A DNA stretch of 64,000 bases, taken from Lewinellaceae bacterium SD302 (GTDB taxonomy: Bacteria; Bacteroidota; Bacteroidia; Chitinophagales; Saprospiraceae). The notes below the pieces were generated by a model, which ran no database searches, had not been told where the DNA came from, and worked only from the letters and a program-made list of their open reading frames with translations. The stretch covers positions 62,001 to 126,000 of the forward strand of contig PDLQ01000011.1 of assembly GCA_002591745.1 (NCBI GenBank), in the 5' to 3' direction. Position numbers and translations under genes: made by a program. Positions 1 through 64,000 of this stretch are shown one piece after another. Positions within the stretch are counted from its first letter, which is position 1, and the number at the start of each line of letters is the position of its first letter.

Positions 1-193
1 TACCTTTTAAATTTTACGTAAAGTACGCAAGATTTAAAGTGCGCTCTATTGAATCTGATTGACTTGAAGAAACACTTTATTTGACCATAGCCCTTGCTAC
101 TACGTCAAATATCGTAAGGCCGGGCAAGCTTTTGATAGCCAAGTACTAGTGCACAGTACTCAATATAGCGTGATCGTAAACGCGAACCCAAAA
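1..193. other. Left edge, no gene seen
   Basis: No open reading frame of useful length and no RNA gene is visible here. The stretch lies downstream of the minus-strand uracil-DNA glycosylase gene. A small imperfect hairpin (AGTACT, 7 nt, AGTACT) near 142-160 is the only structure noticed, and it has no T-tract. Confidence 0.5.
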
Positions 194-771
194 TCATCCA
201 TCGGCCAGGGCAGTCTTAACTTCCTCCTTCAAAAGAGGTAAAACTTCCACCCCGAACCACTCATTTTTCTTCAGCCAGATATTATTCCTGGGTGAAGGGT
301 GCGGCAAGGGCAGATACTCAGGTAAGTAATCGTGGAAATGGCGAACCGTTTCCGTCAGCGTTCGGTGTTTGCGGTCACCCAGGTAATAAGCTTGGCATAG
401 CTGCCGACCAAAAGGGTCAACCGCAATTCCGGCATGGCTTTTAGCAGCTTTTCGTGCCAGAGTGGAGCGCACTCTTTACGGGGTGGCAGGTCGCCGGATT
501 TTCCTTTGCCGGGATAGCAAAAACCCATGGGCACCAGGGCAAATATCCGGGGGTCGTAGAACGTAGATTCGTCTACCCCCAACCACTCGCGAAGGCGGTC
601 ACCGCTCTTGTCCTGCCAGGGAACACCGGATTTGTGGACCACACTCCCCGGCGCCTGGCCAATGATGGCAATCTTGCTTGCTATGTGGGCTGCCAGCACC
701 GGATTGACCCCGTTCACCAAATGCGGCAAACAAAGGTCACACCGGCGAATTTCCCTTAGCAGCCCATCCAT
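194..771 (-). pseudogene. Uracil-DNA glycosylase family protein, frameshifted
   Basis: Two overlapping minus-strand frames (771-355 and 472-194) together give one uracil-DNA glycosylase superfamily protein of about 190 residues. The first frame holds the start, two cysteines of a CDLC-like motif, the family block IIGQAPG and the segment GVDESTFYDPRIFALVPMGF. The second frame holds the closing motif LPLPHPSPRNNIW, which carries the active-site histidine region. The reading passes from one frame to the other after GSYA, where a run that should read GCCCAA on the coding strand (about 393-396) has one C too few. The protein would remove uracil from DNA in the cytoplasm. Either the gene is freshly inactivated or this is a one-base sequencing error in a short C run. 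The rest is intact, which favours error or very recent loss. Confidence 0.8.
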
Positions 772-783
772 GTAATGTCTGTG

Positions 784-3700
784 CTAGTTCAATTGGAACC
801 TGACTACTACTCCACCACTGGCCGTCGTTTGCGGGAAGCCGAGTGAGTTGTAGGGCGTTGATTTCCGGTAATCAAAAAAGGCGCGCAGTGAAAGTTGCTG
901 GTTCACCTGATATTCTGCGGAAGGAGAAAAGGTAAGTACGCGTGAACCCTCGGTCGCCTCACGGATACCTTGGTCGGGTTTACTGGCGTAAGTGATATTG
1001 TCGCGGAAACTGAGATTGAACTGGATGTCCATATCAGCTACATTGAGGCGGCCACCCGAGCGACTACGACCATTATTGCGGTTGCCACTTAAGGCGGCAC
1101 TCACTCCTTCATCTTCATCATTACGACGTCCCCGTCGGCGTTTCTTCCGTCCGTTACCGGTCAGGAAGCCGATCTCCACATCTTGTAGAACCAGTCCGAA
1201 ACCACCGACGACTTCCTTGGTCACGTTCTCAGACAGCAGCTTACTGATGATGTTCAGGCTGCGATTGGCGGCCGTCTGATAAGTGAAGTTGAAACTGAAG
1301 CCGTTGGTCATTTCCGCTTCAATCCCGATCAACGGCGCAAAGCCTTTCTGCTCGGTGATATTCGGGATCTCGATCCGGGGGAAGAAGTTGAGCGATACTG
1401 TATCATAGCCCGTTTCCAGGTTAGGGTTCAGCTGCTGCTCTTCCAGGGCATCCAGGTAATCCAGACTTGTCCCGTAGCTGCTGATGCTGAAAGTAGACTG
1501 AAAACCGTGGGTGATATTGATCCGGCTAAAGACCTCGCCCAGGTTGCCTATCTTATTCAGACCATTGTAAGTGACCCGCCAGTTCGGGCTGGCATTGAGG
1601 CCAAACGGATCCAGGGAAGAATTGCTAGCATCCTCTTCCCGGTAAGCGGCCAGGAATGCCGGCAGTAAAACCTCCTGTTGCCCCGGTCCGTAACCAAAAC
1701 TGTAACCGCGTTCGGCCAGGTCCGGATCCTCGTGGGGGGTATTTCCTCCCAGTCGCTGGCTGATGATGACCCGGTTATCTTCGAAGGTAGTAAACAGTGC
1801 GTCGAGGTCTTCCTGACTGGAGGAACCCAGTAGACTGTTAATACCACCGTAGGTCATCGTCAGGGCTCCGTCGTAGGTCGGTACTGCGTGCTGATAGTTA
1901 AAGATGGGGTTCGGATCATTTGGGTCCGGCTTCTCCAGCACTTTGTAGGTTTCCGTAAAATTTTCCGCGAAAGTACGGTTCATATTCAGCTCGATCCGGA
2001 AGTCCTGCACGGGCTCCACCGTCAATTGAGCATCCCAGTTTTTAGTATAATTCTGGATGACGCTATTGTTCAGGAAGGCCGAGGTGGTCAGGAATCCGTT
2101 GTTCTGAGCCAGCCAGTCGTCGGAAGTCGGGTTCCCCGCGTTAGCGGCGTTCCGCTGATCATCCGTGAGCGTTCTGATAGTAGGTTGCAGACCAAGGATG
2201 AAGGCTGTGCCGGGATCGGTAAAGCCGTTGGAAAGCCCCACCAGTTCCGGCGTAGGGTTATAACCCGGCACTACGGTTTCAAAGTCTTCGCTATAGCTCA
2301 GGCGAGCCCGGCGAATCATCAGCAGCGGGCGTACCAAAGCGCGGGTCGCGCCGGATACTTCGCCTTTTCGTTTGCGACGTTCCGGCTGAGCCTCTTCTTT
2401 ATCGTCATCTCCGTCCCGGTCGCGATTACGCGTAGCGCGATTATTCGTCCGGCGGCGCTGTGGCCGATTGATCTTGCGCAGGAAGTCGAACTGGTCATAG
2501 AATTTTTCAAAATTCAAATCCGCCGTAATCTGCCGACTCTGGTTGTTCTGGATGATGTTACCGATGTCGAGGAACTCTACGTCGGAACCGGAAAACTCTA
2601 CCGGAGCGGCGTTCCAGTTATAGCCACCCTGGTAGTTGGCCCGCACGTCGATGAAGTCGAGGAAAGGCAGGTAGCGCAGCGGCAGCGTGTAGCTGGCGTT
2701 AAAAGTATGGCTATAGAGTTTCGGCCGGCCGAAGCCTTTCAGATTTTCCCAAATTGCTTCGCGACGTGCTTTGTCAGGATCTTCTTCCGTCGTGATCAAA
2801 CTCAGTTCATCCGGCTCGTCGATGGTGGTATTCATCTGGGCATTGAAGTTCATCCGCAACGATTTCGTCAGGTTCCACTGCAGATCGTAGTTCCGCCCCC
2901 AGGTAAATCGCTTGTTGAAGTAACGGTTGAAGATGGGGTCCACCTCGGCGAAACGGTAATTGGTTTCCGCAAAGCGGCGATTCCAGAGATTAGTCACACT
3001 GAAACTGTTCGGCAATGGGTTGAAGTTGAACTCCTTGAGTAATCGCAGATACTTGCCGTTCAAGCCTTTAAAAGGTTCGATGTACCCGGCCTTGCCCCTG
3101 CTGTAATTATAGTCCAACGCAGCGGTAGTTTCCCTTACCTCTTCTTTTTCAATGAATGGGTCGCTGCGGTCGGTTTTCGTCACTCCATAACTGGCCGTAA
3201 AATTACTGGGATCCCAGGGTGCTGGTTTACCGCCACCACCACCGGTGAAGCCGACGTTATTCAGTGCGACGGCCGTAATTTTAGTGATCTCCTGAGCCTG
3301 TTCCCGTACGGAATCCCGCTCTTCTCCTTCGAAGTTCTCCAGTTTGTCAGCCAGGCGAATATCGTAGTCGTAAGGGTCATACTCCGGCGTATTCACCACA
3401 CTGCTGTGTTGCAGGTAGAGTGGCAGCCTCAGTCCCAGATTTTCCGGCAGAAATTTGTCCATACTCAGGTTGGCGGCCAAATCATAGCCCACGGTTTTTT
3501 CCCGGGCTCTTTCCGTTACCGAATTATCCAGGGCACCGAAACCGATGCTGCTGTAGTTGATTGCCCCGGTCAGGGTACCGAGGTCCGCTAGCTGAATATC
3601 GGCCCGGCCAATGGCGGCGACACCGCCCCGCTCATCCAGTCCTTCCAGACGAAGTTCGTTTAACCAGACTTCGGCGGACAAGGCACCGGAGTTCACATCA

Positions 3701-6700
3701 TTTTGGTTTTTGACCCCGATCATGAAGACCTTTACGTAGCCCAGGTTCGGGTTACCGCGCATCCGCAGGGTATGGGTTACTCCTGGTCGGTCTTCAGGGG
3801 TGTAGGATTCGATGTACTCTTCCTGCAGATCGATATTTAAGTCGTTGCGACGTAGCTTCATTTCCCGTAGTAGCGCAGTGGGAAAATCGATCTCGTTTTC
3901 TTCCCGCCAGACCTCGCGCTTGTAAGCACTCGAGTTTGGATTGAGCCCGAGAACAGCCGTAGTATCCGAGATCGTCAGTGGTACTTCGTACTCGTAGTAA
4001 TTACTTGTGAAGTCAGAACCCATTCGGATGAATACACTCAGTTCCCCGTCTTCGGGCTGTTGGAACTGATCCCCCCTGGCTTCGGCGTGCACGAACATTT
4101 TTAGCCGTTCGTAAAGTCGGAGGTCAGTGTCGGTATATTTGAAAACAGCCCGCCGATCGGAAGGATAAAGATCATCGATCCGTAAGGAAAGCGACTGCTC
4201 GTTTTGCAGCGTATTCACCACGCCCAGACTTTGCTCGCGGAGAATACCCTCCGGAATCGTGTAGGCAAAGGGTTGGCGCTGACTGTTTTCCTCGATGTTC
4301 ACGGCGTCAACACTGAATTCCGTATCGTCATCTCCGGGTATCACCGGCGGGGTATCATCGTCGGTAAACTCACGGGTGTAACGACGCCAGCTGTTTCTCA
4401 CCAGCTCCAGGGAGCCGAATCTCAGCGTCGTCTCGGTTTCAAAATCCGTCATGTACATTCGCATAAAGCGAATAGAGCGAAAATCCTGGATGCCACCGAC
4501 CGCAGTTTTATTAGGCGTATTCACAGGAACACGGAAACGGTACCAGATCCGGTTACTTCCATCAGCTTCGATACGATCGGTGATGAATGGAGTTTGCTCC
4601 GGATCAATTTCGCGGGGATTCAGCGGATCCCGTCGCAGGGGGATCTCGTACTGAAAGTAGCTTTCGGATTCGTTCAGGGTATTATCCTGATTCATATCCT
4701 CACTATCGGGCAGGTTGGTGTTACTCTGGCGTATGGCCTCACCTCCGTTATTGCGGCTATTGTTCTCCGGCTTATTGAAGGCACTGTAGCGAGTCAACAG
4801 ATTTACTGCGGCATTATTTTCGTAACGATCATCGTTGAAGTAATAAAAGTTATCATTGGCCGGGTCACGGCGTACGATGGCACCTACGTTATTATTCGCG
4901 GTCGTAATCTGTTGAACGTAATCACTAAACTTTTGCAACTCACCGGCGTCGTTCAGTCCGTCCAGGCCAACATCCTGAGCCTCTCGTGTTTCCGGGTCGT
5001 TATCAAAACCCCGGTTGATCTGTTGAGCTACGGGTACCCGCCCCCACACTGTCTCATCGACCGGGCGATCGGGGTTAGCCGGGCCGGGTAGTCCGTTCTC
5101 GAAAGCGAGACGGCTGTCGCGCAGGATATCCTCACTGATGTTACCCAGGTTCAAGTATAGCGTTCCTTCCTTTTCATCACCGTTGGCAGCGGGAGAACGC
5201 CCGTCCGTCGGGTCTTGAAAAGGGCTCATCATCCAGAATTCCACAAATTCGATGTTCGCGCTCTGGAAATCGTTGGTCGTCATTTCCCGCATCATACCAC
5301 CCCAACGGGTTTCCGGATCAGCCAAATGGACTGGATTAAGGGTATCGCCTGGCTGCATAATCGAGCCAGCCGTGAAGCCCGGAAAGCCCTGAGGCGGATC
5401 GAAATTATACGGGCCTCTGATTTCCGGATTAAAGTTGATATCGAAAGTAAAGAAAGGGAAACGCTGCTGTTGGGCTATCGGAATATCCCGATTCGGGAAG
5501 ATTTCCTGTTGGGGCACCCGGCTGGTGTAAATGTTATTGTTATCCGCTCCGTCGCGGGCCGCCTGGTCGATGCGGTACCAACTCATGTTGGCCCGGTTAG
5601 CTCCGGACACCAGGCCTTCCTGGTTGGCTTCGGGGAAAAGCGGGTTACTGTTCTGCCCATCATTTTGGGGTACTGAAGAGTGGAACCACCTTTGCACCGG
5701 CACCATCAGGTCGATGGGGCTGGCCGTCCCCTCGAAGTCGTCCAGGTAAACGATTCCGCCTTTCTCGTCGCGACTCTGGTTGATCGCACGGCTATGTCCC
5801 GGTTTCAACAGGGCGGTTTCCGCCGTTAGATTGATGTTAGAAGGAGTGCTGGAACTGTAGAACGGCAGCTTATCTACCATTCTCGTCAGGAAACCGGACT
5901 CCTTATTATAAACAGCGTCGAAGCCGTAGATACGGTTATTGATCGGATCTTCACCGATGTTCACCTTTGGGGTAAAGGGGCGTTCAAAGAGTTGCAGGTA
6001 AGTAGCTCCTATACTCAGGTTATCGTTCACCTCGTAGTCGGCTCGCAGACCAAGCATAGTTTTTTGCTGTAAGCTGAATACAGTATTGTCCTCGAAACTG
6101 ACATTGATCGGAACACCCGAACTCAGGATAGCGTCGTTCAGCACCCGCACTCGTCCAGTACTATAGTCCACCGAATAATCACGACCCTCTACCAGAAGTG
6201 CACCACCAGCGGTCACCCGCACCGAACCCGGCGGAATGTTGAAGGCCCCGAGCGAAATCTCCGACTGCACCGAAGATTTGTAGGTACCCCGGATGGCAAA
6301 ACGGTTGCGTTCCGGAAACTCCTGGGCCCGGAACAAGGTGGAGTCATAAAGTTGATTGTAGACGTATTGGTTTACTTCTTCCTGGGTACCTCCGGCACCA
6401 AGAATACTTTCCGCCAGGTCTTCACCGAATGGCTCCAGGACCGGAAAATAGACCCGGCCGGTCTGGGCATTGAACGTAATACCCGGTACGAAATCGAAAA
6501 TACCGTCCGCCTGAGGATCGTTCTGGGTGTTCAGCCGGTCCAGACCGAAGATCCGGATCAATGGAATACCCGCTAATGGTGAAGTAGGTAAGAACCGCTT
6601 GAAACCTTCACCCGGGTCTTCGTACTGGACGTCCAGACGAAAATCTTCCTCGCTCACCTGGTAGGCACCAAGAGAGTAAACATTCTTCATCATCAGGTCC

Positions 6701-8301
6701 CAGCCCGGCTCACCGACCCGCTGACTGGAAGACTTCAGCATTTTAGTATACAGCACCCGGTTACTGAGGTCGCTGGTATCGGCACTTACGTTATCCGTGT
6801 TTACGGAAAGCTCACCAACCTTAAAGATGTTACCGTTGTACTTGTAGCGGTAGGAAACAGCCACTACCTGGTCGGGTTGTACATTAATGTTCAAAGAAAC
6901 GTATCCCAGTTCGCGGTTCACGGTGTACTCCCGTGGGTTCAGCTTACGGGCCTGTACCTTCTCGAAGTCACGGATTTGTTGCAAACCAAATTCAGCGGAT
7001 TGCAGGATCGATACCGTCCGGTCGATCTCCCGCAGGCTCTCGCCCCGGCCGACCAATTTTGAATAGAGTCCGTTGGCTCCGTTATCGGGCAGGGGTTCCC
7101 CTTCACAAATCTCCCGGTAGCGAGGCTCCTGAAATTGGATGGGCCCGGGGTTCGGAGTCGTGAACCGTTCCGGCTCGGCCAGGTCGGCAAAAGCTACGAT
7201 GTCCCGCACGTCCAGTACCTCGGCTCGGTCATTGGTGATCCAGACCTCGATGTTCTCCACGTTGAAAAGGGAGTTGATCTGGGGCATTTTGCTCAAAGAC
7301 TCCTCGTAATTATCCCGATTGTAGTGAGAAAGGAAGAAGTGCCGGTTCTCGTCGTAGCTATCGGCGTAAACCTCGAACTCAGCAAGTTGGGCACCGCCTT
7401 CAATGGTCAGCTTTTCCCGCTGACTCTGCTGCTGGGAAGCGATTGCAGTCAGCCGCAGGTGACCGAACTGCAATTCTGTTTTCAGGCCGAAGAGTGATTG
7501 TGCGCCCTCGATCAGGCTACCGCGTAGGGGCAGACTCACATTACCCGCCTCGATTTTTTTCAGAATATCGTCTTCTCCGAAGGCTTCGGAATTGTAATCC
7601 AGTTTGATCTGGTTGTCGAAGTTAAAGGTGGCACCGGTATTGTAGTTGGTATTTAGCTTCAGTTTATCCCCGATCTGGCCTACCACGTTCATCTGGATGT
7701 CCATATCGAAATCGAAAATGGTCTGGCTCCGTTGGCGCTCGGTGAAGAAAGGGTTTTCCTGATTCTGGTAATTGAAGCCAAAGGTCAGGTCTACCCCACC
7801 CTGTGGCTGGATACTGATCTCATTGGAACCGAACAGCCGGTTGAGCATGCTGTCGTCGATGTCGATGTTGGCCAACGGGTCCTCTACGTTAATCTGCTCC
7901 CCGGTCCCCACACCGGCGATCTGGTTGAAGTAGGCTTTTTGATCCTGTTTGCGACGGTACTCCAGGTATTCATCGAAGGTCAGGTAGGTGGGTGGGCGAT
8001 AATCGACCTGACCAATAGTTTCCTTTACAATGTACAGGCCCGTTTCGGGGTCGTACTCTACCGATTTGGTTACGGAAGGCGGGTCCTTCAGGTCCACCAC
8101 GTTGGGGTCCTCATTAGTAACGTAATTGCCGAAACGATCCCGCAGCGGAGGCAGGGTATCCGTCAGTAATTGTTCAATATTCAGCGGCAACTCGAAAGAG
8201 TGAACCGTTTCCTCGCAGTTTTCTTCCGCTGCTTCGCTGACGAAGGGCGTAAATCCGAGGTGAATGAGAGAAATGAAGAGTAGTAGAAAAGTCTTGTTCA
8301 T
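784..8301 (-). CDS. sprA: SprA, T9SS outer-membrane translocon protein
   Basis: This 2505-residue protein matches SprA, the giant outer-membrane beta-barrel that forms the export channel of the type IX secretion system and is needed for gliding in Bacteroidota. The start is taken at the ATG at 8301, which opens a normal signal peptide (MNKTFLLLFISLIHLGF, with cleavage near SEAAEEN) and has a GGAAGGA-like sequence just upstream; a longer frame begins ten codons earlier. The SprA-typical block DLTFGFNYQNQENPFF lies in the N-terminal fifth, and most of the rest alternates aromatic and polar residues as barrel strands do, ending in VVVRFQLN. Length fits the family (about 2,300-2,500). A low-complexity Arg/Asp/Glu stretch near 2345-2480 is probably a loop. 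The gene lies directly downstream of ruvA. Its expected clients are the sorting-domain proteins elsewhere in this window. Confidence 0.95.
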   Translation of the reverse strand: MNKTFLLLFISLIHLGFTPFVSEAAEENCEETVHSFELPLNIEQLLTDTLPPLRDRFGNYVTNEDPNVVDLKDPPSVTKSVEYDPETGLYIVKETIGQVDYRPPTYLTFDEYLEYRRKQDQKAYFNQIAGVGTGEQINVEDPLANIDIDDSMLNRLFGSNEISIQPQGGVDLTFGFNYQNQENPFFTERQRSQTIFDFDMDIQMNVVGQIGDKLKLNTNYNTGATFNFDNQIKLDYNSEAFGEDDILKKIEAGNVSLPLRGSLIEGAQSLFGLKTELQFGHLRLTAIASQQQSQREKLTIEGGAQLAEFEVYADSYDENRHFFLSHYNRDNYEESLSKMPQINSLFNVENIEVWITNDRAEVLDVRDIVAFADLAEPERFTTPNPGPIQFQEPRYREICEGEPLPDNGANGLYSKLVGRGESLREIDRTVSILQSAEFGLQQIRDFEKVQARKLNPREYTVNRELGYVSLNINVQPDQVVAVSYRYKYNGNIFKVGELSVNTDNVSADTSDLSNRVLYTKMLKSSSQRVGEPGWDLMMKNVYSLGAYQVSEEDFRLDVQYEDPGEGFKRFLPTSPLAGIPLIRIFGLDRLNTQNDPQADGIFDFVPGITFNAQTGRVYFPVLEPFGEDLAESILGAGGTQEEVNQYVYNQLYDSTLFRAQEFPERNRFAIRGTYKSSVQSEISLGAFNIPPGSVRVTAGGALLVEGRDYSVDYSTGRVRVLNDAILSSGVPINVSFEDNTVFSLQQKTMLGLRADYEVNDNLSIGATYLQLFERPFTPKVNIGEDPINNRIYGFDAVYNKESGFLTRMVDKLPFYSSSTPSNINLTAETALLKPGHSRAINQSRDEKGGIVYLDDFEGTASPIDLMVPVQRWFHSSVPQNDGQNSNPLFPEANQEGLVSGANRANMSWYRIDQAARDGADNNNIYTSRVPQQEIFPNRDIPIAQQQRFPFFTFDINFNPEIRGPYNFDPPQGFPGFTAGSIMQPGDTLNPVHLADPETRWGGMMREMTTNDFQSANIEFVEFWMMSPFQDPTDGRSPAANGDEKEGTLYLNLGNISEDILRDSRLAFENGLPGPANPDRPVDETVWGRVPVAQQINRGFDNDPETREAQDVGLDGLNDAGELQKFSDYVQQITTANNNVGAIVRRDPANDNFYYFNDDRYENNAAVNLLTRYSAFNKPENNSRNNGGEAIRQSNTNLPDSEDMNQDNTLNESESYFQYEIPLRRDPLNPREIDPEQTPFITDRIEADGSNRIWYRFRVPVNTPNKTAVGGIQDFRSIRFMRMYMTDFETETTLRFGSLELVRNSWRRYTREFTDDDTPPVIPGDDDTEFSVDAVNIEENSQRQPFAYTIPEGILREQSLGVVNTLQNEQSLSLRIDDLYPSDRRAVFKYTDTDLRLYERLKMFVHAEARGDQFQQPEDGELSVFIRMGSDFTSNYYEYEVPLTISDTTAVLGLNPNSSAYKREVWREENEIDFPTALLREMKLRRNDLNIDLQEEYIESYTPEDRPGVTHTLRMRGNPNLGYVKVFMIGVKNQNDVNSGALSAEVWLNELRLEGLDERGGVAAIGRADIQLADLGTLTGAINYSSIGFGALDNSVTERAREKTVGYDLAANLSMDKFLPENLGLRLPLYLQHSSVVNTPEYDPYDYDIRLADKLENFEGEERDSVREQAQEITKITAVALNNVGFTGGGGGKPAPWDPSNFTASYGVTKTDRSDPFIEKEEVRETTAALDYNYSRGKAGYIEPFKGLNGKYLRLLKEFNFNPLPNSFSVTNLWNRRFAETNYRFAEVDPIFNRYFNKRFTWGRNYDLQWNLTKSLRMNFNAQMNTTIDEPDELSLITTEEDPDKARREAIWENLKGFGRPKLYSHTFNASYTLPLRYLPFLDFIDVRANYQGGYNWNAAPVEFSGSDVEFLDIGNIIQNNQSRQITADLNFEKFYDQFDFLRKINRPQRRRTNNRATRNRDRDGDDDKEEAQPERRKRKGEVSGATRALVRPLLMIRRARLSYSEDFETVVPGYNPTPELVGLSNGFTDPGTAFILGLQPTIRTLTDDQRNAANAGNPTSDDWLAQNNGFLTTSAFLNNSVIQNYTKNWDAQLTVEPVQDFRIELNMNRTFAENFTETYKVLEKPDPNDPNPIFNYQHAVPTYDGALTMTYGGINSLLGSSSQEDLDALFTTFEDNRVIISQRLGGNTPHEDPDLAERGYSFGYGPGQQEVLLPAFLAAYREEDASNSSLDPFGLNASPNWRVTYNGLNKIGNLGEVFSRINITHGFQSTFSISSYGTSLDYLDALEEQQLNPNLETGYDTVSLNFFPRIEIPNITEQKGFAPLIGIEAEMTNGFSFNFTYQTAANRSLNIISKLLSENVTKEVVGGFGLVLQDVEIGFLTGNGRKKRRRGRRNDEDEGVSAALSGNRNNGRSRSGGRLNVADMDIQFNLSFRDNITYASKPDQGIREATEGSRVLTFSPSAEYQVNQQLSLRAFFDYRKSTPYNSLGFPQTTASGGVVVRFQLN

Positions 8302-8416
8302 GTTGCGATCCTTCCGGTAGGCTAAAAGCACAAAAAAAACGCGGCCTTATCCCTTTTTGGGGTGGGCAAGTCCGGCTTTAACATTGGGATTATGGTCGGG
8401 AAAACTCACCGTGTCG

Positions 8417-9010
8417 TTAGGAAGATAGTTCCCGCAACGCCAATTTGATGAGTTGTTCGGAGCTATCGGTGTTCGGCGCGGCGTTCAGCACCCGGTTAAG
8501 GGCGCGCTGCACGGCGGTACGGGGAAAACCTAAATTCACTAAAGCAGATAACGCCTCCTCCCGCAACGTATTGTTTTGCGGCGCGATCATTGTCGGCGAT
8601 TCTCCACTTTCCTTGATAAGTTTGTCCTTCAGGTCCAGAATGATACGTTGGGCGGTCTTCGGCCCGATGCCCTTCACCTTCTTGATAGCCGCCACGTTTT
8701 CGCCGATAATGTTGGCGCGCACTTCCTCGGGGTTCATACTCGACAGTACCACCAGAGCCGTCGCCGGCCCCACTCCGCTCACCGAGATCAATAGCTGAAA
8801 CAGACGCCGTTCCTGCTCTTCGGCGAAGCCAAACAATACCTGGGCATCTTCCTTAACGTGAAAGTGAGTCAGCAGCTTCACCTTCTCCATTTTCTCAATC
8901 TTCGTATAAGTGTACAGACTGATGTTGACGTGGTAGCCGATGCCGCCCGCCTCGATGACAACGAAGCTCGGGTTCTTGTGCGCAACCGGCCCTTTCAGGT
9001 AGGTGATCAT
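8417..9010 (-). CDS. ruvA: Holliday junction DNA helicase subunit RuvA
   Basis: This is a 197-residue RuvA, the normal length. RuvA forms tetramers that hold four-way DNA junctions open and load the RuvB motor during recombinational repair. The N-terminal part (about 1-62) is the OB-fold domain. The middle holds two helix-hairpin-helix motifs, GVGPATALVVL and VKGIGPKTAQRI. The C-terminal part (REEALSALVNLGFPRTAVQRAL) is the RuvB-binding three-helix domain. RuvB and RuvC are not in the window. The gene precedes sprA by 115 bases on the same strand, so the two may be transcribed together, although their functions are unrelated. A TATCTTTG box lies about 75 bases upstream. Confidence 0.97.
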   Translation of the reverse strand: MITYLKGPVAHKNPSFVVIEAGGIGYHVNISLYTYTKIEKMEKVKLLTHFHVKEDAQVLFGFAEEQERRLFQLLISVSGVGPATALVVLSSMNPEEVRANIIGENVAAIKKVKGIGPKTAQRIILDLKDKLIKESGESPTMIAPQNNTLREEALSALVNLGFPRTAVQRALNRVLNAAPNTDSSEQLIKLALRELSS

Positions 9011-9084
9011 AAAATGGAGTTAGGGAGTAGACTTTGTTTTTTCAGGAACAGCGAAAAAGTAGGTCACTGTACCTAAACGGGGCG

Positions 9085-9092
9085 CAAAGATA
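9085..9092 (-). promoter_or_regulatory. Putative -7 box for ruvA
   Basis: The minus strand reads TATCTTTG, matching the Bacteroidota sigma-A -7 consensus TAnnTTTG, about 75 bases before the ruvA start. No convincing -33 element was identified. Confidence 0.4.
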
Positions 9093-9155
9093 AACAATAT
9101 CCTTTTGGTTGCCAGCAAGTTGAATACAGCATGAAAGGTTAGATTTTTTTGGTGG

Positions 9156-9336
9156 CTTCAAAGTAGCAAGGCTGGTGGACCCGTCCGCCGAAACGCGACG
9201 GTAGGAGCTGGTTCATCGGGCGAGCGGACATTCTCTGAATTAATGAAAATAGTAGTCACTAACAATGCCCGCTCGGCCGACGAGTCAAGCCTTTCGGGCC
9301 ACCTCAGCGAACGAGCTGAAACTTTGCTACTTTGAA
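9156..9336. repeat. Palindromic dispersed repeat, copy 1 (MITE-like)
   Basis: About 180 bp bounded by inverted copies of CTTCAAAGTAGCAA (9156-9169 and the complement at 9324-9337). Inside, the arms GGTTCATCGGGCGAGCGG (about 9212-9229) and CCCGCTCGGCCGACGAG (about 9267-9283) are near-complements flanking an AT-rich loop of about 40 bases. A second element of the same layout and clear similarity lies at 33214-33383. There is no coding capacity, so if it moves it must depend on an outside enzyme. It sits between ruvA and the Gfo/Idh gene, both on the minus strand. Target-site duplications were not evident by eye. Confidence 0.7.
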
Positions 9337-9348
9337 GTCATAACAACC

Positions 9349-10344
9349 CTACACCGGAATCTTATCCCGGTTCTCCTCCACCGCTTCGCTGATCAGATAG
9401 GCCAGTTCTAATGCCCGGTAACCATCGTGAATACTGACGGCTGGCGTACTGTCTTCATTGATACTGGCGGCCAGACTCTCGAGTTCCAGTTGGATGGCAT
9501 TGACGGGATTTACGTCCGGTTGAGCGATGTCGATGACCTTAACGCCGTCGGCCGTTTCAATGGTCATTTGGGCTGACTCGGGGTCCAGACTAGGATCGTT
9601 AACGTCGAAGAGGCGGATAAACTGGGTTTCCTTGTCCAACAGGTCGATACTGATGTAAGCGTCGGGCTGGAAGAGGCGAATCTTGCGCATGTTCTTCATG
9701 CTGAAACGGCTGGCAGTGAGGTTGGCCACTGCACCATTGACAAACTCGATGCGGGCGTTGACGATGTCCGGGGTCTTGCTGACTACCGCGACACCGCTGG
9801 CCCTCACCTCAGCCACTTCGGAGTTGGCCAGCTTGAGGATGATGTCCAGATCATGAATCATCAGGTCGAGAATAACGCTAACGTCGGTGCCCCGTGGATT
9901 AAAGGTGGCCAGGCGGTGGGCTTCGATGAAGAAAGGACGTAATTGGTGATCGCCCAGAGCCAGTAATGCAGGATTGAAGCGCTCGACGTGACCAACCTGG
10001 ACCTTGAGACCGGTGCGTTCACATATCTCCACCAGTTCTCTGGCCTCCTCCAGGGTGGAGGTCAGGGGTTTTTCCACGAAAACGTGGCGACCGGCAAGCA
10101 GAGCTTGCTTGACCAGTGCGTAATGGGTAGTAGTGGGAGTAACAATATCAACCACATCGCAAGCGGCGATCAGTTCGGCCGGTGAGTCAAAGGCTTCAAG
10201 CTTATATTCCCGGGCTACACTTGCGGCTATTTCAGGATTGGCATCGTAAAAACCGATCAATTCATAGCTTTCCTTAGCCAGGCGAATGCATTTTAAGTGA
10301 ATTTTACCGAGGTGACCGGTACCCAATAGTCCGATTTTAAGCAT
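9349..10344 (-). CDS. Gfo/Idh/MocA family NAD(P)-dependent oxidoreductase
   Basis: This 331-residue cytoplasmic protein has the Gfo/Idh/MocA two-domain layout. The N-terminal Rossmann fold starts at once with GLLGTGHLGKIH (residues 5-16), and the EKP motif that contributes to cofactor and substrate binding is at 91-93. The C-terminal half contains ILDLMIHDLDIIL, with the metal- or substrate-facing histidine and aspartates usual in this family. Such enzymes oxidise or reduce sugars, inositols or related polyols with NAD(P). The substrate cannot be told from the sequence. The gene stands alone between a dispersed repeat and a divergent peroxidase gene, so context gives no pathway. A TAATTTTG box lies 30 bases upstream. 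Confidence 0.9.
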   Translation of the reverse strand: MLKIGLLGTGHLGKIHLKCIRLAKESYELIGFYDANPEIAASVAREYKLEAFDSPAELIAACDVVDIVTPTTTHYALVKQALLAGRHVFVEKPLTSTLEEARELVEICERTGLKVQVGHVERFNPALLALGDHQLRPFFIEAHRLATFNPRGTDVSVILDLMIHDLDIILKLANSEVAEVRASGVAVVSKTPDIVNARIEFVNGAVANLTASRFSMKNMRKIRLFQPDAYISIDLLDKETQFIRLFDVNDPSLDPESAQMTIETADGVKVIDIAQPDVNPVNAIQLELESLAASINEDSTPAVSIHDGYRALELAYLISEAVEENRDKIPV

Positions 10345-10373
10345 GGAAGTCCTGTTTGATGGTGTAATTCGGG

Positions 10374-10381
10374 CAAAATTA
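10374..10381 (-). promoter_or_regulatory. Putative -7 box for the Gfo/Idh gene
   Basis: The minus strand reads TAATTTTG, a match to TAnnTTTG, 30 bases before the start codon at 10344. It lies in the divergent spacer shared with the peroxidase gene. Confidence 0.4.
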
Positions 10382-10435
10382 CGCTAACATTCACGAAGCA
10401 GGGCATCTATGCTATCATGATCCGTCAGAAACTTC

Positions 10436-10443
10436 TATATTTG
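10436..10443 (+). promoter_or_regulatory. Putative -7 box for the peroxidase-like gene
   Basis: TATATTTG matches the Bacteroidota -7 consensus. It lies about 110 bases upstream of the start at 10552. No clear -33 element was seen. Confidence 0.35.
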
Positions 10444-10551
10444 TAACGCTTATTTGTATTTTGCGTTTTGATTGAATAGTAGAGACTTCAGAAGACTACC
10501 TCTGGTTATATGAGCAAAGCGACTCCCCCCTATCGTTTCACTCTGTTTTAG

Positions 10552-11919
10552 ATGATCCCACTGATGAACTTAAGACGACTAACTTATTTCACCCTGCTGG
10601 TACTTTCCGGCATATTGCTCACCCTGCCTGCCTGTGTGAAAGACGAGGCCGTGGCCCCCATCGACATCGAACTGGAGCGTACCCTAATCCGTCTGAGCGA
10701 AGACGGAAGCTTGGACAGCTACAAACTACCCGACGGCAGTTTGCTGGAAGCTATTCCCGCAGGCGTCGGCAATCCCATTACCGCTGAGAAGGTCCGCCTC
10801 GGCCAAATGCTGTTTTTTGAGACGGGACTGGCCCGCGACGCTTTGCAGGAGAGTATGATCGGTACATATTCCTGTTCCAGTTGTCACGTGCCCGAAGCGG
10901 CATTTACCCCCGGTAGTGCGCAAGGCATTGCCGATGGAGCCGAAGGTTTTGGCACTTTCGGTAGTGGTCGCCAGATAGCCGACAGCTACGAAGAAGATCA
11001 GATCGATGCCCAGGGAGCCCGTCCGCTTTCCATGCTGGGTGTAGCTTACGTAACCAACTCCATGTGGGCCGGGCGCTTCGGTGCTTACGGTGACAATGCA
11101 GAAGTGGAAGAAGTCTGGGGTGTGCATGATCCGACTACAGAAGTCAATCACCTCGGATTAGACGGATTGGAAGCCCAAAACATCGAGGGTACGATTGCCC
11201 ATCGACTCAATGTAGATGAATACGTACTGGACACCCTCGGTTACCGTTTCTACTTCGATGCCGCTTTCGGCGACTGGGCTCCGAACGCCCGCTATGGCCG
11301 CGAAGCGATGAGTTTTGCGCTTAGCGCCTACATCCGCACCCTTCTGCCCAGTGAGGCCCCCTGGCAAAAATGGCTGAAGGGAGAACGGGAAGCTATGACT
11401 ACCACGGAAAAAGAAGGTGCCCTGCTGTTCTTCGGCAAGGCTGGCTGCTACCGCTGTCACAACGGCCCGGCCCTGAACGGTAACACTTTTCACAGCCTTG
11501 GCGTCAATGACCTATATGATGTTGGTGGACTCCGAACTGGTTTGGACGATACGCGCAATCTAGGGCGAGGTGACTTCACCCGACGTCCGGAAGATTACTA
11601 TAAATTCAAGGTACCACAGGTATATAATACCAAGGATATGCCCTTCTATTTCCACGGCAGTTCTCACACCAGCCTTGAATCTGTACTCGATTACTTCAAC
11701 GCCGGCATCCCCGAGAACGAGCGCGTTCCGGAAAGCCAGATTTCCGACTTTTTCCATCCCCTGAACCTGACGGAAAGTGAGTTGAGTGATCTGAAAGCAT
11801 TCATGGCTCACGGTTTATATGATCCGGATTTGAACCGTTACGTGCCTGAACAAGTTCTTTCTGGGAATTGCTTCCCGAACAATGACCCGATCAGCCAAAC
11901 AGAGATCGGTTGCCAATAA
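10552..11919 (+). CDS. Di-haem cytochrome c peroxidase-like lipoprotein
   Basis: This 455-residue protein belongs to the MauG/bacterial cytochrome c peroxidase family. It carries two c-type haem sites, CSSCH at 108-112 and CYRCH at 299-303. The N-terminus is a lipoprotein signal ending in LTLPAC (Cys28), so the protein is probably a periplasm-facing lipoprotein. The true start may be the fifth codon (10564, MNLRRL), which gives a more normal signal peptide. Family members reduce peroxide with electrons from small cytochromes or oxidise protein side chains. The segment between the haems (RPLSMLGVAYVTNSMWAGRFG) fits the MauG-like branch more than a textbook CcpA. The gene is divergent from the oxidoreductase and is followed by a long untranslated gap. 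Confidence 0.9.
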   Translation: MIPLMNLRRLTYFTLLVLSGILLTLPACVKDEAVAPIDIELERTLIRLSEDGSLDSYKLPDGSLLEAIPAGVGNPITAEKVRLGQMLFFETGLARDALQESMIGTYSCSSCHVPEAAFTPGSAQGIADGAEGFGTFGSGRQIADSYEEDQIDAQGARPLSMLGVAYVTNSMWAGRFGAYGDNAEVEEVWGVHDPTTEVNHLGLDGLEAQNIEGTIAHRLNVDEYVLDTLGYRFYFDAAFGDWAPNARYGREAMSFALSAYIRTLLPSEAPWQKWLKGEREAMTTTEKEGALLFFGKAGCYRCHNGPALNGNTFHSLGVNDLYDVGGLRTGLDDTRNLGRGDFTRRPEDYYKFKVPQVYNTKDMPFYFHGSSHTSLESVLDYFNAGIPENERVPESQISDFFHPLNLTESELSDLKAFMAHGLYDPDLNRYVPEQVLSGNCFPNNDPISQTEIGCQ

Positions 11920-12487
11920 ATTTTATTGCGTTTTTCCTGGGACCGGTAGCTATCGGGCCGCTGGTGGTGAGATTCCCGGAGATAACGGTTGATATTATTG
12001 TTTTTCCCCTATCTTAGCGTTTAGAAACGTCGATTAATCAAGTACCTGATTTGCAACTTGCTATCGCGCCGCTGAACTTTTTGGCTGAAACTGCTACTTA
12101 GGTTATAATGACCTCGGTTTTCAGACAATTGTTTAGCGACACGATAGTGGCGTTTCGACCAGCATATAGATTGAATCGAAGTTATTTTAGCCCGGTGATG
12201 AGGCAGTGGTTTTGCGACGACCACTTGACATACCCGCACCTCATCAACCCAGGAGCCAAGTCCCCTTCTTTTGGCTTTCCGGGCGCTGACATTTTACCCC
12301 TTGTTGTTTTATTAATCAGAATCGGTAAGTACCCGGTTCACTGAGCTTTTTGGGCGTGCCAAACATCGGTTCGTTCCTTCAAGTTCAATAGTTTTCAACG
12401 CAATCACCTTTAATTAGGTGACCGTTGGAGGTGGTTTACTGTCAAAGGTGGTAGCAATTAGAATGCTACGGCCTCAATCCCAACAAC
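11920..12487. other. Long non-coding gap upstream of the giant gene
   Basis: 568 bases with no supported gene; two short opposing frames (72 and 78 codons) show no family features. It holds a near-match to the dispersed decamer (TGCTACTTA at about 12090) and, close to the giant gene, two small hairpins described separately. The gap probably contains the promoter and a long leader for that gene. No clear terminator for the peroxidase gene was found. Confidence 0.5.
12398..12470 (+). promoter_or_regulatory. Two hairpins in the leader of the giant gene
   Basis: The first hairpin has the core TCACCT, TTAATT, AGGTGA (about 12404-12421) extended by CAACG and CGTTG with a bulge. The second is GTAGCA, ATTAGAA, TGCTAC (about 12451-12469), ending about 18 bases before the ATG at 12488. 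They could shape the mRNA leader or bind a regulator. The second uses the GTAGCA core of the dispersed motif. Confidence 0.35.
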
Positions 12488-15400
12488 ATGATGAGAAATT
12501 CTACTTTTGTTTTTACGTGCTTAGTCTATCTAGCTTTACTCTCGACCTTCAGTTTATCTGCCCAACAAATGTGGCCGGGTGACATTGATAACAATGGTCA
12601 GGTAGCTGCTGCTGATCTGCTTTATTTCGGGCACAGCTTTGATAGTGAAGGTCCCGAGCGCCCTGGCATCGTCAACCTTAGCTGGGCACCGATACCGATG
12701 GGTGAAATATGGTTGGACACTTTCCCCGACGGCCACAATTTCGCCTACGCTGATATTGACGGAAACGGCCGGGTAACCGAAACGGACTTCGAGCATTACC
12801 GAGAATACATTGGCCGTATCCACGGAGATGTAGAGGATGATATTCTTTTACCTACACTGGAAGATAGTTCGCTAAACCAACTTCACTTAGTACCTACGGG
12901 ATTTGAGGTTAGGGAAGATGGTAATTACCTCATCGTAGATGTTCAGGTGTACAACTACAACAACCCCAGTAACCGGGTGGACGACGTTTACGGAATGGGA
13001 TTGCGTTTTAGTTTCATCCCCGGTTCATTACGCAACACGGAGCTGATCGTCAAGGTTCCCCAACCCAGCTGGATCAGTGCGGAAGGTGAAACCACCTATA
13101 GTATGGGCATGATCGACAGCGTAGCGGGTGTGGCCGAAGCCGCCTTTACCCACCGTGACCTTGTCAATCGCACCGGCCGGGGAACCGTAATGACATTGGA
13201 CCTACCGCTTTCCAACTACTCCGACGTTGACGATTTGGCTGCTGCCAGCGTAATCGTAGAAGGTGCCGTATTGGTGGATGCGGAGATGAATCTCAATCCC
13301 TTTATTGTAGCCGCCAGTCCGATTACCGTCAATAATACCTGTTCCTTTTCAATCGATCCGGTTACGGGTGCGGATGGCGTCGTTTATCTAAATCCCTGTT
13401 TCGCTCAGGACGCCGGCAACACCTTCTACGTAAACGGAGCCGGTTATGGTCCCGGAATCGACGTAACTGCCATCGACAGTACAGCCAACTGTGACGGAGA
13501 CTATGATCCGGTTTGCGGATTCAATCAGGCAACCTACGCCAATGCCTGTGTGGCGGATGCCCACGGTGTCCAGATTTACAGCAGCGGGATGTGCTCCGAC
13601 AATGACTTCTCCTGTTACGACCCTAACCTCATCGTTGTTTCATCGGCCACCACCGTTAATACCTTTAACGGAGTAATCACGGTAGACTGTCCGGCAAGCG
13701 GTGAAGCCGTACAGGGCTGTGACGGCAATGTTTACCCCAATGCCTGCCTGGCCGAAGCGTCCGGCGTGGTGAGTTACACAGTCATCGGTGACGGCGGCAA
13801 TAACTGTATCGACCCCGACCAGATCAACCCTGATCCCGATTGTGAAGAAACCCAGGCTTTTGTCTGTGGATGTAACGAGGTCACTTACATTAACGCCTGT
13901 TACGCAGAGGCAGCCGGAGTAACTTCCTACAGCAACGGCCCCTGTGGTGGAAGTTCTTCACTTTGTGACGAGGCTATCTCCGTCAGCTGTGGTGATTACC
14001 TGCCAAATGAGACGACCATTGGTGCCGGCAACCAGATTACCAGCTACCCAGGTTGCAGCAGCTCTGCCATGATGGGGCCAGACCGCGTTTACGTAGTTCA
14101 AAAGACCGGGGCGGGTGACCTCCAGATCGGACTGGAAATTATGACCCCGGGGCTGGATATGGACATCTTTCTGTTAGCCGGTGATTGTAACGACATTACT
14201 TGTCTGGCTTCAAGCACCACCTCCAATACAATTACGAATAACGAAGGCATTCTGTTGGAAGATGCTCCGGTCGGCACCTACTATATCGTAGTAGATCAAC
14301 AACAAGCCGGTGTAGGAGGTAACTTCCGCCTGGAAGTAAGCTGTGGTTACCTGGACTGCAGCAACAGCGTGCCGCTAGACTGCGGGGTCACTTACAACGG
14401 CAGCAATATAAACGGTAACGACGACGTCAGCCTCTACACTTGTGGCAACACGATGAACGTAGAGAACAATGGTCCCGAAGTCGTACACACTTTCACGACC
14501 AGCGAAACTGGCACGGTGACCATCAACCTCACCGGGCTGAGCCAAAATCTCGAGCTCTTCCTCTTGTCCTCCTGCGATCGCGGAGCCTGCCTGGAATTCA
14601 GCCAGAACCCTGGCACCAACAATGAGCAGATCATTCGAAATCTCCCAGCCGGGACTTACTACGTGGTAGTAGATGGCTACAACGGAGCGATTTCAAATTA
14701 TTCACTCAACGTAGACTGTAACCAAACCTGCAACCTTGTTCTACAACCCACCGGCACTACCGATGCGGATTGCGGCCAAAATAACGGGGTCTTTAATTTC
14801 AGTGTCTACAACGGTTCGCCGACTTACGTTGCCACCTATACCGGGCCGATCTCTGGCTCGGCAGTCAGCAACACCGGCCACTTCTGCTTCGTCAATCTTC
14901 CCGCCGGCACCTATACCTATACCGTACAGGACGGCAGTGGCTGTACGATCACTTCAACCTTCACGATCGGTGATCAGGGGGACCTGGAACTCGTACTCAA
15001 TCCGTTTAACGCCGGTTGCGGATCGGCGGGTGCGATCGGCGTCACCGTTGGTGGCAGTCTGCCTCCCTTTACGGTAGTACTCAGTGGCCCGACGACGACT
15101 GTACAAACCGTAAACTCCCAAAGTTTCAACCTCAATGACCTGCCGGCCGGTGCATATACGGTTAGCGTAACCAACTCCAGTGGTTGCTCGGCTACTGAGT
15201 CTACCTACATCAGCCAAGGTAACGGTAACCTTAGTTTCGTTGCTACTCCATTCCCCGAGGGCTGCGGCAACCCAGGACGGATTCACATTGATGTGGTAAA
15301 TGGTCAGCCTGACTTCCTTGTTCAGCTCTCTGGGGTAGTGAATGGCAGTGCGATGGTGGATACGGATGATTTCAATATTATCGATCTACCCGCCGGCGTA

Positions 15401-18400
15401 TACCAGGTTACCATCACCGATGCCTTCGGCTGTAGCAGCCAGCAAACGGTTGTAGTGCCCAGTGGGGAACTTGAAGTACAGGTTACCGCTAACCCTGCCA
15501 CCTGTGGCGAAGCCGGGTCTGCGGTCGTATCCGTCTTCAGCGGTACACCACCCTATACCGTCAATTACTTCGGACCCAGCAGTGGATCGGTAGTTTCTTC
15601 GAATAACTCCATCCTCATCGACGATCTGTTATCGGGTGCCTACACCTTCTCCGTTTGGGACAATAATGGTTGTGACATCACCGAAACCGTATACGTGGGC
15701 AGCTCCGGCAGCGATTTACAACTAGTCGTTGGCCAGGCCAGCGGCGACTGTAGTGGCAATACCACGCCGGTAACTTTTAATATCAGCGGCGGAACGCCTT
15801 CCTACAGCCTTACTTATAGTGGTCCGGCGAGCGGAACAGTAGTTATTAACGGCTCCGGCGTTAGTTCACTGGAACTGCCACCAGGAAACTACACTTTCTT
15901 CGTAACGGATTTTGCCGGTTGTACGACCGTTGAGTCTTTCACCGTGGTGCCACCGCAGACGGGGCTTAACGTGAACGCGACCCTTGCCAACAACGGTTGC
16001 GGTCAGCTGCAGGATATTGTTACTACTATCAGTGGCGGTAGTGCGCCCTTCTTCGTGACTGTGACGAATAACTGTGGTCTGCCCAGCCAGACTTTCATGA
16101 CCTTCAATACCCAGTTCACCCTGGACGACACGGAAAACTGTCTCTACAACATTAGTGTGGAAGACGCCAATGGATGCTCTGGTTCCGACCAGATAACGGT
16201 TAACGCCGGCAACGCCGACCTGCTCACCCTCATCGCCGGAGACGGTGCCTGTGGCAGCACCGGTTTCATCGACATCATTGTATCGGGCGGAGACGACCCA
16301 TACTACATCACCTGGACCGGACCGGTCTCGGGCAACGTAGCGCTCATTTCCCCTACCTACCGCATCGAAGATTTGCCCTCCGGCACTTACACAGTTAGCA
16401 TTATTACTAATGACGGCTGTACTGACGAGGAAACCATTGTTCTCAACAATAACGGCGGCACGATCGACCTGATCTCAACCCTCGTGTTTGCGGACTGTGG
16501 CCAATACGACCAGATCTGGAATGACATTATCGGCGGCACCCCACCATTTACCGTCGAGATCGTACGTCTCTGTGATGGTGATTCAACCGGCTTCCTGACC
16601 AACGACGATGGCTTCGAACTGGTGGATCTGATTCCTTGTGACTACAAGATCAAAGTAACCGACGCCAACGGCTGTATGACCATGAATACGGTTACCGTAT
16701 TCCCCTACCAGCTTTTTGACGCTATTCCGGATCCAGGTATCTGTGGCCAACCAGGTCAAATCCAGATCAACATCATGAATGCTGCTTCTTCGGCGCCTTA
16801 CCAGGTTTCCTTCACCGGTCCCCAGAATGGCAGTTTCCCGACCAACAACACTAGCTTCCTGTTGTCCAACCTGATGCCCGGCACTTACACCATTACAATT
16901 ACTGATAATAATGGCTGTGCGGAAACCGAGACTGTAGAGTTGGAAGAAAGTTTTAATGACCTGGACATTCAGGTAGCCGTGATTAGTAACGACTGTGGTC
17001 AATACAATCAACTCTGGAATGATATCACCGGCGGCGTACCTCCTTATACTATCGAGGTGACCAGACTTTGTGACAATACGGTCGATACCACTTTCGTGAC
17101 TTCCGAAGTAAGCTTCGAGCTTTTCGACCTGGAAGAATGTGAATACAAAGTAAAAGTGACCGACGCCAACGGCTGTATGGACATGGAAACTCAGGTCGTT
17201 GACCCTTCTCCGGTAGATATCTTTACCGCAACACCCGTACCCGGTCCCTGTGGCGCACTCGGCAGGATCGATGTTTTCATAAATGGCGGAGACCCACCCT
17301 ATCAGTTACTTTACAGCGGCCCGCAATCTGGCAGTTTGACGGTCAATACGAATAGTGTTTCTCTCAACGACCTGCCCGCCGGCACTTATACTCTCATTCT
17401 TACCGACGCAAACGGTTGCAGCCAGCTCGAAACTGTAACGGTGGAAGTTACGGCCAGTGACATCCAGATCATCAGTTCGCTGATTCAGAACGATTGCGGC
17501 CAGTACAACCAGGTATGGAATGACATCATCGGTGGTACCCCACCCTTCAGTATTGAAGTCCTGCGCCTCTGTGACAGTACTCAGTTCAGCACCTTCAATC
17601 TGGACGATGACCAGTTCGAACTTTTCGACCTGCCGCCTTGTGACTACAAGATCATCGTCATGGATGCTGCCGGCTGTATGAGCATGGATACGGTTACCGT
17701 TTTCCCTACACCGAACGCTTTCTTCGAACTCGATCCTTTTAACGGAGAGTGTAACGAACTCGGTGGTTTCACCATTAATTTCCTGATGGGCACTCCGCCT
17801 TACACCGTACAGTACACCGGGCCCGTAGGCGACACTGTCGTACTGACGGATACCCTGTCTTACACCGTTGAAGACCTTCCCAGTGGTACTTACACCGTGA
17901 TTGTTTTCGACAGTGCCGGTTGCATCCAGACCGAGCAGGCAACAATCGTCAACACCACAACCGACCTTGAATTGGTCACTGCCGTCATTCTCAACGAGTG
18001 TGGGCAGTACAATCAGCTATGGAACGACATTATCGGTGGCGTAGCTCCTTATGACGTGGAAGTGCTTCGTCTTTGCGACAACACGGTGGATACAACCTTC
18101 ACAACCAACAGCCAGGAATTTGAGCTGCCGAACCTCACCCCATGTGCGTACAAAGTAATCGTAACCGACGCCACGGGCTGTATGGTCATGACCGTCAGTG
18201 ATATCTCCTCTACCAATGCCAACCTTGCGGAATTTGAAGTAGGGGAAGATTGTGCCGACGCAGCCCTGACCATCACCTTCATCGATGGCTCCGGTCCTTA
18301 CCAGGTCATGCTGATGGGAATGGGCGTGCAGTTGGAATTCAACGACATCGTTACCCCTACTTACGTGATCAGCCAGATCGAGCCCGGCGACTATATGGTA

Positions 18401-20398
18401 ATGGTCACCAGTGCCGAGGGATGTGTTGAGGCAGAGTTCATCGACATTGAAAGCAACGGTAGTGGGCAAGCACCAGTCGCCGATTTCACCTTCAGCACTG
18501 CTACTTTGACAGCCACCTTTACCAATACTTCCAGCGACGGAGAAAGTTTCTTTTGGGACTTTGGTGATAATAACGGGACCAGTAACGAGGAAAACCCGGA
18601 GTATGAATTTGACTTCCCCGGTACTTACACAGTCTGCCTGACGACGACCAACGAGTGTGGTAGTGACCAATTCTGTGAGGACGTCACGGTTAATACCGGT
18701 AGTCTAATGCTTGAGATCGGGGACGGTGCGGGTATCTCCGGCCAAGTCGTTTCTCTGCCCGTTACCGTTATCGGTGCGGACAATATTTCCTCCCTGGCCG
18801 GTAGCTTCAATCTGGACAACCCGGCCTTCGGTCAAATAGTTGGTATCACGCCCGTGCTGATTACCCCGAACTTCAACGAGGATGATAACAGCTTCTCCTA
18901 CTTTTCTAATGCTCCGGGTGGTCAGCCGCTGATGGCGCAATTTGAAAACCTGTTGTTCTACCTCCGTGTACAGATAAATGCCAATAGTGGCCAGACCATG
19001 GTACGTTTCTCCGATAGCCCACTGGCGCTGGAACTTTCTGTGGTCAACGGAGCCGGTATCCCAACCGTTATGACCCCGGAGCAGGATCATGGTCAGATCA
19101 ACACCTCATTGCCTGAAAATGCCCAGTTCGACGTTACCGTAACGGACTACGAACTCGACCCGCTGGACAACGTGATTTTCGAGCTGAGCCCCGAAGACAA
19201 CACCTTCCTCACTACGGTTGAAGGGGATGCCAATGGCTACGCTCACCTCGGGATGCAGCAAACCGCCGAGATGTACTACCTCAACGCCAGTCGGGAAGAT
19301 TACGATCCACTCAACGGTATTTCCACCTTCAGCATCTACGTAGGCCAACGCTACTTGCTCGGACTACCTTCTCCGCTCATCACCTCTCCTTATCAGGTGA
19401 TTGCCGGTGATGTGAACTGCAGCGGCTCATTCACTACGCTGGACCTGTTTTTGATGCAGAATATTCTCCTGGGGCAGACCTACAATTTCCCCGATTGTGA
19501 GGATTGGGTATTCATCCATGAAAGCACGGATATGCCCGAGGATTGGGACATCAACAACGTCTTCGATTTCGAAGAAGTGGGTGCGATCGAGTTGATGTAC
19601 GATACGATGACCAGTTTCATCGGAGTACTGCGCGGTGATATGCTTAACAATTCCAACCCCCAAAACCTGCCTGAATTCGAAGGTCGCCAGCCAATGGTGT
19701 TCAAGGCCGAAGTGCCCTCCGTACAGGCCGGTGAATACTTCACAGTCGCTCTGGGTTCCAACCAGCTTGAAGACCTCGTGAGTCTCCAATTCGGACTGGA
19801 TTTTGACGCGAGCAGTATGGAGTACCTGGGTTACGAAGGCGCGTACGGTTTCGAGAATACCGTCATCAGCGATGCCCTGGCGGAACGCGGCAAACTGGCG
19901 CTGAGCTGGTATCCATTGGACGGTATGGCAAACGCCACCGCCCAAGGAGAAGTCGTTTATCTCCGTTTCCGGGCCTTGCGCGACATTAGTGATTTTGGTA
20001 GTTTGACTAACAAAGTAGCAGTGTCTACGTCCGGACTTCAGGCGGTTGCCCACAAGGAGGATCTGGAAATGCTTAAGCCCGTAATCGAACTGTCTAGCCC
20101 GATTGGCAGTGTGTTTGAAAACAGCGCACCAGTTTCGGAAATCTTCCGGGTCGGACAAAACCAGCCCAATCCGCTCAGTGATCTGACGATCATTCCGGTA
20201 GATCTACCACAAGACGGTCCGTTGATTCTGACCATTACCGATGCTCAGGGACGTCAGCTGCTGACACGAGAGCAGGAATTCTCAGCCGGCCGCCAGCAAA
20301 TTACGCTGGATCTCGGTCACCTGGCTTCCGGTCTTTATCACTACCATATCCGCTTCGGAGAGTACTACCAAAGTCTTCCGATGTTGATTCAGCGGTAG
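12488..20398 (+). CDS. Giant modular T9SS-secreted protein (Kazal, SprB-like repeats, PKD)
   Basis: This is a 2636-residue exported protein. In order: signal peptide (to about residue 26); a dockerin-like pair of calcium loops (DIDNNGQVAAAD at 32, DIDGNGRVTETD at 89); three Kazal-like cysteine modules (about 334-488); two PPC-like domains (about 492-745), each with a YY(I/V)VVD strand; about 15 SprB-like modules of roughly 80 residues (about 748-1990); a PKD domain (1997-2070, with FFWDFGDNNGTS); a cohesin-like domain (about 2075-2205); a dockerin-like segment (about 2305); a second cohesin-like domain (about 2403-2520); and a type A T9SS sorting domain (from about 2554, NQPNPLSDLTI). It should pass through SprA and end on the cell surface or outside. 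Adhesion is the likely role. Kazal modules could also resist proteases. Binding partners are unknown. It stands as a single gene ended by a strong terminator. Confidence 0.9.
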   Translation: MMRNSTFVFTCLVYLALLSTFSLSAQQMWPGDIDNNGQVAAADLLYFGHSFDSEGPERPGIVNLSWAPIPMGEIWLDTFPDGHNFAYADIDGNGRVTETDFEHYREYIGRIHGDVEDDILLPTLEDSSLNQLHLVPTGFEVREDGNYLIVDVQVYNYNNPSNRVDDVYGMGLRFSFIPGSLRNTELIVKVPQPSWISAEGETTYSMGMIDSVAGVAEAAFTHRDLVNRTGRGTVMTLDLPLSNYSDVDDLAAASVIVEGAVLVDAEMNLNPFIVAASPITVNNTCSFSIDPVTGADGVVYLNPCFAQDAGNTFYVNGAGYGPGIDVTAIDSTANCDGDYDPVCGFNQATYANACVADAHGVQIYSSGMCSDNDFSCYDPNLIVVSSATTVNTFNGVITVDCPASGEAVQGCDGNVYPNACLAEASGVVSYTVIGDGGNNCIDPDQINPDPDCEETQAFVCGCNEVTYINACYAEAAGVTSYSNGPCGGSSSLCDEAISVSCGDYLPNETTIGAGNQITSYPGCSSSAMMGPDRVYVVQKTGAGDLQIGLEIMTPGLDMDIFLLAGDCNDITCLASSTTSNTITNNEGILLEDAPVGTYYIVVDQQQAGVGGNFRLEVSCGYLDCSNSVPLDCGVTYNGSNINGNDDVSLYTCGNTMNVENNGPEVVHTFTTSETGTVTINLTGLSQNLELFLLSSCDRGACLEFSQNPGTNNEQIIRNLPAGTYYVVVDGYNGAISNYSLNVDCNQTCNLVLQPTGTTDADCGQNNGVFNFSVYNGSPTYVATYTGPISGSAVSNTGHFCFVNLPAGTYTYTVQDGSGCTITSTFTIGDQGDLELVLNPFNAGCGSAGAIGVTVGGSLPPFTVVLSGPTTTVQTVNSQSFNLNDLPAGAYTVSVTNSSGCSATESTYISQGNGNLSFVATPFPEGCGNPGRIHIDVVNGQPDFLVQLSGVVNGSAMVDTDDFNIIDLPAGVYQVTITDAFGCSSQQTVVVPSGELEVQVTANPATCGEAGSAVVSVFSGTPPYTVNYFGPSSGSVVSSNNSILIDDLLSGAYTFSVWDNNGCDITETVYVGSSGSDLQLVVGQASGDCSGNTTPVTFNISGGTPSYSLTYSGPASGTVVINGSGVSSLELPPGNYTFFVTDFAGCTTVESFTVVPPQTGLNVNATLANNGCGQLQDIVTTISGGSAPFFVTVTNNCGLPSQTFMTFNTQFTLDDTENCLYNISVEDANGCSGSDQITVNAGNADLLTLIAGDGACGSTGFIDIIVSGGDDPYYITWTGPVSGNVALISPTYRIEDLPSGTYTVSIITNDGCTDEETIVLNNNGGTIDLISTLVFADCGQYDQIWNDIIGGTPPFTVEIVRLCDGDSTGFLTNDDGFELVDLIPCDYKIKVTDANGCMTMNTVTVFPYQLFDAIPDPGICGQPGQIQINIMNAASSAPYQVSFTGPQNGSFPTNNTSFLLSNLMPGTYTITITDNNGCAETETVELEESFNDLDIQVAVISNDCGQYNQLWNDITGGVPPYTIEVTRLCDNTVDTTFVTSEVSFELFDLEECEYKVKVTDANGCMDMETQVVDPSPVDIFTATPVPGPCGALGRIDVFINGGDPPYQLLYSGPQSGSLTVNTNSVSLNDLPAGTYTLILTDANGCSQLETVTVEVTASDIQIISSLIQNDCGQYNQVWNDIIGGTPPFSIEVLRLCDSTQFSTFNLDDDQFELFDLPPCDYKIIVMDAAGCMSMDTVTVFPTPNAFFELDPFNGECNELGGFTINFLMGTPPYTVQYTGPVGDTVVLTDTLSYTVEDLPSGTYTVIVFDSAGCIQTEQATIVNTTTDLELVTAVILNECGQYNQLWNDIIGGVAPYDVEVLRLCDNTVDTTFTTNSQEFELPNLTPCAYKVIVTDATGCMVMTVSDISSTNANLAEFEVGEDCADAALTITFIDGSGPYQVMLMGMGVQLEFNDIVTPTYVISQIEPGDYMVMVTSAEGCVEAEFIDIESNGSGQAPVADFTFSTATLTATFTNTSSDGESFFWDFGDNNGTSNEENPEYEFDFPGTYTVCLTTTNECGSDQFCEDVTVNTGSLMLEIGDGAGISGQVVSLPVTVIGADNISSLAGSFNLDNPAFGQIVGITPVLITPNFNEDDNSFSYFSNAPGGQPLMAQFENLLFYLRVQINANSGQTMVRFSDSPLALELSVVNGAGIPTVMTPEQDHGQINTSLPENAQFDVTVTDYELDPLDNVIFELSPEDNTFLTTVEGDANGYAHLGMQQTAEMYYLNASREDYDPLNGISTFSIYVGQRYLLGLPSPLITSPYQVIAGDVNCSGSFTTLDLFLMQNILLGQTYNFPDCEDWVFIHESTDMPEDWDINNVFDFEEVGAIELMYDTMTSFIGVLRGDMLNNSNPQNLPEFEGRQPMVFKAEVPSVQAGEYFTVALGSNQLEDLVSLQFGLDFDASSMEYLGYEGAYGFENTVISDALAERGKLALSWYPLDGMANATAQGEVVYLRFRALRDISDFGSLTNKVAVSTSGLQAVAHKEDLEMLKPVIELSSPIGSVFENSAPVSEIFRVGQNQPNPLSDLTIIPVDLPQDGPLILTITDAQGRQLLTREQEFSAGRQQITLDLGHLASGLYHYHIRFGEYYQSLPMLIQR
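16490..18220 (+). repeat. Two-module higher-order repeat inside the giant gene
   Basis: Within the SprB-like region the modules alternate between two types. One type starts with CGQY(N/D)Q.WNDI.GG and contains an RLCD strand; the other has the ordinary CG..G.I form. The first type recurs at about 16497, 16990, 17491 and 17998, a period near 500 bp (about 166 residues). The repeats are recognisable in DNA but diverged, which suggests duplication of a two-module block followed by drift. Confidence 0.75.
18499..18508 (-). repeat. Dispersed decamer CAAAGTAGCA
   Basis: Exact copy on the minus strand, followed there by GTG. It lies in the PKD-coding part of the giant gene and is read as part of TATLTA. 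Confidence 0.7.
20011..20020 (+). repeat. Dispersed decamer CAAAGTAGCA
   Basis: Exact copy on the plus strand, followed by GTG. It lies in the second cohesin-like domain of the giant gene and is read as NKVAV. Confidence 0.7.
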
Positions 20399-20421
20399 GT
20401 GAATAATCGTTCACCATGTTG

Positions 20422-20458
20422 AAAATGGCTTCACTCTTCGCGAGTGAAGCCATTTTTT
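20422..20458 (+). terminator. Rho-independent terminator after the giant gene
   Basis: A perfect stem (AATGGCTTCACTC paired with GAGTGAAGCCATT, extended by A-T pairs) closes a 5-base loop TTCGC and runs into six T. It starts 24 bases after the stop codon. Confidence 0.9.
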
Positions 20459-20668
20459 AATTAGGCTACCGGCACTAATTATCACCAGGTAAATGACATA
20501 GAGCTTGTTTGGGAATTGCTATGAACTGAAAAACAGTGATTTATGGTTCTGACTATACCATAAAATTGTGAGTTTGGCGGGTCAAGCGATCTATTTTTGG
20601 TGACGCCAGGTTCATGAATGCTTGTTTTTCAGGAAATAGAAATCCAAGCAAGCTCTTATATTTAAGGT

Positions 20669-21415
20669 ATGTATCACCCAAAGATATTTACCCCCTATCG
20701 TGAGTTAATAGTCGCTCAGTCATTCCGCAGCCGGGGCGTATCTCCCTACCCTGCCGAAGCACTCAATCTCGGTCTGTACACTGATGACCAGTCGGAGAAT
20801 ATTTTAGTCAATCGCAGAAGATTCGCCGAGACCCTGGGAATATCCCCCGCTCAATTTGCCGGGTCTCACCAGGTACACGGCAGTGACGTAATAGTGGTGA
20901 ACGAACCGGGGGAACTTAAGGGATACGACGCCTTGATCACCCAGCGACCCGAAATCATTCTGACCATTACTACGGCAGATTGTTTTCCAATCCTGATTTA
21001 CGATCCGGCGAATCGTAGCTGCGGAGCCGCCCACGCCGGTTGGCGGGGAACGGCGGCGGGAATTGCCCACAAAACCCTGGTTGCCATGCAAGAAAATTTT
21101 GGCAGCAAACCCGCCGATTGCCTCGTTTACGTAGGGCCCGGCATTTCCTACAATCATTTCGAGGTTGGCCGGGAGGTAGCCATTCAGTTTCCAAAACACC
21201 ACGTCAAAGCCGGTGAAAAGCCCGGGAAGTATTTCGTTGATCTCAGCGCATATAACCATGAACAATTGACCAATGCCGGAGTTCCGACAAAGCAGATTGA
21301 AGTTTCCCCGGACTGTACCGTAGTCAATAATGATCGCTACTTCAGTTACCGGAGAGAATCCGGCGAGACCGGCCGAATGCTCGCCGTGATCGGATTAAAA
21401 AATAATTTGCACTGA
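20669..21415 (+). CDS. pgeF: Peptidoglycan editing factor PgeF (laccase-domain, YfiH family)
   Basis: This 248-residue protein belongs to the YfiH/PgeF family, formerly described as multicopper polyphenol oxidases. The metal and active-site blocks are present: SHQVHG, TTADCFPI, AHAGWRGTAAG and GPGISYNHFEVG, giving the conserved His-Cys-His set. The family removes wrongly built muropeptides (L-Ser in place of L-Ala) from the cytoplasmic precursor pool in E. coli; purine nucleoside phosphorolysis has also been shown for relatives. It has no signal peptide, so it should be cytoplasmic. The next gene starts 61 bases downstream on the same strand and may be co-transcribed. The 210 bases upstream, after the terminator, hold no gene. 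Confidence 0.9.
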   Translation: MYHPKIFTPYRELIVAQSFRSRGVSPYPAEALNLGLYTDDQSENILVNRRRFAETLGISPAQFAGSHQVHGSDVIVVNEPGELKGYDALITQRPEIILTITTADCFPILIYDPANRSCGAAHAGWRGTAAGIAHKTLVAMQENFGSKPADCLVYVGPGISYNHFEVGREVAIQFPKHHVKAGEKPGKYFVDLSAYNHEQLTNAGVPTKQIEVSPDCTVVNNDRYFSYRRESGETGRMLAVIGLKNNLH

Positions 21416-21476
21416 ACTTAAAAAGTCTGGCACGGTATTGTTTTTACACCCAAATTTGCTACTCAAACCCATACCA

Positions 21477-21887
21477 ATGAGTAAACCAAGAGTAATTAAA
21501 GACTACGACAAACTGCCCGAGGAAGTTGTGGAGCAGGTAAAACTGGTCTACCCCCGTGGCTTTAAGAAATACTTAGTTCCCTTCGTCAACAAAGCCGGCG
21601 AAAAAAAGATGGGTCTCCCCTTCGAGACGAATGACTATTACTACCTCATCCGGATGACCGAAGAGAAAGCCGTCTCCATTATTCGTAACGACGATGATTA
21701 CGAGCACGGCCAATTGAAATCCACCGTCAAAGCCGACTACGAAGACAAACACGATGATATCGATTTCCTGGATGAGTTCAACGCCAACGATGACAACGAT
21801 CTCGGAATGGACGACGAAGAGATCATTGACCCGGATGAGTTACCTGGTGAGGAAAACTACAGTGAAGAAGAGGAGGATATCTACTGA
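21477..21887 (+). CDS. Conserved acidic Bacteroidota protein of unknown function
   Basis: The start is set at the ATG at 21477 (MSKPRVIKDYDKLPEEVVEQ), because this is how homologues known from Bacteroidota begin; the frame stays open 13 codons further upstream. The 136-residue product has a basic, ordered N-terminal half (about 1-65, with FVNKAGEKKMGLPFET and a YYYLIRMT strand) and a strongly acidic tail rich in Asp and Glu from about residue 70 to the end. There is no signal peptide or membrane segment. The acidic tail suggests binding to a basic partner or nucleic-acid mimicry, but no function is established that I can state. It lies between pgeF and a TspO-like gene. Confidence 0.75.
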   Translation: MSKPRVIKDYDKLPEEVVEQVKLVYPRGFKKYLVPFVNKAGEKKMGLPFETNDYYYLIRMTEEKAVSIIRNDDDYEHGQLKSTVKADYEDKHDDIDFLDEFNANDDNDLGMDDEEIIDPDELPGEENYSEEEEDIY

Positions 21888-21939
21888 TTAGCGAACCTCC
21901 GGCACGGGTAGCAGTTTTCCCAAAACACACTACCTACTT

Positions 21940-22701
21940 ATGAATCACAATAGTTCCCGTCTTCTCGCACTCGGTAGCCTTGGCATCTTGATTGCCCTGT
22001 ACACCGCGACTAATCTGGGCTGGTTCGGCCCTAATCAGATCGGTCAATCCAGCCAAGACACTGCCCCAATAGTTGTGCCGGCTGGCTACGCTTTTGCCAT
22101 CTGGGGGCCGATCTACCTTGGCTTGCTGGTCTTTCCGGTCTTTCAACTGATCAAAAAGCGCAACGAGGACGATCGCTGGATTCCCTTGCGCCAGTGGTAC
22201 GCTGCTAACGTAGTAGCCAACGGACTCTGGCTGGTAGCTGCCTCTTACGATTGGCTGTGGACCACCGTAGCCATCATTATCTTCATGCTTTACAGCTTAT
22301 TCAGGATCAATAAGCTGGCGCGGGCCATCCGGACTGCGGGAGCGCCATTCAACTACTGGACCGAGCAACTCGTGTTTAGTCTTTACTTCGCCTGGGTTAC
22401 TCTGGCTACGGCCCTAAACGTTACCACGGCTCTTTATTTTTACGAGTGGGATGGCTTCGGTATTTCATCAATGACCTGGGCGGTGACTATCCTCACGATA
22501 GCGGCATTGATCACCGGTTTCGTGGCCAACAAGTACCGGGATGCGGCGTATGCGGCCGTAGTCGTCTGGGCCTTTTGTGCGTTGGTGGTTCGTCATTGGG
22601 GTGAGATGGAGCTTTTAGCTTACTTCTCACTGATTGTGGCGGTCATCTTTTCCATTCTGATGGTGATATTCGGTTTGAATAAGCGCGTGAATAAGATTTG
22701 A
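21940..22701 (+). CDS. TspO/MBR-like membrane protein
   Basis: This 253-residue polytopic membrane protein is related to the tryptophan-rich sensory (TspO/MBR) family. The characteristic stretch GYAFAIWGPIYLGLLVF is at about residues 49-65, and Trp residues are frequent in the helices. I see about seven hydrophobic segments, more than the five of classic TspO, so it is a longer relative. Classic TspO binds porphyrins or sterols, but ligand binding cannot be assumed here. It starts 52 bases after the acidic protein gene and may share its transcript. It faces the DUF2237 gene convergently across a 136-base spacer with a small CTCAAA/TTTGAG hairpin. Confidence 0.75.
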   Translation: MNHNSSRLLALGSLGILIALYTATNLGWFGPNQIGQSSQDTAPIVVPAGYAFAIWGPIYLGLLVFPVFQLIKKRNEDDRWIPLRQWYAANVVANGLWLVAASYDWLWTTVAIIIFMLYSLFRINKLARAIRTAGAPFNYWTEQLVFSLYFAWVTLATALNVTTALYFYEWDGFGISSMTWAVTILTIAALITGFVANKYRDAAYAAVVVWAFCALVVRHWGEMELLAYFSLIVAVIFSILMVIFGLNKRVNKI

Positions 22702-22837
22702 TATATGTCTAAATCGGGCAAAAGCAACTAAACAATAATACTGCCTAAGCTCAAAGAATTTTGAGTGTTACCATCGTGATTTTGAGCGCGACCGCAGGTA
22801 CTTTCGTTTACGGGTTATTGAGAGGTAAACTACCCCA

Positions 22838-23200
22838 CTAGGCGGTTATTTTATGGTCTAGCAAAGTAGCAAAGTCGACGTATTGCAGTAAATTTTCGTG
22901 GCAAGCCTCCAGAATCACCGGAGGAGCAAGACCGGCGGCCAGTGCCTCACGCCAGCGTAAGGCGCAGAGGCACCACTGGTCACCGGCTTTGAGCCCGGGA
23001 AAATTGTAGGCAGGCAAAGGTGTGGAAAGATCGTTTCCCCGTCCTTTTGTGAATTCGAGAAATCCCTCCGTCATTCTGGCACAAACCAAATGGCGACCAC
23101 TGTCTTGTGGTCCGGTACGGCAAAAGCCATCACGGTAAAATCCGGTCAAAGGGTCGAAGCAACAGGATTTCAGATCGGTACCCAGTACATTTTTAGCCAT
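22838..23200 (-). CDS. DUF2237 family protein
   Basis: This 120-residue cytoplasmic protein matches the DUF2237 family, whose biochemical role is not established. Typical features are the start NVLGTDLKSCCFDPLTGFYRDG, the cysteine-containing CRTGPQDSGRHLVCARMTEGFLEF and the tryptophan and cysteine block GDQWCLCALRWREA. The C-terminus (FATLLDHKITA) is encoded across an exact copy of the dispersed decamer (22862-22871), and this end looks different from the usual family tail. It stands alone on the minus strand between convergent and divergent neighbours. Confidence 0.85.
   Translation of the reverse strand: MAKNVLGTDLKSCCFDPLTGFYRDGFCRTGPQDSGRHLVCARMTEGFLEFTKGRGNDLSTPLPAYNFPGLKAGDQWCLCALRWREALAAGLAPPVILEACHENLLQYVDFATLLDHKITA
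22862..22871 (+). repeat. Dispersed decamer CAAAGTAGCA
   Basis: Exact copy on the plus strand, followed by AAG, inside the 3' end of the minus-strand DUF2237 gene, where it helps encode FATLL. Confidence 0.7.
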
Positions 23201-23257
23201 GGTAATGCTTTTTCAATACCAAATTACGTTTAAAGATTAGTGTTCAATCTACTCAGC

Positions 23258-24526
23258 ATGACTTTTACAAAAACCAGTTTCTCTCCCTGGCTCTGGGCAC
23301 TGGCGTTGGTATTCCTTATCACGGCCTGTATTTCCCAGCCGATCAGTTATCAGCGTTATGACCTGACTACCCTCAATGAGACAGTCGAAGCAGCACCAGC
23401 GACCTATTCCAGCTCCGCCAACTACGATAATGATGCTTACTTGCCGGATACTCTGCACCCGGAGTACACGCCGCGCCGTGGAGTGATGATCAATATTCAC
23501 ATCATGAACACCCAGGATACCTTCTATAAAATTTACGAAGGAGAAGCGGGTACGCAATACATGAAAAATCTGGTGGCCACCGCCAATCAGGCGCTGCAGA
23601 CCAATAAAAAGAGCACCCTGATGCCAACCGGGATGGACGTACCGGTCTATCCTTTCAACTTTAAAATCTATCTGGCTAAAAAGCCCGGAACGAATGAGGC
23701 GGCCATTTACCGTCACTACGATGATGAGCTCTACCCTTTCATTTTTCGTGGGCCGAAACGCAACCTCGGTGACCGTAAGGTGCTTAATAAATACGGCGTT
23801 AATCTGGATACCGAACTCAACATCTTCGTGATGCCGCCCCACGTCGATAGTCTGGACTCAAAAACATTCAGGCCGAACGAAGGCACGGGTGTTTTCCTGG
23901 GCAAAGGGATCAAACTCTCCGGCCTCTACCCCGAAAAATTCGCGCCCTGGCGGCACCAGGGTAATCTGCTCCACGAAATTGGCCACGCCCTGGGCCTAAA
24001 TCACGCGTGGCGAAACGACGGCTGTGACGATACCCGTGAACACTCCAATAATTGCTGGAGTAAAGATCAGAGTGCACGCTGCGATACGATGACGAGCAAC
24101 AACCTTATGGACTACAGCGCCAAACAGCACGTATTGACCCCCTGCCAGATCGGCCGGATTCACGCCAGATTTGGCAACCTCAAGAGCCGTTCGCGTGACT
24201 GGCTTCGTCGGGATTGGTGTAAACCCGCCCGCGACGAAAAAGAAATCACTATCGCTGCCAATATCAGCTGGGCGGGTGCCCGGGACCTGAATACCCACAT
24301 CCGGATCAAGACCGGAGGACGGCTTTACATCGATAACCGGCTACATTTGGCCCGGGGACGCAAAATTACCGTAGAACCCGGAGGCATACTAGAACTGGGA
24401 CCCAAGGCCTGGCTACACAATGACTGCGAAGAGAATTGGGCCGGAATTGATACCGGAAATAACGGCCGGGAATACGGGGAGGTCATTATTGATCCTCTCG
24501 CGCGCGTTGAAAACACCGAATTATGA
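23258..24526 (+). CDS. Metzincin-type zinc metalloprotease lipoprotein
   Basis: The start is set at the ATG at 23258 (MTFTKTSFSPWLW), which opens a lipoprotein signal with lipobox LITAC; a GTG lies six codons earlier. The 422-residue product has a zinc motif HEIGHALGLNH at about 239-249 followed by AW, and a Met-turn NNLMDYS near 281-287, the metzincin signature. Paired cysteines around the site (CDDTREHSNNC and a downstream CDTM) resemble pappalysin-like (M43) enzymes, but the exact family is uncertain. The C-terminal 90 residues (LNTHIRIKTGGRLYIDN onward) look like a short beta-helix stub. It should be a surface or periplasmic lipid-anchored protease. The stop overlaps the start of the following SDR gene by four bases. 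Confidence 0.85.
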   Translation: MTFTKTSFSPWLWALALVFLITACISQPISYQRYDLTTLNETVEAAPATYSSSANYDNDAYLPDTLHPEYTPRRGVMINIHIMNTQDTFYKIYEGEAGTQYMKNLVATANQALQTNKKSTLMPTGMDVPVYPFNFKIYLAKKPGTNEAAIYRHYDDELYPFIFRGPKRNLGDRKVLNKYGVNLDTELNIFVMPPHVDSLDSKTFRPNEGTGVFLGKGIKLSGLYPEKFAPWRHQGNLLHEIGHALGLNHAWRNDGCDDTREHSNNCWSKDQSARCDTMTSNNLMDYSAKQHVLTPCQIGRIHARFGNLKSRSRDWLRRDWCKPARDEKEITIAANISWAGARDLNTHIRIKTGGRLYIDNRLHLARGRKITVEPGGILELGPKAWLHNDCEENWAGIDTGNNGREYGEVIIDPLARVENTEL

Positions 24527-25170
24527 TTTTGGTAAGCGGTGGTAGTCGTGGGATTGGCCAGGCAATAGTGATGGCCGCGCTTTCAGCCGGTTACGAAATA
24601 CTGGCGGTTGCTCGTGGAACGGAAGATCTACAAGAACTCGCAACCCTGGCTGGATCAAATAGGTTATCTGTCCTTCCGGCCGACCTGTCCACTTCCGAGG
24701 GTTGCGAAATGGTAGCTCAATGGATCAACAACCGAAACATCCGCCTTGAGGCCCTGGTAAACAACGCCGGAGCATACACCGCCGCCGGACTTACTGATGA
24801 ACGGGACCCACTATCCGCTTTACTTGATCTCAATCTATTGGCCGCTCACCGGCTAACCCGGTTACTATTAGGGGATGGATTGGATCGGATCATTACGATT
24901 GGTTCGGTAGCTGCTCTCGACCTGCCAAAGCACATGCCCGCCTACGCGGTAAGCAAATATGCCCTTCACGGCTGGCACCAGATGTTGAAAAAAGAACTCC
25001 ACGAACGGTCCACTAAGTGTTCCTTGATCATCCCCGGGGCTACCCTGACCAGTTCCTGGGCGCAAGAAGCCGAACTACCGTTGCGTATCTTGCGTCCCGA
25101 GCAAGTAGCCGAACTTGTCCTGCAATGCCTGGAGGCCGACGAAGGGCTCACCTTAGAAATAAGACCTTAG
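24523..25170 (+). CDS. Short-chain dehydrogenase/reductase (SDR), first of a pair
   Basis: This 215-residue classical SDR has the cofactor motif SGGSRGIG (5-12), the NNAG motif (80-83), the catalytic serine in GSVA (about 128) and YAVSK at 141-145. It would use NAD(P)H to reduce or oxidise a carbonyl or alcohol; the substrate is not evident. It is slightly short for the family, with a brief C-terminal substrate loop. Its start overlaps the metalloprotease stop by four bases, and the second SDR begins within a few bases of its own stop, so the three are translationally coupled. Why a lipoprotein protease and two SDRs share a transcript is unclear. Confidence 0.9.
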   Translation: MILVSGGSRGIGQAIVMAALSAGYEILAVARGTEDLQELATLAGSNRLSVLPADLSTSEGCEMVAQWINNRNIRLEALVNNAGAYTAAGLTDERDPLSALLDLNLLAAHRLTRLLLGDGLDRIITIGSVAALDLPKHMPAYAVSKYALHGWHQMLKKELHERSTKCSLIIPGATLTSSWAQEAELPLRILRPEQVAELVLQCLEADEGLTLEIRP

Positions 25171-25174
25171 TATG

Positions 25175-25876
25175 ATGACCACTTACCTGATTACTGGTGC
25201 CAGCCGGGGCATGGGTCGCGCCCTGGCTCTGGAGTTGATGCGGGATGCCGGCGTACGGGTACTCGGCGTTGCCCGTAATAAAGTTGCCCTGAGAAAGTTG
25301 GAAGAACTGGCCGGCAGCGAAACCTATCCGGGCGTTTTCATCGCCGGAAATTTTGACCTGACGGAGCTCGACGAAGACATTTTCCAGGACTGGTTAAGGC
25401 CATACCTTCCGCTTACCGGCCTCGTAAACAATGCTGGTTTGCTCATCAATGAGCCCTTCGATTCGATGGATGAAAGAAAGTGGAAAGAAATTTTTGAAAT
25501 CAATCTTTTCACTCCCGTAAAACTGTGTAAACTGCTCCAAAACAGCTTTGTCAGGGGAGGCCACATCGTCAATATTGGCAGTATGGGAGGCTTCCAGGGC
25601 AGCAGCAAATACAACGGACTGGCGGCCTACAGCGCAAGTAAGGCAGCCCTTACCGGTTTTAGTGAATGCCTGGCCGAAGAGTGGAGAAACAAAGGAGTGG
25701 GCGTAAACTGTTTAGCCATGGGTGCCGTACAAACCGAAATGCTGGAAACGGCCTTTCCTGGTTACGAAGCCCCAATTAACGATGAGGAAGCAGCAGATTT
25801 CTTAAAGTGGTTCCTTACTAAAGGCAAGCGGTTTTTTAACGGAAAGGTGTTGCCGGTTGCTCTGCAAAATCCATAA
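25175..25876 (+). CDS. Short-chain dehydrogenase/reductase (SDR), second of a pair
   Basis: This 233-residue SDR has TGASRGMG (7-14), NNAG (85-88), the catalytic Ser in NIGSMGG (136) and YSASK at 152-156, all as in active classical SDRs. I take the second Met (25175) as start; an in-frame ATG sits one codon earlier at 25172. It follows the first SDR with four bases between stop and start. The two are only distantly alike, so this is not a fresh tandem duplication. The substrate is unknown. An inverted repeat at 25879-25903 follows the stop. Confidence 0.9.
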   Translation: MTTYLITGASRGMGRALALELMRDAGVRVLGVARNKVALRKLEELAGSETYPGVFIAGNFDLTELDEDIFQDWLRPYLPLTGLVNNAGLLINEPFDSMDERKWKEIFEINLFTPVKLCKLLQNSFVRGGHIVNIGSMGGFQGSSKYNGLAAYSASKAALTGFSECLAEEWRNKGVGVNCLAMGAVQTEMLETAFPGYEAPINDEEAADFLKWFLTKGKRFFNGKVLPVALQNP

Positions 25877-25878
25877 AA

Positions 25879-25903
25879 AAATCGATAGGGAGACTATCGA
25901 TTT
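25879..25903 (+). terminator. Hairpin after the SDR operon
   Basis: AAATCGATAG and CTATCGATTT form a perfect 10-bp stem around GGAGA, two bases after the stop codon. The T-tract after it is short (TTTC), so termination is likely but not certain. Confidence 0.6.
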
Positions 25904-26042
25904 CAGAGAAAATAAACTAATTAAGTGACTTTCATGTGATAAGACTTCCCCCGTTTCGGGGTTGTTTGGGTAGATTTAGGCTCGTGTTTACTGAATGAAT
26001 ATATATCAATATAGATATATTTTTTAACAATTGCCAAAAAGA

Positions 26043-26717
26043 ATGATCCCACATAATCAACCGTTCGAATTATACGAGGCTGCGATCTACGAGCCGGCCG
26101 AGATGCTGGACCGCAGCAAAGCTTTCTATCGGGCACTGGATAAACGCCGCACCGTCCGTGAATTCAGTGACCGGCCAGTGCCGAAAGCAGTCATTGAAAA
26201 CATCGTCAGGACCGCGAGTACCGCCCCCAGCGGCGCCCATAAACAGCCCTGGACTTTTTGCGTAGTAAGCGATGCAAAGATCAAAGCTAGTATCCGCGAA
26301 GCTGCTGAAAAAGAAGAATACGAAAACTACCACGGTCGGATGTCAGAAGACTGGCTGGATGACCTCAAGCCATTCGGTACCGATCACATCAAACCATTCC
26401 TGGAAGTTGCTCCCTACCTGATCGTAGTCTTCAAAAAAGCTTATGATCTGGGGCCGGATGGCGAAAAGCAGAAGAATTATTACGTTAATGAAAGCGTCGG
26501 TCTGGCCGGAGGCATGTTGTTGGCGGCCATCCACCATGCTGGTTTGGTAGCCGTTACCCATACCCCCAGCCCCATGAACTTCCTCCAGAAAGTATTGAAC
26601 CGCCCGGCGAATGAACGCCCCTTTTTGCTTGTTCCCGTCGGTTACCCGGCCAAAGATGCCAAGGTGCCCAGCCTCACCCGCAAGCCCCTGGAGGAAATCA
26701 GTGTATGGTACGAATAG
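26043..26717 (+). CDS. Iodotyrosine deiodinase-like nitroreductase
   Basis: This 224-residue protein (ATG at 26043; a TTG four codons earlier is also possible) belongs to the nitroreductase fold and matches the iodotyrosine deiodinase branch along its whole length. Shared blocks are RRTVREFSDRPVP, TAPSGAHKQPWTF (FMN binding), the active-site lid residues Glu92, Tyr96 and Lys117 at the same spacing as in animal and bacterial deiodinases, and the tail NRPANERPFLLVPVGYPAK. Such enzymes use FMN to strip iodine or bromine reductively from halotyrosines. A homologue from Haliscomenobacter, a related genus, has been studied. The lid trio supports true deiodinase-type activity rather than general nitroreduction. 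It is a monocistronic gene with an AT-rich upstream region and no halotyrosine pathway nearby. Confidence 0.88.
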   Translation: MIPHNQPFELYEAAIYEPAEMLDRSKAFYRALDKRRTVREFSDRPVPKAVIENIVRTASTAPSGAHKQPWTFCVVSDAKIKASIREAAEKEEYENYHGRMSEDWLDDLKPFGTDHIKPFLEVAPYLIVVFKKAYDLGPDGEKQKNYYVNESVGLAGGMLLAAIHHAGLVAVTHTPSPMNFLQKVLNRPANERPFLLVPVGYPAKDAKVPSLTRKPLEEISVWYE

Positions 26718-26731
26718 CTGTTTTGGACTAT

Positions 26732-26741
26732 CAAAGTAGCA
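26732..26741 (+). repeat. Dispersed decamer CAAAGTAGCA
   Basis: Exact copy on the plus strand, followed by GTG, in the 69-base spacer between the deiodinase-like gene and the META-domain gene. Confidence 0.7.
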
Positions 26742-26786
26742 GTGATTTAATTTATCCCTAACTTTCCAGATAAAAACCAACAACCG

Positions 26787-27581
26787 ATGAAATATCTTTT
26801 CTTTAGCCTATTGCTCAGTTTCCTGGCCATGTGCTCTACCCCCAAAGAATCAACCGAAGCTAGCGCGACACTCACCTTGGCCGGCACCAGCTGGCAACTA
26901 AAAAACTATCAGGCAATCGGTAAAAAGATGCAGGCCGCCCAAGATGATAAAGCCCGGCTTTTTTTCAACGCCGAAGGTGGCATCGGTGGGAATACCGGAT
27001 GTAACTCTATGGGTGGCGACTACCAATTAAAAGGTAACCAACTGAGTATCCAGGCCTTCAGCACCGAAATGTATTGTGAAGACATAGCCGAACAAGAACT
27101 CGCCATCAATGAGATCATGCGTAAAACCATGACCGCTAGTATCGAAGGCGATCAACTCATCCTTCGCCGGGATAACGGCCAACTGGTTTACGTAAAAGCC
27201 AAAAAGATGGCCGCCGCTGAAAAGACTTCCGGTAATGAAACTCCGGCCCAATACGACCGTAACGCAACTCAGAACGACGGAGCCACCACCAAAGCCAATA
27301 CCGTTAATAACGGACCGGTTGAAATGACCGGCCTTTTCCGCTACATGGCTGATGCCGCAATATTTATCCGCTGTTCAGACCAGCAACGTTTCGGGGTCAG
27401 TATGTCGGGCAACTTTAAAGCGGCGGAGCAGGCCTACACCAAGATGGATAAAAATGGCGCGCCGGCCCTAATGTCGCTGGAAGTAGCAGTCACCAGAAAT
27501 AGCGGGGAAGGCTTTCCGGAGAGTATTACTATTCAACGAGTGCTAACTTCCAGTGCGGAGAGCGAGTGTGGGGGTGAGTAG
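26787..27581 (+). CDS. META-domain lipoprotein with NlpE-like C-terminal part
   Basis: This is a 264-residue lipoprotein: the signal MKYLFFSLLLSFLAM is followed by the lipobox cysteine (LAMC, Cys16). Residues about 28-135 form a META domain of HslJ type (LAGTSWQLKNYQ, GGNTGCNSMGGDYQL, the ST.MYCEDI stretch). A charged linker rich in Asn and Thr follows, and residues about 183-264 (MTGLFRYMADAAIFIRCSDQQRFGV) resemble the C-terminal domain of NlpE/CutF-type envelope proteins. META proteins in enterobacteria are linked to novobiocin resistance and heat shock; NlpE relatives sense envelope or copper stress. Only an envelope location and a stress link can be inferred. It converges on the flavin reductase gene across a tandem repeat. 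Confidence 0.8.
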   Translation: MKYLFFSLLLSFLAMCSTPKESTEASATLTLAGTSWQLKNYQAIGKKMQAAQDDKARLFFNAEGGIGGNTGCNSMGGDYQLKGNQLSIQAFSTEMYCEDIAEQELAINEIMRKTMTASIEGDQLILRRDNGQLVYVKAKKMAAAEKTSGNETPAQYDRNATQNDGATTKANTVNNGPVEMTGLFRYMADAAIFIRCSDQQRFGVSMSGNFKAAEQAYTKMDKNGAPALMSLEVAVTRNSGEGFPESITIQRVLTSSAESECGGE

Positions 27582-27583
27582 CC

Positions 27584-27719
27584 AGTCGGGAGTCGGGAGT
27601 CACTAAGTCAAGAGTCGCTAAGTCGAGAGTAATTCAGTCGAGAGTAATTTAGTCGGGAGTAGTTCAGTTAAGCGTTTGGAAACTGTAGCTCGGCTTCTGA
27701 CTAAATAACTCCCGACTAC
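27584..27719. repeat. 15-bp tandem repeat array with fold-back arm
   Basis: Six degenerate units of about 15 bp (AGTCGGGAGTCACTA, AGTCAAGAGTCGCTA, AGTCGAGAGTAATTC and so on) run from 27591 to 27680 after a partial unit. At 27694-27719 an inverted copy (complement of AGTCGGGAGTTATTTAGTC) can pair with the fifth unit to form a long hairpin. The array fills the spacer between convergent genes and may act as a two-way terminator. There are no spacers, so it is not a CRISPR. Confidence 0.75.
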
Positions 27720-27723
27720 CATA

Positions 27724-28335
27724 CTATTTCACCCGCGCATACTCTTTTTGCTGTTCCTTCTGCGGCAGATAATAGCGATCAAGCCCGGCGACGGTCATGG
27801 TTTCCAGCAGTTCGTGGTTGAGGTGACCGGATTCGGAGATGGCCTGCTCGTTCTCCAGAATAACTTCTATAACCCGGCCGATAACAAAGGAGGTACCGCC
27901 GTGTAGTTGGTGTGTTTCTACGTATTCCAGACCGATCTTGACGGGGCTGCCCGCAACGTAAGGTGCTTGATGCCCCTCGGAGTAATGCGCCTTCAGATTA
28001 GTAGCAGCAAACTCACTCGTTCCGACCGGATAATTAGCACTGCTTTGGTGGGCGGCATCCAGCCAGTCGGGGTGAATCGTATTGATCGTATAGTGGCGGT
28101 TGGCCAGAATATTATGATAGGTTTCTCGCGGCACCGTCAGCGGCCGGAGGATAAAACCCATCAGTGGAGGTGAAGCCTGAAGGTGCACTACGGTATTGAA
28201 CACGCCAAGATTCTCGTTTCCCCGATGACCTTTAGTACCGATCAGGTGAGCCGTCCGTGGGCCAGGCAGGGTATTCATGAAGTTGCGGCGAAAGTGACCG
28301 TCTTTGGCCAGGATATCGGCTAGCGATAATCTCAT
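27724..28335 (-). CDS. Flavin reductase family protein
   Basis: The start is set at the ATG at 28335 (MRLSLADILAKDGHF), ten bases after the upstream metalloprotease stop; the longer open frame runs back into that gene and has no family features. The 203-residue product matches the FMN-binding split-barrel flavin reductases, with PGPRTAHLIGTKGHRGNENLGVF, SPPLMGFILRPLT and YHNILANRHYTINTI as the flavin-binding strands. Such proteins reduce FMN or FAD with NAD(P)H for a partner oxygenase or act as flavin-dependent reductases. No partner oxygenase is near. It seems to form an operon with the metalloprotease, probably for transcription only. Confidence 0.85.
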   Translation of the reverse strand: MRLSLADILAKDGHFRRNFMNTLPGPRTAHLIGTKGHRGNENLGVFNTVVHLQASPPLMGFILRPLTVPRETYHNILANRHYTINTIHPDWLDAAHQSSANYPVGTSEFAATNLKAHYSEGHQAPYVAGSPVKIGLEYVETHQLHGGTSFVIGRVIEVILENEQAISESGHLNHELLETMTVAGLDRYYLPQKEQQKEYARVK

Positions 28336-28345
28336 CAGGTTGAAT

Positions 28346-30790
28346 TTAATGAACCCCTCCACAACCGATCGGAGAGCCGTCCGGGATGCGAGGGGCAGGA
28401 GCTGGCTTGAAAGATTTAGGGTCGCGGTTAAACTGAGCGACCAGCATTTCAATCAACGCCGTATGTCCCTTGCCTAAACCGTTCATGGAAAGATTGTTCA
28501 CCAATTGCAGTGCTTCTCCCCTTACAGCCGGTGAATTTTTCTCAGTGGCGGCCAAAGCGAGAAGGTGTTGTACGAAGCGATGGTGTACGGCTTCGGCGAT
28601 CTGGTTACGGTGAAGATCAGATTCATTGGCCGCCGCATCTGCCAGCCTTGCTTCTATGCTAGCCAAAAAATCGCGCAGGGAAAGTAATTCATCACTTTGG
28701 TCCAGGGCGAATTGTTGGTGAACGCGTTCCAGTCGGTCCGGATGTAGTAAGTACTTCAGGCTATGTTCCGCTGAAGCAGTAGCTGCCGCGAGAGGATCAA
28801 ATACGCTACCGGTATTAGGGCTAAAGTATTCGCGGCCCCGGCCATAGCCCTGAGCGGGCGGGAAAAGTAATTTCCGCACATCGGGGGGGATTTCCAGGAA
28901 AGCAGGCTTAAGGGTGTTCACCAGAGCAGCGAAGGCTTCGTTCTGCCGTTCCGGTTTGACTGAGGTGACCCGGTAACCGCTGCCATCGTAGCTGCCTGAA
29001 TTTACCGAATAATCGTAGCGGACCCCTCCGATCAATTTGGCGGCACCTTCTACCTGGTAGCGGTGCATGAGGTAGACCGGGACAAATACCCGTTCGAGTT
29101 CACTCAGCGGCGTGCCGTCCGGAATATTATTGATGTTTAATTTTTTTAGCGCAGACTGGCGTACTTGTCCGATCCGCTCCAACTCCCGGGCGGCGTTGGC
29201 ACCATTATCCCACAGATGGGCACTTGGCTGAGCACTACCGACGGGGCGGGCATCAGCGTCGGAAATGTAACTCAGGCCGAGTCGATCATTTTCTTCCAGG
29301 ATGTCGATCAGCTGCTGGCGCTCGTCGGTTCCGGACGGAAAATCCTGGTAGCCATAAAGTACCGTCCGTTTATCCCATTCACCGATTCCGACGGCGTAAG
29401 CTTCCTCCAGGTTAACCGATCCGTCCTCATCCAGAAAAGCGTAGGGGTGAGGATAATCCATGACCGATGATCGATCGTTGGTGGAAGCAGCAAAGTTGTG
29501 GGCCAGGCCGATCGTATGCCCCACTTCATGAGCGCTCAACTGCCGTAGGCGGGCCAATGCAAGAGCCTCCATACGGGGATCGGGGGTGATACCGTCCTTG
29601 CCATAGGCGTCGATCAGCCCCTGGGCGATCAGGAAATCCTGGCGAACCCGTAAGCTGCCCAGCAGGACGTGTCCTTTGATGATCTCGCCGGTGCGGGGAT
29701 CGACTACGGAGGAACCGTAGCTCCAGCCCCGGGTGCTGCGGTGGACCCAGTTGATCACGTTGTAGCGGACGTCGAGCGGGTCGGCGTCCTCGGGCAGCAG
29801 TTTAACCTGAAAAGCATTTTCGTAGCCGGCTGCTTCAAAGGCCTGGTTCCACCAGCTTGCTCCTTCGATCAGGGCACTGCGGATGGGCTCCGGAGCTCCC
29901 CGGTCCAGATAATAAACGATGGGTTCTTTGGCAGTAGTGACTTTGGCAGCAGGGTCTTTCTTTTCCAGCCGGTGGCGGGTAATGAAGCGCTTTTGCAGCG
30001 GCTGGCTGATTGGCGTGGCGTAATCCGCATAGGAGCGAACGAAGTAGCCGCTGCGGGGATCGAAAGTTCTGGGTTGATAGTTATCGTCCGGCAACTCCAC
30101 AAAGCTGTGGTGCATACGCAGACTGAAAGCTTCGCCATTAGGGCTTACAGAACGAAGCTGGCTGCCCGTAGCTTCCCCGCTGAAAGTGACCAAGGCTTCA
30201 AATTCGCTGTTCTGGGGGAAATTTTTCGTGCGTGGCAGGTAGACGGCGGAGCGGGCGGCATCCACCTTAAAGCTACCTTGCTTTTTGCTCTTGAGTCTTC
30301 GGGCAACGCCGTGAGCGTCGGACAACAGCATGGGCGTCATATCTACCAATAACTTGCCATCACCTTGGGCAGTCAGTTTGAAGCCGGCCAGGGCAGAGCT
30401 GGCAAAAGCATCCGCTACACTTTGTTTCTCGTCTTCGTTGTCTGAAATGGCCCGGTAGCGAAGGTTGCGCTCCAATAAGAGGATTTTGGGACCGCTACGT
30501 TCAAAGTGAACGACCCGGTTATTGCCGAGTTGATTGCGATCCAGGCCGATATCGTTACTCCCCAAACCGGCGGAAAGACTATTGACGTAGAGAAAATCTT
30601 CCCCCAGTCTGTTTTCCGGGATGGCGAGGTAGATCTTGCCTTCTTCCTCGCTCCAGTAAAAGTCGTAAAAACCCGTGTATGCTTTCAGCGAGGCTACCTT
30701 TTCAGTAAAAGTGGGTGTCTTCTTTTTTGGGCTTTGGGCGAAAAGGCTCAAAGTGAGCAATAAGCTAACGGATAGAAACAAATAGCGCAA
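28346..30790 (-). CDS. Secreted zinc-dependent metalloprotease (DUF5117/DUF4953 type)
   Basis: This 814-residue exported protein has the layout of the large Bacteroidota metalloproteases annotated by DUF5118, DUF5117 and DUF4953. A signal peptide (MRYLFLSVSLLLTLSLFAQ) is followed by a beta-rich N-terminal region (about 30-260). The catalytic motif AHEVGHTIGLAHNF is at about 419-432, with a Met-turn SVMDYPHP about 12 residues later, and a helical C-terminal part ends near PIGCGGVH. The metzincin motif HExxHxxxxxH is intact, so activity is likely. Natural substrates are unknown. There is no T9SS sorting domain, so it may stay in the periplasm. The flavin reductase gene follows closely on the same strand. 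Confidence 0.88.
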   Translation of the reverse strand: MRYLFLSVSLLLTLSLFAQSPKKKTPTFTEKVASLKAYTGFYDFYWSEEEGKIYLAIPENRLGEDFLYVNSLSAGLGSNDIGLDRNQLGNNRVVHFERSGPKILLLERNLRYRAISDNEDEKQSVADAFASSALAGFKLTAQGDGKLLVDMTPMLLSDAHGVARRLKSKKQGSFKVDAARSAVYLPRTKNFPQNSEFEALVTFSGEATGSQLRSVSPNGEAFSLRMHHSFVELPDDNYQPRTFDPRSGYFVRSYADYATPISQPLQKRFITRHRLEKKDPAAKVTTAKEPIVYYLDRGAPEPIRSALIEGASWWNQAFEAAGYENAFQVKLLPEDADPLDVRYNVINWVHRSTRGWSYGSSVVDPRTGEIIKGHVLLGSLRVRQDFLIAQGLIDAYGKDGITPDPRMEALALARLRQLSAHEVGHTIGLAHNFAASTNDRSSVMDYPHPYAFLDEDGSVNLEEAYAVGIGEWDKRTVLYGYQDFPSGTDERQQLIDILEENDRLGLSYISDADARPVGSAQPSAHLWDNGANAARELERIGQVRQSALKKLNINNIPDGTPLSELERVFVPVYLMHRYQVEGAAKLIGGVRYDYSVNSGSYDGSGYRVTSVKPERQNEAFAALVNTLKPAFLEIPPDVRKLLFPPAQGYGRGREYFSPNTGSVFDPLAAATASAEHSLKYLLHPDRLERVHQQFALDQSDELLSLRDFLASIEARLADAAANESDLHRNQIAEAVHHRFVQHLLALAATEKNSPAVRGEALQLVNNLSMNGLGKGHTALIEMLVAQFNRDPKSFKPAPAPRIPDGSPIGCGGVH

Positions 30791-30844
30791 GGTGTGTTAT
30801 TCTAGTTCAGCGTCAAGATACTAAGCCAACAATTAACATTGTTG

Positions 30845-30852
30845 TAAATTTG
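30845..30852 (+). promoter_or_regulatory. Putative -7 box for the TraB/GumN gene
   Basis: TAAATTTG matches TAnnTTTG and lies 46 bases before the ATG at 30899. Just upstream is a perfect inverted repeat CAACAAT, TAAC, ATTGTTG (about 30827-30844) that could be an operator. Confidence 0.45.
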
Positions 30853-30898
30853 CCAGGCCCTAGTTAATGAACCGGTTCAAATTCTAATTTTACTTCCC

Positions 30899-31840
30899 AT
30901 GTCCACACTATTTCGCTATAGCCTGCTGCTGGTCGGCCTGCTCACGACTTCTTTTGTCTACGCTCAACCAGCGGCGAATCAATTGGCCCCAACGACTTCT
31001 GACACCAGCTTGCTATGGCGGATCAGCGGCCGCGAACTCGCCGAGCCCTCCTATCTTTTCGGCACCATCCACATGATCCCGGCCGAGGACTATTTCCTGC
31101 CCTCCACGGTAGCCAACGCACTAAGCACCAGCCGGGCCGTTGCCTTCGAGATCGACCCACGCGACATGGAGGACCCCAGTGCTCTGTTCGGAATCATCGG
31201 GAAGATCAATATGCTTAACGACACCACCCTGAACGATCTCTTGAGCGAAGCTGACTACAAAGTAGTTAACGACTATTTTGAAGAGGCCGGACTACCGATG
31301 GTCATGTTTAAGAGAATGAAGCCCCTGTTTCTTTCCGCCATGGTCGGTGAAGACATGAGCAAGATGATGGGCGGCGGAATGGGCACAGAATCCGGTATCA
31401 AGAGCTATGAACTGGAGCTTACCCGCCTGGCAGAAGCCGGTAAAAAAGACATCAGTGGACTGGAGACCATGGAATTTCAGCTAAGTCTTTTTGATAGCAT
31501 TCCCTATAAGGCTCAAGCCCAAATGTTACTGGAAGCCGTAAAAGCCGATAGTGGAGTCGAAGAAAAGGGAGAAAACCAGTTTCAGCAAATGGTCGCCATG
31601 TACAAGCGCCAGGCCATCTTCGAAATGGCCAATATGATCCACGAAGAAGGTGCTTCTACCAGCCGCTTCGAGGAGCTGCTGTTGACTCGCCGTAACCAGA
31701 GCTGGATCAAACCTATGCAGGAACTGATGAGTACCGGTACGGCCTTCTTCGCCGTCGGTGCCGGTCACCTGGCCGGTGATCAGGGAGTGATCGCATTACT
31801 GCGGCAAAGCGGTTATAGCGTTGAGGCCATCTACGAATAA
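30899..31840 (+). CDS. TraB/GumN family protein
   Basis: This 313-residue protein carries a signal peptide (ending near VYAQPA) and the TraB/GumN family blocks: SYLFGTIHMIP at about 52-62, the ELTRLAEAGKKDISGLETMEFQLSLFD region, and the closing FFAVGAGHLAGDQGVIALLRQSGYSVEAI. The conserved GTxH and GAGHL histidines are retained; they are thought to form a metal or catalytic centre of a protease-like fold, but the bacterial role is not established. It should lie in the periplasm. It is divergent from the large metalloprotease gene. Confidence 0.9.
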   Translation: MSTLFRYSLLLVGLLTTSFVYAQPAANQLAPTTSDTSLLWRISGRELAEPSYLFGTIHMIPAEDYFLPSTVANALSTSRAVAFEIDPRDMEDPSALFGIIGKINMLNDTTLNDLLSEADYKVVNDYFEEAGLPMVMFKRMKPLFLSAMVGEDMSKMMGGGMGTESGIKSYELELTRLAEAGKKDISGLETMEFQLSLFDSIPYKAQAQMLLEAVKADSGVEEKGENQFQQMVAMYKRQAIFEMANMIHEEGASTSRFEELLLTRRNQSWIKPMQELMSTGTAFFAVGAGHLAGDQGVIALLRQSGYSVEAIYE

Positions 31841-32223
31841 AAAATTCACCACCAGGCAGCGAAGCCGTGGCACCCCGCGTTCTAGTGATAGCGTTTGATG
31901 ATATTGGTGTTTTAATTAGCCACAGTCTCACTTTATACTCACTAGTTTCAGTTTTAAGACTGTCTGTACGCTAAAAGGGCGATTCGGTATTACCGAATCG
32001 CCCTTTTGCTTTTCCTATTTGAGACCTAAGACTGCTTGCTCACTGTGTTGGAAGGATACGCCGCTTTTGCGAGTGCCCCCTCAGGAATGCGAAGGCATCA
32101 TCACTAAATACTCGTTTCTCCATGCAAGACAGGAATCTATTTCTATGAGTCGTACAAGTTGCTTTATGCTGTATTCCTAGGCAGTGAGCATAGCCGAACA
32201 AGTGATTTTATGTCTCAACAAAA
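31841..32223. other. Spacer between TraB/GumN and BI-1 genes
   Basis: No gene is supported in these 383 bases. The only clear element is the strong hairpin at 31973-32006. The part from about 32010 to 32220 is unstructured to the eye and may be decayed sequence. Confidence 0.5.
31973..32011. terminator. Strong hairpin terminator (usable from either side)
   Basis: AAAAGGGCGATTCGG and CCGAATCGCCCTTTT pair over 15 bp with a tiny loop (TATTA), giving A-tract and T-tract on opposite sides. It lies between two convergent genes and can stop both transcripts. Confidence 0.85.
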
Positions 32224-32991
32224 TTAGTCACTGCTCAGAATGGACAGCAAGCGCAGAATTTCCAGATATAGCCAGACCAGGGTTACCAGCAGGCCGGTAG
32301 CGCAGTACCACTCGATGTACTTGGGGGCGCGCATTTCGGCGCCGCGTTCGAAGTTGTCAAAGTCCAGCAGCAGGTTAAGACTGGCCACGCCAATGATTAC
32401 CAAACTGATCCCGATACCGATCATGCCGCCTTGGTGGAGGTAGGGAATAGAGATGCCAAACATACTCATCACCCAACTCAGGACGTACATGAGCATGATT
32501 GCACCGGTAGCCATCATAATGCCGCTGCGCAGCTTTTGGGTTACCTTGATAATGCGGGCTTTGTAGAGGAAAAGCATCATCAGCAGGATGGCGATGGTAA
32601 GGCCAATAGCCTGAAACGCAATACCCGCGAAGGCCGCGGCGTACACACTCGTAACGCTACCCACGAACAGACCTTCCAGCAGGGCATAGATAGGAGCCAG
32701 CGTCGGCGAAAGTTTCTGTTTGAAAGACATGACCAGTACTACTACAAGGCCGCCAATCGCACCACCCCACACGAATAGCGGGCTGGGGTTAGCGTAGGCG
32801 TAAAGGGCAGTGATGAGCATCAGGCCGGTCAGGATCAGGGTTTTATTGATGGCTCCGGAGACGGTCATTACATTGCCGTCCAGCCGGGTGATCATGCTAC
32901 CGTCCAGGGTTTCTTCCCGGGCAGCATTGGCCAGTTTTTCCTCGCTGAGGAATGGGTTACTCGATTTTCGAAAACGATCGAATTTTGCCAT
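32224..32991 (-). CDS. Bax inhibitor-1/YccA family membrane protein
   Basis: This 255-residue protein has a basic cytoplasmic N-terminus (about 1-48) and seven hydrophobic segments typical of Bax inhibitor-1/YccA proteins, including the conserved LEGLFVGSVTSVYAAAF and the central LSWVMSMFGISIPYLHQGG region, and an acidic C-terminal end (ILSSD). The family forms pH-sensitive calcium leak channels in structural work on bacterial homologues, and YccA modulates FtsH in E. coli. The subclass with this long N-terminus and GGxIGI motif is common in Bacteroidota. It is a single gene; a dispersed ATTAGATCATT repeat lies about 90 bases upstream. Confidence 0.9.
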   Translation of the reverse strand: MAKFDRFRKSSNPFLSEEKLANAAREETLDGSMITRLDGNVMTVSGAINKTLILTGLMLITALYAYANPSPLFVWGGAIGGLVVVLVMSFKQKLSPTLAPIYALLEGLFVGSVTSVYAAAFAGIAFQAIGLTIAILLMMLFLYKARIIKVTQKLRSGIMMATGAIMLMYVLSWVMSMFGISIPYLHQGGMIGIGISLVIIGVASLNLLLDFDNFERGAEMRAPKYIEWYCATGLLVTLVWLYLEILRLLSILSSD

Positions 32992-33083
32992 GGTAGAGTT
33001 CAGTTTGGTGATTTAAAGAGATTGTATACCTAAGTCAAAGTGGTTTATCAGGTATGAAACGCTTAAAGCGATGCGAAAGTTAC

Positions 33084-33126
33084 TGAAAATAATGATCTAA
33101 TGCTTGAATGACAAAGTGATCGAATG
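33084..33126 (-). repeat. Dispersed ATTAGATCATT repeat, copy 1
   Basis: The minus strand reads TCATTCAAGCATTAGATCATTATT, matching 43257-43280 on the plus strand with one mismatch over the first 23 bases. It lies upstream of the BI-1 gene. Looser relatives occur at 36575-36600 and 40590-40637, each just before a gene. Confidence 0.6.
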
Positions 33127-33213
33127 GGCTTCTGGTTTCATCTTCGGCCTCGTTCTCCTTTGATTTACCCGGATAGTTTTGACTTCAATTCCGAGGACCG
33201 AAGGGACGATCAG

Positions 33214-33383
33214 CGAAACTAAAGTAGCAGTGTTTGCTCGTCCGCTGATACGCGACGAAGGAACTGGTTCATCGGCCGAGCGGGTTTCTATTAATTATTA
33301 CTATAAATACAAATCCGTTCGGCCGGCGAGTCAGGCCACAAGCATCCGTCTCGGCCGACGAACTCGCATGGCTACTTTGTTAG
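33214..33383. repeat. Palindromic dispersed repeat, copy 2 (MITE-like)
   Basis: About 170 bp bounded by TAAAGTAGCAGTG (33220) and the complement of CAAAGTAGCCATG (33367-33379). It shares with the element at 9156-9336 the segments CGTCCGC, ACGCGACG, CTGGTTCATCGG, CGAGCGG, CGGCC-GCGAGTCA and a central AT-rich loop (TATTAATTATTACTATAAATA). The arms TCATCGGCCGAGCGGG and CCGTTCGGCCGGCGAG pair across the loop. An extra arm copy CTCGGCCGACGAACTCG follows (about 33353). It lies about 70 bases before radA. Confidence 0.7.
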
Positions 33384-33453
33384 CCAAAATACACCTTTTT
33401 GTTTTAATATTTGTAAATTGCCAACAATTTACAACAGCAAGATATAAACAGCT

Positions 33454-34854
33454 ATGGCCAAAGTCAAAACCGCCTATTTCTGTACCAATTGCGGCTCCGA
33501 ATCTCCGAAATGGATGGGCCAGTGCCCTTCTTGCCGGGAATGGAACACTCTGATCGAAGAGAAGAAAGTGAAGCCCACCGCCCGGGAGGAGAGCCGGGAG
33601 AACTGGCGTAATCCGGAGCAGGAGGTTAACAAAGGTCTGGCTTTCGGGCGCGGACCGACCCCCGTTCTATTGCAGGAAGTAAAAGCGGGCGAGGTCAGAC
33701 GACTGGTAGCCCCGGACGAGGAATTGAACCGGGTTCTGGGCGGTGGTATCGTGCCGGGTTCGATCGTCTTGTTCGGAGGGCAGCCGGGAATCGGTAAGTC
33801 TACACTGCTTTTACAGCTGGCGCTCGGTTTGGGTAAAAAGGTGCTTTATATCTCCGGGGAGGAGAGTGAGGAACAGATTAAGATGCGAGCCGATCGACTG
33901 GGTGGCCGCCCCGACAACTGTTACCTGCTGACGGAAACCAACACCAACAAATTTCTGAAACACGCCCAAAAATTACAGCCGGATCTGCTGGTTGTAGACT
34001 CGATTCAGACTGTGCATTCTCCCCACGTGGAAAGTATGGCCGGTACTGTGAGTCAGGTCAGGGAATGTGCCGGGGAATTACAACGTTTTGCCAAAGAGAG
34101 CAACATCCCCGTTTTTTTGATCGGCCACATTACCAAGGAGGGCAGTATTGCCGGCCCCAAGTTATTGGAGCACATCGTTGACGCCGTCCTCCAGTTCGAA
34201 GGAGACCGTCACTACACTTATCGGATGCTGCGGACCTTGAAAAACCGCTTCGGCAGTACCGACGAGTTGGGTATCTACCAGATGCACGCCGCCGGCCTCC
34301 GTGAGGTTAGCAACCCGTCTGAACTCCTACTGACTAACCGCGACGAGAACCTCAGTGGTAGTGCAGTAGCCGCCACCCTGGAAGGCATGCGGCCCATGCT
34401 GATTGAAGTGCAGGGACTGGTCAGTACAGCCGTTTACGGTACGCCGCAACGCTCAGCCACCGGCTTCGACATGAAGCGACTGAACATGCTCCTGGCCGTG
34501 CTGGAAAAACGCGCCGGCCTGAGTTTGGGTAACCAGGATGTTTTCCTCAACATCGCCGGAGGGATTAAAGTAGATGATCCGGCCATCGACTTATCTATTA
34601 TCGCGGCCCTGCTTTCCAGTGCCGTAGACGTTAGCACGCCTAATAACTACTGCTTCGCCGGCGAGGTAGGGCTGAGTGGAGAGATTCGCAGTGTCAACCG
34701 CATTGAACAACGTATCCAGGAGGCGGAGCGGCTGGGCTTTGAGAAAATTTACATCAGCAAGTATAATCTGAAGGGGCTGGACTTGGGCCGGTACGATATC
34801 CAGGTGATTACTCTGGGGAAAGTCAGGGAGTTGTACGAGGATTTGTATTTGTAG
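33454..34854 (+). CDS. radA: DNA repair protein RadA/Sms
   Basis: This 466-residue RadA (normal length about 455) begins with a four-cysteine zinc finger (Cys10, 13, 24, 27) and has a RecA-like ATPase core with Walker A GGQPGIGKST at 108-117 and the RadA-specific KNRFG motif near 263. A C-terminal Lon-protease-like domain follows (GSAVAATLEGMRPMLIEVQ through DLSIIAALLSSA). RadA is a branch-migration helicase that helps finish homologous recombination. ruvA is also in this window, but far away. The gene is monocistronic, with an AT-rich upstream stretch beside the palindromic repeat. Confidence 0.97.
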   Translation: MAKVKTAYFCTNCGSESPKWMGQCPSCREWNTLIEEKKVKPTAREESRENWRNPEQEVNKGLAFGRGPTPVLLQEVKAGEVRRLVAPDEELNRVLGGGIVPGSIVLFGGQPGIGKSTLLLQLALGLGKKVLYISGEESEEQIKMRADRLGGRPDNCYLLTETNTNKFLKHAQKLQPDLLVVDSIQTVHSPHVESMAGTVSQVRECAGELQRFAKESNIPVFLIGHITKEGSIAGPKLLEHIVDAVLQFEGDRHYTYRMLRTLKNRFGSTDELGIYQMHAAGLREVSNPSELLLTNRDENLSGSAVAATLEGMRPMLIEVQGLVSTAVYGTPQRSATGFDMKRLNMLLAVLEKRAGLSLGNQDVFLNIAGGIKVDDPAIDLSIIAALLSSAVDVSTPNNYCFAGEVGLSGEIRSVNRIEQRIQEAERLGFEKIYISKYNLKGLDLGRYDIQVITLGKVRELYEDLYL

Positions 34855-34964
34855 GTTTAACCATTAAGATCATTGAGTTTTTCATTTAGCCGCTTTAGTG
34901 CGATTCCGAGCGCAGTGCGTTCAGCCAGTATAACAAACACTAATCTCCTTTCTATTTTGAATAG

Positions 34965-35378
34965 ATGCTTACTAAAGAAGAAGTTAATGACGTAAGCTAC
35001 AGTATCATCAAGGCTGCAATTGAGGTCCACGATAATTTGGGGCCGGGCTTACTGGAATCTATCTACGAAGATTGTATAATATTTGAGCTGGAGCACCTTT
35101 TTGGTTATGAAGTAGTCCAGCAGGCAGGTGTACCAGTCTATTACAAAGGCCATGTGATGCGGCATGACCTAAAGCTTGACCTTCTCGTAGAAGGGCACAC
35201 TATTGTAGAGTTAAAATCAGTAGAAAGATTGAATGATGTTCACCGTGCTCAGTTACTCACTTATATGAGTCTGGCTAAAAAACCCAAGGGTATCTTGATC
35301 AATTTCAACACAAAACTAATTACCAGTTCAGCAATTCATCTGGTAAATGGTGAATTTGCAAGACTCCCATGTAAATGA
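34965..35378 (+). CDS. GxxExxY family protein
   Basis: This 137-residue protein carries the family-defining motif GLLESIY at 28-34 within LGPGLLESIYEDC and belongs to the GxxExxY family, whose function is not settled. The middle and end (LKLDLLVEGHTIVELKSV, then LTYMSLAKKPKGILINF) follow the D-x(n)-ExK layout of PD-(D/E)xK nuclease folds, so a nuclease-like role can be inferred. It has no signal peptide. The gene is more AT-rich in feel than its neighbours, and members of the family are patchily distributed, which suggests horizontal gain. It lies 110 bases after radA. Confidence 0.85.
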   Translation: MLTKEEVNDVSYSIIKAAIEVHDNLGPGLLESIYEDCIIFELEHLFGYEVVQQAGVPVYYKGHVMRHDLKLDLLVEGHTIVELKSVERLNDVHRAQLLTYMSLAKKPKGILINFNTKLITSSAIHLVNGEFARLPCK

Positions 35379-35475
35379 ATTTGTTTCGTGTGCACATCAC
35401 AGAACAAGCTACGCTCGAATCTATGCTACACCAGCCACCTGAAATTCTTAATGAACCTAATGGTAAATCTTAACC

Positions 35476-35841
35476 TTAGGCAGAAAAACTACTGCCGCAC
35501 CCACAAGTACTGGTAGCGTTGGGGTTATTGAAGGTAAAGCCCCGATTATCCAGGCCGGTCGCCCAGTCAATTTCCATACCGATGAGGTAAAGGGCGTGGC
35601 CTGCTTTCATAAGCAGAGTTTGGTCGCCGATCTTGAACTGCTGGTCGCCTTCCTGGACTTGGTCAAAGCCGAGCTGGTACTCGAAGCCCGAGCAACCGCC
35701 ACCACGAACGCCTACCCGCAGACCGAGTTCGGCGGGTACGTTCTTCTCTTGACGGATGCGCGCTAACTGCTCCAGGGCAGAAGGCGTAATGCTGATGGGG
35801 GATGCGGCGGTTTTTTTATCGTTCAGCGTGTCTACACTCAT
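35476..35841 (-). CDS. IscA/SufA/ErpA-type Fe-S cluster assembly protein
   Basis: This 121-residue A-type carrier keeps the three cluster-binding cysteines: Cys50 in RGGGCSGFEY and Cys113 and Cys115 in STCGCGSSF. These proteins receive Fe-S clusters from the scaffold and pass them to target enzymes in the cytoplasm. The GGGCSGF motif and the CGCG end are canonical. No other isc or suf genes are nearby, so it is a stand-alone carrier and the choice between IscA, SufA and ErpA is open. The promoter region is shared with the divergent gene at 35978. Confidence 0.93.
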   Translation of the reverse strand: MSVDTLNDKKTAASPISITPSALEQLARIRQEKNVPAELGLRVGVRGGGCSGFEYQLGFDQVQEGDQQFKIGDQTLLMKAGHALYLIGMEIDWATGLDNRGFTFNNPNATSTCGCGSSFSA

Positions 35842-35893
35842 GGCGGTTCGTTATTTTTTCTCCGGAGCTACTGGAGAAGCTTTAATCTGAATA

Positions 35894-35909
35894 CAAAGAT
35901 ATATCTTCG
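35894..35909. promoter_or_regulatory. Back-to-back putative -7 boxes
   Basis: The minus strand reads TATCTTTG at 35894-35901, for the Fe-S carrier gene, and the plus strand reads TATCTTCG at 35902-35909, for the gene at 35978. The two boxes abut, so opposing transcription may interfere or be co-regulated. Confidence 0.45.
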
Positions 35910-35977
35910 TTGTCAATTACTAATTACAACGTTTGTCCCATCCGCATGGTTGTGGACTTCAAGTGTATCTTTTGTCT

Positions 35978-36505
35978 ATGGATTACATTTCGTTGGCCGC
36001 CGGCCTAATTGCTTTGGGCCTAATCGGCTTTACCGTTTACTCTTTGCAGCGTTTCAGCGGCCGCCTTAGCCAATTGCTGGAGAATCTTACTGCCTACACC
36101 GTGCAACAACAAAAGGAAGCGGAAAAGAACGGCGGTACTGCCCTGAAATTACAGGCTTACGAGCGTCTGTCTTTGCTGATGGAAAGGGTTTCCGTGCAAA
36201 ATCTGTTGCTGCGCAACGCACCCGGCGAGCAAACTGCCAATGCTTACATGACGATGCTTTTACTGACTATTCGCAATGAATTTGAATTCAACGTTACCCA
36301 ACAGGTGTACGTCAGCGACCAGCTCTGGCTGATCGTGTTGCAGGCCAGGGATAACGTCAGTCAACTCATTACCCGCGCCACCGAGGGAGCTGAAAATGGC
36401 AAACAAGTTGCCAATCGGCTGCGCCACATGGCTCAGCAACAGCCCGCTGATCCGATTGCCATGGCCCAGAGCGCAATTCGTCGTGAGGCGGCTACGGTGG
36501 TTTGA
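35978..36505 (+). CDS. Conserved Bacteroidota single-pass membrane protein, function unknown
   Basis: The start is set at the ATG at 35978 (MDYISLAAGLIALGLIGF), which opens directly into the single membrane helix; the frame is open 15 codons further upstream but there the residues look untranslated. The 175-residue product has a helical cytoplasmic part with the block LKLQAYERLSLLMERV, then LLLRN, TIRNEFEFNVTQQVYVSDQLW, recognisable in many Bacteroidota proteins of unknown function. It may form coiled coils. It is divergent from the Fe-S carrier gene and followed by a hairpin. Confidence 0.7.
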   Translation: MDYISLAAGLIALGLIGFTVYSLQRFSGRLSQLLENLTAYTVQQQKEAEKNGGTALKLQAYERLSLLMERVSVQNLLLRNAPGEQTANAYMTMLLLTIRNEFEFNVTQQVYVSDQLWLIVLQARDNVSQLITRATEGAENGKQVANRLRHMAQQQPADPIAMAQSAIRREAATVV

Positions 36506-36525
36506 AGAAGTACCCATCAGTGGAG

Positions 36526-36557
36526 AGTCAGGAGTGCGCTATTAGCAACTCCTGACT
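36526..36557 (+). terminator. Hairpin after the single-pass membrane protein gene
   Basis: AGTCAGGAGT and ACTCCTGACT form a perfect 10-bp stem with a 12-base loop, 20 bases after the stop. There is no T-tract. Its sequence resembles the AGTCGGGAGT units of the tandem array at 27.6 kb, so it may be a member of the same repeat family. Confidence 0.5.
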
Positions 36558-36603
36558 TCCGACTAGGGCACTATTTCTAATCATTCAATCATTATCTTCC
36601 GCC

Positions 36604-37950
36604 ATGTTCCCAGCCCAAACCTACCAAGACCGTCGCCAGAACCTGGCCAACCACCTCGATTCCGGACTGATCCTGATCCCCGGCAACAACGAGGCCCCGA
36701 TGAATTATACGGACAACGTTTATCCGTTTCGCCAGGACAGTAGCTTTCGCTATTTCGCCGGGGTGAATAAACCGGGTTTCGTGCTTACGATTGATGCGAG
36801 TAGCGGAGAGAGTACCCTGTACGGTAACGACGTTAGTCTGGACCACATCGTATGGATGGGTGAGCAGCCGAGTGTCAGGGAACTAGCCGCCCAAGCCGGC
36901 ATTGATAAAACCGGAAACCTGGCCGATTTGACCGGTGGACTTACCGCTACCAAACAGCGCGTACACTATCTACCCCCCTACCGTGAAGAGCGTTTCCGCC
37001 AGCTACAAATCTGGTTGGGCAAAAGCCGGGCAAACATCGAGTTGGGCATCTCCGAGAACCTCGTACGGGCGGTGATCGCTCTGCGTAGTATTAAGTCCGC
37101 CGAAGAAGTTGCGCAAATGGAAATTGCGGTAAACACTACCCGCCGGATGCATCATGCCGCCATGGACCACGCAGCTCCGGGCATGCTGGAAGCCGAGGTA
37201 GCCGGACTGATCGAAGGCATCGCTATCCAAGGCGACGGTCGCTTGGCTTATCCCGCCATCGTGACCCGTAATGGCCACATCCTGCACAACCACTACCACG
37301 GCAATGAGCTTAAAGAAGGCGATCTACTACTAATCGATGCCGGGGCCGAAACGCCTACTGGCTACGCCGGTGACATTACCCGTACATTTTGCGTAGGCAG
37401 AGAAATGGATAACCGCCAAAAAGCTGTTTACGACATCGTAAAAAAAGCGGAGGAAGAGGTGATCGCAGACCTTCAGCCGGGTGTCGCTTACCGCGATTGC
37501 CATGCCCAGGCTGGCCGAATCATCGTTAGCGGGTTGAAAAACCTCGGACTGATGCAAGGTGATCCCGCCCAGGCCGTAGCCGAAGGCGCCCACGCCTTAT
37601 TCATGCCTCATGGGCTCGGCCATCATATCGGTATGGATGTACACGATATGGAGGACCTGGGGGAAGACCTGGTTGGTTATGACGAGGAGATCAAACGGAG
37701 CAAGCAGTTCGGTACTAATGCACTACGCCTCGGCAAAAAGCTTGAAGTTGGTAACGTGATCACGGTTGAACCCGGCATCTACTTCATACCCGCCCTGATC
37801 GACCGCTGGGAAGCTGAAGGTAAGTTTACCAGCTTTATCAATTACAACAAGCTGCAAGACTTCCGCGATTTTGGCGGCATTCGGATTGAGGATAACGTAT
37901 TGATCACCGAGACGGGTAGCCGGGTTTTGGGAGAAGCGATCCTCAAGTAA
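36604..37950 (+). CDS. Aminopeptidase P family (M24B) metallopeptidase
   Basis: This 448-residue protein matches Xaa-Pro aminopeptidase. An N-terminal creatinase-like domain (about 1-170; FRQDSSFRYFAGVN) precedes the pita-bread catalytic domain. Dimetal ligands are visible: Asp245 in LLLIDAGAE, Asp257 in YAGDITRTF, a His in PHGLGHHIGMDVHD (about 335-350), Glu in TVEPGIYF and Glu in RIEDNVL. It removes N-terminal residues ahead of proline in the cytoplasm. It is a single gene, preceded by ATCATTCAATCATTATC of the dispersed repeat family and followed by a DJ-1 gene on the same strand after 127 bases. Confidence 0.95.
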   Translation: MFPAQTYQDRRQNLANHLDSGLILIPGNNEAPMNYTDNVYPFRQDSSFRYFAGVNKPGFVLTIDASSGESTLYGNDVSLDHIVWMGEQPSVRELAAQAGIDKTGNLADLTGGLTATKQRVHYLPPYREERFRQLQIWLGKSRANIELGISENLVRAVIALRSIKSAEEVAQMEIAVNTTRRMHHAAMDHAAPGMLEAEVAGLIEGIAIQGDGRLAYPAIVTRNGHILHNHYHGNELKEGDLLLIDAGAETPTGYAGDITRTFCVGREMDNRQKAVYDIVKKAEEEVIADLQPGVAYRDCHAQAGRIIVSGLKNLGLMQGDPAQAVAEGAHALFMPHGLGHHIGMDVHDMEDLGEDLVGYDEEIKRSKQFGTNALRLGKKLEVGNVITVEPGIYFIPALIDRWEAEGKFTSFINYNKLQDFRDFGGIRIEDNVLITETGSRVLGEAILK

Positions 37951-38077
37951 ATAAAGTGTCTTGTAGAAGACGCAGTCGATCCAACCTCTTGTTTTTAGCT
38001 GCTGACGACCAGACCGAGACGGCCCGCTTGTGAACACTGCTGAAAAATTTGAGGTAGTATAGTTAAAACGATAAACT

Positions 38078-38620
38078 ATGCAACTCAGCAACCTCAAAGT
38101 AGCCGCCCTGGCAGCCACTGGATTCGAAGAAGTAGAATACACCAAACCTCGTAAAGCACTGGAAGAAGCCGGCGCAACGGTTCACCTCATTAGCCCCACA
38201 GACGGTAACTTCAAAGCGTGGGACGGTGACGATTGGGGCGGCAGCTACAGGGCCGACGTAAAACTAGATGATGCGAAGGCCGGTGATTACGATGCACTGT
38301 TATTACCCGGTGGTGTAATCAGTCCGGATTCACTACGTATTAATAATAATGCTCTGGATTTCGTTAAGCACTTTTTCGAAGCCGACAAGCCAGTTGCCGT
38401 GATTTGCCACGGTGGGCAGACGCTGATCTCCGCCGGATTATTAAATGGTCGGACCATTACAGGCTACGAGGCCGTAAGGATCGACTTGGAAAACGCCGGT
38501 GCGACGGTGCTGAACCAAGAAGTAGTCGTTGATAACAACTTGGTTTCAAGTCGTAACCCCGAAGACATTCCTGCGTTCAATGAGAAGATGGTGGAAGTAT
38601 TTAGCCGTGTCGCGGTCTAG
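38078..38620 (+). CDS. DJ-1/PfpI family protein (class I glutamine amidotransferase-like)
   Basis: This 180-residue protein belongs to the PfpI/DJ-1 group. The nucleophilic cysteine is Cys110 in VAVICHGGQTL, with the elbow histidine right after it, and the conserved acidic residue is in GFEEVE (17-18). LLLPGGV at 75-80 is the second family block. Relatives act as glyoxalase III, protein or nucleotide deglycases (debated) or general stress proteins. It is cytoplasmic. It starts inside a 9/10 match of the dispersed decamer (38095-38104). It is convergent with the tube protein gene, with only nine bases between stops. Confidence 0.9.
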   Translation: MQLSNLKVAALAATGFEEVEYTKPRKALEEAGATVHLISPTDGNFKAWDGDDWGGSYRADVKLDDAKAGDYDALLLPGGVISPDSLRINNNALDFVKHFFEADKPVAVICHGGQTLISAGLLNGRTITGYEAVRIDLENAGATVLNQEVVVDNNLVSSRNPEDIPAFNEKMVEVFSRVAV

Positions 38621-38629
38621 TACTTGCCA

Positions 38630-39040
38630 TTAATTAACAATACTGATGCCCTCGCTGGCTATTTCCAGACTTTCTATGAGTACATCTGATGTGCTGGCAT
38701 CTAAGTCAGAGTAACTCAAGCGAACTGGCAGTGCATTCAACACCCGCCACGATATCACGGGTTCGTGGTTGGTGTTGAGTAGTTTGATAACGATGTCGCG
38801 ACGTTCTTCGCTTCGCCACCAATCATAAAACTCGATGTCTCCAGCGACGACGTTGCGTTCGAGGTGAAAATTCTCGAAGTGCTGTCGTCCTTGCTGCAGG
38901 CTGTCGCTGGCAACTGGTTTCGAACCACAGTTCGTTCGGATTACATCGTAGCGCATCGCCAGATTACGTACTTTAGTGAAACAGATTTTCGTGCCACCCC
39001 ACTCTACTACGAAGTGATGACTGGGTAAGGGATGAGACAT
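38630..39040 (-). CDS. Orphan contractile-injection-system tube protein (gp19/Afp1-like)
   Basis: This 136-residue protein matches the phage-tail-tube-like proteins of extracellular contractile injection systems (PVC/Afp/MAC type). Family landmarks read in order: PLPSHHFVVEWGGTKICFT at the start, ERNVVAGDIEFYDWW, ERRDIVIKLLNTNHEPVISW, and the end LDASTSDVLIESLEIASEGISIVN. Such proteins form Hcp-like hexameric rings that stack into the inner tube. The segment after the first strands (about 30-48), usually an acidic loop ending in MPG, is replaced by a diverged, Cys-containing stretch. No sheath, baseplate, spike, ATPase or second tube gene is near; the neighbours are a DJ-1 gene and hemF. It is a remnant of a lost cluster, a subunit supplied to a cluster elsewhere, or a repurposed ring protein. 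Confidence 0.82.
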   Translation of the reverse strand: MSHPLPSHHFVVEWGGTKICFTKVRNLAMRYDVIRTNCGSKPVASDSLQQGRQHFENFHLERNVVAGDIEFYDWWRSEERRDIVIKLLNTNHEPVISWRVLNALPVRLSYSDLDASTSDVLIESLEIASEGISIVN

Positions 39041-39087
39041 GGTCAGTGTATTTTTCCATTTATGTATACCCCCGGTGGATTGTTACA

Positions 39088-39987
39088 TTATTCTACCCAT
39101 TTCATATTCTTTCTAAGCATTTCCAGCGTCTCCGCTTCGGCGGAACCTTCCTTTGGTTGAAAATCGTACTCCCACCCGGCCATCGGAGGCAGACTCATCA
39201 GTATACTCTCGGTACGGCCATTTGTGGTAAGGCCGAATTTAGTCCCCCGGTCCCACACCAAATTGAATTCCACGTAGCGGCCCCGACGCAATTGCTGCCA
39301 CTCTTGCTGACGCTCGGTATAAGTTTTATCCTTATTCCAGTCCAACAACTGTAGGTAAGTAGGTGCGAAGGTTTCACCTATAGCGGCAGTAAATTCGAAC
39401 AATTGCTGTTTGTCCAGTCCCTCATAACCCGGCTCCAGACGATCATAAAAAATACCACCTACCCCTCGGGTTTCCTTACGGTGAGGCAAATAGAAATAGT
39501 CGTCCGCTTCGGCGGTGAAGCGGGGATAGAAATCAGGATGAAATCGATCACAACTGGTTTTCAGTTGCTCATGGAACCACTGGGCCTGGTCACGATCGAT
39601 GTAATGAGGCGTAAGATCTATGCCCCCGCCAAACCAACAGCGGCCTCCATCTAATTCGAAGTAACGCACGTTCATATGAATGATCGGCACCAGTGGGTTC
39701 CTCGGGTGCAGTACGATACTGACGCCAGTGGCGTAAAAACTCGTTTCCAGCTCACCGATGCGTAAACTCCTGGCCGCCGCCGGAGGCAGCACACCGTGGA
39801 CAGCACTGAAATTCACGCCTCCTTTTTCAATGTGCTGGCCGCGAATCACGCGGGCCCGGCCGCCTCCGCCGCCGGGGCGTTTCCAGCTGTCTTCCACGAA
39901 GGTGCTTCCATCCGCAGCGCTGAGTGCTTGACAGATGTTATCCTGGAGGGATTTGAAATAGTTGGTGATGGTGTCTTTTTGGGGCAT
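39088..39987 (-). CDS. hemF: Oxygen-dependent coproporphyrinogen III oxidase
   Basis: This 299-residue HemF has normal family length and all major blocks: DSWKRPGGGGGRARVI, GVNFSAVHG, the HPRNP(L/M)VPIIHMNVRYFE segment, WFGGGIDLTPHY, and the C-terminal RYVEFNLVWDRGTKFGL and SLPPMAGWEYDF. It uses oxygen to decarboxylate coproporphyrinogen III to protoporphyrinogen IX in haem synthesis, which fits an aerobic host and the haem proteins nearby. Tandem palindromes immediately upstream (40003-40034) suggest repression or activation by a dimeric regulator. Confidence 0.97.
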   Translation of the reverse strand: MPQKDTITNYFKSLQDNICQALSAADGSTFVEDSWKRPGGGGGRARVIRGQHIEKGGVNFSAVHGVLPPAAARSLRIGELETSFYATGVSIVLHPRNPLVPIIHMNVRYFELDGGRCWFGGGIDLTPHYIDRDQAQWFHEQLKTSCDRFHPDFYPRFTAEADDYFYLPHRKETRGVGGIFYDRLEPGYEGLDKQQLFEFTAAIGETFAPTYLQLLDWNKDKTYTERQQEWQQLRRGRYVEFNLVWDRGTKFGLTTNGRTESILMSLPPMAGWEYDFQPKEGSAEAETLEMLRKNMKWVE

Positions 39988-40002
39988 TTCTGACTAAAAT
40001 TT

Positions 40003-40034
40003 ATAAATACATGTATTTATAAATACGTGTATTT
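40003..40034. promoter_or_regulatory. Tandem palindromes upstream of hemF (putative operators)
   Basis: Two 14-bp palindromes of the form AAATAC-NN-GTATTT (NN is AT at 40005-40018 and GT at 40021-40034) have centres 16 bp apart. The first extends to a perfect 18-bp palindrome. They lie 16 to 47 bases before the hemF start, where a repressor or activator would act. The regulator is unknown, and the sequence is not an FNR box. Confidence 0.65.
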
Positions 40035-40066
40035 GCATTTATACAAAAAGTCTAAAAATCAATTAA

Positions 40067-40423
40067 TTACGATAAGCCCAGGGCTACCACTGCTCCTTCC
40101 ACCTGCTTCTTACTACTGCCCACAAAGATCGCATCACCCACGACAATCACCGGCCGTTTCAGAAAAGTATATTCTTCCAGAATCAACCGGCGGTAGTCGT
40201 CTTCGGTCAGTTTTTGGTCAGCCAAGCCCATACTGCGATACTTCATCGCCCGGCGGCTAAACAGTGCTTCGTAGCTACCGGCCAGGGACTTCATTTCGTC
40301 CAGTTGCTCAGCGGTAATTTTTTCGGTTTTGATATCCTGCTTTTCCAAATGCTCGGCACCTTCCAGACGAGCGAGTACCTTTTTACAAGTTGTGCAGGTA
40401 GACAGGTGATAAATTTTAGACAT
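40067..40423 (-). CDS. ArsC-family (Spx/YffB-like) protein
   Basis: This 118-residue thioredoxin-fold protein belongs to the ArsC/Spx family. It has a CTTC pair (Cys10 and Cys13) in the active-site turn, then RRAMKYRSMGL and the family signature LKRPVIVVGDAIFVGSS. In this family the first cysteine and a conserved Arg act in arsenate reduction or in redox sensing. The C-x-x-C form and lack of other ars genes fit a general reductase or Spx-like protein more than a dedicated arsenate reductase. It is upstream of hemF on the same strand with the palindromes in between. Confidence 0.85.
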   Translation of the reverse strand: MSKIYHLSTCTTCKKVLARLEGAEHLEKQDIKTEKITAEQLDEMKSLAGSYEALFSRRAMKYRSMGLADQKLTEDDYRRLILEEYTFLKRPVIVVGDAIFVGSSKKQVEGAVVALGLS

Positions 40424-40589
40424 GGTGTTATGTTATTAGTAGTTCTTTAAAATGTTCGAGATCGGACCAGTAGTATCTAAAACCGATACTAATAACAATC
40501 GGCCGCTACTTCAGCCCTCCATGAGGCACGCCCCCCCTTAAGAAGATTTTGCAATAGTCGTATAAATTTCCGAAGCGTATCTTACCGCA

Positions 40590-40637
40590 ATGTCAAAACA
40601 ATGATAAAATGGTCGAATGTGGCAATGATTCAATGTA
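40590..40637. repeat. Degenerate ATCATT-type repeat before the phosphorylase gene
   Basis: The stretch contains AATGATAAAATGGTCGAATG and GCAATGATTCAATG, looser relatives (on the complement) of the repeat at 33084-33126. It ends about 48 bases before the likely start codon. Confidence 0.35.
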
Positions 40638-40685
40638 TTGTCCCCAAATTCCTCCTTTTATCAAGCCTTTACTAGATTATTATCA

Positions 40686-41570
40686 ATGCAAGCCAGCGAA
40701 CTCATCCTCAACCCCGACGGCAGCGTCTACCACCTTCACCTTCTCCCCGAGCAGATTGCGGAAACCATAATTACCGTCGGTGACCCGGAGCGGGTGGAAC
40801 AGGTTTCAAAGCGTTTTGACCGGGTGGACTTCAAAGTAGCAAAGCGGGAATTCGTCACCCATACCGGTTGGCTCGGCGGTCAACGACTGACCGTACTTTC
40901 GACCGGCATCGGCACGGACAATATCGACATTGTCTTCAATGAGTTGGATGCCTTGGTCAACATCGACCTGAATCGAAGAGAAGTCAGAGAAAAATTAACA
41001 TCCCTGAATATTATCCGCATCGGCACTTCCGGAGCTCTTCGGCCAGAGTTAGAGGTTGACAGTTTTCTAGCCTCCAGCGGAGCTATCGGCCTCGAAGGCT
41101 TATTACACTATTATGAACGATCGGTCACTGAGCAAGACGAACAATACCTGGAACAACTAACCTTGCTACTTTGCCAGTCAAAAAAAGATTTCCCGTTAAG
41201 ACCTTACTACGCCGGAGCCGCGGAGGAGCTGGTTGAGAAATTCACCCTGAACGGAGCCATGCACCGGGGTATCACCCTTACCGCTGCCGGATTTTATGCC
41301 CCCCAGGGAAGGGAGTTACGACTAAAATCCCGTTTCGACCACGCTACCCTGGACCAGCTCATTGCCCACCAAGGACCAAACGGCCGCCACATTACCAATC
41401 TGGAGATGGAAACCGCCGGCATCTACGGCATGGCCGAATTACTAGGTCATCGGGCTGTATCGCTCAATGCCTTACTCGCTAACCGCGCCACGGGAAATTT
41501 CAGCAAGCAGCCGGGAAAGACAGTGGACAAATTGATCGATTTCGCTTTAGAAAAACTAACCGAAAAGTAA
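40686..41570 (+). CDS. Nucleoside phosphorylase (uridine phosphorylase-like)
   Basis: The start is set at the ATG at 40686 (MQASELILNPDGSVYHL); a TTG-started frame opens 16 codons earlier but lacks family features. The 294-residue product has the PNP/UDP family landmarks: TVGDPERVEQVSKRFD (phosphate site), LTVLSTGIGTDNIDIV, IRIGTSGAL and LEMETAGIYGMAELL (nucleoside site with Glu-Met-Glu). It would split a nucleoside with phosphate to give base and ribose-1-phosphate for salvage. Base preference cannot be fixed. Two copies of the dispersed decamer lie within it (40832 and 41164). Its end overlaps the convergent gene by 15 bases. Confidence 0.9.
   Translation: MQASELILNPDGSVYHLHLLPEQIAETIITVGDPERVEQVSKRFDRVDFKVAKREFVTHTGWLGGQRLTVLSTGIGTDNIDIVFNELDALVNIDLNRREVREKLTSLNIIRIGTSGALRPELEVDSFLASSGAIGLEGLLHYYERSVTEQDEQYLEQLTLLLCQSKKDFPLRPYYAGAAEELVEKFTLNGAMHRGITLTAAGFYAPQGRELRLKSRFDHATLDQLIAHQGPNGRHITNLEMETAGIYGMAELLGHRAVSLNALLANRATGNFSKQPGKTVDKLIDFALEKLTEK
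40832..40841 (+). repeat. Dispersed decamer CAAAGTAGCA
   Basis: Exact copy on the plus strand, followed by AAG, read in the phosphorylase as FKVAK. It is preceded by CTT, as at both ends of the element at 9.2 kb. Confidence 0.7.
41164..41173 (-). repeat. Dispersed decamer CAAAGTAGCA
   Basis: Exact copy on the minus strand, followed there by AGG, read in the phosphorylase as LLLCQ. It is 332 bases from the opposite-facing copy at 40832. Confidence 0.7.
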
Positions 41571-42659
41571 GTCTACGTTCACGTGCTCGCGGATCAACTC
41601 CACGGCTCTGCGCACCTTCCAGGGAGTGCGAATATTGATTTTCACCTCCATCTGATTGATCTTGGTGGCCGCTCCGTAGGTATCCAGCGTAGTTCCCACG
41701 ACGGGGATTTCGTACTTATCTAAGAAGTCGCGACAGGGCAAATTTTTGGCGAATTCTTCCAGGTCAGCCTTACCTGCGTTTACTACGATGCCGCTGAGCG
41801 TATTACCCGATATCCCTTTCTCTTCGAATATCTCGCAAAGGGACATCACTGCCGCTTCCATATCGCGCTTACTCACCACCACCAGCAGGTTTTGGAGGTT
41901 ATCGATTTCCTGACGGACCAGCAGACTACCACTGGCGATGTTTTCCACCTTGTTGTCCATACTACTCCGGTGAGCCAGGGTCTTCCCCTTAACCGCCAGG
42001 CGGATGGTTGACATGATCGGGCTGGAAAGTGTCTTATCGTAGGGCAGTACGCCGAGTAACGGGATGCCGAGTTTTTGCAGGTATAGCCCAACGTATTTTT
42101 TGACCTTTTCCAGCTTCTTGGGCAGCACTTTATTCACGATCACTCCGCGTACCGGTACCCGAAGTTCCCGGAAGAGCGCCAGGTTCATATTCAGTTTATC
42201 GATTGTCTTACCGATGCCACCCTCTACAATCATCACTACGGGGGCGTCCAGCATTTGAGCAACTTGGGCATTGCTTATATCGCAGACACTGCCCACGCCG
42301 GGGTGGCCGGTACCTTCGTAGACCACGAAGTCATTCTCGGCTTGCAACCGGCGGCTGGCCGGCTGGATCAACGATCGAAAATCGAATTGACTCGGATCTT
42401 CCAAATACGCCGAAGTGACCCCACGGCCGATGATGACCGGGCTATGGTCCTCTGCTTTGAGTTCAAACATCATGCTTTTAGAAAAAAGCAAGGCATCCTT
42501 GTCTACTTTCAAGTCGCCGAGATCCACGAATTCCTGGCCCACCGGTTTGCAGTAGCCCACTTTCTTGCCGCGTTCGCGAATGGCAGCCATCAGGCCCAGA
42601 GTGCTGGTGGTCTTACCCACGTGCTGGGAAGTAGCGGCGATGTATAGTCTGTCTGCCAT
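41556..42659 (-). CDS. BioD-like P-loop/DRTGG domain protein
   Basis: This 367-residue protein matches the stand-alone N-terminal part of long phosphotransacetylases. The first about 220 residues form a dethiobiotin-synthetase-like P-loop domain (TSQHVGKTTSTLGL at 10-23, then YCKPVGQEF), and the last about 110 residues are a DRTGG domain. The catalytic acyltransferase domain of Pta is absent, so it cannot make acetyl phosphate by itself. In long Pta enzymes these domains act in regulation or assembly. Its role alone is unknown. It overlaps the phosphorylase gene tail to tail by 15 bases. Confidence 0.88.
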   Translation of the reverse strand: MADRLYIAATSQHVGKTTSTLGLMAAIRERGKKVGYCKPVGQEFVDLGDLKVDKDALLFSKSMMFELKAEDHSPVIIGRGVTSAYLEDPSQFDFRSLIQPASRRLQAENDFVVYEGTGHPGVGSVCDISNAQVAQMLDAPVVMIVEGGIGKTIDKLNMNLALFRELRVPVRGVIVNKVLPKKLEKVKKYVGLYLQKLGIPLLGVLPYDKTLSSPIMSTIRLAVKGKTLAHRSSMDNKVENIASGSLLVRQEIDNLQNLLVVVSKRDMEAAVMSLCEIFEEKGISGNTLSGIVVNAGKADLEEFAKNLPCRDFLDKYEIPVVGTTLDTYGAATKINQMEVKINIRTPWKVRRAVELIREHVNVDLLFG

Positions 42660-42736
42660 TTGAATTTTTTAGTCAACTTTGGTGTACAAAATGCGGTCGA
42701 ATTTAGCCGGCTTCAAACCACGAAAACTGAAACAGC

Positions 42737-43216
42737 CTATAAAAGAGCCTCTTGCCAATTGATGAAATACTCCAGCATCGTGCGGTAAGTATTCTTGTTC
42801 CAGTAGGCCTCCGGGTGACTACCTACGTAATCGTTAAATTCAGCGTGACCTTTTTGCAGTACGTTCACCGTGGCCTCCATTTTATGATACTGGGTGCCGA
42901 CGTCGTAGCGGGTCCACTCAGCGTAATTTAATGCTTCCCGAGCCGCTTCTAACCGCTGCTGGCGGAAATAAGACATGGGAAAGAGCTTATCCGTGAAATC
43001 AGCTTCGGTGGTATTGTAAGAATGACAAGGATAGCAACTGGTCCGAATCCGGTCACCGATCTCGCTGGGTGCGTTTGCGTAGACGACAAAATCATCGGCC
43101 GGCACGCCATCCGGCACCTTGGCCTGGACGGGAATAAACTGAAGCAAGAGGAATACGCCAACCAGGATCAGCGCGATTGTTAGCCAACGGGCCATGTAAG
43201 GTCGTTTTGAGTTCAC
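42737..43216 (-). CDS. Haem-binding (c-type) membrane-anchored protein
   Basis: This 159-residue protein has an N-terminal membrane helix (about 11-29) and then a periplasmic haem-binding domain with one CxxCH site, CYPCH at 61-65, followed by SYNTTEADF. It fits the Haem_bd family of small cytochromes, often associated with peroxidase or cytochrome c proteins. An expected axial Met is found in the KLFPMSYF stretch. The partner is unknown; the di-haem peroxidase-like protein at 10.6 kb is the only obvious candidate in this window. It is divergent from lnt. Confidence 0.87.
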   Translation of the reverse strand: MNSKRPYMARWLTIALILVGVFLLLQFIPVQAKVPDGVPADDFVVYANAPSEIGDRIRTSCYPCHSYNTTEADFTDKLFPMSYFRQQRLEAAREALNYAEWTRYDVGTQYHKMEATVNVLQKGHAEFNDYVGSHPEAYWNKNTYRTMLEYFINWQEALL

Positions 43217-43243
43217 TGGTCAATGTCGGGATTTTTCTGGAAT

Positions 43244-43281
43244 TAGATCATCAGATCATTCAAACATTAGATCATTATCAA
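43244..43281 (+). repeat. Dispersed ATTAGATCATT repeat, copy 2
   Basis: ATTAGATCATCAGATCATTC is followed by AAACATTAGATCATTATC; the inner part matches the complement of 33084-33126 almost exactly. A TATCTTCG box follows at once, so the repeat lies at the upstream edge of the lnt promoter. Confidence 0.6.
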
Positions 43282-43287
43282 AACAAC

Positions 43288-43295
43288 TATCTTCG
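43288..43295 (+). promoter_or_regulatory. Putative -7 box for lnt
   Basis: TATCTTCG is close to the consensus TAnnTTTG, 24 bases before the start codon at 43319, directly after the ATTAGATCATT repeat. Confidence 0.4.
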
Positions 43296-43318
43296 CCACC
43301 CACTCGCCGGCAATTTGC

Positions 43319-45268
43319 ATGGATACAAGAAAAATCACGGTTAAAATACTCGGATTACTACTGCTGGCTCTGGCCGGAATGCTCCTGGCCGATATGCAGC
43401 AGCGTTACGCAGACCTCCAACTTTGGGGATACCGTCCGCTATGGTTTTACCTGAGTGCCTACGGTGGCTTGGTTCTCCTTCTCTATCCTTTTGATTTTGC
43501 CCAACCGCCGCCGCCCGAAGACAAAGAACTTATCCCCGAAGCAGTGAACCGCCTCAACAGTAGTCGCGCATTACTTTATTCTACGGCTACCGGACTACTG
43601 CTGGGCTTAGGGTTCCCCGGTATTGTGCCTTTTCCATTTTTGCTGCTCTTCGCTTTTGTGCCTTTGCTGCTCTTACAAAAAGAACTAAGGCTTTCCGGCG
43701 CGGCGGATTACAAGGTCTTCTTTCACGGCCTCCACGCTTTCCTGCTCTACAATATCCTGGCCACTTATTGGGTCACTAACACGGCCTTCGCTCCCGGGGT
43801 GTTTGCCGTAGTGGCCAACGCTCTACTAATGTGTATCCCCTGGATGCTCTTTCATTGGACCAGCAAGCAAACACCAAAGTTTGCTTACCTCGCACTCCCC
43901 GCTTACTGGATCGCCTTCGAATGGGGGCATTATAACTGGGACCTGAACTGGCCCTGGCTCACCCTGGGTAACGGTTTCGCCGAATTCCCGTCGCTCATCC
44001 AGTGGTATAGCTATACCGGTGCGCTTGGCGGAGGGATTTGGATCTGGGCCTTCAACCTTTTCGTTTTACGCACGGTGGCAGCCACTCCGGTCGACTTCCT
44101 CTGGTCTACCCCCGGCGGTTCTCCCTACCATGCCCTGGCTGTAAAGGGCAGAAGCCTACCCTGGTGGGTAATCCCTATTTTGATTATCCCGCCCATCTTT
44201 TCTGTGTACAGTTTTCGGACTAACAAACCTGTCCAGCCTGACTTTCAGTCGGACGGAGTAGCAAAGTCTGCAAACAACACGGAGCAAGCCGCTCCCGGGC
44301 GGACGATCAAAGTAGTCGCCGTCCAACCCAACTTCGAACCTCATTTCGAAAAATTCTCTATCCCCGCCCGAGCTACCCTGGACACCTTCCTGAACATCAG
44401 TGAGGCTGCCCTGGCCGCTCACCCAGAGATCGACTACCTGATCTTCCCCGAAACCAGTTTCGACAGCGTTGACGAAGACGACATCTTGGCCTCACGAGAC
44501 CTTCGCCTTATTCAGGACCGGCTGGGAAATCGTGGCATCAAATACCTCGTCACCGGTTATGACGGCTACCATATCTTCGGCCCTGGCGAAACCCGCAGTC
44601 CTGCGGTCAGAACCTCCCGAAACAACCCGCAACTAGAATTCGAGGCCCTTAATGCTGCCCTGCAGCTAGACCTGCAAAGCCCGGCGGTACAATCCTATCG
44701 CAAGGGTGTTTTCGTTCCCGGTGCGGAAAGCTTTCCGTTTCGGGATTATCTCGGCTTTGCTCTCCCGCTGGTAGATGCCCTGGGTGGTTCTCCCGCCGGA
44801 AGAGGCACTCAGCAAACCCGTGACCCTTTCGTTAGCCCGCTGGCCAAAATCGCCCCGGTGATCTGCTACGAATCTGTCTTTGGCGAATTCTTTACGGGAT
44901 ACATCAATGAAGGTGCCCAGGCCGCTTTCGTTATGACCAATGACGGCTGGTGGGACAATACTTCTGGCTACAAACAGCACCTCTACATCAGCAGCTTGCG
45001 AGCCATTGAAACCCGTCGTGCGGTCGTGCGGTCAGCCAATGTTGGGGCTACGGCCTTCATCGACCGCCGTGGACATATCCAGCAAAGCACGGAATATAAC
45101 CGGGCTGGTTACCTCTATGGGGAAGTCCTCCTCAATGACGAGCTAACTTTTTACGTGCATTACGGCGACAAAATCCCGTTAATCCTGACCGTCCTATCAA
45201 TGCTTTTCCTGATCCAGACGTTGTATCTCCGGTTGCGGCCAGCCCGGTCGCAGCGGCGGGATGATTAG
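43319..45268 (+). CDS. lnt: Apolipoprotein N-acyltransferase
   Basis: This 649-residue protein matches Lnt, which adds the third fatty acid to lipoproteins at the inner membrane. The N-terminal about 330 residues hold several membrane helices, and the C-terminal nitrilase domain carries the catalytic triad: Glu in FPETSFD (near 378), Lys in SYRKGVFVPGAE (near 462) and Cys in VICYESVFGEF (near 516). A final helix anchors the end (about 618-636). It is longer than E. coli Lnt (512), as usual in Bacteroidota. A 42-bp dispersed repeat (44225-44266) is read in frame as NKPVQPDFQSDGVAK in the linker before the nitrilase domain. The stop lies inside the reading frame of the next gene, so coupling is likely. 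Several lipoproteins in this window are expected substrates. Confidence 0.95.
   Translation: MDTRKITVKILGLLLLALAGMLLADMQQRYADLQLWGYRPLWFYLSAYGGLVLLLYPFDFAQPPPPEDKELIPEAVNRLNSSRALLYSTATGLLLGLGFPGIVPFPFLLLFAFVPLLLLQKELRLSGAADYKVFFHGLHAFLLYNILATYWVTNTAFAPGVFAVVANALLMCIPWMLFHWTSKQTPKFAYLALPAYWIAFEWGHYNWDLNWPWLTLGNGFAEFPSLIQWYSYTGALGGGIWIWAFNLFVLRTVAATPVDFLWSTPGGSPYHALAVKGRSLPWWVIPILIIPPIFSVYSFRTNKPVQPDFQSDGVAKSANNTEQAAPGRTIKVVAVQPNFEPHFEKFSIPARATLDTFLNISEAALAAHPEIDYLIFPETSFDSVDEDDILASRDLRLIQDRLGNRGIKYLVTGYDGYHIFGPGETRSPAVRTSRNNPQLEFEALNAALQLDLQSPAVQSYRKGVFVPGAESFPFRDYLGFALPLVDALGGSPAGRGTQQTRDPFVSPLAKIAPVICYESVFGEFFTGYINEGAQAAFVMTNDGWWDNTSGYKQHLYISSLRAIETRRAVVRSANVGATAFIDRRGHIQQSTEYNRAGYLYGEVLLNDELTFYVHYGDKIPLILTVLSMLFLIQTLYLRLRPARSQRRDD
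44225..44266 (+). repeat. 42-bp in-gene dispersed repeat, copy 1
   Basis: Starts AAACCTGTCCAGCC and ends GGACGGAGTAGCAAAG. It matches 50520-50561 at 39 of 42 positions. It lies in the lnt linker and is read in frame. Its end GTAGCAAAG resembles that of the decamer family. Confidence 0.85.
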
Positions 45269-45272
45269 CGTT

Positions 45273-47204
45273 ATGATAAAAAAAAGCCCCCGGTGGAGGG
45301 CCTCCGGCCTGAAGTACTCGTTAGAGCAGCAACTGGAGATCTCCGGTGAAAACAATTGGTCGACCCCGGTAATCTATCGGGATGGTCCGAGGTATTCGCC
45401 AGAGCAGAAAAGGCAACAACATTCGGGCCAGAGGTTCTCGACCCTGTGGATTCTACTGATTGTGTTTTTACCAACACTGCTACTTTGCAGCCACTTGAAT
45501 GGCCAAAAATTAGAGCTGAACATCCAAACTGATGATTTTAGCTGGGAAGATAATGTACCCTCCTTTACCAGTCTCAGTGAGCTGAATGACTACCTCACCG
45601 AATGGAGAGACCGCCAATTTCAAGATGCCTACTGGGAGGCCTCAGTAGATAGTTTGTTGCAACTGGACTCTCTTAACTACCAAGCTCACCTGCATCGTGG
45701 ACCGGCCTATCAATGGCAAGATTTGCGCCCCGACGCTACAATCCCACCCCGTTGGTTGAGCAAGGCGGGCTTTCGGACCAGGCTATTTCGCAAGGGTCGA
45801 CTGCTGGTTCACGAAGATTGGCTGATTGTCCGTGACAGCCTGGCCAGCACAGCGGCGAATAACGGCTATCCGTTTGCTTCCGTGGGGCTGGACAGTATTG
45901 AATGGTCAGCTCCGGGAGTACTAAGCGCCGGCATTTTTATTGACCGGGACAGCTTGATATTTTTCGGCGCACCCCGTATCCCGGAGGGTGCCCGCATCAA
46001 CCAAACTTTTATTCAACGTTACCTGAACATCACACCGGGAGAGCCCTACAATCGGCGTACTATACAACGTTTGCCAAACCGGCTGCGACGATTGCCCTAC
46101 CTGAAGCTCCGGGGAGACCCCACGGTGACTTTTGAGGGCAATGAGGCCATCATCGAACTTCCCCTGGAGCGTAAAGCCGCCAGTCGGTTCGATTTCGTGA
46201 TCGGCGTACTGCCCAATAGCGCTCAGACGGGCAACTTGCTGATTACCGGAGAGCTGAACGGAGAGTTGCAAAATGGCTTGGGACAAGGTGAGCGCATTGC
46301 CGTCCGTTTTCAGCAATTACGGCCCCAGACCCAGGAATTGCAGCTTCAATTCGAGTATCCTTACTTACTCAATCTCCCTTTCGGCTTGGCTGTCGAGGGA
46401 GATCTCTATCGCCGCGACACCCAGTTCATCAACCTGAATTACCGTTTGGCGGCGACCTACCGCTGGCGAACAGCCAACCGGATCGATGTCTTCTGGAGCC
46501 GTCGCCAGACCAACCTACTCGGCTTCGATGAAAGCCGGGTAGTCATTACCGATCAGCTGCCGGATACCCTGGACGTCAGGCGTTCTTTTTTTGGTTTGGG
46601 CATCGACCGGGATGAAACCGATCAAGTCTTTAATCCTCGCCGCGGTTACCGTCTCGGGCTGAGTCTGTCTGCGGGTAATCGGCGTATCAAGCGTAACCAA
46701 AAACTACTGGATCTTGGCCTGGGGCCACGCTACGACAGCCTTGAACTTGATAACGCCCAGTACAACCTGACCGGGCAAGTACAGTATTATCGCCCTTTAC
46801 TAGCCGGTACGGTACTCTACCTGGGGGTTAATGCAGGTGCTTATCTCAGCGATGCCCCCCTGTTGCCCAATGAGCAATATCGACTTGGTGGTGCTAAGCT
46901 ACTAAGGGGTTTTGACGAGCAGCAGGTATTCGCATCTTCCTATGCCATCCTCACTACGGAGTTGCGGTTATTACTGGGCCGTGATGCCTATCTCTATACC
47001 TTCGGTGATTTTGCTTACGTTAATCCCCGCAATCAGGCCATCCCCGATGCCCCCAATGACTACCCCCTTGGTTTTGGAGCGGGGCTGAGTTTTAATTCAA
47101 AAGCCGGCATTTTTGCGGTGAGCCTGGCTTTAGGTCGTCGCAGTGGAGAAGTTTTAGACGTAGGGGCGCCTAAGGTACATTTTGGCTATTTGAGTGTATT
47201 TTAA
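45273..47204 (+). CDS. BamA/TamA-family outer-membrane beta-barrel protein
   Basis: The product is 643 residues long from the ATG at 45273. From about residue 44 there is a normal signal peptide (FSTLWILLIVFLPTLLLCSHLNGQ), then one or two POTRA-like segments (INQTFIQRYLNITPGEPYNRRTIQ... about 240-300) and a C-terminal barrel typical of Omp85 proteins (LGLGIDRDETDQVFNPRRGYRLGLSLSAG, and LRGFDEQQVFASSYAILTTELR, the conserved L6-loop RGF). It may insert barrel proteins or export a substrate. The 43-residue stretch before the signal peptide is odd, with repeated YSLEQ/YSPEQ/FST motifs and an A-run of eight at the start, so the true start is uncertain. It overlaps or abuts lnt. Confidence 0.85.
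   Translation: MIKKSPRWRASGLKYSLEQQLEISGENNWSTPVIYRDGPRYSPEQKRQQHSGQRFSTLWILLIVFLPTLLLCSHLNGQKLELNIQTDDFSWEDNVPSFTSLSELNDYLTEWRDRQFQDAYWEASVDSLLQLDSLNYQAHLHRGPAYQWQDLRPDATIPPRWLSKAGFRTRLFRKGRLLVHEDWLIVRDSLASTAANNGYPFASVGLDSIEWSAPGVLSAGIFIDRDSLIFFGAPRIPEGARINQTFIQRYLNITPGEPYNRRTIQRLPNRLRRLPYLKLRGDPTVTFEGNEAIIELPLERKAASRFDFVIGVLPNSAQTGNLLITGELNGELQNGLGQGERIAVRFQQLRPQTQELQLQFEYPYLLNLPFGLAVEGDLYRRDTQFINLNYRLAATYRWRTANRIDVFWSRRQTNLLGFDESRVVITDQLPDTLDVRRSFFGLGIDRDETDQVFNPRRGYRLGLSLSAGNRRIKRNQKLLDLGLGPRYDSLELDNAQYNLTGQVQYYRPLLAGTVLYLGVNAGAYLSDAPLLPNEQYRLGGAKLLRGFDEQQVFASSYAILTTELRLLLGRDAYLYTFGDFAYVNPRNQAIPDAPNDYPLGFGAGLSFNSKAGIFAVSLALGRRSGEVLDVGAPKVHFGYLSVF
45478..45487 (-). repeat. Dispersed decamer CAAAGTAGCA
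   Basis: Exact copy on the minus strand, followed there by GTG, inside the signal-peptide region of the BamA-like gene and read as LLLCS. Confidence 0.7.
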
Positions 47205-47307
47205 TGGATTCATTCCGAATATCTGTCAATCAATTAATGGATACAGGCTGTAAATCCACCAAAACGGCTATTTTTGCCGAGTTTCCCCTTGTCTCCAAAA
47301 CCGATCC

Positions 47308-49245
47308 ATGTTATTTCGTTCCCTACTGGCCGTAGGGGTGCTGTTATCGACGTGCATTAGCTTCCTCAAAACGCAAAGCGACGACAACTTTTTTGTTGAC
47401 GTTGCCTCCGCCAGCGTTCCCGAAGCCGGCACGACCAGCATCCAGCTTACCGCCGCTACTTTCGACAGTCTCGTTTCCGTACAGTTCTCCGTCAACTGGG
47501 ATACTTCCGTGGTGACTTACACCGGTTTTTCTATCGTGGATCTTCCAACCATCTCCGTGGGTATTACCGCCGTGGAAGAAGGGCAATTACGCATCAGCTG
47601 GTTCAGCCCTGACGGCATGCCCCAAACCGAAATGGACGAACTGGGATTGGTGAGCATCCAGTTTCAGGCCGTCGGGCCGGTTGGTTCTAGTACCGAAGTG
47701 GATATTACCGATGATCCATTGGCGCGTCAGGTTTTTCGTGGACTACCCCAGGCAGGAAATTTTTACGAGATTGATTTTTTGCATCAGTCAGGAATCGTCA
47801 CTATTGAAGACCCGACCCAGCTAAACGTTCAATTTTCTCCCCAGCCGGTAAGTTGTTTCGGTGGTATGGACGGTAGCATTGAGTTTACAACCAACGCCGA
47901 CCCACAGGATTTTACTTTTAACTGGATCGGGCCGGACGGCAGTGCCCTCACGCCACCACTAAGTGAATTAGCCGCCGGATTATATCAACTAATGGTTCTG
48001 GACCAGGACGGCATGACGGTATTCACCGGCCAGACAATCATCACTCAGCCTGCGGAAGCGATCAGCCTCAACGTTGATTCCCTAACTCCCGCCAACTGTA
48101 GTACAGATGGGAACATTCAACTTTCAGCTTTCGGTGGAACCAGTCCTTACGTTTTCTCAACTAACGACAATAGCAATGTTGACGGTACTTTTTCGGATAT
48201 TCCGTTTGGCAATTACTCCGCCACTGTGACCGACGCGAATGGATGTACAGATAGTACAGGCTTTACGATTGAACAAATTTCTTTTCCCAACCTGGAATTC
48301 GGAGCGACCATTCGCAGCTTATGTGGGGTGGATTCCGTCCGACTAGGACCTAGCGGGGAATTGGGGGAGCTTTCCTTCAATTGGTCTACGGGAAGCACAG
48401 ACAGTGAAATAAGTGTAACTATAGCCGGCGAGTACGGTCTTACGGTTACGGGACAAGGCGGCTGCATCGGCCTGGCCAATTATGTGGTCACCGCCGGGCC
48501 GGGCGGCGTAGATCCGATACTGCTAACCGAAGCTACGGGCATTTGCCCCGGCGACAGCCTACTGTTGGAAGTAAGTGGCGGCACGAATTTCAACTGGATC
48601 AACGGAGCAAGTTTTTTAGATCGGCAAAATGGAAACGTAGTCATAGCTTCTCCACCAGAGAGTTTTGAGTTCCTGGTAGAAGTTACCGACGGCTGTAATA
48701 CGCAGGACACCATGACAGTTACAGTAGAAGTATTTCAAATTCTGGCCAGCGCCGGGCCGGATACCTGCGTAGCCCTTGGATTACCTTTACAACTTAGTGC
48801 CTCAGGGGGTGTTTTTTACGAATGGATGGCCAGTGAATACCCCGTCAGCAACCCTATGCTAGGTAACCCGACCGTAGCGCCCGAGGAAACGACTACTTAC
48901 CAAGTACTCATCGAAGATATTAACGGTTGTCTGACTGAAGACGAGGTGACCGTAGAGATTGCGCCTGATCCCGTGGGCACGATTCTCCCTGTCAACATCA
49001 TTACTCCCAATGGTGACAGGGCAAACGATGTCCTGGAGTTTGACGGCATCGAAAAATTTGGCTCCAATAGCCTGCGTATTTACAACCGCTCCGGCCGCCT
49101 GGTTTACAACAAGCTCAATTACCAGAGCGACAGCGAGCGCTTTACGGGTGATTACCTAGACGCTCCTCTGCCCGCCGGCACTTACTTCTACGTCCTTAAA
49201 TTCCGCGATGGCACCATCAAGCAGTCGCTGGCCATTCTTCGATGA
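47308..49245 (+). CDS. SprB-like cell-surface protein with type B T9SS sorting domain
   Basis: This 645-residue exported protein starts with a signal sequence (MLFRSLLAVGVLLSTCISF), then a cohesin-like domain (about 28-160), followed by SprB-like modules (two clear ones, PVSCFGGMDGSIEF and PANCSTDGNIQLSAFGG, about 172-325). Ig-like segments follow (to about 555), and it ends in the gliding-motility-associated type B sorting domain (NIITPNGDRANDVLEFDGIEKF... about 568-645). It should be exported through SprA and held on the cell surface. It is paired with a PorP/SprF-like gene whose start overlaps its stop by four bases, the standard pairing in which SprF-type proteins serve one partner. Adhesion is the likely role. 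Confidence 0.92.
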   Translation: MLFRSLLAVGVLLSTCISFLKTQSDDNFFVDVASASVPEAGTTSIQLTAATFDSLVSVQFSVNWDTSVVTYTGFSIVDLPTISVGITAVEEGQLRISWFSPDGMPQTEMDELGLVSIQFQAVGPVGSSTEVDITDDPLARQVFRGLPQAGNFYEIDFLHQSGIVTIEDPTQLNVQFSPQPVSCFGGMDGSIEFTTNADPQDFTFNWIGPDGSALTPPLSELAAGLYQLMVLDQDGMTVFTGQTIITQPAEAISLNVDSLTPANCSTDGNIQLSAFGGTSPYVFSTNDNSNVDGTFSDIPFGNYSATVTDANGCTDSTGFTIEQISFPNLEFGATIRSLCGVDSVRLGPSGELGELSFNWSTGSTDSEISVTIAGEYGLTVTGQGGCIGLANYVVTAGPGGVDPILLTEATGICPGDSLLLEVSGGTNFNWINGASFLDRQNGNVVIASPPESFEFLVEVTDGCNTQDTMTVTVEVFQILASAGPDTCVALGLPLQLSASGGVFYEWMASEYPVSNPMLGNPTVAPEETTTYQVLIEDINGCLTEDEVTVEIAPDPVGTILPVNIITPNGDRANDVLEFDGIEKFGSNSLRIYNRSGRLVYNKLNYQSDSERFTGDYLDAPLPAGTYFYVLKFRDGTIKQSLAILR

Positions 49246-50222
49246 ACATGCCGAAATTATTCCTCTTCCTGTTATCTACTACTCTGTTTTTCGGTCAGCA
49301 ACTGTCAGGTCAGCAACTCGGCACCGGCAGCCCGCTGGCCGACGAAACTGACTTCTTGTCGAATCCAGCCATTACCGCTGCAGATCGGATTACGACCATC
49401 AGTGCCGGCATCACCAGTGAGTGGCTCGGTTTCAATGACGCCCCTACTACCCTTTTCGCAGCCGGCCAGTTAGCTATTAAAAATCAACCGATCAGCCTCG
49501 GCCTTTTCGTTGAGTCTGATGAGTTTCTTCCCTTCACTCAACGAAGCGTCGGACTCACTTACGCCTACCACTTAGGTGGCTACGGGCGCAAAATAGGTAA
49601 TGGGAAAAGAAGTTTTTCTGGCCAGCGCAAGCGAGGTCAGCTATCCATTGGATTATCTACGGCCTTTCGGCAAACGGCTTTTGACCCACGCAATCTTGTC
49701 AGCAGCGATCCTACCGACCAACTCTTTCCGGCCGGTAGTGAAATGAACTCAACTTCACCGGTAATCGGAGCTGGGGTTTACTACCTCAGTGCGCTTTCCG
49801 GGCCGGAAGGTAAGAGTTTTGGCAGCCTTGGGTTGGCCTTTCGCCAGATCATCGATTTCACTGAAGAGAATAGCGATGACTTCGCCGGTCTGCCCCAGGA
49901 CCTACACGGCAACTTGGTACTCCGCTACCACCACGAGGCCTCTGATTTCATTCTGAAGCCCCAGTTACGGCTGGACTTTGCGGCCAACAGTCCTTCCTCA
50001 GCCCGTTTCACTATTATCGCCGAAAGAGCGGCCCGTTACTGGGGTGGGTTGAGTTACAACATCAACCAAAGTATCGCCTTACAAACGGGTTATGTAATTT
50101 CCCCAAAAAATAGCGACAATCAACTAAGAATCGGAGCACTGGGCACCTTCAATATGGGTAGTGCGGTAAGTGACCGGGGGCTGGGGTACTCAGCTTTTTT
50201 GGCTTATCGATTAAGAAAGTAA
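49242..50222 (+). CDS. PorP/SprF-family T9SS membrane protein
   Basis: This 326-residue protein has a signal peptide (MNMPKLFLFLLSTTLFFGQQLSG) and the opening of the PorP/SprF family (DETDFLSNPAITAADRITTISAGITSEW), followed by beta-barrel-like strands to the end (AFLAYRLRK). Such proteins sit in the outer membrane and are needed to secrete or attach the type B cargo encoded next to them. The four-base overlap with the SprB-like gene makes that protein its presumed cargo. ATG at 49242 or at codon 3 (49248) are both possible starts. Confidence 0.93.
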   Translation: MNMPKLFLFLLSTTLFFGQQLSGQQLGTGSPLADETDFLSNPAITAADRITTISAGITSEWLGFNDAPTTLFAAGQLAIKNQPISLGLFVESDEFLPFTQRSVGLTYAYHLGGYGRKIGNGKRSFSGQRKRGQLSIGLSTAFRQTAFDPRNLVSSDPTDQLFPAGSEMNSTSPVIGAGVYYLSALSGPEGKSFGSLGLAFRQIIDFTEENSDDFAGLPQDLHGNLVLRYHHEASDFILKPQLRLDFAANSPSSARFTIIAERAARYWGGLSYNINQSIALQTGYVISPKNSDNQLRIGALGTFNMGSAVSDRGLGYSAFLAYRLRK

Positions 50223-50223
50223 C

Positions 50224-50254
50224 CTAAGGTGAGAGTTTGAGCTTAACTCCTTAG
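50224..50254. terminator. Hairpin between convergent sprF-like and GHMP kinase genes
   Basis: CTAAG and CTTAG enclose an inner stem GAGTT/AACTC with a GTGA bulge. It fills the 28-base spacer and reaches the stop of the minus-strand gene. Weak, with no long T-tract. Confidence 0.4.
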
Positions 50255-51240
50255 TGTTTCAATACCATCTCCTCCCATTTCAAAACTGTCTTAAAACCCT
50301 TTTTCCGAAAATATTCTTTTGCTTTGCTTGGCTCATCCGGCAAGGCCCAGACAAAGTCGCCGCCCCAGGCTCCCAGGCTTTTGACCGTACCGGCGAAGTC
50401 CGCAAAGTACTGATCCTTGACCTTAGGTAACTCGATGAATTGACTGACAATCTGCTCGTGATTTTCCAACAGTTCCCTGGCGTTTTGGTAAGCGGACTCG
50501 GTAGAGTTTTCTAGTTGAAAAACCTGTCCGGCCTGACTTTCGGTGGGACGGAGTAGCAAAGCTTCCCGCAAAGACTCACTAAGATGGTTCAGTTCCGCAA
50601 CGATCGAATAATCCATTTCCTTAGTCCGGTAGCGCTTAATGCCTTCCCGAGAATTTTGTTTGCGGTTGAGATGGACGAAGTAAGTATTATTTACCCACTC
50701 CGCCTGAATTCCGAATGGTTTCCAATGAACTGTTTTCTCGGCATCGCGCCAGAATTCGACGGCACCTTCAGCACCGGCGCAGGCCAGATCGTAGCCTGAG
50801 CCTCCAAAGGTCTTCGCCAGCAATTGAAAAGGGTCGACCTTCCACCATTTGGCCAGCATCCAGATCAGGGTAGAACTGCTGCCCAGGCCCCAATCGTTGG
50901 GAAAATCAAGTTTGGTGGTTACGGCTCTTGCATCCAATAACTTAGGTACCCGGTGATTCAACTCAGTCCCTGCCCGGATGATCCGTTCAAGTCGTTCAGC
51001 GGCAGCTTGTTCCCCTTTTTGCAGTTCGATTAATGTTCCCCCGCTTTGGGGATCCAGTTTGGCGTAGAGCCAGATGTTACCATCGTGACGATGGCTACTC
51101 CAGTAAAGCCCATTGATGCCCCGGTGATGGTTAACTTCCAGAACTTGCCCGTACCTGGTCGGTACAGCCAGTGCCTTGGCGCCATCCAGCACGAAATATT
51201 CTCCGGTCAACAATAATTTGCCATTGGCTCTGAATCTCAT
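50251..51240 (-). CDS. GYDIA-type GHMP kinase (mevalonate-pathway kinase)
   Basis: This 329-residue protein has the GHMP kinase layout: the phosphate-binding motif DWGLGSSSTLIWML (about 113-126) and the Bacteroidota GYDIA-type motif, here GGSGYDLACAG (about 146-156). Such kinases phosphorylate mevalonate or phosphomevalonate; which one is not certain for this branch. The start overlaps the HMG-CoA reductase stop by four bases, so coupling is certain in layout. A 42-bp dispersed repeat on the opposite strand (50520-50561) is read in frame as LLLRPTESQAGQVF in the middle of the kinase. Confidence 0.9.
   Translation of the reverse strand: MRFRANGKLLLTGEYFVLDGAKALAVPTRYGQVLEVNHHRGINGLYWSSHRHDGNIWLYAKLDPQSGGTLIELQKGEQAAAERLERIIRAGTELNHRVPKLLDARAVTTKLDFPNDWGLGSSSTLIWMLAKWWKVDPFQLLAKTFGGSGYDLACAGAEGAVEFWRDAEKTVHWKPFGIQAEWVNNTYFVHLNRKQNSREGIKRYRTKEMDYSIVAELNHLSESLREALLLRPTESQAGQVFQLENSTESAYQNARELLENHEQIVSQFIELPKVKDQYFADFAGTVKSLGAWGGDFVWALPDEPSKAKEYFRKKGFKTVLKWEEMVLKH
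50520..50561 (+). repeat. 42-bp in-gene dispersed repeat, copy 2
   Basis: Starts AAACCTGTCCGGCC and ends GGACGGAGTAGCAAAG, 39 of 42 identical to 44225-44266. It is antisense to the GHMP kinase gene and keeps that frame open. Confidence 0.85.
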
Positions 51241-52565
51241 TCTTTGCTGGCGTTCAGAAAAGCTTTCACGGCATGATGACTAACCGTTCGCTCGGCAAAA
51301 TGGCTAACGGCTTCGCGGCGCTGACACTCGTTGGCATCCAACGACTGGAGGATATTTTGCAGGTGCATTTTCATGTGCCCCTTCTGGATACCCGTAGTGA
51401 CCAGGCTGCGTAAAGCGGCGAAATTCTGAGCCAGTCCGGTAGCCGCTACGATCTCCATCAACTCCGTCGCCTTGGGGCGGCCAAGTAGGTCGAGGCTGAA
51501 ATTCGCCAGGGGGTGTAGTTTGGTCAAACCGCCTACCGTGCCTAGTGCCAGCGGCAAACTCAGTTCAAAAAGGAACTGTCCAGTACTGATTTCGCAACGG
51601 CTCAGGCTGCGGTATTGTCCGTCGCGGGCAGCGTAAGCGTTTACGCTGGCTTCCACGGCCCGAAAATCGTTTCCTGTAGCCAATACAACGGCATCCACCC
51701 CATTCATGATTCCCTTATTGTGGGTAACTGCCCGATAGGGATCTTCAGTGGCGATCTTGACCGCCAGTTCAAATTTTCGGCTGAATTCGTGGGCGTCGAT
51801 GCCACTGCCTGCAACCTGCATTGCTTCTATGTCAGCCATAACCCACGCTCTGACTATACAGTTCGGTGTATAATTACTGAGGATGGCCATGATGATTTCC
51901 ACCTCCCGCTCGTCGTCACTAAGGTCGGTACTACAAGCAATCCACTTCGTGAGTTGGTTGCCATACTCTTCGAGGATAGTGTTGATGAAATTAGCCCCCA
52001 TACTGTCCTGGGTATTGAAGCTTACCAGCAGTTGATAATAATCCGGTGCTACGGCCGGCAGATGCTTCCAAGTAAGGCCCAACACACCTCCACCGCGGGC
52101 TTCCATTCGTTCGGTGAGATGGGCAGTGGACTGACGCAAACGCGCCTCCAGTCTGGGCAATAAAGCGGCCCGACGTTCCGGTTTCCCATTCCAGCGAAAA
52201 TGCAGTTGGCCGAGCTTTTCAGCGGCCACTACTTCGGCCTGAAACCCGCCGCGGCTGAACCAGAACTTGGCCGCGCTGCTGGCCGCTGCCACCACGCTGC
52301 TTTCCTCGATCACCATTGGTACCAGGTAATTACGTCCGTTGACTAAAACGTTGGGGGCTACACCAAACGGTAGCGGAAAGTTAGCGACGGTGTTTTCGCT
52401 GAAATTGTCCATCGTTTGCTGCAACTGCTCGGAGGCAACGTCGAATTGGGAAAGCTGCTCGTTATTCAGGTCTGAACCGATACTATCGTAAATGAGCCGG
52501 CGCTGCTGCGCCTTGGTCAGTTTACTAAAGCCATTGATCAATGACGGATGGGGCATAGTGGACAA
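51237..52565 (-). CDS. mvaA: Hydroxymethylglutaryl-CoA reductase, class II
   Basis: This 442-residue protein is a class II (bacterial) HMG-CoA reductase. It shows the early block LPFGVAPNVLVNG, the catalytic Glu in MVIEESSVVAAAS (about 81-93), the Lys in THNKGIMNGVDAVV, the Asp in GNDFRAVEASVNAYAA and a C-terminal His region (HFAERTVSHHAVKAF). It converts HMG-CoA to mevalonate with NAD(P)H, or the reverse. Beside a type 2 isomerase and a GHMP kinase a biosynthetic role is likely, although class II enzymes include degradative ones. HMG-CoA synthase and diphosphomevalonate decarboxylase are not in the window. The gene is preceded by idi2 with six bases between. Confidence 0.95.
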   Translation of the reverse strand: MSTMPHPSLINGFSKLTKAQQRRLIYDSIGSDLNNEQLSQFDVASEQLQQTMDNFSENTVANFPLPFGVAPNVLVNGRNYLVPMVIEESSVVAAASSAAKFWFSRGGFQAEVVAAEKLGQLHFRWNGKPERRAALLPRLEARLRQSTAHLTERMEARGGGVLGLTWKHLPAVAPDYYQLLVSFNTQDSMGANFINTILEEYGNQLTKWIACSTDLSDDEREVEIIMAILSNYTPNCIVRAWVMADIEAMQVAGSGIDAHEFSRKFELAVKIATEDPYRAVTHNKGIMNGVDAVVLATGNDFRAVEASVNAYAARDGQYRSLSRCEISTGQFLFELSLPLALGTVGGLTKLHPLANFSLDLLGRPKATELMEIVAATGLAQNFAALRSLVTTGIQKGHMKMHLQNILQSLDANECQRREAVSHFAERTVSHHAVKAFLNASKE

Positions 52566-52571
52566 GGTGAA

Positions 52572-53636
52572 CTAAGATTTAAGCGTCAAAAACTGGCGGG
52601 CCAGTTGCAGACCATCCATTTGAGCGGCGATAAAAGTGCGCAGTTCGGCGTAGTCTCCCCGGGCGTGGCGCAGCAAAGCCGAAGCCTGGCCATAGATGGC
52701 CGGCAATCCTACTCTTTCGGTGAGATAGTAACCATCGAGAAAATCGCGGACACCACCACTGATGATCAATTGGTGGCAATTGATTTCAGACTGGGGGTCG
52801 TTGATGATGTCATTGATAAAATTGGTCATCTCTTCGGCGGAGTGGCCAATAGCGGCCAGGGGCATAAAGCTGTCCTGGCGAACCGGGTCATTTCGTAATA
52901 GTTCCAGTTTCGAGAAATTGGTGCCACCACTGCTGGCCGTGTCGATGGCGGCCAGGGGCAGTTTGAACAGTGCCCGCAAACTGGCCGGGCCCATCCCCTG
53001 CCCTACCTCCTTGACAATGAGGTCGAGTTCCGGAAATGCTTCGATGAGTTGGCTAAGGGTGTCCAGTGGTAAATCTGTAAAATGATCTCCCTCGGGCTGC
53101 ATCCATTCCTGAAAAGGATTGACGTGTACGATGAGCCCGTCCAGGTCGAGCTTAGTGATCAGTTCAGTGATTTTATCAAGCATCCCGTCATTGATGAGCG
53201 TGGCTACCTGCGCCAGTCCGAGATTTCCGAACAGAGGCAGGGATGCCCCCATAACGGGTCGCACGTTGAAGTCTGCCAGGCGGTCGTCATCATAGAGCAG
53301 GGAACGGCAACTCCCTAATCCCATGCCCATGCCGAATTCAGCGCAGGCGCGGGCGAGGTTCTCATTGATTCGCAATGCCAATTCGGTACCACCAGTCATG
53401 CTGCTCACCCAAAGGGGAGAGCGAAGTTCCTTACCCAAAAAGGGAAAAACAGAGGTTCCTACCGGTTCCGGGTGGGCGGCCAGCAAGGGTTCGTAATAGA
53501 AACGCTGGTCTAATTCCCCGCTCAACATCTGAGATCGGAAAGCCAGTTCGATGTGGTCCTGCTTGCGCGAGGCGGCAGTTGGATCCTCGGTCTTGGGCAA
53601 TTGAATGGTCTTGTTTGTTGACGCAAAGTTAGTCAT
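52572..53636 (-). CDS. fni: Type 2 isopentenyl-diphosphate delta-isomerase
   Basis: This 354-residue FMN- and NADPH-dependent isomerase interconverts isopentenyl and dimethylallyl diphosphate. Landmarks are [10 protein letters not shown] near the start, [11 protein letters not shown] (FMN site), [32 protein letters not shown] (with the metal and substrate acids), VKEVGQGMG and [11 protein letters not shown], and the C-terminal IISGGVRD. The length is normal (about 340-360). It heads the minus-strand operon idi2, HMG-CoA reductase, GHMP kinase, which supplies isoprenoid precursors through mevalonate. Confidence 0.95.
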
Positions 53637-53738
53637 AAGGGGTGGAACGGGCGGGAGAGGGAATGGTTTAGTACTTATACGGGCAAGAGTTTATGTGGGA
53701 GTAAACTTTTTCTGACCTCCAATCGTAATAAAACCGAT

Positions 53739-54656
53739 ATGACAACCTTTATCGACTATTATAAGACGCTGGGCGTAGAGCGCTCCGCCGACGAAAAAGC
53801 AATAAAAAAAGCTTTCCGGAAACTTGCCAGGAAGTACCATCCTGACGTAAACCCCGATAATGCGCAGGCCGAACAAAAGTTCAAGCAGATCAACGAGGCC
53901 TACGCCGTGCTTTCCGACGCCGAAAAGCGTAAGAAATACGATAAGTACGGAAAAGACTGGGAGAACGCCGATGCCTACGAAGCCGCACGGCAGCGTGGGG
54001 GCGCCGGCTCCGGGGGGGGCAATCCGTTTGGTGGCGGCCAGTCATACACCTACACTACGAATGGAGGTGAAGCGGACTACTCCGACTTCTTCCAGAATAT
54101 TTTTGGCGGAGCCGGTAGTTTTGGCCAGCGCAGCCGGCGGGCTTCATTCTCCGGTCAAGACCTGAACGCAACGCTCCGGCTGAATTTCAACGACATCCTC
54201 AAATCCAACAAACAAGTACTGACCATTAATGGCAAACAACTGCGGGTGACCATTCCCGCCGGGGTGGAAGACGGACAGACCTTACGGTTAAAGGGACAGG
54301 GTGGACCCGGCCAGGGAGGTGGGCCGAATGGCGATCTGTACATCACCTTTCAGGTAGACACACCGAGTATTTACCGCCGTGAAGGGGCTGACCTGTACCA
54401 GACTCTGCCCGTCGATCTTTATACCCTGCTACTGGGTGGAAAATTATCAGTGATTACTCCTTCCGGAGAAGTAGTGGTCACCATCCCCGCCGAAACGGCC
54501 AACGGAGACAAAATGCGGCTCAAGGGGAAGGGATTACCCGTCTACAAAAGCGATAAAAAAGGAAACCTGTACCTGGAACTCCAGGCCAAGCTACCCACCG
54601 AGCTTAGTGATCGCGAAAAAGAACTATTTGAAGAACTCGCAAAACTGCGCAAATAA
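53739..54656 (+). CDS. cbpA: CbpA-like DnaJ co-chaperone
   Basis: This 305-residue class B J-protein has an N-terminal J domain ([24 protein letters not shown] in KYHPDVNP at about 34-36), a Gly/Phe-rich linker (about 85-130, very Gly-rich), and two C-terminal substrate-binding domains (about 145-300, with [17 protein letters not shown] and [17 protein letters not shown]). There is no zinc-finger domain, as in CbpA rather than DnaJ. It stimulates DnaK and, in E. coli, binds bent DNA. A CbpM-like modulator gene follows after eight bases, the standard pairing. Confidence 0.93.
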
Positions 54657-54664
54657 TCATTCCA

Positions 54665-54943
54665 ATGGCCACCGAATACCTGACCATCCGGCAAATCAGC
54701 AGCTTTCACCGCTGTGAGGAGACCTTGATCGTGGAGCTGATCGAATGTGGGGTCTGCCAAAGTAGCAATGTTGCTGAAGACGTCACCACGATAAAGGCCA
54801 GCGACCTGCCGCGACTGGAAAAAGCGCTCCGGATTTACGAGGAATTAGGGGTAAACCCGGCGGGAATTCACATCATTCTCAACCTTCTGGACCGTATTGA
54901 ACAATTGTCTGCGGGTCCCAGACCGCCCGTTGACGACTTGTAG
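54665..54943 (+). CDS. cbpM: CbpM-like chaperone modulator
   Basis: This 92-residue protein resembles CbpM/MerR-type modulators: TEYLTIRQISSFHRCEETLIVELIECG, then DLPRLEKALRIYEELGVNPAGIHIILNLLDRIEQL, the helical family pattern. CbpM binds the J domain of CbpA and blocks its action on DnaK. It is directly downstream of the cbpA-like gene. An exact decamer copy lies within it (54758-54767), read as QSSNV. A terminator-like hairpin follows. Confidence 0.85.
   Translation: MATEYLTIRQISSFHRCEETLIVELIECGVCQSSNVAEDVTTIKASDLPRLEKALRIYEELGVNPAGIHIILNLLDRIEQLSAGPRPPVDDL
54758..54767 (+). repeat. Dispersed decamer CAAAGTAGCA
   Basis: Exact copy on the plus strand, followed by ATG, read in cbpM as QSSN. 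The copy at 63772 gives the same residues in its own gene. Confidence 0.7.
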
Positions 54944-54959
54944 CACTCGGGAAAGAAAA

Positions 54960-54988
54960 AGCGTCTTCAACCACTGGCCGAAGACGCT
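54960..54988 (+). terminator. Hairpin after the cbpA/cbpM pair
   Basis: AGCGTCTTC and GAAGACGCT form a 9-bp stem with an 11-base loop, 17 bases after the stop. It is followed by CAAAACAC, not a T-tract, but preceded by an A-run, so it would suit the minus strand as well. Confidence 0.6.
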
Positions 54989-54999
54989 CAAAACACTTT

Positions 55000-55120
55000 C
55001 CAAAAATGCATTCGTTTGACAAAAAAAGTAGAATGCGTCGATAAGGAGAATTTAGTCGACTGATCGTATTATTGGTTCGATCCGGCCGACGAATTAAACA
55101 ATCGAACTTCTAAATGATTT
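55000..55120. repeat. Possible decayed palindromic element
   Basis: The stretch contains ATTGGTTCGATCCGGCCGACGAATT, recalling the GGTTCATCGGCCGA and CGGCCGACGA arms of the elements at 9.2 and 33.3 kb (no segment here exceeds 10 bases of exact match), plus GTCGACTGATCG and a GCATTC/GAATGC hairpin. The terminal decamer is missing on both sides. This is weak evidence. Confidence 0.3.
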
Positions 55121-55209
55121 ACGGATTCAATTTATTGGCAGGCTACGTGTTAATTTAAATTCTTTAACTTTCGCAGACGTTCACGAATCTACTTACCAAA
55201 CCCTCATAA

Positions 55210-55863
55210 ATGCTCAAGCTCGACCTACTCGTTCCCGTTATCCTCATTTTGTGCCTGATTGCACTGGCCTATATTCTTTCCCAGGTCTTCAGCCCGGCCG
55301 AACAGACGGCTGAACGGGGTGCTCAATCCGAGATCGTTTTGGACCCGGAACGTTACCAGGGTGGCCGGACCGCAGAAGATACCAAAGATCTCGGTGCCGC
55401 TACAAATCTGGACGACAACGATCGGCCCGCCAATGTCTCTAACACCCCCGAAGACGCTGACGAACTAAATGATTACTATCAGGACGGTAGTGTCGGTAAA
55501 GTCTCGGAAGACAACGAAGATAAATATTACGACGATCGTGAGGGCCCCAGCACTACGACCACCGTACAAACGCCCACGCGCCCTACGACAAATACCACGA
55601 CGGCGACGGAAACCAAGCCTCGCGACGTCCGCAGTGGTGAATACCACGTTATCGCCGGTAGTTTCCGCCAGAAAATTTATGCTCAGCAACGAGTACGTGA
55701 GCTTAAAAATGATGGTTTTTCAGATGCCTATCTCGGATACACCAACCGGGGGGCATTTGCCGTAGCGGTGGCAGGGAGCAGTAGCAGCGCGGCTACCGCC
55801 AATGACCTCAGTGCCGAAGTACGGCAAAAAGGCTACGATAATTTCGTGAAGCGGGGTGAGTAA
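55210..55863 (+). CDS. SPOR-domain membrane protein
   Basis: This 217-residue protein has an N-terminal membrane helix (LDLLVPVILILCLIALAYILSQVF), an acidic and Thr-rich low-complexity linker (about 30-145), and a C-terminal SPOR domain (about 147-217; EYHVIAGSFRQKIYAQQRVRELKNDG). SPOR domains bind denuded glycan strands at division sites. The protein should sit in the inner membrane with the domain in the periplasm and act in cell division or wall remodelling. It is convergent with the rhodanese gene with two bases between stops. Confidence 0.9.
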   Translation: MLKLDLLVPVILILCLIALAYILSQVFSPAEQTAERGAQSEIVLDPERYQGGRTAEDTKDLGAATNLDDNDRPANVSNTPEDADELNDYYQDGSVGKVSEDNEDKYYDDREGPSTTTTVQTPTRPTTNTTTATETKPRDVRSGEYHVIAGSFRQKIYAQQRVRELKNDGFSDAYLGYTNRGAFAVAVAGSSSSAATANDLSAEVRQKGYDNFVKRGE

Positions 55864-55880
55864 GCTTACCCTTGGTAAGC
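55864..55880. terminator. Hairpin at the junction of convergent genes
   Basis: GCTTACC and GGTAAGC form a perfect 7-bp stem around CTT. It begins at the SPOR stop and overlaps the last codons of the minus-strand rhodanese gene. Possible two-way terminator; no T-tract. Confidence 0.4.
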
Positions 55881-56159
55881 CAACATACCGCCTTCCAGAT
55901 TCTTTACATTCTTAAAGCCGGATTGCTGTAAAAGCGACTGGGCCATCGCTGATCGTTTGCCACTACGGCAGTAAACAATTAGTTCGGCGTCGCGGTGAGG
56001 AGCCAGTTTCTCCATAGAAGCACCCAGTTCACCCAGGGGAACGTGAATACCGCCAATATTAAATTCATCGCGCTCGTAGGATTCCCGGACGTCCAGGAGT
56101 ACGAAGTTATCTTCACCGGCGCTCTGGCGGTCTTTCAATTGCTGAGTATCGATATTCAT
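55866..56159 (-). CDS. Rhodanese-like domain protein
   Basis: This 97-residue single-domain rhodanese has the active-site loop CRSGKRS with the nucleophilic Cys64 and the typical ending NLEGGMLAYQG. Such proteins carry sulfane sulfur for thiolation or cyanide detoxification in the cytoplasm. There is no signal peptide. A copy of the dispersed decamer lies upstream at 56219, between this gene and the T9SS cargo gene. Confidence 0.93.
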   Translation of the reverse strand: MNIDTQQLKDRQSAGEDNFVLLDVRESYERDEFNIGGIHVPLGELGASMEKLAPHRDAELIVYCRSGKRSAMAQSLLQQSGFKNVKNLEGGMLAYQG

Positions 56160-56218
56160 ATCTGACTTTTTGCGAGGGTTATCGGCGAAGCAAGATCGCC
56201 GCCGGTAGACAACGACAT

Positions 56219-56228
56219 TGCTACTTTG
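56219..56228 (-). repeat. Dispersed decamer CAAAGTAGCA
   Basis: Exact copy on the minus strand, preceded by TAA and followed by ATG, in the spacer between the rhodanese gene and the T9SS cargo gene. Confidence 0.7.
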
Positions 56229-56248
56229 TTAGTTCAAATATATTCGCG

Positions 56249-58735
56249 CTACTGCACAACCAGTTTGTGACGACTGATCTTGCCGTTAGTCGAATCAACG
56301 ACCCTTAGGAAGTAAGTTCCCGCGGCGTAATTGCTCAGGTCGATGCCTTGACTATCAGCCGTACCACGAGCCAGCTGACTGCCGGTGAGGCTGTACAAGG
56401 TCCAGTTTAAACGGGTCAGTTCGATGTCGTTGCGGGTGGTCAGGAAAACGCGCTCGTTAGCCGGGTTGGGATAAACGGTGACGAATTCATCACGGTTAAA
56501 TTCCGTGGTCGAGGTGACGGGCACCTGGCTGTTGCCCACCAATGGTCGGATCATTAACGCGCCAAGGGAACATCCTTCCAAGGGGTTCCAATCGCCGCTA
56601 TTACGGAAGAAGCGGACACCTTCGACGTTATTATTGCGGTCCATTCCCACGGGCACACAGGTAGAGCCTGAGCAGGTGCCGTTCTGCCGCCAGCCGACGT
56701 AGAAGTCGCCCTGGGGGATATCCAGACTATCGGGGAAAGCATAGGAAGTGAAACCTTCGAGACTGTCCGAGTAGAACGCTTCGGCGTAGATCGGACTGAC
56801 GGTCATGCTCAAGTCAGGGGAGCCGCCGTCTTCGAGGTCGCCCAAAAAGACGACGAGGTCGATGGTCAGGTTACTTACGTCGTTAACGGAGCGGGGCAAA
56901 CGAATGCTGACACCCCGCAAGACTTCGTCGGTAAACGCTTCGTAGCGCTGCACAATGGTCTGACCACCGGACTGAGCGGCCAGGGCCAGTTCGGAACTGC
57001 CGTCGTCGTAGGCGTAGGCATCGGCGAAGACGGTGGTGGTAGTGGTAAAATTATTAGCATTTACCGATTCAACGAAGCCGGGGTCGGTTTCTTCGGTAAA
57101 AGTTACGCCACCAAGATCATAAGTGGTAGCAACCACATACTCTCCATCTTCGTCAAAATCTTCCAATGCTTCCAAGTAATCGTTAAAGAGACCGTCATCA
57201 GGCTCATTATTGGTAAAAGCGGTCAATCCCGGCGCTAAGCTCCCAATGTCGAATCCATTAGGTTCCAACAATACTTCCATCGTTCCCAACTCCTCAATCC
57301 GGTAATCAGCAGCGGAGATCGGAATAGTCTGGGCGGGAAGCGCGTGGTTCCAGAAACTTGCTTCGAAGGAAGTACGCAATATGCCCTGCCCAGCCGCCAG
57401 TAGTTGCCGGTAGGGCAAGGCCGTGTATTCAGCTAGAATAGATGGAGGCGGAGCAACGAATGCAATGTCGTTCAACCCCATTTGGTTAGCACCTTCGACT
57501 TTCACATAGTCCAAATGCCAGGTATCTACCGCTCCGGTCTGGCTGCTCAAATTAGAGAAGCGAAACTGAAAACCATCGTAGTAAAATTGGTTGCCAATGT
57601 CTACTTGGTAGAAAGTAAATGCCGTATCCACACAATTACCAAAGCCGGTGCTGATACCCCGGGTCGACCAAACGTTCTGCCACTCGCCATCCTGGCGCAG
57701 GAACTCCAGCCGCAGGGAATCATTGATCTCCGGGCGGTCCCCCAGGCCACGTAACTGGGCGTAAAAGGTGATTGCCAGATTACTTTCTCCGCCCATATTG
57801 ATCGGGGCGGAAGTTAGGAAGTCACGGGGGCCGGTAACCGTACCGTCTAACGGATAGGCAAAGCCGCGTGGCCCGATGCCATCGAAAGTAGCCACGCCGA
57901 TGGAAGGAGGCAGTACGGCTAAGGTCCGGTTGACCAATACGTCCTGATTTTGCCAAAGTTCGAGCCGGGGGCGGTTACCCTCGTTGGAAAAATCATCGAA
58001 AAACGGAAGGTCGATGTTGGGACGCACTACCTCGAATTCGTAGATGTACTCGTCACAAAGCGCCAGATCGTTACACACTTGCAGGCAAACCTGGTCTACT
58101 CCACCGTAACGAGCCGCTACGTAGGCAAAGTCATTATTGACCATGATGTCGCGTAAAAAGTAAACCGATTGTTCGTTGCCAAGGTAACCATCTTCACAAT
58201 CGGCAAAAAAGCGACAGGCCACGCCCTCCGGTAACTCGTCCAGGGGCACCTCGATGTCGATTCTTTCCTGGGGGCTCAAGGTCTCGGCGGAAAAGGTAAA
58301 AGTCCGGGAAGCCCGCTGGGCTACTACGATCACGGTTTGCACGACGGAACAATCATCTCCATCCGGATTACAAAAAGCTAGTTCGAGGGTATCCAGTCCC
58401 TGTTCAACGTCGGCGTTAGCGGTATAGGTAAAGCCCGCATCCGTACTTTCCAATTCACCGAATTCCAGGTCATCACAGTTCAGGCAAGTATAGGCACTTC
58501 CGACCTCGAAACCATTAGTATCTACGTTGATCGTGATGTCCAGACTATCTTCCGCCGTTACTTGTAAAAAGCCATCCGGCAATAAATTATCACAGTTCAT
58601 TTTTGCCTGACCGGCAGGTTGCCCTTTAGGTTTGACGTTCAAAAAATCGTAGCCTCCGAGGGGCACGATTTCCTGGGCACACAGGGAAGTAAGTGTAAAT
58701 AGTGAAAGGCTTAGTAGTAGAGCTATTTGTTTCAT
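56249..58735 (-). CDS. T9SS-secreted protein with type A sorting domain
   Basis: This 828-residue exported protein has a signal peptide (MKQIALLLSLSLFTLTSLCAQ), cysteine-bearing beta domains in the first 230 residues (YTCLNCDDLEFGELE, PDGDDCSVV, ADCEDGYLGNEQ), a jelly-roll domain after about residue 245 (LPFFDDFSNEGNRPRLELWQNQDVLVN, HLDYVKV), more beta-rich sequence, and a type A T9SS sorting domain at the end (TVYPNPANERVFLTT ... GTYFLRVVD). It is cargo for SprA and will be surface-bound or released. No enzyme motif was found. It lies downstream of the Ddl/PASTA fusion gene with a long hairpin between. Confidence 0.9.
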   Translation of the reverse strand: MKQIALLLSLSLFTLTSLCAQEIVPLGGYDFLNVKPKGQPAGQAKMNCDNLLPDGFLQVTAEDSLDITINVDTNGFEVGSAYTCLNCDDLEFGELESTDAGFTYTANADVEQGLDTLELAFCNPDGDDCSVVQTVIVVAQRASRTFTFSAETLSPQERIDIEVPLDELPEGVACRFFADCEDGYLGNEQSVYFLRDIMVNNDFAYVAARYGGVDQVCLQVCNDLALCDEYIYEFEVVRPNIDLPFFDDFSNEGNRPRLELWQNQDVLVNRTLAVLPPSIGVATFDGIGPRGFAYPLDGTVTGPRDFLTSAPINMGGESNLAITFYAQLRGLGDRPEINDSLRLEFLRQDGEWQNVWSTRGISTGFGNCVDTAFTFYQVDIGNQFYYDGFQFRFSNLSSQTGAVDTWHLDYVKVEGANQMGLNDIAFVAPPPSILAEYTALPYRQLLAAGQGILRTSFEASFWNHALPAQTIPISAADYRIEELGTMEVLLEPNGFDIGSLAPGLTAFTNNEPDDGLFNDYLEALEDFDEDGEYVVATTYDLGGVTFTEETDPGFVESVNANNFTTTTTVFADAYAYDDGSSELALAAQSGGQTIVQRYEAFTDEVLRGVSIRLPRSVNDVSNLTIDLVVFLGDLEDGGSPDLSMTVSPIYAEAFYSDSLEGFTSYAFPDSLDIPQGDFYVGWRQNGTCSGSTCVPVGMDRNNNVEGVRFFRNSGDWNPLEGCSLGALMIRPLVGNSQVPVTSTTEFNRDEFVTVYPNPANERVFLTTRNDIELTRLNWTLYSLTGSQLARGTADSQGIDLSNYAAGTYFLRVVDSTNGKISRHKLVVQ

Positions 58736-58753
58736 GGGGAATACAGTCTTACA

Positions 58754-58805
58754 GTCTTGTGGTCATACGGTCTTACGGGTTCGTAAGACCGTATGACCAC
58801 AAGAC
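58754..58805. repeat. Perfect 24-bp hairpin
   Basis: GTCTTGTGGTCATACGG... pairs with its complement over 24 bp (58754-58777 with 58782-58805) around the loop GGTT. It fills the 75-base spacer between two minus-strand genes. The upstream bases ACAGTCTT repeat in tandem. There is no T-tract on the minus strand. It may be a terminator, an mRNA-stability element or a repeat-family member. Confidence 0.8.
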
Positions 58806-58810
58806 CACTA

Positions 58811-61800
58811 TTAATTACAGTCTGAAGGGCGGTCTTTAGCCAAAAACACCTTGATCGGTGAACTGACGTCCAGCATGCGGCCGGCGGCCGGTTCGGTTTT
58901 GTAGATATAGGCATCGTCACGGCGGGTAACGTCATTGGCCATGTAGCCTTCTACTTCACCGATGACAAGGCTGGTACCGCTGACAATGAAAACGGCCTCA
59001 CTGTACCTGCGGCAGACAATATTCGGAACTTTAACTTCTCCGGTCTGACGTACAGTGACAACGAAGTTCAATTTGGCTCCTTGGGGAACCTTAACGCCAC
59101 GGCGCAAATCTTCGTCGGTAATCTTTTCATCTTCAAAGAAGAAATGGAGAATGGTGTTTTCTTCCTGTTTGGGGTCGTAAACCTGGTCGCTAACGACGTA
59201 CTGAATTTTCAAAGCGTCCAGTTTGCGGGTGTACTGCTCGTAGTCATAATTACCTACCAGCGGCGGCAAAGATACCTGCGGAGCCTCGCTGCTCAGGGTC
59301 GTCAGGTAAATCGAGCGGTTGCTCTTCACCAGACTCCCGGCGCGTGGTGTTTGCTGGACGACCAGCCCCGGCTCCCGAAATGGATCGAAGGGCCCCTCGA
59401 TAACTTTGATCGTCAAGTCTTTGGCGTCAGCAATTTTATGTGCTTCGTCGATGCTGATGTCTACGAAATCAGGGAGTTCAATACCTTCCCCATGGTTGGT
59501 ATAAAGAGGTAAAAAAGCCCGCAAAAGCATAAATCCAACAATCAGCCCCAGCACCAATACGCCGAGGTTGCGCCAGAAATAACTATTGAGTACGAAATCT
59601 TTAGTGGCCAGCAGATACCGTTTCCAGTTGGGCTGATCGTCCGTAAATTTACTGTCAGGCTGATCGACGTATTCCGTTTCCTGATAAGCCGGTTCGGTTT
59701 CCAGGTCGGTTTCGGAATATTGGGTTGGTTCATTCGTCATCGTGGAAGCTATAACGGTTTTTTGGCGTACGTCCGTATGATCACGGGCGGGAGAAAGAGT
59801 AGGGGTTGTTCCGGAGCGGCGTTCTTCGCGCCGGCGGCCGAAGGTCAGCAACTGGTCGATGAAACCATAGGGCTGATAACCAGCAATGGCTGCCTGGTGA
59901 AAAATAGCCGTAGCCGGGGTAATGCCGGGCAGACTATTGATCTCGATCACGAGTGTTTCCACCCGCCCATCGGCGTAAATACGCACGAAGGCATCGATAC
60001 GGCAATAACCGGTCACCCCCATCAATTGTGCGGCCCGGCAGAGGTCTGCTTTTACTTTCGGGGCGATTTCATCGTAGCTGAAGCGATCCGTGTACAGTCG
60101 GGCGGGGGTCAGGTTCTGTCCTTCGCCCGCAAGGAACTTCTCTTCCAGACTCAGGATAGCACCACTGGCCAGGGCTTCACTGGGCTCGAAAAGTTCGTAA
60201 TAATAGTCGCCATTTTGACTATCAATGTAGCAATGTTCTTTCCCAAGGACCGGAGGCGGCGGGCTTCCAAAATGAGTGACCAGGCCACCAGTGATCTCCA
60301 GAAATTTTTCGGCACCTTTAGCTTCGATGAGTTCTTCGAAAAGAACCTGGGTCTTGACCGGAAATTCCTCCTTGGCTTTCAACTTTAGTTCCCGGCGGGC
60401 CGCAGCCTCATCCAGGTCATCAACTAAAAAGATCAGGCGGCAATAGGCGTGTAATTCATCCCGCCCCCTAATGAGCATGACCGCCGAACTGCAACCGTCA
60501 TCCACCGGTTTGGCGATAAAAGGGTATCCGAGTCTACCTTCCACCGTTTCGTAGAATTTTTCCTCGTCAGACAGAAAACCGGCCTTCTCCATTAGCAGTT
60601 GATCGGCAACGGGCAGGCCGGCCTCCTTCAGCGTTTGCAGGGTCTTGTACTTGTTGATCGTCCGGCTGGAACTCTTCACCCCGGAGCCGTTGTAGGGAAT
60701 CCCCCGGGCATCCAGTTGCATTTGTACCTGACCATCCTCTCCCGGCCGCCCGTGCAGGGCAATGAATACTTCGTCCACCTCTTTGGACAGGCGGTCCCAA
60801 TTGGTTTCTTGCGGTGAGAAAACCACGTTCGGGTCGGCGTAAATGGCCGTGATCGGTTTACACTCTCTGCGGATACCCGCCAGTACGGGGTGGTCTTTGA
60901 ATTGCAAGACTTTCTCCCGAATGTCGTCGGCGTTGTCCTTCAGCAGCAGATTGATGGGGAGCTGGTGAAGTTCGTAAGCACTGGAACTGCCAGCCTTACC
61001 ATCCGCCACGGCTACTTTAGCTGCGGTGGTCGTCGCCAGTCCCTCGGAGTTATCAGCCAAACCAGTCAGAAAAACCGGGATCGGCGTGTACTTATCACTG
61101 CTGGCCAACTTCTCAAATACGTTGCGACCACTCTCTACGCTGATGTGGCGCTCGAAACTGGTGCCACCCAGTAAGACGGCTACTTTGATGCGATCATCCG
61201 CTGCGGCTCGTAATGCCTTTACCGCCCCGTCGAGTTGCTGCATGAGTTCCCCGGCAAATTCGTTACCCTCCGCTAATCGCTCCTGGAGCGAAGCTCGTAA
61301 AATATAGGTCAGGAACTGACTGGGATTAAGTCCGATCTCCGCTGCCTGGTGAAAAAAGAAGGAAGACGGCAGCATCCCGGAGGTAGTATTCGGGTCGTTG
61401 AGGAAGATTTCACCGGCCGCCGTATGAAAACCGTCAATGCGGGCGTAGGTGGCGAAACCCAATTCGGTGAACAGCCGTTCGGTTTCCCGGCGAATCGCCT
61501 CAATGCGATCGTTCGGCAGGTCAATCGGCGTGATCTTGCGGCTGAGGCCCGGCAAATACTTGCTACGGTAATCGAAAACCTCGGAGCCTTTGACAATCTC
61601 GGTAGGGGGTAGGGCCACGCAGCCACCATCGGGCGTTCGCAGTACGATGGTGCTGAATTCCTTCCCATCAATAAACCCTTCCAGAATAACCCGGCTTTCG
61701 TTTTCGTGGGCTTCCAGAATGACAAGGCCGCCGGGGTCGGTCTGAGACTTGCTGTCCAGGTAACGGAGCAATTCTTCGGGATGGTATATGGTGAGGCGAT

Positions 61801-62626
61801 GATCGCCGTGGGTAGCGTCGAGGGGGTAACCCAATCCATCCCGGATGTCACTGAGAAAACGTACGTATTCGAGGCGATCAAAACTGCTGCGAGCTGCCCA
61901 TTCCGATAGTAAGATCACCTCCCGGAAAAAGGCGCGGTTCATGGCGGTTTCGAAACCCTCCATACCGGCATCCTCGCTAATGATGGATACACCAATGCTA
62001 CTGCCCTGATTAGCCGGGCGGATGACCAGCGGCCAACCGATCTTTGCTACGGCCAGAGCGTAGAGGTCGTTGAGGTCCCCATTCAGGTAAGCTTCGCGGG
62101 TGACCACTTCGATGGGAGGAGTTGCAAAATCCAACTTGCCCATCAGCTCCTTCTGCAGGGCCTTATCTATCCCGATACGGCTGGCTTCCACTCCACTGCC
62201 GGTGTAGGGTAAACCCAGACGATCCAGCTCGCTTTGCAGAACGCCATCTTCCCCGTAGATCCCGTGCAGAGCCAGGAAGGCTACGTCGATGATCTCATTT
62301 AGTTCAAATTTACGGATCCGGCGGCCGACGGATTTGGCCAGTCGCTCGAAGTCCATTTCCGACTGGGGGAGCAGACTCTCCTGGTAAACCTGGAAGCCAT
62401 TGGGAGAGTCCGGCAATTCGCTGACCGGCGGAAAGAAATCGCGGATACTGCCTTTGTACAGATATTCCCAATCGAGGAGGTACCAGTTGCGGTAGCTGTC
62501 CACGAAAATCGGGACGGCCTCGAAGAGGCGTTTGTTCAGGTTATCGTAAACGGTGCGGCCGCCAGCGAAAGAAATCTCACGTTCGCGGGAGGGGCCACCG
62601 AAAAAGATGCCGACACTAATACTCAT
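58811..62626 (-). CDS. Tandem Ddl-like ATP-grasp protein fused to a membrane-anchored PASTA segment
   Basis: This 1271-residue open frame contains two D-Ala-D-Ala-ligase-like halves, a linker, one membrane helix and PASTA domains. Half 1 (about 1-465): GGPSREREISFAGG, LALHGIYGEDGVLQ, RPANQGSSIGVS, and FLNDPNTTSGM where true ligases have E.NT.PGM. Half 2 (about 478-925): LLGGTSFERHISVESG, IALHGRPGEDGQVQ, KPVDDGCSSAV, and canonical VIEINSLPGIT. Each half departs from the consensus at different places. The helix is at about 1021-1041 and is followed by about three PASTA domains (from about 1049). In most Bacteroidota a ligase and a PASTA protein are separate neighbours. Met963 (59740) would be a natural start for the PASTA part, so this may be a true fusion or two genes joined by a lost stop. 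It should make D-Ala-D-Ala and sense or bind peptidoglycan. Confidence 0.85.
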   Translation of the reverse strand: MSISVGIFFGGPSREREISFAGGRTVYDNLNKRLFEAVPIFVDSYRNWYLLDWEYLYKGSIRDFFPPVSELPDSPNGFQVYQESLLPQSEMDFERLAKSVGRRIRKFELNEIIDVAFLALHGIYGEDGVLQSELDRLGLPYTGSGVEASRIGIDKALQKELMGKLDFATPPIEVVTREAYLNGDLNDLYALAVAKIGWPLVIRPANQGSSIGVSIISEDAGMEGFETAMNRAFFREVILLSEWAARSSFDRLEYVRFLSDIRDGLGYPLDATHGDHRLTIYHPEELLRYLDSKSQTDPGGLVILEAHENESRVILEGFIDGKEFSTIVLRTPDGGCVALPPTEIVKGSEVFDYRSKYLPGLSRKITPIDLPNDRIEAIRRETERLFTELGFATYARIDGFHTAAGEIFLNDPNTTSGMLPSSFFFHQAAEIGLNPSQFLTYILRASLQERLAEGNEFAGELMQQLDGAVKALRAAADDRIKVAVLLGGTSFERHISVESGRNVFEKLASSDKYTPIPVFLTGLADNSEGLATTTAAKVAVADGKAGSSSAYELHQLPINLLLKDNADDIREKVLQFKDHPVLAGIRRECKPITAIYADPNVVFSPQETNWDRLSKEVDEVFIALHGRPGEDGQVQMQLDARGIPYNGSGVKSSSRTINKYKTLQTLKEAGLPVADQLLMEKAGFLSDEEKFYETVEGRLGYPFIAKPVDDGCSSAVMLIRGRDELHAYCRLIFLVDDLDEAAARRELKLKAKEEFPVKTQVLFEELIEAKGAEKFLEITGGLVTHFGSPPPPVLGKEHCYIDSQNGDYYYELFEPSEALASGAILSLEEKFLAGEGQNLTPARLYTDRFSYDEIAPKVKADLCRAAQLMGVTGYCRIDAFVRIYADGRVETLVIEINSLPGITPATAIFHQAAIAGYQPYGFIDQLLTFGRRREERRSGTTPTLSPARDHTDVRQKTVIASTMTNEPTQYSETDLETEPAYQETEYVDQPDSKFTDDQPNWKRYLLATKDFVLNSYFWRNLGVLVLGLIVGFMLLRAFLPLYTNHGEGIELPDFVDISIDEAHKIADAKDLTIKVIEGPFDPFREPGLVVQQTPRAGSLVKSNRSIYLTTLSSEAPQVSLPPLVGNYDYEQYTRKLDALKIQYVVSDQVYDPKQEENTILHFFFEDEKITDEDLRRGVKVPQGAKLNFVVTVRQTGEVKVPNIVCRRYSEAVFIVSGTSLVIGEVEGYMANDVTRRDDAYIYKTEPAAGRMLDVSSPIKVFLAKDRPSDCN

Positions 62627-62662
62627 ACTGTTGCTTTACCAAGCCAGGATGGGCTCGGTGGG

Positions 62663-62670
62663 CAAAGGTA
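62663..62670 (-). promoter_or_regulatory. Putative -7 box for the Ddl/PASTA gene
   Basis: The minus strand reads TACCTTTG, a match to TAnnTTTG, 37 bases before the start at 62626. Confidence 0.45.
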
Positions 62671-62682
62671 AGGATTGCGGAT

Positions 62683-63336
62683 TCAATCTTTACCGCCGTA
62701 TTTAGCTACCAGTTCTTCCACCAGATACAAGCCGGGGTGCTTGGGTGGGTCCATCTTATCAATGCGGTCCTTGACGTTGGCGTAGAGGTCGCTTAGTTTG
62801 ATCGTCAGATCAAGGGACTGGATGGTGAATTCAGCGTCGAGGCCCTCGTGATCGTCGATCCGCCAGAGATCACTGTCCGGATGACGGTAGCTGGACTCTA
62901 CAGCGAATTTATCCTGATAGATCAGCAGATAATTCTGCAGCGAAGGGAGCTTGCGATAGCGGTGAAACTTGGGACCGCGATCACTATTCTTCGAAGAACT
63001 TGAAATGACTTCAACGATCAACGTAGGATTGCCGATTGCTCCGGTAATCTCTTCCGAATGTTCTACTTCACCACAAACTACCGAGGCATCCGGGTAGACA
63101 TAGGTGTTTTCCTGGGCAATTTCAATTTTCATTTCGGAATTGAAAGTCATGCAAGATTTCCCCTTAAGTCCATTAAAAAGCATTGCGGAAACATCCATAC
63201 ACAATACTGAATGCTCAAACGTCCCACCCGCCATCATGCGCAGATTGCCGTTGAAGTATTCAATCTTTTCCTGGGAGTTGGCTTCAACCTCCTGATATTC
63301 TTTGGGGCTGATCCATTTTTTGGCGGGCTGTTCCAT
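62683..63336 (-). CDS. Uma2-family (DUF820) nuclease-like protein
   Basis: This 217-residue protein fits the Uma2/DUF820 family, a PD-(D/E)xK nuclease fold. The N-terminal MEQPAKKWISPKEYQEVE..., the strand VYPDASVVCG with Asp, and NPTLIVEVISSSSKNSDRGPKFHRY with the Glu-x-(Lys/Ser) and Arg-Lys set are the family core. Its role in most bacteria is unknown; many copies occur in cyanobacteria and mobile contexts. The sequence is more AT-rich and has different codon use from its neighbours, suggesting transfer. A TATCTTTG box lies 17 bases upstream. Confidence 0.85.
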   Translation of the reverse strand: MEQPAKKWISPKEYQEVEANSQEKIEYFNGNLRMMAGGTFEHSVLCMDVSAMLFNGLKGKSCMTFNSEMKIEIAQENTYVYPDASVVCGEVEHSEEITGAIGNPTLIVEVISSSSKNSDRGPKFHRYRKLPSLQNYLLIYQDKFAVESSYRHPDSDLWRIDDHEGLDAEFTIQSLDLTIKLSDLYANVKDRIDKMDPPKHPGLYLVEELVAKYGGKD

Positions 63337-63352
63337 AAATCATCGCTTTCAC

Positions 63353-63360
63353 CAAAGATA
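63353..63360 (-). promoter_or_regulatory. Putative -7 box for the Uma2 gene
   Basis: The minus strand reads TATCTTTG, 17 bases before the start codon, which would give a very short leader. Confidence 0.4.
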
Positions 63361-63367
63361 ACGGAAT

Positions 63368-64000
63368 TTACTCCGGTGGAGTTGCGTAAGGAACAGCCGG
63401 CAACCTCCAGTAACCTCGCTCGTTTACCTGTCTTAACGGAAACTCGGTCCAGGGAGTAACGAAAAGAGTATCCGAGGCGAGTTGGTCTGCTTTTGTCGCC
63501 GGATCGGAGAGGGGAAGTAAAGTGACGGGGCGGTCAGTTTCAGTGGCCGACTGGATCAGTGTTTCGTAGGGCAAGCCCCAGTCCATTTTAAGTAGCTCCT
63601 GATTGAGGGTGCCGGGATCAATTACTTGCCTTTGATCGGTGGCGGCGGCGCTGAGTTCACGGAGATAATCGACACGGGCCGAATAATCTTCGCTGTTCCA
63701 GGCAATCAGACCGAGACGAGCAGTGAAGAAGATCGCCCAGAAGATCAAGGCAAGGTTTAACCAACCAGCATTGCTACTTTGATAGCCAACACCCTTTCTC
63801 CACAAGGGAAAAACTTCCACAATCAAAGGCACCAGTAGAAAAGCCAGCAAAGGATAATAATTCACCTCGGCATAGAAGCGGTGTTCGGCCGCCGGGTCGC
63901 CGATGGCGTTCAGCAGCATGAACCCCATTGTCGCCAGCCAGAGCAATGCCGTACCCCAAAACTGTTTTTTACGCAACAACCAGCCGCTGACCAGCAACAG
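63368..64000 (-). CDS. C-terminal part of a multi-pass membrane protein (cut by window edge)
   Basis: The frame is open to the right-hand edge, so only the last about 210 residues are seen and the start lies outside the window. Three or four hydrophobic segments (ALLWLATMGFMLLNAIG, YYPLLAFLLVPLIVEVF, LNLALIFWAIFFTARLGLIAW) are followed by a soluble C-terminal part of about 95 residues. HRFYAEVNYYPLLAF resembles the last helices of glycosyltransferase-39-like membrane proteins, but I cannot assign a family. A copy of the dispersed decamer (63772-63781) is read as QSSNAG. Confidence 0.6.
   Translation of the reverse strand: MLLVSGWLLRKKQFWGTALLWLATMGFMLLNAIGDPAAEHRFYAEVNYYPLLAFLLVPLIVEVFPLWRKGVGYQSSNAGWLNLALIFWAIFFTARLGLIAWNSEDYSARVDYLRELSAAATDQRQVIDPGTLNQELLKMDWGLPYETLIQSATETDRPVTLLPLSDPATKADQLASDTLFVTPWTEFPLRQVNERGYWRLPAVPYATPPE
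63772..63781 (-). repeat. Dispersed decamer CAAAGTAGCA
   Basis: Exact copy on the minus strand, preceded by TAT and followed by ATG, within the membrane protein gene and read as YQSSN. Confidence 0.7.

Follow-up and report, generated by a model that had tools for sequence, protein, structure and literature searches.

A short motif repeated across a Neolewinella genome: a possible new self-DNA tag in DNA uptake or processing

A 64-kb stretch of the genome of Lewinellaceae bacterium SD302, analysed at its full length and referred to here as the window, carries many copies of the decamer CAAAGTAGCA on both strands, which raises the question of whether this repetition is real and what might read it. 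An earlier note on the same DNA had counted 12 exact copies, with coordinates and strands that all proved correct, and had put the chance expectation at about 0.1; the computed value was 0.09, and none of 100 dinucleotide shuffles of the window gave 12 copies. With at most one mismatch to CAAAGTAGCA, 18 sites were found against 3.4 expected. Four of the five one-mismatch copies named previously were recovered (33220, 33370, 38095 and 61178), the fifth lies at 60223 instead of 60235, and another at 12092 had been overlooked. The genome-wide count, named beforehand as the result on which the claim could fall, gave 1,344 exact copies in 5,478,864 bp (669 forward, 675 reverse) versus 16 of the reversed word (7 and 9). 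The over-representation is thus confirmed and far larger in scale than the window, a massive genome-wide excess of a short motif such as characterizes the DUS of Neisseriaceae and the USS of Pasteurellaceae. One-mismatch cores were only mildly in excess overall (104 versus 73 for the reversed control), with TAAAGTAGCA counted 12 times in 857 kb where 2.9 were expected.

Table 1. Exact and variant copies of the motif core in the window; scores refer to the motif matrix, for which the cut-off was 8.
Position	Strand	Core	Context and remarks
9159..9168	+	exact	intergenic; faces 9325 copy
9325..9334	-	exact	intergenic
18499..18508	-	exact	within large called gene, peptide TATLT
20011..20020	+	exact	same called gene as 18499 copy, peptide NKVAV
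22862..22871	+	exact	intergenic
26732..26741	+	exact	intergenic
28649..28658	-	minor variant CATAGAAGCA	full flanks, score 20.9
33220..33229	+	one-mismatch TAAAGTAGCA	faces 33370 site; absent from matrix matches, uncertain
33370..33379	-	variant CAAAGTAGCC	full flanks, score 33.1
38095..38104	+	variant CAAAGTAGCC	score below cut-off, uncertain
40832..40841	+	exact	nucleoside phosphorylase-like gene (by protein reading); ungapped at site in alignment to 17 congeners
41164..41173	-	exact	same nucleoside phosphorylase-like gene, peptide LLLCQ
45478..45487	-	exact	at gene start
51822..51831	-	minor variant CATAGAAGCA	flanks present, score 15.6
54758..54767	+	exact	short called ORF, peptide QSSNV
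56219..56228	-	exact	intergenic
60223..60232	+	one-mismatch CAATGTAGCA	good flanks, score 23.9
61178..61187	-	variant CAAAGTAGCC	weak flanks, score 12.4
63772..63781	-	exact	called gene, peptide QSSNA; top score in window, 39.4

The full motif around CAAAGTAGCA is non-palindromic and about 30 bp long, with graded flanks and a T-tract flanking the core. Its information amounts to 30.6 bits across 36 positions, about 18 of which are set by how the sites were selected. The core is nearly invariant in this genome, and conservation among copies ends at about 30 bp, with nothing shared further out. A division of the three bases following the decamer into RTG and ARG classes fitted 181 of 215 sites, but a G at the third base (96%) was the stronger rule.

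Site density was about eightfold higher between genes than within them. Crude gene calls placed six of the 12 exact copies in the window in genes (18499, 20011, 40832, 41164, 54758 and 63772) rather than the eight claimed before, the copy at 45478 lying at a disputed gene start. Site orientation was uncorrelated with gene strand and, across 42 windows, with GC skew as a stand-in for the replication strand. Equal use of both strands (669/675) together with no replication bias by GC skew is a further property of DUS and USS, and neither a leading-strand bias of the Chi type nor an origin-to-terminus polarity of the KOPS type was seen by this measure. To this extent the even strand split does argue against a polar signal, as proposed in the earlier note; the motif is nevertheless not orientation-blind, since copies pointing the same way exclude one another over 2–3 kb. 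A promoter was considered and rejected: 49 copies in tandem gaps faced the next gene and 41 faced away, and genic copies occurred in both senses (52 and 38), although 38 of 47 sites in divergent gaps were directed at the nearest gene, which speaks for a promoter. A terminator was rejected as merely nine opposite pairs at 15–100 bp were present among 246 sites. An apparent avoidance of convergent gaps (no sites in 5.6 kb) disappeared once further sequence was included and the gene calls were improved, the count then being 14 sites, or 0.76 per kb.

Eight same-orientation pairs less than 2 kb apart were found versus about 69 expected, and opposite-orientation copies showed no exclusion over that distance. 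Sites on each strand were regular (variance/mean 0.36–0.49), with a coefficient of variation of spacing of 0.53. A congener with another dialect had a like spacing rule. This same-orientation exclusion was the most surprising result of the analysis. Judged from spacing rather than from uptake, it suggests that the orientation of a site matters here. Even spacing has also been reported for known uptake sequences (Karlin, cited in PMC1939737); the author of that paper judged them too uneven for a structural role.

The congeners comprised 20 genomes of the GTDB genus of Neolewinella (21 genus genomes with this one), and an excess of CAAAGTAGCA was found in none of the 20. An in-register relative, CGCAGGTGCA, was well over its reversed control in 19 of them, with a maximum of 1,193 copies, and is identical to CAAAGTAGCA at the positions C--AG--GCA; CGCAGGTGCC, CGCGGGTGC and CGCRGGAGC were further congener variants. 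The cultured species N. persica, N. agarilytica and N. aurantiaca are among the carriers of the congener motif. Compared as sequences, these words behave like dialects of one system, of which this genome would have its own, and dialects with common inner positions in related species are likewise a feature of DUS and USS. The tree of ComEC and phosphorylase proteins is rough because homologue starts were trimmed to the first Met. The exact own-dialect 19-mer gave no match in the genome_contigs collection, among which its own record was possibly not included. The congener motif occurs in viral contigs, some with tailed-phage genes. Single matches to the own-dialect motif were present in each of 13 viral stretches and were given no weight.

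How the copies arose was assessed at 14 genic sites with a comparable homologue, ten of them with an ungapped one. Gaps fell at motif sites in 13 of 62 alignments, 35 of which stem from two sites in one gene, versus 128 of 620 at random positions. The copy at 41164 was ungapped in a multiple alignment to 17 congeners, with a gap within five residues in two of the 17 pairwise alignments. Sites that originate in point changes should show no gap excess, and at these testable sites the copies probably arose through substitution rather than insertion. Such an origin at the 14 genic sites agrees with DUS and USS, and point change is described as the source of known uptake sequences (PMC1939737).

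We regard a genus-wide self-DNA signal system in Neolewinella, working like DUS and USS, as the best explanation, at a probability of roughly 0.5. A surface or periplasmic receptor would bind the motif on DNA of related cells, and a single site would admit or process one strand, or one direction, over a few kb; the admitted stretch would then recombine via ComEC, DprA and RecA. Biased uptake would spread sites until every strand had one per few kb, a second same-way site close by would add nothing, and the dialect of this lineage would go back to a change of receptor specificity. The uptake reading is supported because 1,344 copies stand against 16 in the control, because a core with a flanking T-tract resembles the USS core with its AT tracts, and because the congener words parallel the dialects of DUS, in which the inner core does not vary. 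The gap test, the lack of correlation with GC skew, the regularity on each strand and the presence of ComEC and DprA also argue for it. It is weakened by the bias in divergent gaps, which the model does not predict, and by the congener motif in viral contigs, which uptake alone does not predict; the one-mismatch excess is mild, ComEC and DprA are poor markers of competence, and no convincing pilus motor was found.

ComEC was found in all 21 genus genomes and DprA in this genome, the same searches matching 10 and 11, respectively, of 14 well-known control genomes. A search of this genome for the motor ATPase family turned up no convincing member of either the type IV pilus or the type II secretion kind: one match was partial and sat at the cut-off (24.9 bits), and a second fell short of it. 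Minor pilins of the pilus, the known receptor class, are therefore unlikely. DUS and USS go with a type IV pilus and a minor-pilin receptor, for which the motor ATPase family alone served as the measure here, and the motif is accordingly classed as working like DUS and USS rather than as a member. One candidate receptor was a lipoprotein with three DUF5689 domains, encoded directly after a CarboxypepD_reg outer-membrane protein (L129:5673-10601). DUF5689 was found in this genome but in no congener (one of 21 genus genomes), two of the 20 congeners being only 55% and 88% complete, and the outer-membrane protein had only partial matches elsewhere. Genes private to a single genome are, in our judgement, common. 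Two MbnP genes and two cytochrome c peroxidase-like genes (the latter by our own reading) precede the pair, and on account of these metal-type neighbours it may serve metal uptake. Riemerella cannot be transformed without an adjacent pair of this type (PMC8459023), but we do not rely on the pair as receptor because motif-bearing congeners lack DUF5689, private genes are common and the neighbours are of the metal type. In its most specific form, which we hold more tentatively, the proposal is that Neolewinella would read a self-DNA code one strand at a time: each site of about 30 bp would license one strand or direction over a few kb, the machinery would do without a type IV pilus, and a change of reader would let a lineage switch code.

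The main rival, which we judge unlikely though serious, is a Chi-like site. Here a helicase-nuclease would enter from a DNA end, travel one way, and stop degrading in favour of recombination on meeting the first site in the right orientation; inside the cell, such a site could also license self-DNA that has come in. One site per few kb per direction suffices for such an enzyme, so that same-way copies are redundant and opposite ones independent, a logic that directly predicts the spacing pattern, present here in two dialects, and the congener motif in viral contigs would be expected if the motif protects DNA. Known Chi sites, which are recognised by RecBCD or AddAB, biased to the leading strand and co-oriented with replication, are 5–8 nt long, however, a length that the motif of about 30 bp with its T-tract far exceeds, and replication-strand bias is absent by GC skew. 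A sample of 60 E. coli Chi sites in 250 kb moreover showed clustering, with 32 same-orientation pairs less than 2 kb apart versus 17.5 expected, which this motif does not share, and dialect change within a single genus is to our knowledge unusual for Chi. Regular spacing, intergenic preference and an orientation uncorrelated with gene strand or GC skew would suit a chromosome-organising, nucleoid-associated protein needing regular sites on each strand; this is improbable, as a structural protein should not discriminate same from opposite orientation across 2 kb and the nearly invariant core is swapped for another sequence in congeners. A gene-transfer agent or transducing phage that moves few-kb pieces one way might use the motif for packaging or initiation, with recombination spreading the site; this would account for the directionality, a reach of a few kb and the occurrence in viral contigs, yet we know of no case of sequence-specific packaging at about 1,300 sites and consider this very improbable. 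That the copies are footprints of small mobile repeats (MITE/REP), as offered in the earlier note beside the protein-binding site that does fit, or the ends of such repeats, is highly improbable despite a four- to fivefold enrichment of facing pairs up to 250 bp apart (20 pairs), since conservation stops at about 30 bp with neither inserted sequence nor homology past the core, comparable genic copies have no gap excess, single copies predominate and same-orientation copies exclude one another.

No Bacteroidota motif of such kind was found in open-licence papers, in line with what had been supposed from the sequence. DUS resemble the Neolewinella motif in that each genome has many exact copies of about 10 bp and that related species have in-register dialects sharing an unchanging sub-core (PMC3630211); N. 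meningitidis has 1,892 copies (PMC7811141). They differ in phylum and sequence, the Neolewinella motif being longer, and inverted pairs are described as numerous in DUS genomes (PMC3630211), against nine opposite pairs less than 100 bp apart among 246 sites here; there is also no convincing type IV pilus motor here, and the same-orientation exclusion is present. USS, with 1,465 core copies in H. influenzae (PMC7811141), share the core with graded flanks and AT tracts, the origin by point mutation and the absence of chromosome-wide orientation bias (PMC7811141, PMC1939737). In one H. influenzae strain, however, 17% of USS have a neighbour within 30 bp (PMC7811141), and in the H. influenzae work described in PMC1939737 uptake did not follow from how the strongest site was oriented, whereas here orientation governs spacing; the classical uptake model thus does not predict an exclusion that depends on orientation. 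Chi shares the orientation-dependent logic with a few-kb reach that would yield the observed spacing, but is short, co-oriented with replication and clustered in the E. coli sample. Riemerella, also in the Bacteroidota, transforms via ComEC, DprA, ComF, RecA and four proteins outside the known machinery (PMC8459023), a paper whose main text does not contain 'uptake sequence' or 'uptake signal'; a DUF5689 protein was found in just one of the 21 genus genomes here, and R. columbina is described as favouring its own DNA (PMC7965970). Two families of bacteria, Pasteurellaceae and Neisseriaceae, are described as strongly preferring short motifs in uptake (PMC7811141). If the reading proposed here is true, Neolewinella would provide a third, independent case of an uptake-signal system beyond them. 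This case would belong to a different phylum, would apparently lack a pilus motor, and would combine dialects in one genus with a measurable rule by which orientation matters; the origin, spread and change of such signals, as well as the DNA intake of these Bacteroidota, would become testable.

The decamer is repeated throughout the genome of SD302 (5,478,864 bp in 147 contigs), where 669 copies were counted on the forward and 675 on the reverse strand, or roughly one copy every 4 kb; the reversed word, used as a control, occurred 7 and 9 times, respectively. The earlier note had proposed this genome-wide count as a test, and the excess holds. All 12 exact copies that it had placed in the window were found at the positions claimed (0.09 expected), and its list of one-mismatch copies stands apart from one position that was off and one further copy that had been overlooked.

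Logos built initially from 108 exact sites and later from 215 (857,632 bp of SD302 sequence) revealed a longer, non-palindromic motif. The core is preceded by a T-rich stretch (−12 to −7), then G/T, R, C/A, a Y position with almost no base other than T or C, and two loose bases before CAAAGTAGCA, which is followed by R, mostly T, G (96%), Y and Y; weak conservation extends some 16 bases upstream and 28 bases downstream of the core start. The motif holds 30.6 bits over 36 positions (246 sites with a common 9-base core), about 18 of which are set by choosing the sites on that core. There were 104 one-mismatch cores, compared with 73 in the reversed control (857,632 bp), and a few variants account for the excess: CAAAGTAGCC (23 versus 5.9 expected under a Markov model), TAAAGTAGCA (12 versus 2.9), CAAGGTAGCA (10 versus 1.9) and CAATGTAGCA (8 versus 1.3). 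A minor second core, CATAGAAGCA, occurred 11 times in 857 kb of SD302 sequence (0.7 expected), while two intermediates toward it had 0 and 1 copies against 1.0 and 2.6 expected; their absence is weak evidence, few being expected anyway. Core positions 3 and 6 covary, from A..T to T..A in CATAGAAGCA and C..G in the congener dialect, and are complementary throughout.

Coordinates of the second-core sites and of a candidate gene pair in SD302
Feature	Stretch	Position	Remark
CATAGAAGCA site	window	28649	same flanks as main core
CATAGAAGCA site	window	51822	same flanks as main core
CarboxypepD_reg outer-membrane protein, then lipoprotein with three DUF5689 domains	L129 (G000:C115, SD302 genome)	5673-10601	

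Copies within genes showed no sign of insertion (14 sites, 62 alignments). Both sites in the window's nucleoside phosphorylase-like gene were ungapped in a multiple alignment with 17 congeners, and these decamers represent base changes relative to the congeners, with amino acids altered too. For the 14 genic sites with usable homologues, alignment gaps lay near the site in 13/62 cases and near random positions in 128/620, and 10 of the 14 had at least one ungapped homologue; this sample is small, the two phosphorylase sites supplying 35 of the 62 alignments and several of the others being weak. Based on crude gene calls made for this analysis, 151 of 246 CAAAGTAGC sites lay between genes, 90 within them and 5 at the ends of stretches; density was 0.128/kb in genes and 0.76–1.26/kb across the four classes of intergenic gap. 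Orientation was almost balanced in tandem gaps, where 49 sites faced the next gene and 41 faced away from it, and within genes (52 sense, 38 antisense); in divergent gaps 38 of 47 sites pointed to the nearest gene. Neither GC skew (rho −0.16) nor gene strand (rho −0.22) was significantly correlated with net orientation in 42 windows.

The unexpected result of the analysis was a rule of spacing. Of 235 adjacent pairs of sites, 171 were oppositely oriented, a value reached by none of 10,000 permutations. Same-orientation pairs were depleted at short range, with 1 observed against 3.0 expected at 15–100 bp, 0 against 5.3 at 100–250 bp, 1 against 8.8 at 250–500 bp, 2 against 17.5 at 500–1,000 bp, 4 against 34.6 at 1–2 kb, 18 against 34.1 at 2–3 kb and 28 against 33.7 at 3–4 kb, and were about as expected beyond 4 kb. 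Strand shuffling gave a mean of 44.9 and a minimum of 27 same-orientation pairs below 2 kb (5,000 trials; 8 observed). Opposite pairs showed a slight deficit at 0.5–4 kb (99 versus about 120 expected; lowest bin −..+ at 1–2 kb, 8 versus 17.3) and were enriched below 250 bp, for which intergenic crowding would account at least in part. Same and opposite pairs within 2 kb numbered 2 and 20 when both sites were genic, 1 and 42 when both were intergenic and 5 and 19 when mixed; the exclusion is therefore not caused by gene layout. In G002, the one congener tested in depth (87 sites on three contigs) and a carrier of the other dialect, neighbours alternated in 62 of 84 cases and only 1.2% of same-strand gaps were below 2 kb (21.3% expected).

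The excess of the SD302 word was found in SD302 alone, by comparison with 39 relatives, 20 other genomes of the genus (Neolewinella) and a family sample of 398 genomes that takes in SD302 and these congeners; in that sample CAAAGTAGCANTG occurred 733 times in SD302 and at most 9 times in any other genome. K-mer counts in 20-kb pieces of the congeners identified a related word, CGCAGGTGCA, identical to that of SD302 at 6 of 10 positions without gaps (C--AG--GCA). By rank, the congeners carried 1,193, 1,134, 1,098, 756, 640, 617, 594, 578, 518, 364, 252, 232, 230, 213, 163, 135, 123, 84, 61 and 28 copies (reversed controls 2 to 30), and SD302 carried 11, equal to its control. The motif of congener G005 (23 sites) shares with SD302 the T-rich upstream end and the downstream G in register; G002 (22 sites) likewise has this G clearly, but its upstream T signal is weak. 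By eye, congener sites, for example those of G002 and G005, also have a GGCAGTG-like second piece some 24–32 bases past the core at variable spacing, which is not evident at SD302 sites. Further dialect variants were CGCAGGTGCC (G015), CGCGGGTGC (G019) and CGCRGGAGC (G004). In a rough tree, SD302 forms a long branch beside the clade with the eight highest CGCAGGTGCA counts (support 0.92). Congener G001 may have lost the system, because its CGCAGGTGCA count hardly exceeds the control (28 versus 15) and about 150 kb contained no clear substitute word. Across the order (248 genomes), only members of the genus exceeded 60 copies; outside the genus there is at most a mild excess (highest counts 48, 42 and 41; controls 4, 27 and 7). 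The long congener motif matched at least 120 stretches in genome_contigs, and among 80 matches listed 79 were titled Neolewinella, Lewinella, Saprospiraceae or Bacteroidia and one Bradyrhizobium. Related viral contigs also carry it (IMG/VR pieces L213, L218, L222, L224, L225, L227-L229, L232, L233, L235, L239, L241 and L242), L228/L229 encoding tail tape measure, tail, head protease and endolysin families. At least 4 decamers occur in about 22 kb of IMGVR_UViG_3300012037_000001, a count biased upward as pieces were picked around matches.

An open frame for ComEC was present in 21 of 21 genus genomes and DprA in SD302; the same searches matched 10 and 11 of 14 control genomes, and both proteins are widespread. 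A search of SD302 for the T4P/T2SS ATPase family found only a partial match at the cut-off and a second below it. Pilus-independent uptake is plausible by analogy, since transformation in Riemerella, according to an excerpt of PMC8459023, uses proteins outside the known machinery in addition to ComEC, DprA, ComF and RecA. The same excerpt describes the Riemerella counterpart of the CarboxypepD_reg/DUF5689 pair as essential for transformation; in the congeners the outer-membrane protein of this pair had partial matches only, and DUF5689 was found in 0 of 20. Open-licence literature yielded nothing relevant on uptake sequences in Bacteroidetes/Bacteroidota or natural competence in Lewinella, an absence that is weak evidence.

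We favour an uptake-type signal that would act on one strand or in one direction and reach 2–3 kb, because the motif length, flanks, dialects, origin by substitution and lack of replication bias fit uptake sequences. If a single site drove uptake of a fragment, any nearby second site would be redundant in either orientation; such orientation-independent redundancy was not observed in the pair spacing. Redundancy is limited to copies pointing the same way, and the two orientations would therefore serve separate processes, on two strands or in two directions of travel. A Chi-like site would account for the spacing as well as the uptake-type signal does, but it leaves both motif length and dialects unexplained and is the less likely of the two. 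Chi of E. coli, used as an orientation-dependent control (60 sites, five 50-kb stretches), showed the opposite trend, with 32 same-orientation pairs against 17.5 expected. Strong uptake preference is known in two families, according to an excerpt of PMC7811141. Although the SD302 motif is not classed as a DUS/USS, because a pilus motor was not convincingly found and its function is assigned by analogy, it is proposed to work like one.
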